Source of the DNA: Polytrichum commune
Taxonomy: Eukaryota > Streptophyta > Polytrichopsida > Polytrichales > Polytrichaceae
Assembly: GCA_950295325.1 (NCBI GenBank)
Contig: OX485806.1
Location: 26,474,001-26,538,000, forward strand
Direction: 5' to 3'
DNA length: 64,000 nucleotides
Both the position numbers and the translations under genes were made by a program. Each line of letters starts with the position of its first letter. Positions within the stretch are counted from its first letter, which is position 1. Positions 1-64,000 of this stretch are shown here, piece after piece. The notes beneath the pieces were generated by a model. That model did not search any database. It saw nothing but the letters and a program-made list of their open reading frames with translations, and was not told the origin of the DNA.

Positions 1-2285
1 CCCTAAGTTGATTCAGCTAGAAAGAGTGGCTTGAAATTTGTGCAATGTTTTTTCAAAGATGGAGTAGAGGAAATGACGAGGAATGCAAGTTGTTTTGTAA
101 TTTTATTCCTTGTAAATAATTAGTTACATTTTCCCAAAGAGGCAAGTAAGCCAAACCCCCTCTTTGTGCACTAGAGTCTCCCTAATTTGAGCATCAAAAT
201 ATCCTACTTTGCATACGAATGCACACAAAACGGTTATCTCAATGGCACTCAAACAATGATCGTAAGTGCCATAAAACAACACCTATCTTGCCAGTCATTG
301 GATCCCACCTATCACTGCATCTCACCTATCACTACATCTTTTTGGGTCCACACAAGAATCAATCGATCCCTAGTCTAGTGCACCAGAAGTGGTCATTTAC
401 CGTTCTCAACTTTCCTACCTTGAAGTCTATATGGATTCCTGCATGGCATCAAATGGATCATGTTTCATGGTCGCTTGGACTGTTTTCAAAAACCACCTCT
501 TGGAGGTAGGCCTAACACAAAACCAATAAATCATGGCACTCCGAAATCTCACAACCATTGATTTGTTAAATTTTATCATATATGAAGACCCCGCATGAAT
601 AGAATTCACTTAAAATAGCATTTGGTTGACGTCTGCACACATAGACTTCACACTACACTTGAGGGCCAAAACCACACTACATGGTTTTGGAAGCGCCATT
701 GGACACTTTATTCAGGCCCTCACAATTTCATGGTCATGGCTCTTGGCTTGTTTGTGAAGTGGCCCTTGGCAGGGGTACAAACGTACCTCTCGTCCATCCA
801 ACCTAACCAATCACTCATCCAATAGCAAAAGGGTTATCATCACTTGTCATAGTTTTTCAACCATGGAAATGTCATATCATCATAGACAAAATTTAATTTT
901 ATATGATACTATTTTTTAAAATTTTCAGTGGTTTGTCATCCATGACAAGATAATTACATCCATTGAGATGTGATACCTTTGTGAACCCTTATAACACATT
1001 TATAGCCGATTCATTCAAATGACTTCAACTAACTCCTACTCAATCATTTCAAGGTCATTGAAGATAATTTTGGTGTCATTTCAGCTTTACATTACGAAGA
1101 AATTAAATGCATATTATTTCAAAGTTTCCATGTTGGATGAATGAGGGCCATTTTCCACACGTGACCAAGGGCCATCAGGAAAAATAAATAAATAAATTGT
1201 AATCATGGTTGGCGGTTCCGAAACCATGAGAAAGAGAAATCCACATTGCTTACTAAATGCCCTTGGTCATGAGACACAGTTTAAAGAGGACTTAGACTAC
1301 AAAGTAGTGCGTTTTTTTAATACATACAATGGTTGAAAATAATACAAATAGTGAGTTGTTACGATTAGATATTGCCACACTTCATAAATGGCTAAAACCG
1401 TAAATTTTTTAGCACGGTCACCTTCAAATTCTAGTTGAGACAAATCACTTGGGCTTTCTCAATGTACAATTCATTGACCACCAGACATTATTTGTTTTTG
1501 GACATCAAGGATTTCCTATCAATTTCGTATTCATTTTTTTTTGACGCGGTCACTCATATTTTTGGTGACGTTTGTTTAAAACAAAGTGGGATCATCACTC
1601 GTTTCTTAAAATCAATGAGAGAATTTAGGAATCAATGGTCATGGTCAGTGGTTATTGGTTCAAACAAGCTTTGAGACATACACTCATATGTGGAAATTCC
1701 ATGTCGCAAATTTGTTGCGTCTATGTAAACATGTCCATTATGAATGAAGGGGATCTAGTATAAACAAGTCCCCCTAGAGGTTGCAGGCCAATCCATCCTA
1801 ATTGGAACCCTCTACATCAATATGGGATCTTTGATGTCATATTCGGAGTCAAACCACACTAAATATTGTATCTAATGCCACATGGTATTTGTGTCATTGT
1901 GGTAAATTTTATGATGACAATTACTTTTGAATAAGTTTACAAGTATTGTCCTCTCAAAAGGACGACAAAAGGAGGTCCAAGGAGTTTTGCCCAACTTTCA
2001 AAATAAGCTCCAACACACAATGTGCTAATTTGTTCCTAATATAAACCTTTCTCAGAAAAGGATAAAACCAACAAGTTTATCCTTCTTTGAGGAACTTTAC
2101 AAATAAGTTACTTGTAAAACAAAGCAGTTGAAACCATCAATTTGGTCCTAAACCATGAGTTTATGAGAATCAACACAAAGTCACCCAAGTTTTCTTAATG
2201 GTGAGATTAGCACGCATAAAGAGTGGTGTCCGGCTATTATAAACCAACTTTTTGGCTTGTCCTACTAGGATGGTGGGCCAAGCTA
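1..2285. other. AT-rich gene-free DNA with transposon relics
   Basis: Positions about 430-766 are an inverted relative of the element at 7,047-7,516, ending gtgaagtggccctt. Relics of the CACTAAAT family lie at about 840-960 and 1,855-1,960. Positions 1,141-1,295 resemble another damaged ggccnctt element. ORFs of 60-96 aa are not supported as genes. Confidence 0.5.
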
Positions 2286-3335
2286 CTATCCACCCTTGAT
2301 ATGTGTTACCCTGATAAGTGTTAAAATTGCCTATGTGTTAATTGCGCTCTCCCCAAAAGTCAAAATATTACACTAGTAAGTGGTAATTGTTAAATGTTAA
2401 GAGAATTTATGAAAATTATGATCCCTTCTTCCATGAATTCACCTCAATAAGTGTTGATTTGGATGAATGTGAGGCTACGCAATTTTATAACTTGGATGAA
2501 ATTGAATTAGTTTCATCATGTATTTGATTTCTATAGAGAGTGAAACTAGACCCACTATGAATGCACATGAGTTCATCAATTATGAATTGGAATTTGATCT
2601 AAATAAGTTCTACATACATATTGAGGAGGAAATTATAGGCATGCTCGATGAAAAAATGATGCAGTTGATAATGAACCCATTGAAGAAGTTGACAATGTGC
2701 AAACTAGTGATGTGGCAGTTGATAGAGTAAGATCCAAGGATGTTGAAAGTGCATCAGTGACCTTCAAACAATTTTTGGAACAAAAACCTATCGATGTTAC
2801 ACCTCTCATATGGAGCAATAGAACACTTCAAACGGACATAAGATTTAGTTGTGCACAAGAATCTCATTGACTTATTTCAAAAATGTTCTTTAATTATGTT
2901 GAGATTTATGATGACATTCACATCTCATGTATTTTCATCCTTTATTCATATGAGTGTTATTATTTTTGATTCCAAAGTCACATAAATGTTATTCATGTAA
3001 GTGTAACAAATTGTCTATGCTACCCTGACAAGTCTTAAAACGTTAACACCACATAAGGGTTACAAGTCTCCTTGCTATCAAGTGTTAACATATATCAAGG
3101 GTGGACATAGGATTTAGGAGAGTGGGTCCCATGCACACAACATGTTTTATATCCTAGAATCCTCACAAAGTTTTTGAAAAGGCAAGAGGAGGTCCCAATT
3201 CTTTCATCCAACTTTCAAAATAGGGTCCAATACACAACAAGCTAACGAGCTTCTAATAAGAGAATTATTCAAAGAATGATCGAACCCATGGTTTTGTCCC
3301 TCTTCTTTGAGGGACTTTACAAATAACTCTAATGA
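1966..3335. repeat. Pair of about 160-bp diverged direct repeats flanking a TIR element
   Basis: Positions about 1,966-2,130 and 3,178-3,335 share aggaggtccna, ccaactttcaaaata, tccaa.acacaa, ggaactttacaaataa in the same order. Between them lies the element at 2,286-3,110. Confidence 0.6.
2286..3110. mobile_element. Inverted-repeat element, ends CTAT(GT)CCACCCTTGATAT
   Basis: The left end CTATCCACCCTTGATATGTG and the reverse complement of the right end (CTATGTCCACCCTTGATATA) match with a 2-bp indel, and similarity continues for about 40 bp (TGTTAC.CTGATAAGTGTTAA). 825 bp, with only a 70-aa frame inside that has no transposase motif. Probably a non-autonomous DNA transposon. Confidence 0.6.
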
Positions 3336-3473
3336 TATGCAACGTTTGTTAAACAAACTGAAAGTAAATGATCTAGTTTTGTCACTTATATTAACCCGGA
3401 TGTTTGTGTTTTAGTGGTGTATGTTTAGGTGGATATCTAGAAACTCACAAAGACGAAACACATGTTCAAAAGA

Positions 3474-4180
3474 AATCAAGCATTCTCGGTTTTGTAACCA
3501 GTCGGTGATCATAAAGAGGGTCACATGTACGTTCTGTATAGTTCAAAGACGAAACACATGCTTAAATTTTGCTATTTAATTTGGATTCAATAATCAACTA
3601 CATAATTCATAGGACTTATATAATAATTTGTGAAGAAAGGAGTCTACACTTAATCGTTAAATGATATATTTGTACGAACTCCATAAACTATGAGGTCGAG
3701 AAAGGCTACAGTCTTTATATGGATCCGCTAATCATCATCTCGTACTAAGTAAACGGCGTTGATAATATCATACGGATTGTGGGCTAATACCCCCCCCAAA
3801 AAAAGTGTCCACGGTAAGCCCACGTTCCTTACTTAGTGTGTAAGCATGGTTCCTTTATACTAGGGTTTTGCCCTTATCAATTATTGTAAGCTCTTGCCTT
3901 TAATGGAAAAGTGGGTAAGGTGGCCAACCCATACCCGAACACCACCCCTATTTTTGTAGCTTAGGCTAACCTATTTTCAAGTACTATTATATCAATCTTT
4001 GATTAGTGTTGACATGTCAAGTTCGGAATCCAAATGTTAGTGATCAAGTTGATAACTTGGTTTAGATTGTCAGCATGTTTAGATGTCATAATTATTGGTG
4101 ATGAGAATCAAGCATTCTCGGTTTTGTAACCAGTCGGTGATCATAAAGAGGGTCACATGTACCTTCTGTATAGTTCAAAG
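3474..4180. repeat. 75-bp near-perfect direct repeats, 632 bp apart
   Basis: Copies at 3,474-3,548 and 4,106-4,180 start aatcaagcattctcggtttt, end ctgtatagttcaaag, and differ at one base. No LTR features accompany them. Confidence 0.9.
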
Positions 4181-5310
4181 AGAATATCCATCTGGAAAAT
4201 TAATAGTAATTTGGTTATTGCGAAATACAATATGAGAAAACTATGAATTGCTTCTTACTTTTGTTTCTCTTGCACGTGGATTTTTTTTTTCTCTCTCTCT
4301 CTCTAATCATATCTGAACCGAATATATGCTAAATTGCTTAACTGGTTGGAAATATCTCAGCTACCTTAATGGAACAATTACAAGCTTGGACGCCCTAATC
4401 ACGTCGTTCTTAGTAGGCTCTATTTGTATATATTGTAATCTCCAACATAGGTTATTTTCAAAGAGTTATGTACAGCCAATCAACCTAATTTAGTTCCTCA
4501 TATTTAAAGGAAATCTATAATTGAGTGGTGTGCGGTTGGGTGTGGATTTAAGATTAGAAATCAAAAGACATGTACTAGAATGAGATTGGACTACATGCTC
4601 AAAACTTGTTACCCGTTTTTGAACTAAATAGTCAATGTGATTGAGGAACTTAGTGTATGATCACTTAATGGCAAAGATCATCTTTATGACATTAATAAAC
4701 AAGATGTTCATACAAACTATGAAATTCACGAGGGAAATGGTTATGGATACGATTTAGATTCGCTAATCACCTTGACTAATTCCGTGTCAACCGATAGTCA
4801 AGTAAAATTGGACTAAGTCCAAGTCTACATCCATAACATCTTAAATTTCTATCGTAGGATTTTATGATAGGATTAATGTATATGTTGTGATCCTCTGATA
4901 GAATATGCAAATTTGATTATGATAATATTACAACGGTTGTTTCGATTAAGTTTTCATTGGTCAGTGTTTAATTATATGGATTCAACATAAAAGAATTGAA
5001 AATATGATTTCCCCCCTCATAGTTTAATAACACAACATTCAAGTAATCACTCAAATTTCACATATCTCCCATAGCATCCAAGTGTATCATAAGTGTATTA
5101 ACGGATCCATCCATAACATTGAAGCAACCAAAAAGTCCATATATACTTATATACAAAACAAAAGTAGGGACAAAGCTATGAGTTTGATGAGAGTGTTTGT
5201 TCAAAACGTGCTTACCTTATTACACTACCATAATGTCTAGAACTTTGGTTTGAAATCAACCAAGTGTTTGTTTTTGAGTGTCGAGTTGTGGATTTCATTA
5301 TTAACCATTT
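4181..5310. other. AT-rich interval with a degenerate TAAGGTAGACG-family copy
   Basis: Positions about 4,500-4,800 follow the order of the family (ggttgggtgtggatttaaga, gactacatgctcaaaa, gatcacttaatgg, acgatttagattcgctaatca) without recognisable ends. A CT run lies at 4,288-4,305. No gene. Confidence 0.45.
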
Positions 5311-5445
5311 AAGAGGTGCTTGATTGCCTGGCTAGTTTCCATCAAGTAGAGAAATGAATTCATGGCCGGGAATTGACCCACCAACCACTCCACTAGGTTT
5401 GGGTACCTTTCCACTATCATATGGCAGTTTAGGGTCATCTCGGAC
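5311..5445 (-). mobile_element. tRNA-derived SINE, truncated copy
   Basis: Read on the minus strand, 5,445-5,311 matches the SINE at 16,401-16,595 (ggtccgagatgaccctaaact, ggtacccaaa, ggttgg.ggntcaattcccgg, tctctacttgatgg). The 3' part and A-rich tail are missing. Confidence 0.75.
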
Positions 5446-5635
5446 CATATGATGTGGATTTGTATTGCTTTGTTTCTTGCAGTATAAACCCGACAAACTC
5501 ATCATTATTTGTTCAAAGAAATTTGCCACCGGTTGTTACCACAATGATGTTTTGGGATGTTTCTAGAATACCACATATAAGTTTAGTTATTAACTTTGGA
5601 ATACGGTCAAAGGTAGATACACTACAAAGATGAGT

Positions 5636-5846
5636 ACACTATTTTGTCTAATTAGTGTGGGTTACCATTTAGAGTTACACGTTGCTATAATGTTTACCTA
5701 CATTATCATTCTTTTACCAACTAAGTTATATGATATTCTTCGGTGTGCATACTAACTACTTATGTTATTTGGGTAAAAGATGATAGTCTTAGTGAAATGT
5801 TATAGCAATGCATAACTCCAAATGGTAAACCACACTAATTAAACTA
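5636..5846. mobile_element. Stowaway-like MITE, TIR CACTATTTTGTCTAATTAGTG, copy 1
   Basis: About 211 bp. The left end follows TA; the right end is degraded (cacactaattaaactacatg). Subterminal ggttaccattt.gagttac is shared with the copies at 9,523 and 10,478. Confidence 0.75.
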
Positions 5847-7046
5847 CATGTTGTAGATGGCGTCAATATTGATGAAGTTGTGAAAATTATGAAAATACGT
5901 ACAATAAGTAACAAGCATATACATTACCCTATATGCAATTAAATAAGACCTCCGGTCTCTTGGAGATGTCAAAGTGAATGGAGTGTTTGTTCATCATACA
6001 TCATGGTTGTGTCTTAAAGGGCAATGACTTTGGTTGTAGAACTACTTTTGCCTTTTGCAAGGAATAGACGCTATATTAGTAACTCGTATTAATTAACAAT
6101 AACCGGTACCTCGTGTGCATATAAGTGAATGTACACAACAAGCATCATGTGGGATTGAGACAAATGATGGACCTACCATGCCACTCACCAACAAACAAGG
6201 ATACCCATCATAGCATAGAGTCAATATTGAGAAAGTGGAATTAGGTTTTAAGTTAGTGGGGAATCTAAAAGGATGACTTAAACCCAAGGCCTTTCCATGG
6301 GCCCCGGATGATGAATCTTGTGGGAACTCCAAGAATAAGTTATCTAAGGCTGTAATAGTTTTCAGATGAGTGACCTTCCTAGCACAACTTGATTGCAATG
6401 CACCCTTCCACCCATGGTTCATCCCAATCACAACGGATGTATCCATGTAAATTGAATATTTTCAATCAACCATGTGGGAACCTGGGGGCTAGATATCAGC
6501 TAGTTTGTCCACACCCGCTCAAGGTGTTTACCTTCAAAAAGAAAACAACAGTCTCCAAAAAAACCCTCTAATTCCTGTAATGTTTGTTTCAAGATTACAT
6601 ATAGACTTTGACCAACTCTAAAATGAAGCAACATCGTAATTCATGACAATGGCAACATTGAGATTCTTTTTCTTTCTTAATGAGGGGATCTTTAATCGGC
6701 CAACGTCGGCTTCAAATTGGATCTCAAGTTCAATATTTTGAAATTGATTTTGTCGCCAAGAGTCCTAGACTTTTTTCAATTCCATAAATAACGGCTACTT
6801 ATCATGTGCTCACACAACCTAATGTGCTTCCCTAAAGTTATCGAATCCCAACACAACATTTGGTGATTGAGGTTATCTAATAAATTGAGCAAACCATATT
6901 GGGAGGGTTACAAGCCATGTCACATTGCACCATCACCTAACATTATATGGTACAACAAAGGAGTAGAATCCCCCCCAAAGCATTTGCTACAAGTACCATC
7001 CATTTAGGTTTAGGTTGACAAATTAGAGTCTTTCATGCGGGATTTA
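5847..7046. other. AT-rich interval, no gene seen
   Basis: A 117-aa minus frame at 6,093-6,446 has no recognisable domain, and its composition does not differ from the flanks. A C8 tract occurs near 6,970. Confidence 0.4.
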
Positions 7047-7516
7047 GGGCCACTTCACACACGAGCCAAGAGCCGCGACCATGAAATTGTGAGAGCCCAA
7101 AAGAGAGTGTCCAAAGGCCGTCCCAACATACTTCCAAAACCATGTAGTGTGGTCACGGACCCTCAAGTGTAGTGTGAAGTCATATGTGACCGAGTCCTCA
7201 ACCAAATGCTATTTTAATGAATTTCTATTCATGCGGGTCCTCACGCATGATAAAATAGAATAAATCAACAGTTGTGAGCGTTCAGAGTGCCATGGTTTCT
7301 TGGTTTTGGAAAATAATCTAAGTGACCATGAAACACGATCCATTCGATGCCATGTAGGAATCCCATGTAGACTTTACGTCCATCTTGCATTCACATACTC
7401 CGTTGGTCTCTCAAGCGTAGTTTGAAGCAAACTTGGACCGGATCCGCCTTTTCCACCAATGAGAGTGCTTGAAGTGTAATGGTCACGGGCTCTCAGTCTC
7501 GTGTGTGAAGTGGCCC
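7047..7516. mobile_element. Tourist-like (PIF/Harbinger) MITE, TIR GGGCCACTTCACAC, copy 1
   Basis: 470 bp with inverted ends GGGCCACTTCACACACGAG...CTCGTGTGTGAAGTGGCCC. Similarity continues inward for about 40 bp (agccgcgaccat against atggtcacgggct). It is flanked by TTTA on the left and TTAG on the right, consistent with a TTA/TWA target site. Non-coding. Confidence 0.82.
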
Positions 7517-7865
7517 TTAGTAAAGAAACAAGGCAACACAATAGATTTATCAACAAAGTGCTTGGAATTTAGGCATTTTGTCATCCACAACCTTCTAGTT
7601 TGAAGTGTGTAAACGTTTACAATAAAACCTCGTGAAGAAACTCCATCTATTTTGTTTGTTTCGAGGAGGAAATCAAGTCTCTAATGACTTGATGTGCTAA
7701 AAACGAGACCATTACGAGTATATGAATCCATGACGTCATTGGAAGTAAGCAAATCTACCAAAGTGATAGATTTGTAAATTTTCTCACTAACGCATGGTAT
7801 TTGCCATGATTCACATTTTGGTAGTGGATGTAGTAGAGTATGTGGCCAAGGTGATTGTCCAACTA

Positions 7866-8194
7866 CACTAAATATGATATTTAGTGTTTGATTATATTTA
7901 GTGTTGTTACCACCCTATCATGCTCAACACTAATTTTCAATTCTTTGATAATTACTGTTAGACATAAATGCGCCGCCACATTCCCTACCGTCACCTCCCT
8001 TCTCCTTTTATCATTGTTAATTTTTTTTCATATCCTTATTAACACTAAATTTGTGCACGTAACTTCCACATATTACCATAGTTGGTATTTAGTGTTTGAG
8101 TTTACATTTAATGTTACTTACTTTCATAGGGTTAGCGATGTTTAGTGTATGCGTTCGTATTTAGTGTATCAAACACTAAATATCTTATTTAGTG
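7866..8194. mobile_element. MITE of the CACTAAAT family, copy 1
   Basis: 329 bp with 29-bp inverted ends (CACTAAATATGATATTTAGTG at left, CACTAAATATCTTATTTAGTG at right), each end itself palindromic. Flanked by TA on both sides. An 85-aa internal frame is hydrophobic by composition only. Confidence 0.88.
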
Positions 8195-9522
8195 TAGTTG
8201 TGTTGGCAATATATTTTGGGGCATATGCCAACAACATATAACATGACCACAACACTTGACTAGCGTGTCAACAACACCATGTCGTATGGTAAGGGGAGAG
8301 TTTGCATAGCGATTTTCAAATTATATTCTTGGTTTTTTGAACTCGACAGTTGTCTCATGTAGTGAGTTTAGAGATAAAGAGAAGAGAGAAGAGAAGAAAC
8401 GCTGACCCTGCGATCAATGTGATTGGAATGCCCGTTCGACCCACCCTTGGTATTATGCCGTCATGACATAATACCAGTGGTGTAGGACTACTAACCCCTC
8501 TCGGGTGGGCACTATAGTAACCATACTAGCCAGGTGCCTATGGGCACTTATCAATTGGGTATACTTCCTTAGCTTTCGTTGGCATTTATTTTTGTATTTT
8601 TTCATCCTACTTATTAGTTCGCTAGTTGGTGTATATGGGAATCTAATAGTGGTTATGCGTCTGTTGGTAGTGTTTCGTTGTTTTCTATTCTTCTTTTGTG
8701 TAGGATTATGGACATAGCATGAAGTATATGAATTTAGAGATAAGTATAGTGCGATTGTCATTTATAAGCCAAGGAACCAAAGTGGCAACCATGTTAGGAA
8801 GTCTGGTCAAACCTATCCATCCCCATAGGGTGAGGGAAGCTAACACATGAATGATGAGCGGTAACTTATGAGCAATAACTTGTGAGCAGTAATGCGAACT
8901 TCCCATGGGTATAGGGCCACATCAAGATATTCAACCCATATGGTTTTGTTATGGTGTGTACAATGTTTGTGAATGGCACCTACTACCATTGAATCCCCAA
9001 AACACTAACGGTCACATGTTGTATCTTATTATGATATATTGAAAATACATACAAGTTTAACCACATAAGCATAATATAATATCTTGAAATAAAACAAAAT
9101 AAAATTCAAGTCTTTATACTTCAAAAAGCAACCAACTCACTCCTTACCGTAAAATAATTTTAAATGTCTATGTAACTTGGAACCCAAATGTCATGCAACA
9201 AAAAAGTGACAATGCCCAAAACACCAAGGTCAAGATCTTGGAGCTTTGGTACCAATGTAAGTCTCTCAAAAAGAGAGAGGGAAAAGAAGAGGCATGATCG
9301 ACCCAACCTTCAGCCTTATATACTTGTAGGAACTAAGAGTTTAAGCTCTCCTCAACATACAGGTAAACCATCCCTCCCTCCATGCATTTAGGGTGAGCCA
9401 AGTGTTTTTAACTAACGGTGCTACTTATGAGGTGAAAACATCGTGTAACACCATAGTCCAACTAGTGGGTAACCCCCCTTTACCTTTTCGAATTATTAGA
9501 TCTCCTAGGGTGGAGTCTTCTA
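8195..9522. other. Gene-free interval
   Basis: Only overlapping short frames on both strands (for example 8,453-8,761), which is typical of non-coding sequence with few stops. No recognisable motif. Confidence 0.4.
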
Positions 9523-9740
9523 CACTATTCTGTCTAATTAGTGTGGGTTGCCATTTGGAGTTACGTGTTGATATAACTTTGTACTTACATTATCATTTTT
9601 CACCGACCGAGTTTAATCATATTCTTCAATGTCAATACTAACTATTTATGTTATTTGGGTAAAACATAATACTCTCAGTATAATGTTATAGCAATGCGTA
9701 ACTCCAAATGGTAACCTACACTAATTAGACAAAATAGTGT
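9523..9740. mobile_element. Stowaway-like MITE, copy 2
   Basis: CACTATTCTGTCTAATTAGTG to CTAATTAGACAAAATAGTG, TA on both sides (9,521-9,522 and 9,740-9,741 region), about 218 bp. Internal sequence is close to copy 3. Confidence 0.88.
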
Positions 9741-9859
9741 AGTGTTATAGGTAGTAAAGTCTAGTTGGAATTAGAGATAGCAAAGGTTACTAATAAGTAC
9801 TTATAAAATTACATAGTGTGCATCTAAATACATTTTCTAGGCCAAAAATACCATGACTA

Positions 9860-10440
9860 TAGGATATAAGTGTTTGTATTACCAAAGACGTTGCCTTGTT
9901 CATTGTTCATAACTTCATAAGTTACCGCTCTCTGATCATATGATAGCATTCCCGCCCGTAGAATTATTGTTATATCATCTCCATTAATCAAACTAGACCA
10001 ATTTGGGTTTTTTTGTGTGTTAATTCCAGAATAAATACAATAAAAGCAATCTCCAAGTAATAAAATAGATGTGGCTAATTTGAAGACATATCTTAATTGA
10101 ACATCTAGATTGTAGTGGTACATGGTTTGGTGTGACTCCAAGATACTAATACCAAAAAGAAAAGTCATGAATAGAAATCGGACTACGTGTTCATAGTATG
10201 TTAATGATTTCAAGCTCAATAATCAACATAATTGGGGGAACTATATGACCACTTAATGAGCTTGAGACTTTCACTTCGAGGATAATAGATAACATATATT
10301 CATATAAGCTTCATAACTTATGAAAGAAGCGACTACGGCCTCAATCTGAATTTGCCAACCATCTCGTATCAATTGCGTGTTTCATATCTTAGAAGAAGTG
10401 GGCTAGTCAAAATAAACAACCATGTAAGACCCATCGAGTG
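9860..10440. other. AT-rich interval with degenerate TAAGGTAGACG-family copy
   Basis: Positions about 10,180-10,420 match the family (gactacgtgttcata, gctcaataatcaacataattg, gaccacttaatgagc, gcgtgtttcatatct). The 120-aa minus frame at 9,857-10,219 overlaps it and is rejected as a gene. Confidence 0.5.
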
Positions 10441-10477
10441 TTAAGAGGACCCCATTGTTTCACCTTCAACTTACACT

Positions 10478-10695
10478 ACACTATTTTGTCTAATTAGTGC
10501 GGGTTACCATTTGGAGTTACGTGTTGCTATAGCTTTTTACCTACAAAATCTTTTTTTACCAGCGAAGTCATACCATATTCTTTGGTGTGCATACCAACCA
10601 CTTATGTTATTTGGGTAAAACATAATACTCTCATTAAAAGTTATAGCAATGCATAACTCCAAATGGTAACCCACACTAATTAGACAAAATAGTGT
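10478..10695. mobile_element. Stowaway-like MITE, copy 3
   Basis: CACTATTTTGTCTAATTAGTG to CTAATTAGACAAAATAGTG, flanked by TA on each side. The best-preserved member. Confidence 0.9.
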
Positions 10696-10955
10696 AGTGC
10701 TACGGAATCATCACCTAGCCAACTAAAGTGCACAATTGCTCTTGCCTCTTAAGTGAACCAATACAAAGTGAAATTTGGCATAACGTTTTTCATCCGTGGA
10801 AATGATTTGGTTATAGTAATAAGCAGGTTCAAATTTATGGTGGTGATTACGTTTTTTACTATTTTAGAGTGACACATGAATTTATGTCAATGTTCCGAAT
10901 AACACAAACATATGACATAGAATATAGCACTTTGTTGAATTTTCTGAATTACTTA

Positions 10956-11150
10956 CTTTGATTATCCTAATTAGTGTTTGTTACTATTCGGAGTTACGCA
11001 ATGCAATAACATCAACTCAAGAGTTCAATAGGTTCTTCAAACATTATAGAACATAAATGACTTTGCTTGTTAAAATATTACATTCTCATTAAATAGTTGT
11101 AGTATTGCGTAACCCCGAATAATAACACACACCAATTGGGATAATTTGTG
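10956..11150. mobile_element. Stowaway-like MITE, diverged subfamily (ATTATCCTAATTAGTG)
   Basis: The left end CTTTGATTATCCTAATTAGTG and right end CCAATTGGGATAATTTGTG are inverted matches, flanked by TA. Subterminal ttactattcggagttacgca relates it to the copies at 9,523 and 15,533. About 195 bp. Confidence 0.8.
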
Positions 11151-12793
11151 TAGTGATGAACACGTCTATTGCTTACGAGGGTAATTGGATAGCATACAAA
11201 CAATAATTAAAAAGTCGATTTTGGACTCCATGGGTGTTAGCGTGTAAAGATTGGAGCGAAACCGCCCCAACATCATCTTTAACAATTCAATCCAATTTAG
11301 AAGCTCGTTAAATAAAACCAACACCTCTTATGGTGAATATGATTGCATGGATCGGGAGCTTTGTAGAGTTAGGATTGTTCACACAAATTCTTCAGCCGTC
11401 CACATGTCCAAGATCATAAGATTGTAACATCAACACATACGTTGGTATTGTCAAGTAGTAGAGACTACGCAGACCAAAATGTCCACCTCGGTCGTTAAGG
11501 GTCAAGAAGGCTTGGGATTCATGACAATCGTGTTCTCATAAAAAATAATTTACCCTACAAATTGATGGTTGATTTGTGCCAACCTACTTTCACTAGAGAA
11601 ATTACAAGTTTTTGATGTTGACTATGGGGTCACAAACGAATCAGTCATGCTCAAAGAAAAGTCGATTTTCCAATCTCATAACATAATTGCAGCCAAGTCT
11701 ACTTCAATCCCCCCCCCCCTTACAATTGGGTCGGCTATAACTATTGTTCTTTTTGTGGAAGAGGGGGGGGGGTCAAGGTAGAGGGGGTTGCTAATGCTAC
11801 GACCACGAATCCTTGGCGACAATACAACAAATATAGTTGTCACCGATAAGCCTAGTAATTGAGTAAATTACAATATGTATAAACAAACTAAACATTGGTG
11901 TTTTGTGCGTTGACGTGAAAGGGAGATTGCTCCCCTTATACTAGTCTCGTGTTACTAAGTTCTAGGGTTAAGATAATGCCTTCCTTTCAAATCAAACATG
12001 GTCCTTGTGGATCCATGTCATGGATCCATGTCATGCACGCTCTTTGTTTTCATATTCTATTATAAAGCAAACATCCAAATTCATGTTACAAGGCAAGAGA
12101 TCATTACAAAAACTAAACATTTGTCATGTTCTACTAGAACAAGTAGGCATAATGAGTAATATTTTGAAAGATCTTCACATATTTGGATGTATACAAAATT
12201 GTTTAGACTATTTTTCTCGCACCCAATTTGATAGGTGTAGATTTTCCTACCTAAACGGTTTTGAGATTAAGATTTAATTATTCAATATATATCCACAAAT
12301 AGACATCAACAAAAGTGGAAATCATTGGGTGTTCCGTTGTTAACTAAGAACATGCATATATCATACCAAAGCTCTATGGTTCAACAATTTCTTTGAGCAA
12401 TATGTTGTATTTTGAAAGGAATTTGTCATATCCACACTAGTTTGGAGTTTGAACCTACAAAACCTTGCATCAATAAAATTTGGCAAGAACAAGACACGAG
12501 CTATTTTAGATCACAATGCTAGGATAATGGTATCACAACCATACTACATAAAATCGGTAAAGTATAACCATAGATCGTAGTGCTAAGTTTTAGGTGTTGC
12601 TAACTTCTCACCTAGGCCACTCTTGCAACGATGCGTGGCAAGGAGTCCACATCAACAACGTCTCGCTCAGCCCTAGAATTGCCCGAGATCAAACGATTTC
12701 AAGACTCTCATAGTGACTCAAGCATGATGTCAATTTGAGATGGGCACTGAATGACATGGACAATGGCGAATGAACGTGCATACAAATTAAGTC
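11151..12793. other. Gene-free interval with paired C/G tracts
   Basis: A C10 tract at about 11,709-11,718 and a G8-9 tract at about 11,763-11,771 face each other 45 bp apart and could pair. A duplicated word (catggatccatgtcatggatccatgtcat) lies at about 12,010-12,035. A 90-aa frame at 12,005-12,277 has no recognisable motif. Confidence 0.4.
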
Positions 12794-13293
12794 CACGGGT
12801 AGATCACTTAGTGCATTTTAAAAACGACGTGCGGCATAATATAGAGAGGATTAAAATCATTTGAAATAAAAATTATAAAGGAATTCCAAATAATGAAGGG
12901 GCCATTAAATGTAGACAATCCCATTATAAGTAAGTTAGATGGACATAGAACGTGGGCCATTATTGTTTTGTAAAATTGATATAGGAGCCGAAGATAAGGA
13001 TCCTAGAAGGTATGTTTAGTATGGTATGTCAATGGGTTTAGGACTCATGGGGATGGATGATAATTGGGATTTCCGTCTGTCCAAAATTACTTAAAAGGAA
13101 TATAGAGTACAAAAAATTGCAGTGACTTGGACAATATAAGTAATGAAAGGGTGCAAACAAATGGGCCATTTTTGAGATTGAAGTAATTATAGGGAGGCTT
13201 TAATTCAACCCTTGAAGGTAAATAGCCCCAAAACAAAAAAAAAACCCCAGCCACACGTGGTGCACAAAAATGCCTTAGAGTGATCTACCCGTG
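12794..13293. mobile_element. hAT-like non-autonomous element with perfect 8-bp target duplication
   Basis: Exactly 500 bp, from CACGGGTAGATCACT to AGTGATCTACCCGTG (15-bp perfect inverted repeats, extending imperfectly to about 26 bp). Flanked by ATTAAGTC on both sides (12,786-12,793 and 13,294-13,301). An 8-bp duplication with CA...TG ends is the hAT signature. No transposase. Confidence 0.93.
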
Positions 13294-13301
13294 ATTAAGT
13301 C

Positions 13302-14674
13302 CCAACCACCGAGCTATTCCAACATGGAGGCCGCTCTTTGTACCAATGTAGAGTTTTAGTGTCCTAAGCCTCATAACCTTGCACTCTCGTGCCGTTGACT
13401 TAGATGAAAAGGTTAACATTGCTATCACTTGGTGCTACAAATATACGATGAATGTAGATTACTCATTTTGTAAACATTCAAAATGCATCGATTAATGGTG
13501 ACATTGTATCAACGTTCATGATGTTTGGCCACCATGCAAGCACATGCTATCGTTCGCGAGTTAACCGCAAGGTGGTGATAATAAATAAACAAATTTATTT
13601 TAATGAAATATTACCGCATCATTTTGTCTTTGTCTTTTTCTTTTTCTTTTCTTTTTTCTTTTTCCGGTTCACACCATGACCGTACAACACGATGACCAAT
13701 TAGTGTCAACGCCACTACCTAGCCATTTAAGTGTAGCTTTTATATGCTTGTTTTTTCCCTTTGCTTCGAGTGTAAGAACTTAAACCGCTATCGAGTTCGT
13801 CGACGACTCATGTGAACATGATGACAAAATCATTCTAAAATGGCGCAAGGGGACAAAGCTAGCTACAAAAAGTGTATAGGCAAACGGACAATTGGCAATG
13901 CAACTCCCCTTTTGGAAATACTTACCACCACAAGTTTGCTATCTCCAACTTCCACTTGGAATATTACTACGACTACACGCTAGACATGTACCACCTCCGA
14001 TCCCGCAACCAAGAATCGGTCATGTCACTTGTAGGGTTGTAGCCAATACAACGTTCCAACCCGGAAACTAAGGTGGATGATGGGTCTTATTCGGACCCCT
14101 AGATTTGATTGGTATGTGGTTCGGTGAGGAGCAATGAGCAAACATCGTAAAGACGCGTGTTTAAAAGAGGTTGGACTACGTCTTCAAATGTTAGTAACAA
14201 CTTTACACTTAACAATGAACACAGTTGGAGGACCTATGTATTATCTGAATAAGAAGTCAACAACAATTATGCACTTCCGATAACCGTACCTAAATCAGGG
14301 GAGGTCCGATTTTCAATCCGGTTTTGGCATATGTTTCATCGTTGATTTGCTAATGCAACATGAGTTTGGTTGTGTAAAAACAACCATGTAACAAAGCCAA
14401 GGCATTGCATTTGCACCCACCAAGTTCAATCCCAAAATTTTGGGGCTCATGATGAAGAAAAGGGATCTCAAAGAGAGAGAGAGAGAGAGAGAGTTGTATT
14501 TAGCTTCAAAAATATAAAGTTAATGTACTCAAGGTCATCTCAAATGAATCAACAACAAACCTACAAGAGGTAAAGTTTTTATGTTGGATGAATGAGAAGT
14601 ACACTTGTATACGATAATTCCCTCCTCCCTCGTTTATATTCTTAGCATGTGTTGTATTACTACAAGATTTAGCT
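13302..14674. other. Gene-free interval
   Basis: Contains a CTTTTT-rich tract (about 13,625-13,665), a (AG) run at about 14,474-14,494, and a degenerate TAAGGTAGACG-family stretch (about 14,100-14,260). No gene. Confidence 0.4.
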
Positions 14675-15188
14675 CAAGGCCTCTTTACACATGGACCAAA
14701 AGCCACGACTCTGAAGATGTAAGGGCCCTCAAAAATCATTTAAAGGCCATGGGAAGTAGAAATCTCATTTTGCAATTGATGGGCCAAGCTTAGTGTAAAA
14801 CGAGAGTTCACTATGTTGAGGGATTGCAACATGTTTTGTAGATAGTCCAAAATAGTAGGTAGTCTAGGACCCACCATGGCAATATAATATTTGTAGGAGC
14901 CAAGGGGAATTTAATTGCTTGCCACAACCCCTTGTTTTGGGCTAGACCCATCTCTTTTTAATGGGTCTAACACAATATCTGCCAAATCATAAAACATTAT
15001 ATCCATTTGGTGCTATCTAGGATACCATGTAGATTTTTGATCCATCAAAAAATCTTAAGCCCCCATGCCCCCATGCCCTCATGGTCTAGTGTGAAGTGAA
15101 CTTGGACCATCTCCAACATCTTGACCAATCACACAATTTATATATCACAAGTCCAAGACCCTCAAGCTCTAGTGTTTACGTCGCTAAT
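14675..15188. mobile_element. Degraded relative of the GGGCCACTTC Tourist-like family
   Basis: The left end (aaggcctctttacacatggaccaaaagccacgact) and right-half landmarks (ctagtgtgaagtgaacttggaccat, caagctctagtgtttacg) follow the order of the element at 7,047. Boundaries are approximate. Confidence 0.5.
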
Positions 15189-15532
15189 ACAAGAAGGTCT
15201 ATGATCACATCGTAATTGGAGTGCTAATGTTGATGATTTAGGGAATTTACAATGTTAATATGCTATAGTTTTTATTTTTTTATTTTAAAATTTCCATTTA
15301 GGTACCTAGAACGAGGATTTCACATTTTTGTTACCAATACAATATGGATATTTAAGGGTATGTTTGTTTTATGTCCTACTTGGGTCTATATACTATGCAT
15401 GAACCTAGGCAAAAATCACCTAGTATCAATATGGTTGAAAATGGTATTGACCCAAATAATAATCTAGGTATACAAGTGTTATCTCACATTGACATACCCA
15501 CCAACTAGAGTCAATCTCTGACTGATGTAGTA

Positions 15533-15749
15533 CACTGATTATCCCAATTAGTGCATCTTAATGTTCCATGTTACGAAGCGCCGTAACTATTTAACGTGAA
15601 TGTAATATTTTACCAAGCACAACCATTTATGTTGTGTAATGCCTGAACAACCTACTGAATTTTTGTTCGTAACAATTGAACTCACAAGTACGACATTGTT
15701 GCACTGCGTAACTCCAAACAGTAACACATACTAATGGGGATAAATAGTG
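15533..15749. mobile_element. Stowaway-like MITE, ATTATCCCAATTAGTG subfamily
   Basis: The left end CACTGATTATCCCAATTAGTG follows TA; the right end is CTAATGGGGATAAATAGTG. About 217 bp. The shared subterminal part is (ggagttacgca/tgcgtaactcc). Confidence 0.8.
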
Positions 15750-15870
15750 TGGGTATTTCAAAAAATAACCCATGGGTAGGTTCTTTGGTACCATTTTCAA
15801 TGTTGAATATTGATAAGCATAAATTCACCTGTAGACCATATTGACATTGGTCACATCCTACTCGCCCAAG

Positions 15871-16203
15871 GCTAGATCACATCTTCACTCGGTTGGGCCC
15901 TGCCCCTCCCACACCTCCTTCAGTGCCCGGTCTTCATGCTTGCACATGCATGGGCACTTTTCCTCATTGGGAACCAATGTGACAATACCCGGTCAAAATT
16001 ACAAACATTCAAGTTGACATCACTTTCATTATTCCCAAGTTAATCGATGGAGTTCCTTCACATGCCAAAGGAGCTTGATGGCTTCAGTGACCAGGTATTG
16101 TCACATTGGTTCCCAACAAGGAAGAATTTCCACGCAGGTGTGGGCAAGAAGACCAGGCACTGAAGGAGGAGCAGCCCCCAACTGGATGGAGATGTGATCT
16201 AGC
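15871..16203. repeat. Long foldback: two arms of about 120 bp with a 92-nt loop
   Basis: The left arm 15,871-15,995 (gctagatcacatctt...caatgtgacaatacccggtca) pairs with the right arm 16,088-16,203 at roughly 80 percent by eye. The arm tips share 20 bp exactly (gggaaccaatgtgacaatac). The arms are more GC-rich than the surroundings. It could be a foldback transposon or a young hairpin RNA locus. Confidence 0.75.
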
Positions 16204-16400
16204 CCAGGGCCAACCTACTTCTATGAGATTTGTTGAGGGTGTTCTTGGCCACCAAGCCACAATAGTGTTCAAGAGATCCCTTCAATTTTAGGTCACGGCT
16301 CTTGGTCTGTTTGTAAAGCGACTCTTCTATTATATTATACATTACATTGATGAAGGTTTTTCTTTGCACTAATTGTCCTAGGTGGAAATTTCACTTAACT

Positions 16401-16595
16401 CGGTCCGAGATGACCTTAAACTACCGGATGATGGTGGAGAGATACCCAAATCTCAAGGAAGAGGTTGGCGGTTCGAATCCCGGCTGTGAAATCTCCTCTC
16501 TACTTGACGGAAAACTTGTCAGGTGGTGAACTGCCTCATGTGCTTTGGCGCTGGCCTGTCAGCCTTTTGTCTCAAAAAATAAAAAAATAAAAAAA
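16401..16595 (+). mobile_element. tRNA-derived SINE with perfect 10-bp target-site duplication
   Basis: 195 bp starting CGGTCCGAGATGACC, with a Pol III B box GGTTCGAATCC at 16,470-16,480 and a plausible A box about 35 bp upstream (tggtggagag). It ends in an A-rich tail (caaaaaataaaaaaataaaa). Flanked by TCACTTAACT at 16,391-16,400 and 16,596-16,605. A second, 5'-only copy lies at 5,311-5,445. The 60-aa frame across it is incidental. Confidence 0.93.
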
Positions 16596-16605
16596 TCACT
16601 TAACT

Positions 16606-18127
16606 GGAGAATTAGTCAAATTCTAGTTTATTTTCTTCTGGAGCAACATTTACATTTACTTTTGAAAATATTGTAGAATAGAAGCTTACATGCACACGTA
16701 TAAAAGTTGGTCTTCATGTGTAAGTATGCTTTCATTATGACCCTTAAGTTTGAAACCAAGTTGGGTTTTTGTTTATTCCCACTTTTGTTCATTAGAAATC
16801 GATCATGGTTAGCATTATGCATACCTTACCTACATATGTCAACAAAGAAGTATGTTGATATATATTATTTCAAAAGAATTATACCCATTTAAGGAGAAAC
16901 TGCAAGTGTTGTGTGAGTAGGTGATCTTGAACCAATACTGTCTAAATTTTCTTCAGACTACCATAAAATTAACACATTTGATGAGTTTCTACATTGTTTT
17001 TGTTGATGCCCTCTACTTTATACCAAATCTTAGGAACGCCAACTAAAAAACTCCGACTTCAAATATTTAAGGTCAGTAAATTTACATACAAAATCAAATC
17101 AAGCCATTTTCTTTTGAGCATCAAAATTTACGAAGATCCCATCTCGATGCTCTAGATGTGGGTATTTAACACAACAATAAAGGACATCATGAAAGAAAAT
17201 CCAATGTACACAACAATTTTGTTGCTATTTTCAAGCATTGACCAAGAAAACTATGATTTAAGTTGAATTGGAGCATTTTTTGGTCCACTTTACCATTTTT
17301 GTATCCTAGTACTTAACCCTCCACCTAAGAATATGCCAATTTGAAGGACTTTGTAATTTGGGCCACAATTTGATTTCAAAGCTCAAAATGGATTGTTTTC
17401 ATACAAGAGGAGAACACTGCCATTCTTTGCTTTTTAATTTAAAGGTCAATGTCATATTGAATTATTACTTGTAGCATCATAGAACATTCGATTCCCCCCC
17501 TTAATTATTTATTAATTAATTATTATTCAAAAAAACTTCTTCATACCAATGTAACCCTTGAAGGTCGTCCAAGGAGCCCCCTAAATGGGGTGTTCCAAAT
17601 TAAGTTCTTCCATGTTTTTCTTTTTCTTTTTCTTTTTCTTTTTCTTTGATGAAGTTATTTGTAAGTATATTGATTTATAACATATTTTTAAAATAAAACC
17701 ATTCCAAAAATGCAATTTTTATGGGAAGATTACTAAACAATCATTCCACCGATTGATATTTTGTTATTTGTTGAATTATTTTGATTCGTATCAAACATGT
17801 TTTCAGTCATGGATAAGGGGGGTATGTAATCAACATCTCTCCATGATTGTGTTGCCCATCGATTTTTGTTCTCGTGAAAATAAAATATTAAATGACACTT
17901 TCATTTCCAGCCTTTATGTGAAAGCGTGCCCTTGAAAAAATTACAATTCTGACTAAGTCAATCCCTAGAGTTGGTTGCGGACTTTGGATGTAAGCCCGCC
18001 AAAGAAAGAGAATTCATAGGTCTCCACACAACAAGATCATGGTTATTGAAGGGGATTGTACCTTTGACATCAAATTTTAGATTAAACCACTTGTGTTTAG
18101 GTGCCCTGAAAGTCTCTCAAGAATCTA
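16606..18127. other. Gene-free AT-rich interval
   Basis: Only 60-64-aa frames, opposed on both strands. A (TTTTTC)n tract lies at about 17,614-17,647. No recognisable feature otherwise. Confidence 0.4.
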
Positions 18128-18479
18128 CACTAAATATCATATTGAATGTCACCAAAGTGATTTATATTGCTCAATACTAATTGTAAATTTGCATGTGTAG
18201 TGTCATTGACTCTGAATATAAACCTAACATTATTTGTCATTCGTTGTATATAAAAATTGGACATTTAGATTTACAGTGTTGCAAATATTGGTTGTCATTA
18301 AGTGATTTGTCATCCAAATTTCAAGAATCCATTACGATAATTCGTTATACATAAATGTTAGGATGAACTAAAAGTAAATTGGAATGACAACATTCATGAA
18401 CTTATTCATAAGAAGTATCATAGATACGTCACCACAATGACATGAAACACTATATGACACTAAACCATTTTTTAAAGTG
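18128..18479. mobile_element. MITE of the CACTAAAT family, copy 2
   Basis: 352 bp from CACTAAATATCATATTGAATG to a degraded right end (...ttttttaaagtg), TA on both sides. Internal tgctcaatactaattgtaaa is shared with the copy at 41,532. Confidence 0.78.
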
Positions 18480-20257
18480 TAGTGACAAGATTGTTGCCCA
18501 TACCCACAAAACTATTAAGACATAAGTATGTGCACCGAGGTGGATTGAACGGCTACATGCAAGTTGTTGATCAATGACATCAATTATGGATCAATGACAT
18601 TCATATTGACTATGATGCTAGAGTTTCCAATTGGAAGATCTATGTACAAACTCGTGTGCAATGAACGTCTTTCGATTTCCACTATGATTGCTCTTAGGGT
18701 GGACTTGCATTTGTTGGCCATCATGGCAAAGTTTATTAGACTTCTCCAACATCAAACTACGCTTTGGACATCATATTGTACACATGATATCATTTTTTTT
18801 CATGTAGTGGTGTGCACTCACTTGGTCACCACATGAAGAAAATAAAAGATGTTGGGCTTAAAGCACACATGCCTTATTCAAACACCAACATCAGTCAAAC
18901 ACTTATTTATAGGTGCAAATGGTTTAGTAGTCTCTTGAAACGAATACTAGTGTAGTATTACTGTGAAGATTGATACGACAAGTCAGTGGTTGAGATAGCC
19001 TAAAAGTCAATGCCCATAACTATTATTATGGGCATATATATAAGATAGATGTACCCATTTCCAATAACTCAAAGCAATTTTGCATCAGTGTGGCACATAT
19101 GTGATAATGGAGTGATCTTTTACAAGCTTGGAAATTATCAATATCATGACGTTCAAACAAAAAAAAAATGATCTTATTTTGAAGCAATGAAATTACCATC
19201 ATTTTCAAAGGCGAGATTCTCTCCCAACCCGTATTCACAACATAAATTGACTTGTTTTTTTATAATTGATAGAGAAATTTCTGAGTACATTCAATGTTGC
19301 TTTCAAGGAACCCAAACGTGTGCCTTTTTGACTTACTTTTCCCCATTATGTTGAACTCCCCGACGGCTATAACTCCTCTCTCACATGTCAATTCCTATTT
19401 TCAACATTCCACATTAAAAAATGATGGTTACATGTGTGAAACTTAATGGGTTTAGGGGACTCTACATACTGTACTAAGATTTGGGTGGTTATCGAAATTG
19501 AGTATGTCTACCATATAACCCACTTAAGAAGCTTACATGTATTATTCTTGGAAGAAAAAAAATCGCGAATATATCACGAATTGAGGTCTAGTCACCTTAA
19601 TCTCATTCTTATGATATTGGATTTGCTTTGGATTCACTAATTGACCAAATCCCCCCCCCCCCCCCCCACATTTTCTTATTGCACATAAGAAAATGTGAAA
19701 CCTCATGGTAGTAACAATGATAGCAAACTTGTCTTCAATAAATAAATAAATAAATAAATAAATATTTTTCCCAATGCACAATACACAAAATGAAGAATAA
19801 GAAAATTACCAACTCCAAACTTGTTAGGCGAGTTTCTTTGCAAAAGAGGCTATAGGTATGAGGAAATGAAAGCACCCAATGGATGGAGGCCTCCTACAAG
19901 CCACTTATGAATCGCAAACATAATGAAGAGGAATGAGAAACATTATGGATGAATGACAAATGGGAGTAAGGAAGATTGTTGCAATAATATATGCATTTCG
20001 GCATCCAACATCGAGGGTGGGCGGGTGGATGCCGGCCTAGTGGTAGTTCCAATGTTCTAGCACCATTGGCCATTGGTGGTGGCATGTTAAGCAAATGGTT
20101 TAGAGATGGCTTGGGACACTACTCCATATGCATGGGTGCAATGGGCTGGGATGACATGGGTCCATACTAAGTGAGTCAACATGTATAGTGGTATTCACCG
20201 ACTTGGCTGCCTGCCACATGGAAGTAGTGTGCCCTGCAAAACTCGGGGCATAACTTA
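18480..20257. other. Gene-free interval with simple repeats
   Basis: A C17 homopolymer at 19,651-19,667 and an (AAAT)n run at about 19,738-19,763. Frames of 60-90 aa are not supported as genes. Confidence 0.45.
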
Positions 20258-20767
20258 GGGCCGCTTTACACTAGAGCATGAGGGCCCTTGACCCATGATA
20301 AATAAAATTATGCAATTGGTCGAGAAGTTGGAGACATCCCAAGTTCACTTCACACTAGAGCAAGAGGGCTTGAGGGACCAAAGAAATTCAATGCATGAAA
20401 TATCTACACGGTGTCCTACATGGCATCAAGTGGATAATGTTTCATGGTCTACCATATGTTGGGTCATGCCCATCCAAAAGAGGTGGATCTAACACAAGAC
20501 CAAGGGTTGTGGTCATCAAGTAAATTGGCATTGGCTCCTAGAACTAATATATTGCCATGGTGGGACCTGAATTACCTATTATTTTGGATTGTCCATAAAA
20601 TATGTTGCGGTCCCTCAACACGGTCCACTTTCGCTTCACATGAAGCTCAAGGGCCTACCAATTGCAAAAGTGGGGTTTCATTTCCCATGGTATGGCATTT
20701 GGATGGATTTTCAAGGGCCTCTAGATTTTCATGGTGACGGCTTTTGGTCCGTGGTGTGAAGTGACTC
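20258..20767. mobile_element. Tourist-like (PIF/Harbinger) MITE, copy 2
   Basis: From GGGCCGCTTTACACTAGAG to GGTGTGAAGTGACTC, with TTA on both sides (20,255-20,257 and 20,768-20,770), the expected 3-bp target duplication. Internal landmarks match the elements at 7,047 and 14,675 (catggcatcaagtggataatgtttcatgg). Confidence 0.82.
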
Positions 20768-20768
20768 T

Positions 20769-21558
20769 TAGGTAGACGTGCCTAATTCCAACACAACAAT
20801 CAATCATCAACTTGAGTGGTGTATGTGGTTAGGTGTGGATCTAAGAATGGACATTAAATAACGAACTTATGTTCAAAATTATACTAACTATTCCAAGCTC
20901 AATAACCAACATAATTGTTCGGGGGTGGGGACCTATGTGACCACTTAATGAACAAGAGAATCTTCACTTTCTCAATGAATAAGATATTCATACGAGCTCC
21001 AAAAATTACGAGCACGATTTGGATTTGCTAGCCATCTTACGTACGCTAAGGGCCGGTTTAGACTACGGTGAAGAAGCGCACTGGTCAAGAAATTTAGGGG
21101 GAATGGAGCAATATGATTGGCTACGAAATGGATTCTTCAGTGGCCGGGGTTTACACCATGGCCAAGACCTATATGGTGGAGACCTTCAAGAATGGAAGGA
21201 AAAAAATTGACATGGATGCCAACATGGTTTATTTATTTATTAATATTTTTGGGTTTTGTTTTGTCGTTGCTAAGGGAGTTCTCGAAAGGTTAAGTTTCTT
21301 GGGCACCCAGACCTCAAATCCTCAGACAGGAAACCTAAACAACAACTTGAGGCATTTTGTTGATTTGATTGGTTTTTCCATCATATCTGCCATACCAACC
21401 GTTGCCTTTGAATATAGCCTTGCATGGGATTGAAATTCTTGACCAACCAATGCACTTCTTCACCGGAGTCGACACCAACCCTAATTGCGTGTTTCATATG
21501 TTACTAGAAGTGGGTGCCGAGAGAGAAGTGTCCGAATTAGGCACATCTATCTTAACCA
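20769..21558. mobile_element. TAAGGTAGACG-family element, copy 1, interrupted by a nested insertion
   Basis: The left end TTAGGTAGACGTGCC abuts the preceding MITE directly; the right end is aggcacatctatctta. Internal order matches the copies at 57,261 and 62,065, but the sequence is split at 21,049 by a 432-bp insertion (next entry). Confidence 0.75.
21050..21481. mobile_element. Nested Harbinger-like element with TAA target duplication
   Basis: Inserted into the previous element, flanked by TAA (21,047-21,049 and 21,482-21,484). Ends GGGCCGGTTTAGACTACGG and, inverted, GGGTTGGTGTCGACTCCGG match at 14 of 19 positions. It carries a 106-aa open frame (21,113-21,433, MIGYEMDSSVAG) with no transposase motif; this could be captured host sequence. 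Confidence 0.7.
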
Positions 21559-21688
21559 AGAACACCAATGAGAGGAGCCCCCTGCACTGGGTCCAGCCAG
21601 CGAGCTAATAAGCATCATCACAAGCGACGACTACATATGGATGAAAAACAAACGATGAATGAAAACAAACGGATGAATATCGGATGAA

Positions 21689-22614
21689 GTGACATGTGGT
21701 CTACCCAAGCTGATCTGCGTCTTGAGCTTCTTCTTCCTTCCGAGCCTTTCTTCCTCCCTCCTCCTTTCCCTTCCTTTCCTTCTTCCTTTGCTTTTGTTTT
21801 TCTTCTCTTCGTTTCTCTTGGCGAGGCCAAGTCTCCCTTTGCAAAGGAGAAGAGAAGAGAGTCTCTATCTCGCCCTCCCTCCCTCCCTTCCTTCCTTATT
21901 TGCGCTTTTTTTTTGTTTGCGGTTGTGTGTTTGTTGTAACCCTTCCTTTCTTTCCTTCGTATCCACATCGGACCACATCTCTGCTTCCCGTTCGCAATTG
22001 CCCACGCGGTGTGGGCAATCGAGGAGCTCGCGGCACGGCTGGGGTTGGTGTGCGACGGGAGCTTCGTGGTCGTGCTTGCAAATTGCAAATTGCTTGCTTG
22101 GAAGGTAAAGGAAGAGGATTTTGATTTGAAGCGAAGGGTTAAGAAGGCGAGAGATGGAGGGCTAAATGGTGCGAGATAAAGGGCATGTGGTAGAGTGGAT
22201 GTTGATGTGGCAGACGGGATGTGGTAGAAGAGGTGATGTGGCGGTGAGAATATGTCTGACTGCTGGGAAACACCGCCGTTGTTGTGACTGAAGGGAAAAA
22301 GGAGAAAGGGGAAGGGATTCGTGTGTGGATCGTTGTTAGCGGTGCTGGATCGTTCGTGAGGGGCTATTAGGGTTTGGTGCGGGGTGGGGTTTCGTATCAT
22401 AGTCAGGCCAGGTCGGTTAGCGGACAATAAAATTGGTGCGCCTACGGTGGTCACGTGGCTAGAAAATTGTTTGTGGTAGGGTTAGTCGGCAGATTGTAGA
22501 GATAGAGAGGAAGAGGGTTGGGGGGGGATTGGTGAGATTTTTTATTTAGGGGAAAGGGAGGCAGGCTATTGCTTTTGTTAGTGTTGTTTGTTGTTGTGTG
22601 GGGGCGTGGATCAG
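21689..22614 (+). promoter_or_regulatory. Probable promoter and pyrimidine-rich 5' leader of the RING-H2 gene
   Basis: A marked shift from AT-rich transposon DNA to a CT-rich stretch (about 21,720-21,960) occurs just upstream of the RING-H2 ORF. Pyrimidine patches near transcription starts are usual in plant genes. The ORFs seen here on both strands are low-complexity by-products of the CT tracts. The transcription start was not determined. Confidence 0.4.
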
Positions 22615-24057
22615 ATGTCGTCTGTGGAAGGGACGCAGTACTGGTGTCATCAATGTAACAGGATTGTGAGGCCAACGGGGAGGGATGAGTTGATCTGCCC
22701 ATCATGCAGAGAGGGTTTCCTTGAGGAAGTGGATAATAACAACACAGGAGCAGGGGGAGATTTCCCACCGGGGAACCTACAAGATCATCATTACCCGTTC
22801 GGGGGCGGACACATAAATGAGGACATGATGGATCCGCCCATGGGGGCTAGGTTGGCGGACGGGCCGGGTGGGGTGCCGGCCGGTTTTCGTCGATACCAAC
22901 CGGGGACAAGAGGGCAGAGGAGCCATGGCCATCCTGCGGTACTACAAGTGTTGGAAGCCATGTCTGCGGTGTTGCATCAAATGCAGCCTCCGCAAGGTGG
23001 ACAGGAAGCGGGGGAAACGGATATGGGTGGGGATGGTATAAGGGCAAGGCCGGGTGGTGGAATTGGTGTTGGAGCTGGTGGGGGGGCGGGTGGCGGTGGG
23101 GATGCTACAGGGGGTGGGTTCAACCCTATGTTACTGTTGCAAGGCCAGATGCAGAACTTCCTTGGAGGAGGAGGCAACGTGGAGGTTTTCTTCGACAACG
23201 GCACAGGGATTCCGAGGCGGCTTCCGGGTAACTTTGGGGATTATTTTTTAGGTCCTGGGTTGGATCAACTGATTCAGCAGATTGCAGAGAACGACCCGAA
23301 TAGGTACGGGGCACCGCCCGCCTCGAAGAACGCGGTGGAAGCCATGCCCACAATTCAGATTTCGCAGGAGCATTTGGGAACAGATGCGGCACAGTGTGCG
23401 GTTTGCAAAGATGAGTTTGAATTGGGAGCTGCCGTGAGGCAGATGCCATGTAAGCACATGTACCACTCAGATTGCATCTTGCCGTGGCTGGCGCAGCACA
23501 ATTCGTGTCCTGTTTGCCGGTATGAAATGCCAACAGATGATGCTGATTACAATCAGGCGCGCTCGTCGTCTCCTGCCCCGCAATCCGGGCCAAATGCACA
23601 ACCCACACCTACTACTGCTGCTGCCAACAACCCAAATTCGGGGAACAATAACCAAGGTGGTGGTGGGGGGGATGGCGGTGGTGGATTCACCTTCTGGGGT
23701 ACACCAGCTGGATTTGGTTTCCCTCCTCACGAAGCAACAGCAACTACAGGGAGCCGAGACGCGGGATCGAGTGCACCCACCAGTGGCTTGGGGAGTGTGC
23801 CTCAATCAAGCAGTGCCCCAGCTCCAGCTCACAATTCTGAACGAGCTAGCCTTGCGAGACGACTCTCATTACACTTTCCACACCTTCCTTGGATGTTTAG
23901 CAGATCATCTACTCCTCCTCCGGCTCCTGCACCGGCTGCGGGATCATCAGGCTCGAGTGGAGGTCCCAACTTACCAGGAGGTGGCTCCAACCAAAACTCA
24001 GGAGATCGTCGGAACGATGGAGATGGCCACATTCCACGACAAGAGGATTTGGATTAA
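22615..24057 (+). CDS. RING-H2 E3 ubiquitin ligase with N-terminal zinc ribbon (RNF126/BCA2-like plant family)
   Basis: Intronless ORF of 480 aa. The start chosen is the ATG giving MSSVEGTQYWCHQC; an in-frame non-ATG extension of nine codons exists upstream. Residues 11-31 form a four-cysteine zinc ribbon (C11, C14, C28, C31) of the type that opens plant RNF126-like ligases. A long Gly-rich, low-complexity linker follows. The RING is residues 261-301 and begins CAVC, continues PCKHMYHSDC and ends CPVC, which is the C3H2C3 RING-H2 pattern with all metal ligands present. The C-terminal third is Ser/Pro/Gly-rich with a basic-hydrophobic motif (ERASLARRLSLHFPHLPW, about 409-426). The family transfers ubiquitin from an E2 to substrates, mostly in the cytosol; the substrate cannot be read from sequence. 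GC content is well above the flanks. A single-exon ligase of this length is normal for the family. Confidence 0.95.
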   Translation: MSSVEGTQYWCHQCNRIVRPTGRDELICPSCREGFLEEVDNNNTGAGGDFPPGNLQDHHYPFGGGHINEDMMDPPMGARLADGPGGVPAGFRRYQPGTRGQRSHGHPAVLQVLEAMSAVLHQMQPPQGGQEAGETDMGGDGIRARPGGGIGVGAGGGAGGGGDATGGGFNPMLLLQGQMQNFLGGGGNVEVFFDNGTGIPRRLPGNFGDYFLGPGLDQLIQQIAENDPNRYGAPPASKNAVEAMPTIQISQEHLGTDAAQCAVCKDEFELGAAVRQMPCKHMYHSDCILPWLAQHNSCPVCRYEMPTDDADYNQARSSSPAPQSGPNAQPTPTTAAANNPNSGNNNQGGGGGDGGGGFTFWGTPAGFGFPPHEATATTGSRDAGSSAPTSGLGSVPQSSSAPAPAHNSERASLARRLSLHFPHLPWMFSRSSTPPPAPAPAAGSSGSSGGPNLPGGGSNQNSGDRRNDGDGHIPRQEDLD

Positions 24058-26333
24058 CCCTTTTCAGTCATGTGCAGATGATAAGCTTAAAACACTTTGT
24101 TGAATGTGAATTGCTTAGAGCCAATTTACCTCACCAGGGTTGTCTTCTCAGTATGGAAAAAATTGTAGCTAGCCATGATAAGAATCTCAAATGATGAGGC
24201 GGAGAGGGTCTTGGTTGTTTTAGTCTCTCACGCTTCTTGTAGGTTTGGCACTGGAGGTGCTCTCATTTCTGGTTGCTGCACTATCTCTGCCACCAAAACA
24301 CTTGTAGAAACATCTTAAGAAGTCAAGACATGGACAACCTGATGATCCTAGGTTAGGGTTCCGGTCCAATTCAGTGTGGGCTTGGGGCAGTAGTCATTGG
24401 GAAGTGACGTCCCGTCGTAGCTAGCTGTGTTTATAGAGGACAAGGTATCTAAGGCTTTCCATTTTTCCTTCCTTTTGTTGGGGAAATGCACGCAATATGC
24501 ATGATTGCAAAGAATATTTGTACGCAATCTATGAGGCCATGAGGCTCCATTTTGTGCATTCTGGTCTTCCGCTCCCTTTCTTTAAAACGTTCCGACTCAT
24601 TCCTGTCTTTTGACAGGAAGTAACCAAGCATTAGGAACATGTCTTTCTCTGGAGGTTTACTCTCACTTTCTTCAAGAAGGTGCTTTGTAGGGTCTGATTG
24701 TAAATGACAGGGCTTTCATCTTTCTGTCGTGATATTCAACATTTTTTAGGGTTTGATGTAATGTGTTGTAACATGGAGTTATAAGAATAGTATCTGTTTG
24801 TCTCTGATTTCTCGGATGTTTGAATGGTAGTTAGTGGATAATCAGAAATGCACAAGACTGTGGCCTTGTTATATAACAGTTGTATATGGTCCTCGCGTAG
24901 GGCCTGATTTCTTGTAGATGTTGAAGCATCTATAAACCTTCTCCATTGGCGAGTGCACTATTTCTTCTGCTGTTCCAGTCTTGTGTCTACTTTGTTATGT
25001 TTGAACAAGTTTTATATGCAGTTTCTGATGACAAAATCATAGATTGACTTTTTATTAGCTGCTAGCATCATCTCACTGATGTGTGTTCTGAGGCAAGCAA
25101 GTTACATTAGGATGTTTAATGAGGTAACTGTTATATTCTAGAATTGGGAGGAGCCTTATGCCCAAATTCCCGTAGTAGATCAAAGTGAGATTATGAGTTC
25201 TTGGATGTGAGAAAAATACATTTTCTTTCAACACAGTGGTCTTACCACTGTTTCAGTGTTCCAGTTGGTGTTTCTGATTCAGCATGGAATGACTAAATTT
25301 TATAGTCAGAAAGAGGACCCAACACTTCGAATTTAGCTCGTATCATCTTTTTTGACTCTGGATTTGATGCTGCGTAGGCCTAACAATATCATTGAATGCA
25401 GGAGATTTGTTTACCTAGGATGTACGTAGGAGCAATGAACTGCTCCTCCCTGGTGCCATGCTTGTGAATTCGTTTCTGGGGGGCAAGCCAGGTTGCATCA
25501 AAGTGCTCATGCTTTAGACCAACGATTCTCAAGGGGAATGCTGGAGAGAAACTGGTCATGTGGAACTTCTAATCCTGGGTATAGATTGATGCATACTGCC
25601 ATTGACATTCAGATCCAGAATCTGTGAGAAGATTCTTCACATTGAAAGTCGAAGTTCTTGTTCTACATCTAAAATTATGCAATGGGTGGGTTGCTTACTG
25701 AGGAGCTGTAGGGTGATTGAAATCGTTCTTTCAAAATATTGGTACAGTCGACTGAAAACCAGAGACTACCAAAATCCTAAATAGCAACTAGTGCAAGAGT
25801 CAAGGGTGTGTGCCGCTGTCAATCCTTGTGTGGTAAGAGTTGAGGGTTGAATACTCCTCTACAGAACTGAAAGGTTTCCTGGAGTGCCTGTCATCGATTT
25901 TGGCCTTCTGTGCAAGGAGTATTTCAGCACCAAGCACGATTACCTTCTGTATCTTGTGCAAGGGCACCAAAATTGCGATGGCTGTATCTGTTGCTGGACA
26001 GAGTTTTATTGTGGCTTACTTTGGCTGCCTGCGAAATTCCGCCATCAAAATTAGTCTTGTGGAATATTGTTCACAATGGCCACCTGTACAGGTAAGATTT
26101 TGACTACACTCGGGCAAAACGAAGTGGAAGGATTGATCTCATCACCACGGATGATGTCCTCTTTAGAAATACGGCGGCATGTCCTTAAGCTGTGTGTGGT
26201 TGAATAAAAGTTGACAGGATTGCTCATAACCTAATAGGAATCGAAAGGTTCACACTTGGCAAGGTGGCCGATGGTGTGAATAGGATTAGCGGAGCTCAAA
26301 GTCTCCACTGGAATATCCAGACCATTATCCAGC
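24058..26333. other. Gene-free interval between RING-H2 gene and family gene A
   Basis: The first several hundred bases are probably the 3' UTR of the RING-H2 gene. The rest has only short ORFs without recognisable domains. A good donor-like site (acag|gtaaga) at about 26,092 could end a non-coding leader exon of gene A, but this is a guess. Confidence 0.4.
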
Positions 26334-26435
26334 TTGAAACGTTCAGATCGAGAACGCCATCCCCTTGGCACCAAAGTGATCGCACCGGAACACTGTCTGC
26401 AACTTGACTATCCGTTTCTCGCTCCATGGAAGGTC

Positions 26436-27428
26436 ATGGCGAATGCAGTAAGATTGTTACGCCAGTCTAAACACCTCCTCGTGTCTGTCATATTCGTCAT
26501 CACCGTTTCCCTCGAAGGTAATTAAATAAGCACTTGAGCTCATCACTAGATACGTGAGATTAATCTATTTTAATTACTTGATCACTGATCTGCAGCAGTT
26601 GTAGCAAATCATCACCACTTGCTGCGAGTCAAGATGGCTTCTACAAAGAAAGGTTACATGGATAGTATCGTCAACGTGCAAGACTACCCTTACTTAAAGC
26701 AACAGCACCTCGCTGGCCACGTACCTCCACGAAAGTCTCTCGCCTTCACACACAATCCTATTATTCGGAAAGCGGGTACTCTGTTTCAGCCAGTTTCGAA
26801 TTGTGAAGACGTCGACGGTCCTCAGTGTAGCAACAATCACACAACGTGCGAGGATGAAGGAGGCCTCTCGCATGTCCACTATAGAGCTTGTGCGGAGCCG
26901 CTCGACTGGGATCACCACCCTGTCCTCCTCAACGTCAAAACAGAGACGCGAAGAAAGTTTCGTCACTGCAAGCTGCAACAGTGGCTAAGCCCGATGTGCA
27001 CAAGGCAAAGTCACGAGTCCCATGAGCCATTCGACAAGTACCTGCGCCGGTGTTACATTCACGCGAACGAGGAGCTCAATTCCAATGGCCGCTCCAAGCA
27101 TCTTCTTGGACGTGGTGACGATCTGCAGTTCAGCTACCTCGATGCGTATGTTTACCGTCTGTTCCATGGCACAACTTTGAAACTAGCTAAATACGGAGTG
27201 GTTTACCCGCCCTTCGATGCAAACTTATTCCTCCAGCTCTTGCGAGAGGAGTGCGTGCTGCTAGACACGCAGCCAGATTTGGACTTTAAGAAACACATGA
27301 AAGAGGCGGACCGACTAGTGAGACCGTCCAACAAGCAGGAGGAGAATTACATCAAGATTAAGCAGCTGAGCCAACCCATGAGTTTGGGGCTTACACTTGA
27401 ACTCGAACGCCATGCCTGGCATTGCTAA
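26436..27428 (+). CDS. Family gene A: uncharacterised protein of the four-paralogue family, with predicted signal-peptide exon
   Basis: Proposed as two exons, 26,436-26,517 and 26,596-27,428, giving 304 aa. The intron of 78 nt has donor GAAG|gtaatt and a tandem acceptor (tgcagcag), both alternatives in frame. Exon 1 encodes a basic start followed by a hydrophobic stretch (LLVSVIFVITVSL) and EAVVA, which looks like a secretory signal peptide. A longer in-frame start exists at 26,334. Without splicing the gene would start at 26,634 (MASTKK, 264 aa). The shared core spans about residues 126-260: CAEPLDW, RRKFRHCKLQQWL, YLRRCY, GRGDD, YRLFHGTTLKL, GVV and LLREEC. It converges with gene B. The function is unknown; I recognise no described domain. 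The core ORF is firm and the first exon is an inference. Confidence 0.65.
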
Positions 27429-28273
27429 GAACACGATCATGCAGGAGATGCCGCATCGCCACTGCACCCTGACCGAGACGCATTTATTTTGGCTTTGATT
27501 GCTGATTCTCCAGGACACATGAAGCACTTAGCGCTAGCTTTTCCTCGACCAGGAAACATGCAGTCAGAGCGGGATGCCTAGGACGTCGGTGTGACGGTGA
27601 GGCATCTTACTAAGAGTGATCTCTGCAGTTATCAAGGTCATGTTTTCTCTAATGTAAAGATCATCTGTCTGAAAATCCGTGACTTCTTCTGTAGCTTATC
27701 ACAGCATGCCATGTCTCCTGCATAATTGCCTCTCCGGAAGTAGCCTTAGTTAAGTGCAACTTGTGTGCAATCGAATTTGAAGTATTGACAAGCATGATCA
27801 AGAGGCGAGAATCGAGATGCATACTCGACACCAAAAGCGAATTATCTGGTAAAGCGATCAGAGCTGAAACCTATCCTTGGGATGAGTGTGGAATGCAGGC
27901 TCCAGGATTCCATGTTCACAGGTCATTGCAATCGGCGCAATTGCATTTTGCCTGGAAGTAGAGATCAACGAGAATTGCAAATCTCTTGAACACCGGTGAG
28001 GGGCATTCGAGAAGCGCAGAATATTTGTTACTAATCTCGTCCTAGTGGCGACTAATTTAGAAGACGCGGTACAAAGGCCAGCTCTCGCCGATCATCTGTG
28101 CTCAAATTTATAATTAGTTCAATACAAGTACAAGGTGTGTGAAACATAGAGCTCTAGCGTATTTCGCCTAGTGACATGTGGGATGTGAGGGCGTTGGAGT
28201 AGTTTGTGGACAAAAATTCAATTCAGAGTCATAGTCCATGCATATCCCTGACCTGCGGCAGCGTGAAAGATGC

Positions 28274-28277
<4 letters not shown>

Positions 28278-28346
<69 letters not shown>
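28278..28346. repeat. (AG)n microsatellite, about 34 units
   Basis: An uninterrupted AG run of about 69 bp, the longest simple repeat in the window, between convergent genes A and B. Confidence 0.97.
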
Positions 28347-28349
<3 letters not shown>

Positions 28350-28397
28350 GAACCTAACCAGAGATTGTGGCAGTACTATAGTTAAGTTACAGACACA

Positions 28398-28608
28398 GGG
28401 CACGCTGCACAATAACATCCTTCATCTTGAGAACAGATCACCTAAAAGAAACCTCAAAAACCTACTTATTTCTGTGATACTATGTCTATCCCTAAGAAGG
28501 GCACGCTGCACAATAACATCATTCATCTTGAGAACAGATCACCTAAAAGAAACCTTAGAAACCTTAGAAACCTACTGATTTCTGTGATACTACGTCTACC
28601 CCTAAGGA
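28398..28608. repeat. 101-bp tandem duplication downstream of gene B
   Basis: Two near-identical copies begin gggcacgctgcacaataaca at 28,398 and 28,499. The second has a 10-bp internal duplication (ccttagaaa repeated). It lies about 230 bp beyond the 3' end of gene B. Confidence 0.9.
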
Positions 28609-28833
28609 ACATACATGTCACAGCTGTAGTTGTCTGCTAAATTCCTTCCAACAAGTAAAACCGATCAAACAATCTTCACGTTCCGACTCTAAACACTGAA
28701 TGCTTCCAGAAGCTTATGCTATTTCAGAGTCAATCCTTGAAAGATCTGCTCCTATAGTTGCTCACTTTGCCTGCAACACCTCCATAAGAACAGGAATTGA
28801 TAAACAGCTTACATTATGCATTATAACTCAACC

Positions 28834-29514
28834 TTATATCCCAACAAACACGCCATGGACTGATGCAAGAAAGGCATGATGAGATATTCTTACATAGCAG
28901 TCCTTCCCTGCTCGGCTAGACGAGCAGTGAGAGCCTTCATGCGTCCAAGTTTCTCCAGATTTCATCTGCTGCCTGGGGTCAGGGATGATTTTACGCGCAT
29001 TGTAGAGCTCCATAACCTCCTCCCTCAATATCGACAACAGATAGTTCTCTTTGGTGTTGCCAAGGGTGACCCCGTGCTTCTGCAGATTGAGCTTCGTCCC
29101 GTGCCAGAGGCGCCAGCAATACCTGTCGAGGAAATGAGGGAACTCGTCTCCCATGCACTCCCTATTGACCGCATTCTTGTTCAGCTCACGTGTGGCTACG
29201 GCAAATGCTCTGCCTATATAGTGGCCGAAGCATTCCTTTGTCTGTCGCTCCACCAGATTGTCGAGCCATTTCTGAAGCTCACATTGTCGATAACACGTCC
29301 TGTCCTCCGGTTTGATATGTTTCAAGTCCGGAGGGGGTGCACATGGCTGGCACTTTGCCAGCGCCTTCGGACTCTCCGGTCCTCGAGGGGAGCATGTGGT
29401 GCTGCAGGGTGAGAAATTGCATGTCTCACCTCCACTTTTATTTGCTCCAATGGCCAAACTTTCGCATTCGTTATTGGCGCAACCCCCCTTGTCGCATGGC
29501 CGTTTATCACACAT
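28834..29514 (-). CDS. Family gene B: uncharacterised paralogue with Cys-rich N-terminus
   Basis: Single-exon ORF of 226 aa from an ATG (MCDKRPCDKGGC). The N-terminus is unusually Cys-rich with regular spacing (C2, C7, C12, C17, each four residues apart, then C32, C37, C41, C55, C58), unlike the other three paralogues. The shared core runs from about residue 58 to 185: CAPPPDL, EDRTCYRQCELQKWL, GDEFPHFLDRYCWRLWHG (122-139), GV (148-149) and ILREEV (162-167), followed by PDP. In-frame sequence continues upstream of the ATG for about 14 codons after a possible acceptor (ctttctag), so a further 5' exon is possible, but I found no convincing one. Function unknown. Its orientation converges with gene A. 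Confidence 0.7.
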   Translation of the reverse strand: MCDKRPCDKGGCANNECESLAIGANKSGGETCNFSPCSTTCSPRGPESPKALAKCQPCAPPPDLKHIKPEDRTCYRQCELQKWLDNLVERQTKECFGHYIGRAFAVATRELNKNAVNRECMGDEFPHFLDRYCWRLWHGTKLNLQKHGVTLGNTKENYLLSILREEVMELYNARKIIPDPRQQMKSGETWTHEGSHCSSSRAGKDCYVRISHHAFLASVHGVFVGI

Positions 29515-29849
29515 GGTTGTTGCTACTTCGATAGCGACGCTAGAAAGTCCTGATCAAACCGGTCTCGAGTGCGCTATCGAAGACCGTCAACCTGGTGGAC
29601 AAATCATTAGTTGTTGAATATTCCAATATCCTGATGAAATCCGAGGTCCTAAGCCTCGAGTCTGAAGAGAAAGTACCGGTGCGACCCTCAGTCGACTCGC
29701 TCTTCTAGCAGGATCAACTGTGTTGCTGAATTGGACTCAAGGATACACCACCATAGATGGCGGGAGAAGAGACGGTTGGTCTCCAACAGTCGTGTCCGTT
29801 GAAACTCCATCAAACTGTTCGGTTCACGAAACGTCATCGATCCAGAAGT

Positions 29850-30760
29850 CAACACCGAAATCCAGCACTGCTCGGCGACTTATACACGCTCTACACAATC
29901 CTGAATGCGCTGGTAGACTAATTGTGCGAAGAGGTAATCTATCCATCTATGACGATACACTCCATGGATTGCAAAACTTAACGGTGAAATTGGTCATTCC
30001 GAAAAAGTGGCTTTTACCAATCACTTTCCGGCTGAGGAGACATCCCTGACTGGAGTGGCACCGTGTGCTCCAGACCATGCTTGTGGTTCGGAACAACCGA
30101 TGGATGAAATTAGAAAGCAATATCTTCCAGAATTGAACACCAAACCCAATCCTGCAGTACTCGGTAAATTATGGATGATGCTGTATAAAAGCCCGAGTGC
30201 CCTGCAGAAAAAGCTGAACTAACTATTTTTCTGCAATCGGTCCTTTTAAGTGACCTTTCCTGGGAAGATCTATCCATGTATGACGATATACTCCAGAAGT
30301 GCAAAATTTACCGGTGAAATTGGCCGTTCCGAAATGGTGGCTATTACCAATCATCTTTAGGGTGAGGAGACATCCACCGGAGTGGCACCGCATGTCTGTG
30401 GTTCCGAAGAAACGACGGATGAAATAATAAAACATTATCTTCGAGAATACAACACCGAGCTTATCAGCACTACTAGGCGAACTATACGTGCTGTATACAA
30501 GCCCGAATGCCCTAGGTAGACTAACTATTTTTCTGCAATCGGTTCCTTTCAAGTGACCTTTCCTGCGATCTACGTATCCATCTATGACGATATACTCCAG
30601 GTTTGCAAAACTTACCAGTGAAATTAGGCGTTCCGAAATGGTGGCTATTACGAATCACCTTCAGGCTGAGGAGATATGCATGGCTGGAGTGGCACCGTAT
30701 GGTCCAGATCATGCCAGTTCTGAAGAACCGATGGATGAAATAATTGCACAATTCTTCCGT
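29850..30760. repeat. Tandem array of about 300-330-bp units with broken coding sequence
   Basis: The landmark atccat(c/g)tatgacgata recurs at 29,941, 30,272 and 30,576, each followed by similar sequence (gcaaaa.ttac.ggtgaaatt, gtggct.ttac.aatca, ggctgaggaga, gatgaaat). A partial earlier copy ends at about 29,935 (ctgaatgcgctggtagacta matches cccgaatgccctaggtagac). The units keep partial open frames (for example the peptide block VAP.(A/G)PDHA..(S/E)EEPMDEI) but are separated by stops and indels, so this looks like a duplicated and decayed exon. Confidence 0.8.
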
Positions 30761-31136
30761 CTTCTGATGAATTTGGGAGTGAGAAACCTGACAGAGCCGT
30801 TACGATCATCCTTCAAGAGTCTGGGAGTCATCGATGGTGAGCGTAACAACCGGAAGCCAATTAGTGACAGCGGCTGGGCGCAGTTATTTCTCCCTGGCCG
30901 TCATTTCTCCAGATTGAGGTTGTCGCTGTTCGGTGCCAAAGAATGAAAACCTAGTTCGATGCGTTGAACTTGCTTGTTGCAACAATCACTTAAAATCTTC
31001 CCTGGCAACTCTCAGCATCTTCTTCATTCTGTCTGTCAATTCTTTTCTATCTTGGAAGTGGACAATTGGCGTCGTGTATTAAACAATACCGAGTTACACA
31101 AATAATCCCACCGTGATTACATACCTGCATTTTCAA

Positions 31137-32889
31137 ATGCGCTCGCTATCACCAGTGACTGAAACCTGCGTCGATGGCGTGAATGAGAATCCTATCACGA
31201 CCTGCGCTGTCTGGGCCCCCGAGTATCAGAAATTTATGGCCACGATGCGGCGTCTCACCGCAGGATGCAATACAGGGCCGCCGATGTCGCAATGGGACCA
31301 ACTGTGCCCCAAATGTCAGGAGGTTGTTAAGGAGCAGGGTTACGAGTCAGAGCTCAAACATGGACCGAGCTTTCATGCGCAAATGGTACAACTACAGGCG
31401 GAGAAGAAACTGAAACAATTGGAGGACAAACTTCATGAAAGAGAAGAGACTGAACGTGCGTTGCAGGAGCAGATGATCTTCTTGTCTACGTGGGATCCTA
31501 TTGTCATGAGCCCCGGGCACACAGACATCATCTTGCAATCGGGCGGCCATGTCATCAATGCTCATCGAGCAGTGCTTGTAAATATTCTCTTGCCATTAAT
31601 CCATAGACTACCATTAACAAATCCCCATGCCCATTCACACACCGAAAGTCCAAATTCATAAGCTCCGTGAGCTTTTCCATCTGCCAATCTGTAGCAATAC
31701 TTTCGTACATTCCCAGGCCGATTCAACCTGCCACAAATATAACCTCATCTGGCACAATTCACTTTTACAATTGCGTTCTCTCAAATGTCGAATTGACATT
31801 ACGATTCCTATCTTTTAGGGTTCCTAACTGTGAGGTTTCCGATTGCTTGCTGTGCTCTCTGAAACCACTTGGTGCGATTAAATGACGCATCTGCACATAG
31901 GGTGCGCATGCCAGCTGCTTCGGAGAGACTCCATTCCAAATACACGAGAGCGATAGGGGAGAAACTTCCATACGTCGAAGGTGAAGTCCGTCGACGTTCT
32001 GAAAGTAGATAATGTGAAGACACAGGGTTACAGCCATCATAGAAATCGATGCAACTTAAATCCGTTCTTGCTGAATCACAACGTCGTCACATCACACCCT
32101 GGCGATGGCAACCAAAAGCATCATGATTCAAGTGGCGAAAGATGAGACCCGCAGGTTCAACTCAGATTGTTAAAGTACATGGATTGGAAAACGCACTAGT
32201 TCGCAGTCCATTCGCATTCCTTTCTAGATACAGCTACCGGAAATTGAAACGAACAGATCTTAGAAACCTACATATTTTCGATAATCCAGAAAAGTATGTC
32301 CTCACTACTTTGTGTCGATTGTTAAGGGAAAAATACTTCAATTAAGCGGTCAATACATTGCGTCGAGCACATTTGGTCAGTATGTCAAGACACCACTCAA
32401 TCTGTACAAGCTCTCTAAATTGCAGCCTAAAACGTGAAAACCTTCGTGCAGGCTGCAAAGTCGGACGTGATATTGAAGAAGATGAAAGGAAACCTGGATC
32501 AACTGGGGACAGTCACAATGGAGCTTCAGATCTTCCCCGAGTCGTTGGAGTCATTTGTGCGCTATTTCTACACAGGCCATATAAGCCACAGGGACCTCAA
32601 GAGCCATGCGTCCAAGCTTCTTACAGCAGCCAAGCGGTACGGCGTCAGATCCTTACAACTCATTGCTGAGCGTTACATTGCGAAACATATTTCCAGAGAG
32701 ACAGCTCTAAGTACATGGGAATTAGGTGTTGACCACAACTCAGAGATTATTAAAGAATCTGTACTCCAGGTTCTTGCGACCGATGTACAGGACATTCCTA
32801 AACTTGGCGAATACCGCACATACCGGTCACAAAAGGATCCTGAGCTGCTTGTTGGCCTATTTGAGAATCTCATCGGAAGGATAATTTGA
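31137..32889 (+). CDS. BTB/POZ-domain protein, At4g08455-like
   Basis: Two exons, 31,137-31,577 and 32,452-32,889, encode 292 aa. The splice (GTGCTT|gtaaat ... gtgcag|GCTGCA) restores the BTB motif HRAVL-AAKSDV without a phase change. The N-terminus carries a short Cys pair (C57, C60) and a likely coiled coil (about 80-116). The BTB/POZ fold spans about 128-225 (DIILQSGGHVINAHRAVL, then FVRYFYTG). A C-terminal helical segment resembles the end of Arabidopsis At4g08455 (KDPELLVGLFENL). BTB proteins of this kind are usually substrate adaptors of CULLIN3 ubiquitin ligases; the target is unknown. The start is the first ATG; an upstream in-frame extension lacks ATG. The 874-nt intron contains nothing recognisable. 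It converges with CCB2, 126 bp from stop to stop. Confidence 0.88.
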
Positions 32890-33015
32890 CCAACAACTCA
32901 TTCGTGATAATGCATTCAATGAATGTGGAGAAAAGCCAACATATTCACAGAAAAGAAAATATATTGCAAAACTGTTTCATTACACAGTAAGTGCATCCTA
33001 CTCTACTTACTTCCA

Positions 33016-35219
33016 TCATCTCAATATTTCAGAGAACTTGCGTGCCAGCATAGCTACCCACGTCCTGTCTTTGTTGCTGTATCCTCGAGGTTGATACGAA
33101 ATCAGGATCACACCTCCAGCATGGTTGACATCACTACTTGCTGGGAAAGGTTGCACCAGGAGTGATTTTGCATCCTCCGGAACCAACGCCCACCCTTTTG
33201 TGTCTGCGCTGACAACTTCAGCTACATGAGCATCACTCACTACCAATTTGACATTCTTACTACTGTTTCAATCGGGCCTTATCATAGAGTAAATAGAAAC
33301 AAGTTGAATGAGAAATCCAGAATTACCTGCACTGTTAGAAATGTATAGAGGAGCACTCGATTCCATGAGAGGCGTTTTCTTAAGGTTGTCCAGTAACAAT
33401 TCTAAAGCCTTGGCACTTCCAACCTCCCAGCTTCCCCGAGCACACAAAACCTCCCCTTTATACCAGACAATCTGCACAGAAGTTGTGGAAAAATGCAAAT
33501 AGCTAGATAAGAAGGCCCGAGTAGGCTGTTGCTTGAAATTTGAAGACATCAAGAACTGTTTTACGACTCCACTCTAGTAACAAAGAAAGATGACCGTGTC
33601 TCTATTCATCCACATTACTGGAGGAAATTCGGGCATAGAAACCAATGCTGTGCGACTAGAAACATCAATATGGATGATGTAGTCGATTCAGGCGAACAGG
33701 AACAAAGTGGTATACCACAGCACTTGTTTTGGTGTTTCGGAGAAGAGCATAGGATCCCCATGCCAGCTCTTGCTTTTGGTTATTGGCGAGCGTATCTGAG
33801 AGTGAAAATATTGAGTTGCGACCTGTGACCTTGCTGCCATCACTCTCAGCATCTCCTCCCTGCATTAGGTAAGCATACATTGTTGTTGAGATGAAAGCAC
33901 TGGTGGAGTACAAGAAGTTAATGAACAACTCGTGCAACGAACGATTCTGAATGGCTCAGAGGAAATGTTTACTCACACAGAAGGGTAGCGGTTCATACTT
34001 TGAGGCGATGGCCGACAAATGGGAGACTTATTGCCACTGAAGCTAGAAATAGCCCGAAAGCCTCTGACCTCTGTCACAGACAATTGGTTGTGAGCATTCG
34101 CATATGTCAAAGTATGCAATTTTCATGTGGTCGGAATGCAATTTGAGGCGAAGGCAATACCAGTTGTGCACCAGTCATGGAGTCAAGGCTGACAGCGTGG
34201 TTGAGAATTATGAGGCTGCCAAAAAAGAAACCGACTAGCCGAGGCAGATCAGTATCGTCAAATCCGGGTATTCCTGTCATAATTTCCGATACCGTCGACA
34301 TCAATTTAAAGTCTCAGAGTAAGGCAGGTCGATGTTGATCGGACATAGCAAATAAATGAACACCTACTTTAATTTAGGGAGGTTTTGGAACTAACGACTT
34401 CATTAAAGTGACGTTGACCTTCCATGTTCACAATCAGACGAGAAAGATGCTTCATTTAGAGTTGAGACCCAACAACTATATTCATGAAGGAGGTGTCCTT
34501 AATAAGAAAGCCCTTGCACCCAACAACTTGTTCCCCCATCTACCACCCTTGATCCGATTTCGACGTTGTTATATTTACAAAGCTTGAGTGTCCAACTTCA
34601 ATGTTTCTTAAATGATGGATTTAGGATACGCGAGTGCCCATGCTGGGGGACTGGCAGGGAGTCATAGTTAGACAACAACATGGCCGTCCGTTTAATGAGC
34701 AAGAGAACCTTGTCTTTGGAAAGTCACAGATAAATCCCACGTCAACGAAACTTGTCACCGATTGTTTTGGTGTTCTCCACATACATTTGCAAGTAACTAA
34801 AAAATGCAAGTACTCGAATTCCTTATATTCGGCCACAAGAAGGCGTAAATATGTGAAAAGCGTCTATTAACACCGGTCTGCCTTACAGGCACAACAACCA
34901 AGCCTCTCCATGTCCAATTGAACCTCAAACATCAGAAAGTCTTCTCAAATTTCAGAAGCTTACCAAGAGTGAAGCGGAAGATAGAAACATCGACCTCTGT
35001 GGCTGGCTCATCATCCCCAGCGGCCCTCACCACCCCTAGCTGTCCCCTCCTACTCTCCCATCTCCTCAAAGTCGGACGTGCAGTTCCCACATTCGCAGAA
35101 CCACTTAACCTTGGGGCGGTGGCAAGCATGGCAGTACGGAAATTGCAGAGATGCCGATAGCTTCTAAGCAATGGCAACGCCCGGACACAGAGTTCGTTTT
35201 GCACCAACGATGTAGCCAT
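33016..35219 (-). CDS. CCB2: CCB2-type cofactor assembly protein of cytochrome b6f (DUF2930), chloroplast
   Basis: Six exons on the minus strand: 35,219-34,964; 34,273-34,161; 34,070-33,999; 33,859-33,716; 33,471-33,327; 33,221-33,016. All junctions are GT-AG and phases match, giving 311 aa. The first about 75 residues are Ser/Arg/Ala-rich without acid, a chloroplast transit peptide. The family signature follows: SIFRFTLG-IPGFDD...LPRLVGFFFGS (TM1 about 98-113), RSEAFGLFLASVAISLPFVG (TM2 about 128-144), then a stromal domain with LAWGSYALLRNT, GEVLCARGSW, SLLVQP and KDRTWVAMLARKF. CCB proteins attach haem c(i) to cytochrome b6 (system IV) in the thylakoid membrane. CCB4 is a related paralogue, but the motifs fit CCB2 better. 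The upstream side carries a 195-bp tandem array. Confidence 0.93.
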
Positions 35220-35348
35220 TACTTAAGTATGGCTCAAGAACACGACCCTTGTGTCCAAAGCTCACAGTACGCGAGGCTTCAAATCGAAGATCCCCACTTG
35301 AATTGCCATTACACTGGAAGAGCCTCATCCATAGGACACACCTGGCGG

Positions 35349-36135
35349 GAGTCACCAACCAGCATAGACTCTATTCAAACCCTAGCATACTCATTGCAAT
35401 CTTCACACCATACACCTCAAATCCTTCGCAATAGTCCTCCTGCAACCAGCTGGAACAAGTGCAAGTGAGTTTCTTCATACTTTTCTACTAGATTACAACG
35501 TAATTAAAACTGTTTGAAGTGAAAATTGGCAATTCTGGCGAGTATCACCACCAGCATGGGCACAACCAAACCCTAGCATTATCAACGCAACCTTCAAACC
35601 ACGCACCTCAACCCCCTTTCAAAATTCCTACATAATGCAACCAGCTGGAACAAGTGCAAGTGGGTTTCCTTATATGCCGCTTCTATGTGACAGCGAGATT
35701 GAAGCTGTTTAAAGTAAATTTTGGCAATTCTGGCGAGAATCACCCCATCACGGACAGTACCAAACCCTAGCAGATCAATGCAATCCTCAAACCCCGCTCC
35801 TCAAACCGCTGTCAAAATTGCTACTTATTGCAATCAGCTGGCGTTACAAGTGCAAGTGAATTTCCTTATACGCTTCTACTAGCTCAAGACGAGATTGAAG
35901 CTGTTTGAAGTGAAGTTTGGAAATTCTAGCGAGAATCACCACCATCATGGATACTACCAAACCCTAACATTACCGATGCAATCCTCAAACCACGCTCCTC
36001 AAACCGCTGTCAAAATTGCTACTTATGGCAACCAGCTGGAGTTGTAAGTGCAACTGAAGTTCCCTATACGCTACTACTAGGTCACAACGACATTGGAACT
36101 GTTTGAAGTAAAGATTTGGCAATTGGGGAGAATTG
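35349..36135. repeat. Four-copy tandem array, about 195-bp unit, upstream of CCB2
   Basis: The landmark caaccagctggaacaagtgc recurs at about 35,440, 35,637, 35,829 (caatcagctggcgttacaag) and 36,026, giving periods of 192-197 bp. Each unit also has aaccctagca, ctcaaa.c, tggcaattctggcgag and gaagctgtttgaagt. It begins about 130 bp upstream of the CCB2 start codon on the gene's 5' side, so it occupies the promoter. Confidence 0.9.
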
Positions 36136-36608
36136 TGTGGAGCAAAGAAACGCGATTCAGGCGCAGACAATGCAGCTTGGATTCCAACAGTTTAGCTACT
36201 GCGACCACTGTAAGAGGAGAGATTCGTTGTGTGCACATGCAATTCAACAGGAAGTTATCTGACCCGAATTTGAGAGTTTTGGAGACCATGTGTTGAGGAA
36301 AGCTACAGCTTACAATCTCAGGAAGGCGCAGCGAACGCAATTCGCGAGTGCGGGGATATGATAGCCATCCGCGACGGAGAAGTACACATGGAGACTCAAA
36401 GAAATCGTTTGGATGGATTGGATATGGATGAATTAGCTCGTATGGATGAATGTGACTCAGATAGCTTGGACCCGTGCTGTCCCGCCGCGTTGCGTTGTGG
36501 TTATGAACTATGCAGTTATGAGGATTTTGTAATAGTAATTAATAAAATTAAAACATTTTTATTTCATTTCATTTCATATTTTAAACTTTTCTTGTTTCAA
36601 CCCAAGTG
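36136..36608. other. Short interval with an unassigned open frame
   Basis: An open frame at 36,358-36,639 (+) begins MIAIRDGEVHMETQ and is acidic in its first half, with no recognisable domain. It might be a fragment of a lost gene; I do not call it a gene. Confidence 0.3.
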
Positions 36609-37611
36609 TCTGGGGAGATTTTTGGGCACAATCAATTAGAGATTCTGGTGTTTCCAAGTTCAACTGGTTACATGTCGACATCTTTCAGTCTTCTTTATTA
36701 ATTTGAGGTATATTCTCTAAATTCCTTTTAAATGATTGGTAATTTCCTTGAAGTCTTGAACTTCAACCGGTTATTTCTCTAGCTAACCGGTTCATCTATA
36801 ACTAAGCTTAGCGGTCGGTTCTGCCCCAACTTGTCTACCAGATTATACTTGAAACGTAGATTCCACAAGATAAAATCTGCATTTCCACTAGAGTTTGTCA
36901 TGCACGCAGCCTACATGAAAACTAACCCTTAGCAATCTTGAATCATTTTAGTTATACCTAGATCCTACCGCTCCGTCATCGCAAACTCGAAATTAAGATT
37001 GAAATTGGATTAAAAACCTTCTAGATTCCAATAATTAAATAAATAATTAACCAATGTTGAACAATCCGACGTGAATTCGAACCCGTTGGCCCTAATATTC
37101 CAACAATTACCTAGAACGGTCCCGTTATGTAGTCTATCCTGAGGAAGCAAGCATGTAGATATGGCTCAAGAATACTATGTGGCCACAACAAAGTTGCTGC
37201 TCAAATACACGGACATGAGGGGTTTTGTAAACAAAATTGGATCACAAGCAGTCATCGGGGAGATTTTTGGGCATAATCGGTTGAGATCCTAGTGTTTGCA
37301 AGTCCAACAGGTTACATGTTGACATCCTTCGGTTTTCCTATTTATTAAATTGGGGTATATTCTATCATAAATTCCTCTAAAATGATCGGTAATTTTCCTG
37401 CAATCTTGAACTTGAACCACTTATTTCTCAAACTCAACCGGTTCATCTGTAACTAACTGCCGAATGAACTGGTTGAGTTTGAGAAACAACCGGTTTAAGC
37501 TCAAGACTTTGGGACATTAACCAATCACTTTAACTGAGGAATATATGGAGTATACCTCGAATTAATGAACAAAAACAGAAAGATGTCAACATGGAACCGG
37601 TTGGACTTGCC
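36609..37611. repeat. Dispersed/inverted repeat with AACCGGTT motifs
   Basis: About 200 bp beginning ggggagatttttgggca at 36,612 recurs at 37,256-37,457. An inverted, diverged copy of the second lies at 37,463-37,611, so 37,256-37,611 is a near-perfect foldback with almost no spacer. All three copies carry AACCGGTT or ACCGGTTC motifs. No coding potential was seen. Confidence 0.8.
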
Positions 37612-37858
37612 ATAGAAATAGGTTCAATAACACTCCTTAATGTATATGGTTAATAGTGTTGAAAAAGCTACCTACATCTAAAAGAAGCCCACGTGTGGTA
37701 CTCCAATTAAAACATCCACGCATGCATGTACAACCATAGAAATAGGTTTAATAACACTCCTTAATGTATATGGTTAATAGTGTTGAAAAAGCTACCTACA
37801 TCTAAAACAAGCCCATGTGTGGTACTCCAATTAAAACATCCATGCATGCATGTACAAC
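37611..37858. repeat. 124-bp tandem duplication
   Basis: Two copies starting catagaaataggttcaataa at 37,611 and 37,735 differ at only a few positions, so the duplication is recent. Confidence 0.93.
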
Positions 37859-38092
37859 GACTTATAGATAGATTTGCACTCGTATAAATGGCTCTAGACT
37901 CAAATACATACCATGTATCTCATTCTAATCACCATTGCCACAGATGACTTTCTAATCGCTTTCTTTCTATGATAAATTGTGGTAAACGTATGTACTTTAC
38001 ACCAAATGAATGCTATCAATTCAACGATTGGTAAGGGATTTGTACACATCATCTCATACCCCATATAAGTAAACGGATCCTCAATCATGTTA

Positions 38093-38463
38093 CTAAGTGT
38101 CAATCAGGTAGAGGAGAGTAGTTTGCCAATTTAGCGCAACTCTAACCTCAAGATAGGTTTGTGCAATGTCTACCCAAAAGTCAGGACATGTGTTATTAGC
38201 ATGTAGGTAGTTCTCCATCACATCTAACCAAGCCTGAATGCGCACTCGTTCTCCTTCTTTGAATTTTTCCAGATCTGCAGGCTTAATGTTCATTGGCTCC
38301 TTCACTATGTTGGCTTCCAACATAGCCAACTTCACCTCAATGCGTTCCTTGGCCCTTTTCAATTCCTCCATCTCTTGTATAAGGTTTTGAATAGTGATAC
38401 TATTCTCTAACATATTCTCCATCTCTGGAGTTACTGAAACATTCGTCTCAAGAGATGGCATCG
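38093..38463 (-). pseudogene. gag fragment of an LTR retrotransposon
   Basis: ORF from an ATG at 38,463 (MPSLETNVSVTPEM). An acidic coiled-coil stretch is followed by a retrotransposon capsid-like block (KPADLEKFKEG, QAWLDVMENYL, DFWVDIAQTYL, ALNW), which fits the plant Retrotrans_gag pattern in which a conserved WL..ME.Y is followed by a Trp. It ends by a stop after about 120 aa, with no protease or polymerase downstream. It starts 18 bp after the primer-binding site of the LTR listed next. Confidence 0.75.
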
Positions 38464-38480
38464 TCCTCTTGAAACTAAAA

Positions 38481-38888
38481 CCTGCTCTGATACCAAAATG
38501 TAACAAAACTCTAATTCCTTGTTAGAAGTTTCTTTGGCATAAACCACCCAATCACGAGATAAGATAAAAGGTCGCTTACTCTTGCACAAGAGCCCTTTAT
38601 ATACCTCCCCACCATGCCCGGTTGACTTAAGTTTAACTAAAGTAAAAGCAAGTTCAACTATAATGAACTTTGTGCTTTTACTTTAAATTCATTCTAGACT
38701 ACTGTTATCTTAGTTCTAGCCCAACATGTACCAATAATGGCCCATGTTACACTCCGGTTGTCTTAAGTTTAACTGAAGTAAAAAGCAAGTTCAACTATAA
38801 TGAATTCTATGCTTTTACTTTAAACTCATTATAGACTACCTTTATCTTAGTTCTAGTCCAAGATGTACCAATAGTGGCCCATGTAACA
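38481..38888 (-). mobile_element. 5' LTR plus primer-binding site of a truncated LTR retrotransposon
   Basis: Reading the minus strand, the LTR starts TGTTACATGGG at 38,888 and ends TTGTTACA at 38,499 (390 bp, TG...CA). After TTT comes TGGTATCAGAGCAGG (38,495-38,481), the classic site complementary to the 3' end of initiator tRNA-Met. The LTR holds a TATA box (GGTATATAAAGG, about 38,600), a 136-bp internal tandem duplication (units starting at 38,618 and 38,755 in plus coordinates), and in each unit a hairpin (AGTAAAAGCAAGTTCA against TGAACTTTGTGCTTTTACT). No 3' LTR was found in the window, so the element is truncated. It appears inserted in or next to the LINE relic. Confidence 0.85.
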
Positions 38889-38899
38889 CCATTCTAGTC

Positions 38900-41050
38900 T
38901 CAGCTTCCACTATTAGATTTGTCTTGGCATTTTTCTCAACCTCTACCCTTTCACTTGCGGCTTCAACCTCCATCGCCTACTCCATTTCGACGTCCATTTG
39001 TTGGTTGACATGTCTCCTTGTTATGGATGCCATCTTTTTCCCCCTCCCTATGTCCCCCAATAGCAACCTCCTACACTTATGAGTTAGTGGCGAGGGGCTA
39101 ACTTGACTCATCTTCGGTCTTGGCATGCATGCCTCCTCTGTTGCAATCGCCCTCCTTTCCTACGCCCTGGATTTCTTCTGCTCCCTGTCCTTCTTGGGTT
39201 GCTAACCCCTTTCCAGTCTGTGCTCCCCTACTTCAATTACCTTCTTGGTTTGTGTTAGTTAGCCTATCTCCGGTGGGAGGTTCAACAATTCCTTTGAGTT
39301 GGCCCATGTTTGTTCCAACTTGCTCTACATCTTTACCCGTAGCTCTTGTTGTTGGGTTGCCAAACCTGTCCTTTTCCAGACAGTTGCCCGGTTGTTGTGC
39401 TACGGTAGTAGCCGCAACCCCTATTATTATTTGAGTTTCCCTTGTTGGATGATAATGGTTATCTACTAACTCTCTTACCTCCTTTTTGGGATCCGTGACA
39501 TGCTCTCTTATATACACATTTCCATGTTCAAATATGTTTCTCCTTGTGTTTTTCTTGCTCTTAACCTCTTGAAATCAATCTTGATCCATTTCCATATTTT
39601 TGTTTTTTTCGTGTTGCGGTATATAAGATGCATGCATTGGCCTTCATCTTCCTCTGATTGGCCTTTTCTAAAACTCCTTGCAATCATTGGCTTTGTGTTT
39701 CCATCTTAGACAAGTTCTACATCTAATAGGTAGTTTACCATAATCAACCAAAAATTAATTTCTATGTGGGCAAAATCCACCCCCCCCCTCAGATTCTAGA
39801 TCTATTATGGTTGCCTATTCTTAGCTTATCTCAAGATTAATGCAAAACCTCGGAACTTTGGCATTTTCATTTGCAATATCTATACCTATTACTTCCCCAA
39901 GAGTTTCAACTATGGCAAGTGCATGATCTCGGTGTTCAAATGGCATCTTTCTCAAACTAACCCAAGTTGGAAATGCAAGGTTGTTGGGGTTGTCAAGATT
40001 GAACCATGGCATCCAACTTTGAGTCATACATATTCCCAACTTAGATCTAAATGGTGATAACATCAATGCATTGTGAAATGTATCCCTATCATCCCCACGA
40101 AGTAAAAATAGCCTTTTCCCAAGGTTCCTACAGATCATTAAGGTGCTCGCTCTAAATTCATGATTTAGGGCTTGGATCCACAACCTCATTGCTTGGGGAG
40201 GAGGCTTGGGCCCTACAAACTTTCTGATCAACAACTGGTCTTTCAATAATATGATACGTGCAAACAACATTTTTTAATTAACTTTGAACTTAATGGCGTC
40301 TTTCCTCACCAGGAACCCATTGAAGTTTCTTTCAACATTTGATGGCAAGATCTCACCATGTTGTCCTCTGATTGGATTGGGATTTCCTACCTCGATCTGT
40401 TTATTTGCCTCCGCCAAGATTTCAATCACCGCGTCCTCCATCTCGACATCATGTTGTTGAGCCTCACCAGCTATCCATCCACCCCTTTGTCATTGGGTCG
40501 AATCTAGGTGCGCTCATGTATTGCACTTTTGTAGCGAAGGTCTTCATCACCATTCCGTGAGATTTGTTGCTCCTAACTTCATTTTTTGGTTATCGATAAT
40601 GCAATTTACCCCAAATCCATATATGTCTATCAAATTCTATCAAGTTCATATCTTGCCCTCCTAACCTAAAAAAACCCCAATGAAGATCTCTTTTTGATGC
40701 ACCAATTAGGCATCGGTTCCAACACATTCTCAATCTTCCTACCCTAAACCAATCTGCATCTTGTCCCCCTCATTGCACTGATCCCAATGAGTGCTCGATC
40801 TGGGCAGGGCTTTGCCTTCGTTTCCTTGGGCGAGCCATCCCCCAAATTCCCAATCATCGTGTTTCTCCCCAACAACCAAAGACTTGTAAGCCTTGTGGCC
40901 GGCATTCCCACCTCCAGAAATGAATTGGCCATTGTCTCACCTTGTTGGCAATTGTGAATCACAAAGATTGTCATTTTAAGTTTTAGGATCAGTGTTGAGA
41001 TACAAGAGATGTAAGAGTCCAATGTCAAGAGTCTCTTACTCTTCAATTAA
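38900..41050 (-). mobile_element. LINE ORF1 relic (DUF4283-like domain plus CCHC knuckle)
   Basis: Minus-strand frames resemble the ORF1 of plant non-LTR elements. At 40,270-39,821 there is a DUF4283-like stretch (GKRLFLLRGDDRDTF, SWMPWF, WVSLRKMPFEHRDHAL, LGEVIGID, RFCINLE). After a break, about 39,745-39,670 encodes LPIRCRTCLRWKHKANDC, a complete CX2CX4HX4C zinc knuckle. Upstream frames (41,046-40,744) and downstream frames (39,517-39,233) may be parts of the same polypeptide. Stops and shifts show it is dead. No reverse transcriptase was seen. Confidence 0.7.
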
Positions 41051-41220
41051 AAAACGACCGCATAGGTTGTCTCGATTCACAATCGTGTTCTCTCTCTTGA
41101 ACTCAGAGTGATACCTATATTGTGACTATAGAGTCGAATCTCATCGTAACAAGTGTGCATGTGTAGTGTTCTTTCTCAACTGCAAACCTTGACAAATATA
41201 CATACTCAAATATTATGTTC

Positions 41221-41244
41221 ATATATATATATATATATATATAT
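41221..41244. repeat. (AT)n microsatellite
   Basis: A 24-bp AT run. Confidence 0.95.
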
Positions 41245-41531
41245 TCAATTAAGAACAATGACCATATACCCTATAATCATCCATTTAAGCATTTGCACAT
41301 ACTTCTTGTTATTGGATTTCGATTCAACTTTTGTTGGGTTTTTGTGGTCGTCACAAGAGGATCTCAACACATCGTAACATATGCTTTTTGGACACCGTAT
41401 GAGTAAACCGTGAATGCTTTTTCGAAAGCGATGATTATACGTGTGCCCAAAACCCTGGGCTCTCATGTTCATTTTGGTCAAGAATCTCTTAGGGGGTCGG
41501 TTTGGGTAAGAGTCACAATTAGGTGTAACTA

Positions 41532-41925
41532 CACTAAACGTGATATTTGGTATCACCAATTCTAATCGTCTTGCTCAATACTAATTGTAAACCGCGGTGT
41601 AGTGTCACCAACACTCAATGCTAACCCACCGTTACTTGTCATTCCTTGTAAATCATTTCGGGGATTAGAGACTTACAACGTTACAACTATCTCGTCACTT
41701 CCCAAGTGATGTTTCATCCAACTTTCAACCACCCTTGACAATTTCTCATCACAAGTTGCTGACAAGAGAAGGTAGGGTTTTAGGCAAATGGATGAACTCA
41801 TCCATGATCCGTGACAATATTTGTGCACTTATCCATAAGAAGTGTCATCCGAAAAATCATCACAGTGACATTAAATGCCATATGACACTATGTAGTTAGG
41901 GTGACACTTAATATCATATTTAGTG
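41532..41925. mobile_element. MITE of the CACTAAA(T/C) family, copy 3
   Basis: 394 bp bounded by CACTAAACGTGATATTTGG and its approximate inverse (ending ATATCATATTTAGTG), flanked by TA on both sides. Internal sequence (tgctcaatactaattgtaaa, atccatgatccgtgaca) matches the copy at 18,128-18,479. It has no coding capacity. Confidence 0.8.
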
Positions 41926-43120
41926 TAGTTAGGTGAACGTATAAGATGCAATTATGCTCTAGAATGCAGAGTCGAGAGGAATGATCTTATATACGTGAAC
42001 AATGCTGAAGGAAGAATATATATGTTTTTTTGGCCCCATTTTGTGAGCATGTATTATATCGAAATCCCTCATAACCGTGTTGAGTTTTGGAGACGGAAGA
42101 CTTGGAAACCAAGATATTTTTCTTGGGTTATAGATAAATGATCCCATTGCATATCTAGAAAAACAAGAATTATAAGCATCCTTGCAACTTATCAATCAAC
42201 CCTATAATTGTTTGGGGTGCAAGTTTCATACTAGTGGTTTGTTGGCTCTGTCTGTAGGATAGAGACTATGCATCAACTTCTTCGTTTCAAGAGCAAATTT
42301 CCTAACCACTTTGTGTTCACACTTGGACATTACTTGTTCTTGTTATTTTTGGTCCACTTTATGTAATGTGGATGTTAACTATAGTTTATATATATATATA
42401 TACAAGTGCTCCCTAAAATGCATTGAAAGAAATCTAGTTAACTATAGTTATTTCGGAAGTTCTTGATTATTTATTTGAAAAAATTTGGGTGATAAATGTA
42501 TAGCTTCAATCTTTGACACCTATTTGAGAAGAAGGTGCACAAAATCCAAGAAAGGTTTGGTATAGTGAATAGCCATGGATTGTAATCAACTACAATTGTA
42601 GTCTTTCATAACAAAAGACAAAGCTTCATGGTTCTACCGTTTTCTTGTTTTCCGTACCCACGTGATGGTGTACGAAGCCGTTAAAATCTCCATGAATGTG
42701 TTGGGTGGTAACGTATGTGGGTGTTATTTGGTTAGATTTTAGATTTTAGATTTTTTTTTCCTCCATCTTTTATTGATCAGATTTACACCTTCACATTTGT
42801 GTTCCATTAACAATTTTATGATGAAACATCAACAAAAATCACATTGAAAATCAAAGCTCCCTCGATATAGTTATACTTATTGGAAGTGCATGGTTATTGA
42901 CTCCTTTACATGAAACATAAGTTCTTCCAAATGTATTCATTATTGAGTGTGGAGTAGTGAGTAAAATTTGGATGTGTAGTCCAATCTCTTTTGAACATGT
43001 GTATATATGGTGTTTGTTTGCTGATCATCACCTAACTATGTGAGACCAATCAAATATAAGTGTTCAAGTAAGAAAAATACCTGAATAACACCCAAGAAAT
43101 ATGTCACATGCTTGGCATAA

Positions 43121-43151
<31 letters not shown>

Positions 43152-44000
43152 CAAACATGGGGTCTTGCTTGGCACATACTAAATATCATATTTAGTGTAG
43201 TATGCTCTATTTCTCTCAATTCGCGACATCTCCTCACAAGCTTGGTCGTCCGTCTAGGTCCACATATGAATTGAGTAAATGTAGAATTTGATGCAAACAC
43301 ATTGACATTAGGAGGCCATAGAGTTGTTGCCGTATTTGAAACTTCATTAAGTTGGTCAAAGCTTCGACACTTCTACGAGATGTTAGTACACTAAATACCG
43401 TATTTATTATCATATGGTATTTTAGTTAACTTTATATGGCATTTTATGTCAACATGGTAACTTTTTGGATGACACCTCTTCTGAACAAGTGGACAAATAT
43501 TGTCATGGATGATGGATGAGTTCATCCATTGGCCCAAATCCTATCTTCTTATGTCAACAACTTGGGATGAAATATTGTCATGAATGGTTGAAAATTGGAT
43601 GAAAGTCAATTGGTAAGTGACAGTAATTGCGTACATGTTGAGACTTGCTAACATGAGTGGTCCCAAGTGGCACTTGGGACCCCATGTGAACTAACCCTAA
43701 AAGTGGGCACGGAGTTCGGCACAGGTTTCCGGTGGAATAATAGCTCCATGCCAGCCGGTCACCGGATAAAGCCGCCCTCAGCATATACCGAACCCAAGCC
43801 TTAGGTGTGCGGGTCCCACATAATCTACACAGCCTGCCCGTGAAATATTATGTTCGCGCTTGGTGATCTACGATGAGAAGATTCCCAAGCCGATCCAACG
43901 GTCAGAAATATCGTTTGTACACTTGGCATGCCAGCGGCTATGGATTCAGCTTTAAGATTATTCGAGGCAGAGGAAAAACATTTGGTAAAATTAAACACTC
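41926..44000. other. Gene-free AT-rich interval with transposon relics
   Basis: Contains a TA run (about 42,387-42,402), a degenerate stretch resembling the TAAGGTAGACG family (about 42,700-43,060), an (ATAG)n run at 43,121-43,151, a TTTAGTGTAG end at about 43,176-43,200, and a truncated CACTAAAT element beginning at about 43,388. No gene is supported. Confidence 0.5.
43658..43680. repeat. Perfect 23-bp palindrome
   Basis: GGTCCCAAGTG and CACTTGGGACC are exact reverse complements around a single central base. Confidence 0.9.
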
Positions 44001-44249
44001 CACCTAGTTGCTATGTCAGCGAGTTTCATAGGGCAGTTTAAAATGGAAATCCAGCCAAACTTCCAGGATTCATGTCTGCAGCGTTCCCAAGTTCCCAACA
44101 ATGGCGAGCGGGAATTCAAATTCCTCTTCTACGCCTGCGCCGGCCACCCCTCCTCTCTACTACATCATCTTCGCCGTCCCGTCTCACCCTACAACGGTCC
44201 AGATTCCCCACACCCGGCTCTTCCTCGCCCGGTCGGATCGATAACCTAC

Positions 44250-44890
44250 GTTCTCATCCGACGGCCCATATGTCCTCCCTCCTCTCTCTTCTTCGCCTCG
44301 GGAGATGTGGGCCGTGGATTCAACCCATCGAACGTCCCGGGAATGTCTAAGCCCCCAAGTCTCAGCAGATCCATCGAACGGCCCAGATCTCCCTCACCTC
44401 TCTCAGATTCGGCCCGACTCATCAGCAACCTCGTCTTGGGTTCATCCCATTGCTCTCTTGGTTTTGCTCCTTGTAACGGCGACCGTGGATTTAAAATATC
44501 TAACGGCCCATATATGTCTTCACCGCTGTATCTGTAGCCTCCATCCAAAGGCCATCCAAGCATCATCCTTCTTCCCATCCGACGGCCCAGCTACTCTCCT
44601 CTCGAGCAAGCCTGGCCATGGATTCTACCCATCGAAACCCGTCCAGATCATCCACTCTAGTTTCCATCCAACGGCCCATCGAAGACTCAGTCATTCGCGT
44701 CAGTCCATTCAATCTGGGCCTTCGATGTGAACGATCCGACGGCGGAGATCTTCCCTCTTCCTTGGAAGGCGCTTTCCGGCGACAGAAACAGAGACGGAAG
44801 GTTGTCGCAAGCGTTGAAATCACGGGCGATCAATCCGTTGGTGTCATTTCAGTAAATGTTTCTTTTTTTTGCGGGTGTCTGTAGCGAGGG
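44250..44890 (+). promoter_or_regulatory. Promoter of the DUF1218 gene with repeated ACGGCCCA motifs
   Basis: At least five copies of ACGGCCCA (about 44,271, 44,377, 44,500, 44,580, 44,671), two further GGGCC cores and several preceding ATCCGA/ATCGAA/ATCCAA contexts occur within 450 bp. GGCCCA is the site-II/TCP-type promoter motif of plants. The small ORFs overlapping it on both strands are by-products of this composition. The regulatory role is inferred from motif density and location. Confidence 0.5.
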
Positions 44891-45098
44891 GTTTGAAATT
44901 CGAAAGACCCGGAGGCAACGGATCAGGATACGTTGTGTAGAGTTCGTCGTTCGCGTGAGGGGAACGTTCCGAAGACAAGGCTATCAAGGCTTCCCTTCAC
45001 CGCCACAATTGGCTCACATTGCTTTCCGTGACCTCCGCTTTCTCCTCTTCTTGCTCCTTCAGCTCCTCCCGTTTTTCTCCATCATCTTACGCTCTTCG

Positions 45099-46579
45099 GT
45101 AAGCATCTCATCTTAGATTTCTCTGCTTGGACGGCCAGCCTTCACATTGCATTTTTTGTTTCCGGTATATGTGTCATTCGATTACCTGCTCTTTTTTATC
45201 AGTGAAGTGTATGTCCTATGTCTATCCACCTCTCTCTATTTTACAGCGACCTGCATTGTCGTTTTATGAACTTGTGTCGTGCCGGGCCAAAGATCTGATC
45301 ACATTTTGTGCTGTCTTCGGTGTTTTTCTTACTTCATAAAGTGGCGGGCGTGATATGCCCTGTTTTGAACCTCGCGTTTAGATTTTCAGTTCATTCTTCC
45401 ATCTGTTTAAATTCTTTTTTCTTTCTCTTTCTCCGTTTCTAATTCTTGTTTGTGATGTCCCCTATTTCCAAGCCCCAGGCATCATGGCAGGATACATGCT
45501 AGGATGTATTGGTGCTGCAAAGTGACTTGTCCCCTATAGTTGCCTGATCTGTTCTTTTACTGCCTTCTCTTTAATTTCTGCTGTGGAAGTCTGCTCTCTG
45601 TTTTAGCATTATTGGTGTCAGAGGTATAGATCAGACTGGTTGGTGAGATCTGTATTATTGGGGGTTTTTAGGGTTGAGATCATCGCTTGTGTGGTAGTGG
45701 GTATGCTTCGTGGTTCTTGTTTAGCGTTCTGGAAGGTGTAGGACGGACTGGTTAGTCTGCCTCGCGGAAATTGGAAAATTTCTGGGTATGATGAGAGAAT
45801 TATATGTGCGAGTGACCTGTGCAAGTTCATTTCGGGAAGATTTTGCTGTAATGTGATGTAGATGTCTGTAGATAGTGTATGTCTTTCGATATACATTTTC
45901 ACACGTTTCATCCTGGGTGATCCTGACTTTCTTGCCAAAGAAATTCAGAGAAAGTGGACCCGGGTCTTGATTTTTGTTGAACTCATTGGTTTGAGGAGGA
46001 CCGTCATTTTTTGAATCGGAGGGAATACAGATAACTCTAATTTGTCTCCTGTACTGAAGCCGCTGGTTGTAATTGTGAAACCATTGGTCATTTCACAATG
46101 TTGCATCCCTCGGTTCTTCAACAAGTTTAATGTCTTGCGACATACATTTTGACACACAAGCTTCGTCCCTGATCGATCTGGACCTTCTTGCCAACACTTG
46201 TTAGAGCAAGTGGATGTGGTTTGCATATTTGTTTCACAATGTGTGAGTGTGTTTTGTGTTTGAGGGATAGTGGAGAACTCGAATTTGCCTTGTCTACAGC
46301 CGTGTTTTGTTATAATCATAAAATCGGTGGGCAGTTTCAGAATATAGCGTAACTCATTCCTGACTTCGATATTCGTATTCATGATTTCCCGATAAAATAC
46401 AAGGTTGTGAATGCCAAGTCCTGATAGTAACTATAGCTGTTGCATCACCCTTCTTTCACTGGCTTCCCTTGCATTCTAGAGAGTACTCGAGAAATGTCTC
46501 ACAAAGTACAGCTATTTGTAGATAGGCAGAGCGTTTGCAATTAAGCATCATTTGTTCTAATCTCGCTCTGTTTTCACAG
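45099..46579 (+). other. Probable 5'-UTR intron of the DUF1218 gene
   Basis: A CT-rich leader ends at a good donor (CTTCG|gtaagc at 45,098/45,099). An acceptor (ttttcacag|TCTGG) at 46,579 lies 32 bp before the ATG. The intron of about 1.48 kb carries an internal duplication with period about 250 bp (tgtctt.cga.atacatttt at about 45,880 and 46,131). Leader introns of this size are common in plant genes; without RNA data this is an inference. Confidence 0.55.
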
Positions 46580-46611
46580 TCTGGTGTGAGGTGTGGAAAG
46601 TGGACATCGAG

Positions 46612-47727
46612 ATGGGGGCGTCCTCCGGTATTGTACTAGGTGTCACTATGTTTCTCTACATATTGGCCTTTGGTTTGTCACTTGGAGCAGTGACGAGAAG
46701 GAGCAAGGTGAGTCGTTGATGTTCTCGTATTCCATGAATTGTTTGAACGTTTTTGGTATGGCTCTCATAGTTCTTGTCATCCCATCTGATGAGAGTTGGT
46801 TATGATGGCAGGGAGAGTTGAAGGCAATCGATCCTACCACTGGGCTTTTGCAGTGTCAGTACACGTCTGACATAGCAACTGGCCTCGCAGCTGGTGCTCT
46901 CATTTTCTTGATCCTCGCCCAGTCCTTCATCATGATTGTCACACGCTGTCTGTGCTGCGGGAGTGGCTACAAGCCCGGAGCTGCCCGCACATTTGGTGTG
47001 TTGATGTTCATCATCTCTTGGTGAGTTCTCCACGGCAATCTCTCTGTTGGCCTCTCTGGAAAATGTAGTTCCATCAATGGAGTCTTCAATTGGTGAATTT
47101 CCTTGTGGAGACGTATCAGAAGATTCAGACAAGGACCCATGCAGATTGGTATACATGGCCCTGGTTAACCGGTTCCCTACTCATTCGAGTGTTTGCGGCA
47201 TTTGATTTGTATTCTTATGTCATGGTGTAACTTTCAATAGCTTCCTTTTGATTACTTCGCATTGAGTATGTAACTCTTGAATGCTTTGGATGAACTTCTC
47301 TGTTGATTTCTCTATTTTATGGTTTAGTTGCCTCTATCTGTAAGTTTTTTTATCGGTTATCGCCATTTTCTAGAATTTTCATTTGGTGGTGAAATTAGGG
47401 AAGATGTTGAGGATTTGGTAATGTGGTGCAATACTGTTGACGCGAAGCTACATCGTGGATGAATGCAGGTTGTGTTTCATTATTGCTGCCGCAACTCTAC
47501 TAGCAGGCGCAGCTCAAAACAAGATCCACACCAAGGGCTATGGCTACATCACGGGACCTACTATCACGTGCAGGCAAGTGCGAGAGAGTTTGTTCGCTGC
47601 AGGGGCAGCCTTCACTTTCCTGACGATGTTGTTCACGGAAGTGTACTACGTTCTCATCTCCAAAGCTAGAGATAGTCATGATTGGCAGTCCAGTCCCCCA
47701 TCTGTAGGCATGGCATCCTACACCTAA
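46612..47727 (+). CDS. DUF1218 (MWL/VCC-type) four-helix membrane protein
   Basis: Three exons, 46,612-46,707, 46,812-47,020 and 47,469-47,727, join in phase to 187 aa. Starts MGASSGIVLGV. Four membrane segments are visible at about 7-26, 53-75, 93-114 and 144-166. Conserved cysteines occur between them (C47, C78, C80, C81, C136), matching the DUF1218 pattern in which the first two helices are separated by a loop with DP..G.LQC.Y. Members are endomembrane or plasma-membrane proteins; Arabidopsis ones influence lignified walls (MWL) or vein and leaf symmetry (VCC/DESIGUAL). The role here is not determinable. Length and exon number are typical. Upstream lies a leader intron and a motif-rich promoter. 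Confidence 0.92.
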
Positions 47728-49325
47728 TTGCTACGAGAATTTCTTTTAAATTTGTGCAGGCTAGCGAATAGTTAGTTTACAGTACTCACATGCAGACATT
47801 TCATCCTCTAGATGAAATGAATGTATTCTTTCAGGCCTTTAGTTTTGTTTCTTTCTCCACGCTTACGATGATCGTGAGCTTGTGTATTTTGAATCCACTA
47901 AGAATTTATCAGGTTAATGTTCTATTCCCACAACTCACGCTCACGAGAATTTCTGGGTATTACAATGCAGATGTTCTTTCTGGTCTTAATTGTTCATAAT
48001 TGCTTTCGAGCTTCTTGTAATCTTTAAAACAGTGCAGATGTGGATTACACAGATACAGAAGGATGATCTATTGTGATCGTGAGTGTACCTGAAATCTTCA
48101 AATATAGGTATTCCTACATATCTTCGAATTTATCTGTCAAAGACCAAAGGCTGCATTTCGGCAACCTCTTAGTGAATTTTCTTTCGAGACTTGACCGTTC
48201 TAGATATATCGTCCTTTCGGTGTTTTGATTCCAAGTTTGTACAACTTTCTTCCCAGAGTTGAATTTTGTAACATTTAAAAGGGTGGAGATGTGGGCTATA
48301 ACGGGGATACAGAAGGGTTGTTGATTCGGATTGTTAGTCTTCCTTACCTTTCCACGGAGGAGTCATCTGCTTCACACGGAGTCTTTTAGCTGTCGCATTC
48401 TGTGCCGGTGGATTTTGTGGAGTTCGCGTTTAGCTAGTATTTGAATTGCAGCTGTCACCATTTGTGTACTGAATACGCTTCCGATGTTCTTCCAATTCGC
48501 ACGGGCTATGTATTGCTAACAGTGGGAAATGAAGTGACTGACTCGTTATCTTTTGAATCACATAAAGGAAATTTGTGCATTGGGCTCGGATAGTATTGAG
48601 GTATGGCGAATCTGAGATACATAGTAGTGGTTCGACAAGGTAAAATGCCGATCTAGAGACCTAATTAATACAACTGATCTAGCAGCATGAGTATTTAAAG
48701 TTGTGAAATTCCTCATAATTCATCTCCTTCGATACTGTCGTGTTCAGCAATCCAGTTCACGATATTTCCTAGTTTTAATCAAACAGCGTGACTCGTGGTG
48801 GAAATAGTGTCGGTATGGATGTCTTGAGAATTTCTGGCCGCGTCCGTGAATTGCATTGCTGGGATAGATTGCAAGTCGTCAGAATCTTCGTCTCCTGAGG
48901 TGGATTCGGTGGAATTAAGGGTTAAGGTGGAACGGTGCGCAGGCATAAGAAACCACCGAAACGGTGTGATGTTACGATTTCAAAGGTCGGGTGGCCACCA
49001 TAATCGCATGTACTAGGTAGAGCTTGGCTTCGTCTTTAACCTCACTGTCACAGCAACCTGTGTCTCTTGTGTATATCCTGTGGTGAAGAGTACCATCACG
49101 ATCAAGGAATCGAAGCTTTCTAATCTCTGATTTGGAGCGAGGACAACGGCCGGCGATTCGATCACGGCGACATTTTTTTGCTTGTATGTTTCTGTGTTTG
49201 AATGTGAATTCTACTGACAGCTCATTGTTGTACCGTACTGATCTTGGTGGAATTTTAGGTGTGTGATCGATCGCCTTCCATCGACCGGCCTGTGGGTTCA
49301 GGTAAGTTTTCGAACCCTAGCCATC
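47728..49325. other. Interval between the DUF1218 gene and gene C
   Basis: Probably 3' UTR of the DUF1218 gene followed by the gene C promoter. A diverged tandem duplication is visible (tgtaatctttaaaacagtgcagatg at 48,018 and tgtaacatttaaaagggtggagatg at about 48,270). A strong donor-like caggtaagt lies at about 49,300, 20 bp before the gene C ATG, with no acceptor that would make a viable intron before the ATG. Confidence 0.45.
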
Positions 49326-49946
49326 ATGTCGAACCGCAAGAATAAGCTTAATCCGTTTACAGAAACCTTGTATAGCCAGAAACCTGCAGGATTGGTTGCT
49401 CGGAGAATTGAAAGGACCGCAGATTTCGAACCGGAGGAGCCGCAAGGCGCAATGTCTGCATGTGTAAATGCCCCGCATACTAAAGCGGATTGGATGAACG
49501 ATCCGGAGCGTCGAAAGTACCGGCACAAAAAGATCGAGGAGTCTATCGATGACCTTTTACACAAGATGCCAGAGGAAAGCTTCGACGGGTACCTCGAGCG
49601 GTGCTTTTCAACTGCAAATCTTGCGTTGAACAATGCGAACAAGGCTACGGTTGGAGATGAGTTTCCTAATTTGGTGGACCGATGGGTGTGCCGATTTATT
49701 AAAGGGTTGAAGTTGGTTTCGAGGAAGACGGGTGTGGGGTGGACTGTGGAGGAGGAGACGAATTTGTTTAATTTAATTCGTGAGGAATGTGATATTCTTT
49801 CCGCGCAGGATGTACAGTTTGTTGAAGATCGAACTAGTGTGCGTACCGCGAAAAGATCATGGGAGAGAGAACGTCATGAAGATGAGACTCATCCCACGGA
49901 TTACAGAGAAAATATAGGCGGAAACACCAGGCAAAACATAGAGTAA
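49326..49946 (+). CDS. Family gene C: uncharacterised paralogue
   Basis: Single-exon ORF, 206 aa, starting MSNRKNKLNP. The open frame extends upstream to 49,263, but the ATG at 49,326 fits best (gccatcATGtcg). A basic N-terminus is followed by the family core, about residues 49-160: DPERRKYRHKKIEE (59-72), PEESFDGYLERCF (82-94), GDEFPNLVDRWVCRFIKG (110-127), GVGW (136-139) and NLIREEC (149-155). It lacks the Trp of the WL motif kept by A, B and D. The C-terminus is charged (RSWERERHEDE). No signal peptide or membrane segment. Function unknown. The last 20 codons lie inside a tandem duplication that continues downstream. It converges with gene D. Confidence 0.75.
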   Translation: MSNRKNKLNPFTETLYSQKPAGLVARRIERTADFEPEEPQGAMSACVNAPHTKADWMNDPERRKYRHKKIEESIDDLLHKMPEESFDGYLERCFSTANLALNNANKATVGDEFPNLVDRWVCRFIKGLKLVSRKTGVGWTVEEETNLFNLIREECDILSAQDVQFVEDRTSVRTAKRSWERERHEDETHPTDYRENIGGNTRQNIE

Positions 49947-50335
49947 TTAGTTTCACCAGTATAGAAGAAATCTGGATGATCGACAATAAGCACTAGTTTG
50001 AATAACGAGTTCTTGTAGAATAAAGAATCATTCTCTGTTGTCGATAAATGAGTTTTCACTTTGAAACCTGATGGTTTATCATCCCTTGCAAGAAGCAACC
50101 TGCACATAAGTACTCATCCCACGGCCGGATTGCAGAGAATATATTGGCGCACACTCTAGGCAAAACATTGCGTCATTAGTTTCACCAACAGCGATAAAAT
50201 CTGGATAATGGACAAAAAGCACTAGTGAAAGGGCAATCTCTGTTGTTGTCAATCACTGATTCAATGATGAGTGATCAATTTGGAATCCTAATGATCTATC
50301 GCTTGCAAGAAGGAACGTGCACATAAGTATTTGCC
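49885..50335. repeat. 227-bp tandem duplication containing the last 20 codons of gene C
   Basis: actcatcccacggattacagag at 49,885 recurs at 50,112 as actcatcccacggccggattgcagag. The match continues through tagtttcaccag, aaatctggat.at.gacaa, aagcactagt, tctctgttgt, cttgcaagaag and gtgcacataagta. The first copy includes the stop codon of gene C; in the second the frame is lost. Confidence 0.9.
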
Positions 50336-50689
50336 TCCAGTAAAGGTTCAAGTAAAGCCATCTAGAACGAATTGGCGCAATTCTGCAGGTTCATCATTTC
50401 GATCGATTCTCAGAGATTTATCTGGTAAGAGTCAACTGTTTTCCACATTTATCGTCATGTGTGTTTATAAATGTCATATCCTTGAGGCACATTGTGGTCA
50501 ACAATTTGTGGCGCGCAAGGATCTCGAATTACTGCAAAGCCTTACAGCGGACTGAACTGCTGGGGCTCACAGGTCCCCTGTTTGTTGTTGTAAATACAGA
50601 TACCTACTTGCACTTTGCGTTGAAAGTGTTCCACGCTTGCAGCAGAGATTTAGGGATATTGAGTTCTCCTTAACTGACTTACATTACCA

Positions 50690-53640
50690 CCAGATCATTC
50701 AGCTGCAAAATTCCACGAGTATGTATGCACTCATGTAGCTGCCTTGCAAGTCAAAAGATGGTAATCTTGATGGTTATAAATCACAGAGCGCGCTCAAAGT
50801 GCAGAGATTATTAAACTGCTATTGTATGTATTGACGAATATGCACAGACAACAAACAACAATCCATAGAAGATAGACAGTATTCACGTATGAAATCAGAT
50901 CTTTACTCCACTCCATCAGTGATTCTACAACTGGTAACGACAATTCTCTCTACCTGCGCTACTGTCCTAATATCAACCCTGTGGTTGAGTGATTCTACGA
51001 AATCGATGAATGAATCTAAGATGGATGAACATATTGGATGAACGAACTAAAAACTGCCAAGATGACAATTGACGCTGACGTAGTAGAGGCAGTAGTGATT
51101 AGTAGTGATCAAACGAATCCGGCGATGTCTAGGGCGTGTCATAGATTCCAGCTCGTCATACATCTAGTCTGATTAATGTTACACCGATTACTGAGGTAAT
51201 GGAGTTTTGCAATTGCACTTGTTGAAGACACGGTCATATATCAAGACCTAATGTAGTAGACATTGATCTTCCTCACCGCGAGTCCATTCGAGTGATAGTA
51301 TCCAACTGTGGAGGGATGGATCCGTGAGCACCAATTATCTGGTTAGCAGCAGAGGTGATAATGTCTGGGTGCTGAAGTCTTTCCTAGGAACTGCAGCAAG
51401 GGAATAGAATATTATAAATGTATACTACTCTTCATGTGGACAGAGTATGAAACTTATCAACTGACTGGTGCTTTGTCCTCCAATTATGCACATTGGATAA
51501 TTCTGCTGCAAAAATCCATGAGTCTGGTCTCTAATTGCGAGCCAATCCACGGTTCTTGCTATCCCGGAATCAGGACGCTCACTTACAAACGATATCTGGT
51601 TGCAGATTATCGAAGCATCAAGGTGCACAGAATTCTATACTAACAATGAAACTGAGATAATAGCAGTAGTGAGTAGCCTCTTATCTTGAGTGTATGGGAG
51701 TAACTGGATTGATGATAAAAAAATTCAGTGCCACTACGTTCATCCGTAAAACCATTTAGAATTAGTCGAAGTGCACAAGGCACTGTCTCACACCTCCGGT
51801 GCTTGTCTTTCTGTGGAACAAACTCAGTGGGCTATATCTCAAGAAGACAGAAGAGAAGGTGTTCAGTCTACATTGAGCGAAAACTTTATGATTACAAGAT
51901 CAGTGCATTTGATGAAATCTTTTTCATAGATCCGGAAGATTACTAACATGGCATTGGTTCTTCTAACCTAGCGAACCGCCTAGACGAGGTTATGATCATA
52001 GACAAGATTATGTCCAACAGCGTAGTTTCTGCCTGGGCGGACGTGAAGAAAGAGCATCAGACAACGCCTGCTTCGTCATGATGCACATCTCAATATTCAA
52101 GGTAACTTGGATGAAGAAAATGATATCGTTTGTCCCCAGAGGTACTATCTCATGTATTGATGCTCGATCCAAACCTTCTCATAAAGAGCAACATAAGCGT
52201 GGCGTTGCGTGTTTTAAAGATTTGAAGAGCAGGTCTAGATGTTTTAATTGTGGCAAGAAGGGTGAGCATTGGACTGCGGATTTCCGGGAGCCACCGAAAC
52301 GAAACAAGGATAAACATGCTGCTCGACTCATAGGCATTAGCGCAAGCCTTGCGGATGCACTAGCTTCAACAACAATTTCTGATGATGACTTATAAGAGAA
52401 TTCAGATGAAGAGCCAATATGCGCGATCCTGGTATCTACTTTTGCACACATACTTCAGTTCTTTAGGAGTGATAGTATCCAGCTGCGGAGGGATATCCGA
52501 GAGCTCAAATTGTCGCATAGTCTCGTATGCCCATCATTCAGTTGCAAATTCCATGAGTCTCGGCGATCGCCTCTACGGCTCTTGCTGTCAGGAAATCCGG
52601 TTGCTCACGTCTAACCGAGATGATCACTTGATGGCTATGATTAATTCACAGCTATTCGAAGCGCGGTCAAAGTGCACGCAGAGTAGCCTAAAATCAATTC
52701 GATGAAGCTGAAAAGGACACTCAGAGAATAGCGGGAGTGTGTTATTCCAACTCGTAAAGTTAAACATTCAGTCTGATGAATGTTATTGACTGATTACTGA
52801 GGCAATGAGCTTTTTCTTAATATCTTGGACTGGTTGAACAAATAATGATCACTTGTCAACACCGATCTTTCTAATCTCGATGGTATCCAAGTGAGATCCT
52901 AGCGGCAGTGAGTACGTAGATTCACACGAAATCAAGGATGCCTAGGGTACTATGTCATAGATTCCAGCTAATAATGTTTCACCGACTAATGTGGAAATTA
53001 AATATATCAATTGCGCTGGTTGAAGACAGACATGGTCGTCATCAACACCTAATCCGGTAGTCACGGATCTTTCTCATCTTGAGATTAAGCGAGTGATAGT
53101 ATTCAACTGGAAAGTGATCGATATCCGTGAGCTGAAAGTCTCGCGTAATGTCCTGTTCCCGACCGTTCAGGTGTAAAATTCCATGTGTGGTTTATCGGTA
53201 AGTTTCAACTATTCTAGCTGCCTTGCGAGTCATCAGGAGATGGTTCAGCCTGCTGTCCGGGAATCAGGTCGGTCACGTCTAAACTCTGGAAGGCTATTAG
53301 TCGCAGATTATCGAAGCGCGTGCCAAAGTACATACACAGAATCCTAAACTGTCAATCGAGCTGAAATTAATGACACTGGTATAATAGAGGCACTGAGCAG
53401 ATTTCAACTCGTGATGTACATATGCTCTGATGTCTGATAAATGTACAACGAAGACTATGGCAATGAGATTTTTCTTGACCCATTCTTAATTTCTTGCAAT
53501 GGTTAAAGAACAGGTGACTCCGATGTAGTCAAGACCATATCTAGCCGACACCGATCTACTTTCTCACCTCGAAACCATGCGAGTGATTGTATCCAGCTGG
53601 GAAGGGATATCCGTGAGCTCAAACTGTCCCGTAAGTTCCT
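50690..53640. repeat. Decayed tandem array derived from the 3' end of gene D
   Basis: The segment that encodes the gene D C-terminus (gcgagtgattgtatccagct.ggaagggatatccgtgagctcaa at 53,578) recurs at about 53,089, 52,468 and 51,288. Associated downstream sequence (ctgattactgaggcaatgag, ctggttgaa.a, acaccgatctttct) recurs at about 51,185, 52,785, 52,975 and 53,450. Further partial matches (ccatgagtct..., gcgcggtcaaagtgcacgca) lie at 50,700-50,830, 51,500-51,640, 52,550-52,690 and 53,200-53,340. Units are roughly 490-620 bp and diverged. A copia gag fragment sits inside. Confidence 0.8.
52078..52395 (+). pseudogene. gag fragment with defective CCHC knuckle (copia-like)
   Basis: A 105-aa frame contains RCFNCGKKGEHWTADF, a CX2CX4HX4C zinc knuckle whose last Cys is replaced by Phe, then REPPKRNKDKH. 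This is the pattern of the gag nucleocapsid of Ty1/copia elements. No pol is present. It is probably an old insertion into the gene D-derived array. Confidence 0.6.
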
Positions 53641-54181
53641 TCCCTGGCCACGGATACTGCACTGGATGGTTGCACAGCCTGGGGTCGATTTTGAGGCGGC
53701 CTACGTTCACTAACTCCACACAGGCTTCCCGCAACAACTGCAGCAGGATCTCCTCCCACCGTATCCCCCACGAGACTCCTTGCACGTTCTGCCGCATCCG
53801 GGCTCCCATGAACAACCGGAACACGAACCGGTCTACGGGGTCTTGATACTCGTCACCGATGTGCACCTTCTTGTTATGCTTGAGCTGAAGCTCCGCGGTC
53901 ACGTAGCACCGATTGAGGTAGTTGGCGAAGCTCTCGCGCGGCAGCCTTGGCACTTGCGTCTCCAGCCACTGGGTTATCTTTCGCTCCCGGTACTGAGCGC
54001 GGTCGTGTGGGTTGACAACCTTTAGCTCCGCTTGGGAGGTCCATTCTGGAGGCTCCGCGCACTTCCTTCGTTCGCTTTCACGCACTACTAAAACTCCGGA
54101 GCTCTGGTTTAATGGCCGCTTCCAAGCGCAGCAGTAATCCGTGGTCGGTCGTTGCTCGTGGTAATTGTGCGGTGCAGCCAT
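53564..54181 (-). CDS. Family gene D: uncharacterised paralogue
   Basis: Single-exon ORF, 205 aa, ATG start (MAAPHNYHEQ). The core spans residues 41-165: CAEPPEW (41-47, matching CAEPLDW of gene A), HDRAQYRERKITQWLE (59-74), PRESFANYLNRCY (81-93), GDEYQDPVDRFVFRLFMG (109-126), GVSW (135-138), LLREAC (149-154) and IDPR. It has no signal peptide, membrane segment or known domain. GC is higher than the flanks. Its C-terminal coding segment is the source of the tandem array downstream. It converges with gene C. Function unknown; an intact ORF amid decayed copies suggests selection. Confidence 0.75.
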   Translation of the reverse strand: MAAPHNYHEQRPTTDYCCAWKRPLNQSSGVLVVRESERRKCAEPPEWTSQAELKVVNPHDRAQYRERKITQWLETQVPRLPRESFANYLNRCYVTAELQLKHNKKVHIGDEYQDPVDRFVFRLFMGARMRQNVQGVSWGIRWEEILLQLLREACVELVNVGRLKIDPRLCNHPVQYPWPGKELTGQFELTDIPSQLDTITRMVSR

Positions 54182-57100
54182 CGAAATACAATCTCAGACC
54201 TGTCTATGATCTACAAAGAGCGTGTAATAAAATAACTGTTAATGGAATGTTCTTCGGACGGATGAGGAGTTGCTGGTATGTGTATGCAGGAACTAACTCG
54301 GCAGGAACGCTGAAATAAATAAATCGCAAATCGATCAACTTTTAATTCTTCACCCTGGATGGTATGTATCTACGATCAATTGATAGTTACTGAGCTCTTC
54401 AGGTTTCCGGTCGATCTTTTCTTTCAGGGTGTTTGAATCAGCATTCGACGTTTCAACGCAAACAGTCGCGTCCATTGGCATGACACGGGCGTGACTGATA
54501 CTTTCATTTCGAGTAATTTCTTTTGTTGACAGCCATCGGTGGTTAATTAGTCAGTGATTTGTGATGCGGCGCGGTTATCGATAGACTCTTCTTTGTCAAG
54601 GGGAAGCTTGCAAAAGAACCGTTTGCAAGTGATCTTCGAGCGGGTTCGAACGGACGCTTTGCTTGCTCTGTGAAGCTGGTTTAACTCGACGGCAGGAACC
54701 TGGTTGAAAGACCTTGCCCTCGGTCAGCGAATAGGTTGAGTGTAAGGATGCTTGCTCGATGTCCCTCTCTCATTATTTGAAGAGCCTCTAAATTTGATGA
54801 ACTTCATTAACATTATTCAGCTAGCAGAGCTTGGTCTTGTAAAGACCTCGGCAGCCCAGATATAGTAATCTAGATGAAAAAAATCCTAGGTTTCTACAAA
54901 GATAAAATCCCTTTCACTTGGAATTTCCTTGATTCTCGCATCCCGCACTGAAGCTCTGCCCTCGTGCAAAGAACCTCAAACTAAAGAAGTCCCTCATGGG
55001 TCATGAAAGAGAGAACTATATTTTAAGTAAATCTAGACAGATGTTTGAAATCTGCACATAATTAAATTTTTATATATGCACTTTTATTTGCAGACTCCAT
55101 GAGAGAAATGATTGCAACTAATCTTAGAAGTGGACCACAAGCGAACAATTGCATATCATGTTGTAGCACATGTTAGCTACGTGCACATTGTGTTATTTGT
55201 AAGAAAAGCATATCTAGAGGAATTGTTTGACCATATTGCTAAATTTCTAGTTAGACATATCCTAATCTAATAGACTCTATCAACAATCTTAATGTCCAAT
55301 CTAGGGCTCTTAGGTTCATAATGAACCAAATTCCAATCTAAGCATGGTGCATGTTATATTCAAGCACAAGTCCCTCCACAGTTTCCTTTAGGATCAAATA
55401 ACATGTTGGGATAATGTTATGTTGCATGATTTCATAATCAAATTTGATAATCCCATGTATAATCATGGTCATAACATTACACATCTCCTTGTCTGCATTT
55501 CGTGCGACCAAGTATAAGATGAGCAAAATCATCCTTAATTCCGGGATTCCTTGTTTACGGGGAGCACTCAAGTTGTGTGTTGCAAACTTTTTGACAAGAA
55601 ACTGTAAATTTTCAAGGCTTTATAATCACAACCTCTCTCTTTGGGAAGAGACCATCATGTAGCTGCTTAGTAATGTTATGATGTACTGGAAAAACATGAT
55701 GAGAGAAAATTCTAGAGCACACCGAGATTAGGTGACCGCCAGCAAGCAACATAGTCAATGATGTAAAGATGTTTAGTATTACCGCAATGATGGATCTACA
55801 GTCTGAGGTAGATGAGCATAGTAGCTACAACTACTTTAGGAGGTTTATAAGCCTCTCCCAATTTTAAAATGAAATTTGGACCAAAACCTGATTGATTAGC
55901 AAATCTTTCATGAATCCAATGTCATGTGGCTGAGCTCAAGGTGACAAAGTGTGATCTTGTGTCAAATTTTCAAAGAGGAAATACAAAATCTTCATAAATG
56001 GTTATGCAACTATGCACAAAGTGGGTAGTGTTGAGCAGATGTTGAGTATTGACTTTTTAAGTTTTAAGTTCTCAAATAGATAATTCCCCTACAGGCATAC
56101 TACTAAAACCAAATTGCCAGAGTTTGGTTCAGACCAATACTCATAGAGATCATCGCCGTTTGATGATTTGGGCGTTGAAAAACGTGGACAATTTTTAAAT
56201 CCTCGACGAAAGTAATTGTATATTAATTTGCCAATCTCACCAGTGTGTCATGACAGGTATCTGCTGCACAAAAACCCTACAATTAATGATGAAATGTGAA
56301 AGGTTTGTACAATGGATAATGTTGTGCAGTTGAGTTTCTGATGTTTTCTATGGTATGGGTTCATTCAAGCTTCAGGTTGTAATCTATTAAATCTGTTTCT
56401 GTCTGATTCGACCCTTCCAAGGTCGTTTCCTCTTCCAATAACTTGCTAAAATGGATAACTTCCCGAACAAGCGCGACAATGTGGGCTTTGTCTTCCCGAA
56501 GTTCACAATGAAGTTTCTCTTCTGCACAAACAAAAAAACCACCTCGTCTGATTTAATTTATTGGTGATGATCATGTTGGGTGGCACAAACTACTATATTA
56601 TTCGATTTCTCTCTTGTAGAACCTTATTTATTATAGCCTTGTGTTCCAGCAAGACCTCTCCTTCAAAATAGACTAGATCTAGTAAAATGACCAACCTCTT
56701 TAAACACAATTCTTTAAACACAATTCCAATTCTACAGAGAGGAAATACAAGCTACGAAATTTGGTCGAGTGGGAGTATGTAATACATCCAATGTCTTGGC
56801 CATTAGCTGCACTATTATGGTGAATACTCTAAGCCACACTATTGAGCTTATTTCCACACTAAAAATATTAAGGGTGATACTGTGGGTGCACATTATTCAT
56901 CAACCCACAGGTGTTAATATCAAAGGTCCAGGAGTTATAGGTTCCAATAACTCTATTGGATCGAAAATAGTGTGCATTGAGACACTTACAACCCATGGGG
57001 GCATTACAAGTATAACTAGGGTTCCATGTTATTTTCCTAAGTGATGATGTATATTTTGGGGCCAAGAGTAAGTTACATTATGCATCTGCCCAAACGACTT

Positions 57101-57260
57101 ATGGTAATTAGCATAGACTGTTGGGTAGCTGGGCCTTTCACTTATTAGCCTATCCACATCAAGCATGAATTCGGAACCCATTTCGCTCACGCAAAATAAA
57201 TCATTTTGACGTATATTCTATGTGTATGTCTCCACTGTTGAGGAGAATCCCAAGTCAGAC
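54182..57260. other. Gene-free interval right of gene D
   Basis: The first few hundred bases are probably the gene D promoter. The rest is AT-rich with only short frames, the longest a 77-aa minus frame at 55,338-55,571 with no recognisable motif. No transposon ends were found. Confidence 0.4.
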
Positions 57261-57615
57261 TAAGGTAGACGTGCCTAAATTGAACACAACAACAAGCTGG
57301 ACCCCTATATTTGGATGGTATGTGGTTAGGTGTGGATCTAAGAACTGGCACAAAAAAGACCTGTGACTAAATATGCTAGCCACTCTGGGCTCAATAGGCA
57401 ACATGATTCGGGGGACCTACAGGATCACTTAATGAGCACAAGAACCTTCACTTTGATGATAAATAAGATTTGCATACGAGCTCCAAAAATTATGAAGCAA
57501 ATGGCTATTGGCACGATTTGGATTTGCTGATCATTTTGCACTAACTGCGTATTTTATATCCTGCGGGAAGTGGGTCCAGAGAGAAAAAGTATCCATCTAA
57601 GGCGCATCTACCTTA
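57261..57615. mobile_element. TAAGGTAGACG-family inverted-repeat element, copy 2
   Basis: Starts TAAGGTAGACGTGCC and ends GGCGCATCTACCTTA, near-inverse ends of 15 bp, about 355 bp. Internal landmarks (tgtggttaggtgtggatcta, gctcaataggcaacat, cacttaatgagca, gcacgatttggatttgctga) are shared with copies at 20,769 and 62,065. Non-coding MITE. Confidence 0.85.
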
Positions 57616-57835
57616 CTGCAACCAGGAAAATAAAATAATGCTTCTGTATGGACATACCTAGCAGAGAGACAATCTCCTCAAATGTTACCTGCAGATAAAA
57701 GGACAAAAAGATGTCAATACAGATGACCGCCATGTTGATGATGCATGTCATTTACCCTCCACACATGGCATGCTTTGACCAGATGATGAAAGAAAGGATA
57801 CTTTTATTTTTGCGGTGAAGCCCATATTTTGATAC

Positions 57836-57969
57836 CTTGCTACAATCTGCCTTGCTAAGCAGCTCGTAAATCTCTGCCTTGAGCACTCTGTCCACTGGAA
57901 AAGCTGGTCTCCTTGTTTCGTTCTCGTCCAAGCACCTGCCTTGGTCTGTACCAAGCCAGTTACAAATAT
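57836..57969 (-). CDS. Isolated internal exon, unrecognised
   Basis: A strong acceptor (ttctaatttttgtcag) and donor (AGCAAG|gtatca) bound 134 nt on the minus strand, open in one frame and encoding ICNWLGTDQGRC...KAEIYELLSKADCSK. It reads as a genuine internal exon. It lies downstream of the stop of the 58,964 gene, so it is either an alternative exon of that gene or part of another one. No family recognised. Confidence 0.35.
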
Positions 57970-58075
57970 CTGACAAAAATTAGAAGAAGGGTTTGGCTCT
58001 CGTTTGCAACCCTCGTTAAAGCTGTGTGTCATGTATTTTTGTTCACATCCCGCACTCATAACCGACAAGGAAGCG

Positions 58076-59030
58076 TAACATCGCAGCGACACCACTTTAC
58101 AGAGAGGCACATAGGTATTCGATCAATTACTTCGGGTCAGCGGTTGGATGGCCTCTAAACACTCTACTTCTTTGAGCCTAAGTGGGAACGATGCGCTTTT
58201 AGAGAATTATGACAAGGGTTGTCTATAGTGAATAAACTATGGTGACGAGTTTTCAGGCTGATTGCGTTTGCAACAGTTTCTGTACAGTTAAAATGATCAT
58301 CAAAATTTGCGAAAAAAGTCGCGTGTAGGATGCTGACCGTGAGGTTTTGGAGAAGCTACACTCATGGGCAGCTGGAGAGAATTCAGCCTGGATGGTGCCT
58401 TATGTATGAAAAAACCCACAAGATCGCTCAAATGATCTCTACATGAGACCACTCAAACAAGTATGACATCGCAGCCACGACAACCTTTACAAAGAGGCAT
58501 ATAGGGTTGTCTGTAATCAATAAACTGTGATGATGAGTTTTCAGGGGTTGTCAAGCAGATTGCATTTGCGACAGTTTTTATACAGTCCAGATGATCATCA
58601 AAATTTCTGAAGGAAGTGGCTTATAGCATGCTGACCCATGGGCAGCTGCAGCAATTCAGCCTGGGATGGTGCTTTCTATATGTATACCGAAAACTCATAA
58701 CCCACAAGCTCGCTCAAAATGATCTCTACATGAGATCATCTAACCAAGCGTGACATCCCCTCAATATTGATCTCTACATGAGACCACCTAAGCAAGTGTG
58801 ATATCACAACCACGAAAACCTTTAAAAAGAGGCATACTATGGGTGACTAGTCAATAAACAATGGTGATGAGTTTTTCTGGTTTTCAGGTAGATTGCATTT
58901 GCAACAGTTTCTATACAATCAAGATAATCATCAAAATTATGTGAAGACTTCAGTTATAGCAATCTAACCATGACGTTTTGGAGAAGCTACACTCGTGGGC
59001 AGCTCTAGCAGGTCGGCCCGGATGATGACT
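58076..59030. repeat. Three-copy tandem array including the end of the last exon of the 58,964-60,545 gene
   Basis: Landmarks aataaac.atggtgatgagttttcagg (58,230; 58,520; 58,852), gattgc.tttgc.acagttt, gatcatcaaaatt and catgggcagct recur with periods of about 288 and 338 bp. gttttggagaagctacactc is present in the first and third copies, while the second lacks that block. The third copy contains the last 25 or so codons of the minus-strand exon. In the first copy the equivalent coding block (LPMSVASPKPHG against LPTSVASPKRHG) is still open. Confidence 0.85.
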
Positions 59031-60545
59031 TCATGAGTCTCAAGGTGCACAGACTGATTACGATCTGCTGCTAGGGGCGGCAGCACATCTTCTTCTAAAT
59101 CAACCTCCAAATCTGCCTCCACCTCACCCACATTCATATCCAGATCATCGCGAGCAGGAAGATGGAGATGACTGTGCTCAGGCACCCTCAACTCGCACCA
59201 CGTAACCGAGTCCCTGTTACAGATCTCGTAGAAGTCCATGTCGTCCTCCAAGGGATTGGTACCAGGCTGGCATTCAATGTCTGCCAATTTAGGGTTACAG
59301 CGCAATTTGGGTATCATCAGATCGTCGGTGTTCATCAGCATTATCATTGGGTCAGCAATTTTCATTTCTACTGGCTCCGATTCCATTTCGCTATGGCCAT
59401 TGCCTAATTCCCTCCTTGGAGAGGTGCCCGTGTCATCAAGGGCACATTCTGCTGTTGCTGGTTGTTCCCAATCTGGGATGGCTAAAGCTCCCAGACCGCT
59501 CGAAGATCTGGCTGTGTTGTTGGATGTGCTCTTCTGCGAGGGTGTGCACCTGGTTCCATTTGCTTCCTCCCTGTGACAACTCCTGTATAATAAGCAGGGG
59601 TCATAAGATATCATAGAAAAATTCCGTTACAACAAGTTTTTCAATTCGTTCTCAGGAGCTAGTAGTAAGGGGTCTGGATGGGTGACCCTTGCTGTATAAG
59701 AAAATTTATCATATGTTCCGAAACAGTTCTTGGAGGTCCAGAACTTCTTGTGATTTAGGGAGATAAATGGTGTCATTAAATTCCTCACAATCGACTTATC
59801 ATTTAACTCAATGAGACTCTTTGTCGGGAATTGATCCCCTATGATTTTCAATTGCTTGTTTTGCATACAATATCAATAATTGCTTCCACTTGTGGTGCAT
59901 GCTTGAATGTAGTGTTCAAATTTGAATGAAGAGCAACCTATTTCGGTTCATTGACGGCCAAATTTAGTATAGCACCTCTTGGCATGTCAAAATTAGTTTG
60001 ACTCTTAATGAACAGATCTAGAATGACGTTCTTCGTTCGAACCTCCACACTACTACCTCCATGCATGCACCGCAAAACTTACCGAGCATGGAAGGTGTTG
60101 ATGTATCCGTAACAACCAACTCCCGACCAAAAGTCATCTTGAGTTAGAGGATAACACTAATGTTGCTTTTTCTACATATGTAAGTCTTTGCATAAAGACA
60201 AATCATAAACTCTTAGATGATCCATTTGAAGGGGATAATAAAGAACTGTTTTGGAAAGGTAGAGTTGCCACCCCAGGGCCTCCTCCTTTTTGAAGGGGTT
60301 TAGCATCCGAGCGGTGGCTTCCTCTGCTGCTGCTTTGTCGATGGAGGCACCGGTTGCGGAGATGACCTTGTTGAAGTACTTTATCCTCTGCTGCAAAACA
60401 TCTTGACCCCAGGGCTCATCAGAATGCACTCCTGGATCTTCCCCAACTCGCTCGGAGCCACTGCTTGATGCATCAGCCAGCTCGGCATTATTGTTGCTGT
60501 TGTTGTTGTTGTTGCTGTTGAGCTGTGAGAATATCTTCAAAACAC
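58964..60545 (-). CDS. 3' part of an unrecognised multi-exon gene
   Basis: Two exons joined in phase: 60,545-60,272 (acceptor gaaattcag, donor CTGGG|gtggca) and 59,582-58,964 (acceptor ttattatacag, to a stop), about 297 residues. The first exon has an Asn/Ser run and then an amphipathic stretch (DVLQQRIKYFNKVI, AAAEEATARML). The second is acidic (EVEADLEVDLEEDVLPPL) and looks disordered. The first exon opens at an acceptor without an ATG, so upstream exons exist; candidates lie at 61,555-61,730 and 62,610-62,824, but their phases do not join directly. I recognise no family. The end of the last exon is part of the tandem array. Confidence 0.5.
59583..60271 (-). other. Proposed intron of the unrecognised gene
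   Basis: 689 nt with gt...ag ends and matching phase (2 + 1). Nothing recognisable inside. Confidence 0.45.
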
Positions 60546-61554
60546 CTGAATTTCTTTGTTTCTGCCCCACCCAACATAGTCGTTAGTCATTCAAAGATGC
60601 TCCGCAAATTTGAACGTTGGAAAGACAAAACAAATAAATGTGGTTGGCCCACATGGCTCCCCAGTCACCATTGTAACAATTACTGGATAATTTGGACGTT
60701 GAATCATCCACACTAGCTCACATAGCTCCCCCATCCACCATTGTAACAATTTCTGAACAGTCAAGGTTGAGATTACAGACAGTTATTTATGCCGGTGTGT
60801 TCAAACAAACCATCTTTGTGTTTAAGGACGTTCTCTACCTTTTCAAGCTTTAAGAATTAATTTCCAAGAATCATGGTCCTTGATTAGATCCACGAATGCC
60901 TAACATATGCACCACTCCTACAAAGTGGACGCTTTGGAACATCGGGGACCCTCCTGCACTTAAAGTTGGGGAGACACCTTTTTCTGCACTTGAACGTCAG
61001 ATGACCGAGAACGTTTGACGTCCAATCGTGGTGTTCTATACAGTCATCGAACGTTTTAAAACACTCGACAACTCTCAAAACACAATAAGTCGAAAGACCA
61101 AGTTACCAAGACCAAGCTTGTGACTGGTTTCTCGTCCTTATGTATGAGGTATGACTTTCTACTGGAATACTTTACCCGAACGTTGGATGTTTCAGAATGT
61201 TTGACATCTCAAAAAGCATTTGCACTCACACATGCAAGGCTACTTTTAGGAATGTCCGACGTTGGACACGTGCGAGCGGTGTAATAGTCAAGTGGTAAGC
61301 TTTCATTTAGTCGACACCTCATTGTTACCTGCTATCTATCTTCGGACAAAGCCTGTCTCCCATATATCAAGATTCAACTTAAAAATCTTGCCAAAAAAGA
61401 AGCTCACCAAATGTATACTCTCCAAGATGCTTATGTAGGGACAACACACCCTACAACACTTAAGAATAATGCTTTGCAAGATGCAGGACTTCTGTGTATA
61501 TCAAATGGCATAGAACCATATCCGTATAACCAATATGCTTCAAGTTTCGAGGAC
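60546..61554. other. Interval, possible intron
   Basis: No coding exon identified. Holds a short 69-bp-period duplication (cacat.gctcccc..tcaccattgtaacaatt at 60,649 and 60,718) and repeated gaacgttngac-like words at about 60,990-61,270. Confidence 0.35.
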
Positions 61555-61730
61555 CTTGCAAGGCGTCAACTGGGCTTGCAATGTTTCTTCGTCTTCCTCA
61601 AATATCTGCTGAAACAAATGAACATGGACACCATCAATCAGGGCACCAAACCCACAAAGGGATGCAACCAAATTCAAGCACCTCACATCAGCTAACTCCA
61701 AATTATTCAGAGTTCGTGCATTCACAGATG
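61555..61730 (-). CDS. Candidate internal exon, unrecognised
   Basis: Bounded by ttgtttctcag| and TGCAAG|gtcctc, open for 58 codons: begins SVNARTLNNLELADVRCLN, ends EEDEETLQAQLTPCK. Good codon-like composition and splice sites. Its 3' phase (0) does not match the acceptor at 60,545 (needs one carried base), so a linking exon would be missing if they are one gene. Confidence 0.35.
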
Positions 61731-62064
61731 CTGAGAAACAATTGATAGGACGGTAGGGTCATTGCCCCCTATGACCCTCAATGAACCGATATAGAATGCT
61801 CTTCGTTCAGACCTCCACATGACTACCTCTGAGAATGCACGGCAAACTCACCAAACATGGCAGGTGTGGTATGCAAATCCACCAACTTCCTACCAAAAGT
61901 CATGTTGAGTTGAAAGATAACTCTAATCTCTACAACATGTGCACGAATCCGCATATTGAGACACCTATGTAGAACATTCAAATTTGCATACCACTAAGCT
62001 AAACAGTGTTTTGTCAATATGAGCAACATTATATGCTGCTCACTACGAATGTCTCAAAGGGCTA

Positions 62065-62427
62065 TAAGGTAGATGTGCCTAATTCGGTGTTTGTTCTTCA
62101 ACGGACACCATATTTGAGTGGTATATGGATGGGTGTGAATCTAAGAACGGACACCAAAGAGACATGTGTCAAGAAGAGAATGGACTACGTGCTCAGAATT
62201 TCTTAACCTTTCTAAGCTTAATAGTCAACATAATTGGGGACCTATACGATCATTCAATAAGAAAGAGAATATTCACTTGGACAATGAATAAGATATTCAT
62301 AGCAGCTCCAAAAATTATCAGGGGCACGATTTGGATTTACTAATCGTCTCAAAATAATTGAGTGTTTCATATCCTACAAAAAGTGGGTGCAGAGTGAAAA
62401 GTGTATGTTGAAGGCCTGCTTACCTTA
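62065..62427. mobile_element. TAAGGTAGACG-family inverted-repeat element, copy 3
   Basis: Starts TAAGGTAGATGTGCC, ends GGCCTGCTTACCTTA, 363 bp, flanked by CTA on both sides (62,062-62,064 and 62,428-62,430), a likely 3-bp target duplication. Internal landmarks match the other copies. Confidence 0.85.
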
Positions 62428-62609
62428 CTACTACAGAATTAATGACACCACCATGTTTATCACATGGGGATTTCCAACTACTGATCTATTTTATTACGAG
62501 AAGTTTGTGATGGATTATGATGAGTACCCTAATTTTCTTCCGGCCCAGCGGGTGGACTTTTGGAGAGCAATCTGCTTCGGAATGCAGTTTTAGTGCCATC
62601 GTGTCCAGC

Positions 62610-62824
62610 GCCGCGGGAGCTGACATGCAACACTTGCATTTCTCGTACTCCTGGTCCCCCGTGTTACTTTGGCTTTGTGCACAGAAATCCTCCGACACCA
62701 TTGGACCACTCGCTTGCATCTCGCTCCAAGACCGGCAATGCCTTCCATATGCATACCCAAGAGCCAGACACCCTGCTCCCACCAATATTGGCTGGTAATG
62801 CACCATTCCGCTCAGAAAGTCCAT
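62610..62824 (-). CDS. Candidate first exon with N-terminal membrane anchor
   Basis: From an ATG at 62,824 the frame reads MDFLSGMVHYQP, then a hydrophobic segment (ILVGAGCLALGYAYG) and RHCRSW, an N-terminal signal-anchor arrangement, then a polar stretch ending near DQEYEKCK. The 3' boundary is uncertain (weak gt sites at about 62,610; the frame stays open to 62,486). A similar anchor occurs in plant PTH2-type peptidyl-tRNA hydrolases, but no catalytic exon was found. It may start the gene ending at 58,964, or be a fragment. Confidence 0.3.
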
Positions 62825-63960
62825 CTAATTCTTCCAGCTCTCTTCGAGACCATCAACTTCTGAGCACCGATTCCACGACATGGTATCAACTTTCCACTAA
62901 GTCCATTTGGGCGTGTAACTTTACAGAAAAGAAAGCATCCCAACATCAACCAACACATGAACTCTTCGAGACCATCAACTCCTGAGCATCGATTCCACTA
63001 CATGGTATCAATTTTCCACTTAGCCCATATGGCGCCTAACCTACAGAAAAGAAAGGATTCCAACATCAACCCAACACAAATTATTCACACATTTTTTCAT
63101 TTTTCTCAAGCTCTTCTCGGAGATACATACCGGAGTAAGTGATTCAGATGCCCGAATGTCCAGAAACACATTTGCTCTTTCTGCTCAAGAAGTCAATTTA
63201 ATTCTTCCAGCTCTCTTCGGGAGTATCAAATCCTCCTGAGTACCAATTCCACGACATGGAATTTATTTTCTACTTAGCCTATTTGGTGCCTAACCTTACA
63301 GAATTGAAATCATTCCAACATCAATCCAAACAAAATCCATTCATGCGTTCTTTCATTTCTTTAGCTCCGATCGCACATACATACCGAAGTAATGTGATTC
63401 GGATGCCCAATACCCAAACAATTCATTCACTCGTTCCGCTCAAGAAGTCCACCCAATTCTCCCATCTCTCTACGGGACCTGTACCAATACCATGACAATG
63501 TATAAGTTAATTTCCACTTAGCCCGCTTGGTGCCTAACTTAACAAAAAACAAAGCATTCCAACATCAACCCAACACAAAGTATTCGGACATTCTTTCATT
63601 CCCTCAAGCTCTGTCTCGGAAGTAAAGTGATGCAGTTGCCCAATACCGAAATTCCATCTAACTCTTCCAGCTCTCTTCGGGACCATTAACTCCTGCATAT
63701 TTACCAATTCCACGACATTGCACAATAACATGCCATTGGCGCCTCCTAACCTTATAACAACAAAAGAAAGCATTTCCAACATCAACCCAATACAAAAACA
63801 AAATCGTACATTCATGCATTTCCATCAAGATCTCTCACATACATACCGAAGTCAGTGATTTAGATGCCCATATCCAAACAGTCCTTCACTCATCCTTGCA
63901 CCAATTAGGTCCACAGAGGTCGCATTGGATGCCAATTCTGCCCGTCACCATGAGATTCTT
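62810..63960. repeat. Tandem array of about 205-260-bp units at the right edge
   Basis: ccagctctcttcg.ga recurs at 62,837, 63,208, 63,465 (cccatctctctacggga) and 63,669, with a partial unit from 62,960. Shared landmarks are ccgctcaagaagtcca, gattccacgacatgg, cacttagccc.t.tggtgcctaac, ca.tccaacatcaacccaacaca and acatacataccgaagt. It overlaps the 5' side of the minus-strand candidate first exon. Confidence 0.88.
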
Positions 63961-64000
63961 TCAACAAATTCGCTTCCAAACGGGAAATGGATGGAACTCT

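What the first reader, a model, noticed from the sequence alone, without database searches (positions are those of the whole stretch)
26436..54181. A four-member gene family with a core domain I cannot assign
Genes A (26,436-27,428), B (28,834-29,514), C (49,326-49,946) and D (53,564-54,181) share in the same order: a pre-core (C/N)A(E/P)P..(W/L) (clear in A, B, D), R..(Y/F)R...(I/L)..(W)(L), E.F..Y(L/I).R, GD(E/D)(F/Y/L)....(D)R...R(L/F)..G, GV and (L/I)LRE(E/A)(C/V). Identity between members is low by eye while the motif order and spacing hold and all four frames are open, which suggests long retention under selection. Directly seen: the shared motifs. Inference: a real family of unknown function. 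No known domain, catalytic triad or transposase signature was recognised.
Basis: partly seen in the sequence, partly recalled or inferred. Interest (0 to 1): 0.9.

Follow-up and report, generated by a model that had tools for sequence, protein, structure and literature searches.

The report
Unassigned four-helix plant protein family
Four neighbouring plant genes, with five more elsewhere in the same genome, encode small proteins that share a helical domain matching no described family or solved fold we could check; they look like real, long-kept genes whose job is unknown.

Summary
Genes A-D share one core domain (blastp 31-37% identity, E 3e-13 to 5e-24 among the four). B, C and D sit at the stated coordinates; A is open only from 26,589 (first ATG 26,634): the frame from 26,436 has 5 stops. 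Three searches of the plant's own 408 Mb genome return the same nine loci, none with a stop in the matched stretch. Member H has a GT-AG intron inside the core whose removal restores the motif. Fourfold sites are saturated (212 of 732 same, 192.5 expected) while codon positions 1 and 2 stay conserved: long purifying selection. Nine core rows fold confidently into four helices (pLDDT 89.6, pTM 0.84). No Pfam, NCBIfam, PHROG, PDB-sequence or fold match convinces. Protein databases were off, so distribution outside this plant is untested. Best reading: a plant family of small, probably non-enzymatic interaction proteins with variable tails on a four-helix domain. Function is inference only; interest moderate.

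The parts
26634..27428 (+). gene A, coding sequence from first ATG (264 aa); open frame extends up to 26589
26880..27311 (+). gene A, core domain used in alignment A3
28834..29514 (-). gene B (226 aa), Cys-rich N-tail plus core
28945..29358 (-). gene B, core domain used in alignment A3
49326..49946 (+). gene C (206 aa); the ATG is supported by full-length similarity to paralogue I, which begins at its own first Met
49446..49850 (+). gene C, core domain used in alignment A3
53564..54181 (-). gene D (205 aa); paralogue E aligns to its last residue
53642..54079 (-). gene D, core domain: the sequence modelled by AlphaFold2 (helices at model residues 24-39, 51-68, 81-99, 106-125)
50112..50329 (+). 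tandem duplicate (73% identical) of the 3' end and 3' flank of gene C (49887-50112)
51241..51329 (-). decayed copy of the 3' end of gene D with flank (77% to 53529-53618)
52467..52514 (-). decayed copy of the 3' end of gene D (90% to 53581-53628)
53069..53154 (-). decayed copy of the 3' end of gene D with flank (76% to 53559-53640)

Best explanation
Genes A-D belong to a nine-gene plant family of small proteins without any listed domain. Each has a variable hydrophilic N-terminal tail (Cys-rich in B, F and G; Gly/Ser/Asp-rich in H), a domain of about 120-150 residues made of an extended strap (C-x-x-P-P-[DE]-W in the clearest members) and four helices, and in six of nine a short C-tail with an aligned Trp. 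Shown: the homology, the open frames, the purifying selection, one in-core intron (from the sequence), and the confident fold prediction. Inferred: the domain is a non-catalytic protein-protein interaction (adaptor or scaffold) module, and the differing tails give each paralogue its own partner or place. The family grew by old duplications both local (the C4 cluster) and dispersed (C2, C3).
For: Homology. Nine loci, 9 of 9 without a stop in the matched stretch; queries D, B and H exon 2 return the same nine (G only at E 0.014 with B). Selection: over 36 pairs of nine genes, fourfold sites 212 of 732 same against 192.5 expected, codon positions 1, 2, 3 same in 44, 51 and 31% against 26-27% expected; pS 0.69-0.90 against pN 0.38-0.51 in the 11 of 36 pairs computed. 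Intron in H: GT-AG, 988 bases, splitting an Arg codon; the spliced product reads AYRQNRLEEWL. Fold: nine rows give pLDDT 89.6 and pTM 0.84, four helices, the strap well defined at model residues 11-20. Tails: 61-78% of residues are G, S, D, N, P, H, E, K, R, Q or T. The residues invariant in the nine-row core alignment are R, E, F, R, A, L, D, G, E, L; no Cys or His is invariant in that alignment, which argues weakly against a Cys/His enzyme or a zinc site (my reading).
Against: No functional datum of any kind: no expression, partner, localisation or mutant. The adaptor role follows only from size, fold class and lack of an obvious active site; invariant Glu, Asp and Arg exist, so an acid/arginine-based enzyme is not excluded. 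Nucleic-acid binding is not excluded either: core charge varies from -4 to +6, which speaks only against one uniform binding surface. Without protein databases the family may be wider, or already named, elsewhere.
Confidence: 0.45

Rival explanations
1. Domesticated retrotransposon capsid (gag-derived) family: the core would be a host-kept capsid-like helical domain.
For: All-helical core; by eye the order E-S-F..Y..R..F..G, then an E-rich helix resembles Retrotrans_gag (recalled, not a database result). Retroelement traces lie near by: DUF4283 at 39824-40270 (E 5e-9) and a weak CCHC knuckle at 52078-52392 (E 0.14).
Against: No gag model among Pfam matches at E up to 10 for 4 full-length proteins or 9 cores; HMMER's filters drop most matches above 0.1. 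Nine mutually old copies, a lower bound by the tool's own note. No capsid row seen in the listed fold matches (not an exclusion). Profile-profile comparison with gag was planned but the search for gag copies did not complete.
Confidence: 0.1
2. A component of motile sperm or cilia (microtubule inner protein or axonemal adaptor) kept in plants with swimming sperm.
For: Only plausibility: small helical proteins with hydrophilic tails. The genome is a green plant's by its CCCTAAA telomeres, but its group is unknown.
Against: PDB sequences searched with the nine-row profile show no axonemal hit at E up to 10. The test for axonemal dyneins in this genome could not be run.
Confidence: 0.08
3. A degenerate P-type cyclin-like fold.
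For: By eye, helix 2 and helix 3 look like motifs of P-type cyclins (recalled, not a database result).
Against: No cyclin model among Pfam matches; no cyclin among PDB sequence hits; a helix that cyclins have between those two (recalled) has no counterpart in the four-helix model.
Confidence: 0.03
4. Pseudogenes or chance open frames.
For: Decayed copies of the 3' ends of C and D lie next to them, so the locus does produce debris.
Against: Nine of nine loci without a stop in the matched stretch; chance of each open frame 4e-7 to 4e-4 by base composition, and the codon-position pattern.
Confidence: 0.02

Closest known systems
Taxonomically restricted ('orphan') plant gene families
   Same: Small, unnamed, no listed domain, scattered with a local cluster
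   Different: Here an old multi-gene set with saturated synonymous sites and a confidently predicted folded domain, not a single young gene. Restriction to a lineage is not shown, because protein databases were off.
Retrotrans_gag / LTR-retrotransposon capsid (Pfam PF03732, number recalled)
   Same: Helical; superficially similar motif order (by eye)
   Different: No Pfam match, nine old copies, and no pol domain by Pfam in the four window proteins
PUF repeats of C. elegans FBF-2 (3qgb) and FBF-1
   Same: The only PDB sequences matched at E up to 10; 3qgb at full-sequence E 5e-4
   Different: The sum of weak stretches; the best single stretch has i-E 0.2, and no PUF protein other than FBF-1 and FBF-2 is listed; judged chance

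Membership tests
Retrotransposon gag/capsid | sequence match to a gag model | tested here: not met
   no gag model at E up to 10 for 4 of 4 full-length proteins and 9 of 9 cores; profile-profile not run
Retrotransposon gag/capsid | capsid fold | tested here: inconclusive
   no capsid row seen in the rows listed; absence from the list does not exclude it
Retrotransposon gag/capsid | LTRs and pol next to it | not tested
   no systematic LTR search of the nine loci; a comparison of frames of 60 aa or more (E 1e-6) in about 10 kb on each side of E-I found only the family genes in common with the window, plus one 48-residue match at window 7377-7568
P-type cyclin | match to a cyclin model | tested here: not met
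P-type cyclin | five-helix cyclin box | tested here: inconclusive
   four-helix model; no direct superposition possible
PUF/Pumilio repeat protein | repeated PUF helices matching along the chain | tested here: not met
   no PUF model; best single stretch i-E 0.2, FBF-1 and FBF-2 only
Taxonomically restricted plant gene family | no homologues outside a lineage | not testable with these tools
   protein search switched off; GTDB prokaryote scan with the D core gave one chance hit; IMG/VR scan with A1 none; no plant collection on hand
Taxonomically restricted plant gene family | retained coding sequence under selection | tested here: met

The most novel reading that the evidence does not exclude
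The core is a new small protein fold: a Pro/Trp strap plus a four-helix bundle, founding a plant-restricted family of adaptor or regulatory proteins that has kept nine members with different tails since before synonymous sites saturated.
Probability: 0.3. Interest if true: 0.72.

Novelty: new member of a known kind. Interest (0 to 1): 0.5.

Why it matters
An old, selected gene family without a name or a recognisable domain is one of the gaps that limit functional reading of plant genomes. Nine aligned sequences and a confident fold model make this one testable: a profile exists to find its reach in other plants, and one compact domain is a clear target for structure and partner searches. If the fold is really new, it would add a domain to the catalogue.

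Full report
WHAT WAS CHECKED. The window lies at G000:C4:26,474,001-26,538,000 of an unnamed 407.8 Mb genome in 64 contigs. Of five contig ends fetched, two carry CCCTAAA arrays (155 and 139 copies in the first 9 kb of C4 and C2); the other three were partly or mostly N and had 9 or fewer copies. That is the plant-type telomere, so this is a green plant; I could not place it further. B, C and D are exact open frames at the stated coordinates; A is open from 26,589 with its first ATG at 26,634, and the frame from 26,436 holds five stops.

THE FAMILY IS REAL. All six pairs among A-D match (E 3e-13 to 5e-24 in a database of the four), and each score stands far above 500 shuffles (best shuffle 64 against 132-205). 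The motif order is as described.

IT HAS NINE MEMBERS. Searching the genome with D, B and the second exon of H returns the same nine loci: A-D on C4, E (33.83 Mb), G (1.63 Mb) and H (41.20 Mb) on C2, F (8.90 Mb) and I (45.48 Mb) on C3. With D all nine are at E 1e-9 or better; with B, I is at 8e-4 and G only at 0.014; with H the weakest is 1.2e-4. No matched stretch holds a stop (9 of 9). One search also lists two hits at E 2.2 and 8.9, which I treat as noise. The tool calls such counts lower bounds, and A and C could not be used as queries. Closest pairs: B-F 47%, D-E 43%, C-I 41% over aligned codons. C and I align from their first Met, D and E to their last residue, which supports those ends. 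E's start is unresolved: its only in-frame ATG before the pre-core Cys lies eight codons upstream of it, and the open stretch runs on further.

GENE STRUCTURE. H has a GT-AG intron of 988 bases inside the core, inferred from the sequence. It splits an Arg codon, and splicing gives ...DHQAYRQNRLEEWL..., the family motif x..YR...L..WL. In the other members that stretch is continuous or, in G, divergent. Whether the intron was lost by the others or gained by H cannot be told: the tree leaves H's place weak.

SELECTION. Across all 36 pairs of nine genes, fourfold-degenerate sites agree in 212 of 732 cases against 192.5 expected from composition. Codon positions 1, 2 and 3 agree in 43.9, 51.3 and 30.8% of 6621 codon pairs, against 26-27% expected. 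Pairs are not independent, so these are descriptive. In the 11 of 36 pairs computed, pS is 0.69-0.90 (dS infinite in 10, 1.92 in D-G) and dN 0.52-0.86. The duplications are old and replacement sites have been held back: purifying selection over a long time. A ratio between species could not be computed.

WHAT IT IS NOT, AS FAR AS TESTED. No family in Pfam for A-D beyond one hit of E 0.17; for nine cores, only single-member hits of E 0.01-0.14. PHROG and NCBIfam: nothing convincing for the four. PDB sequences: FBF-1 and FBF-2 only, judged chance. Viral contigs: none. Prokaryote genomes: one chance hit.

HOW IT MOST LIKELY WORKS. Shown: family, selection, predicted fold, variable tails (18-245 residues before the pre-core Cys, 61-78% hydrophilic or disorder-type residues, up to 15 Cys; G's pre-core Cys is an uncertain alignment, E's start is unresolved, and H's tail may be longer). 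In six of nine (B, C, D, E, F, I) the C-tail keeps a Trp in a similar place (by eye). Inferred: a soluble, non-enzymatic interaction domain with paralogue-specific tails. I give this 0.45 because nothing functional was measured. Gag domestication, a sperm or cilium part, and a degenerate cyclin were weighed and rank lower.

LOCAL HISTORY. Both C and D are followed by decayed copies of their own 3' ends: 49,887-50,112 repeated at 50,112-50,329 (73%), and the D end echoed at 51,241-51,329, 52,467-52,514 and 53,069-53,154. These look like slippage or unequal-exchange debris evolving without constraint (inference).

VERDICT. It is a solid plant gene family with no name that I could find, and possibly a new fold, but without function or distribution it stays a moderate finding.

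Noticed in passing
window 49887-50329: A unit of about 225 bases holding the stop codon and 3' flank of gene C is tandemly duplicated at 73% identity.
   Followed up: partly
window 51174-53640: Several diverged repeats (66-90%) that carry copies of the 3' end of gene D and flanking DNA.
   Followed up: partly
window 22588-24054: Long open frame of a RING-H2 gene with an N-terminal zinc ribbon (Pfam zf-RING_2 E 7e-14, Zn_ribbon_19 E 9e-12).
   Followed up: no
window 31113-32886: Probable BTB/POZ gene in at least two exons between the A/B and C/D pairs (PF00651 E 2e-6 in 32434-32886; the exon join is my reading).
   Followed up: no
window 39824-40270 and 52078-52392: Retroelement traces: DUF4283 (E 5e-9) and a weak CCHC knuckle (E 0.14).
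   Followed up: no
window 35342-36124: Tandem array of a 198-base unit, 4 copies.
   Followed up: no
L028/L029, upstream of H: The open frame of gene H extends further upstream into a long Asp/Asn/Gly/His/Ser/Tyr-rich tail.
   Followed up: partly
window 49299-49307: A strong-looking donor (CAG|GTAAGT) lies just before the ATG of gene C; its use is unknown.
   Followed up: no
L020:3795-4279 and L027:5444-5940: The flanks of F (C3) and G (C2) share two frames at 51-56% identity, perhaps a dispersed repeat.
   Followed up: no
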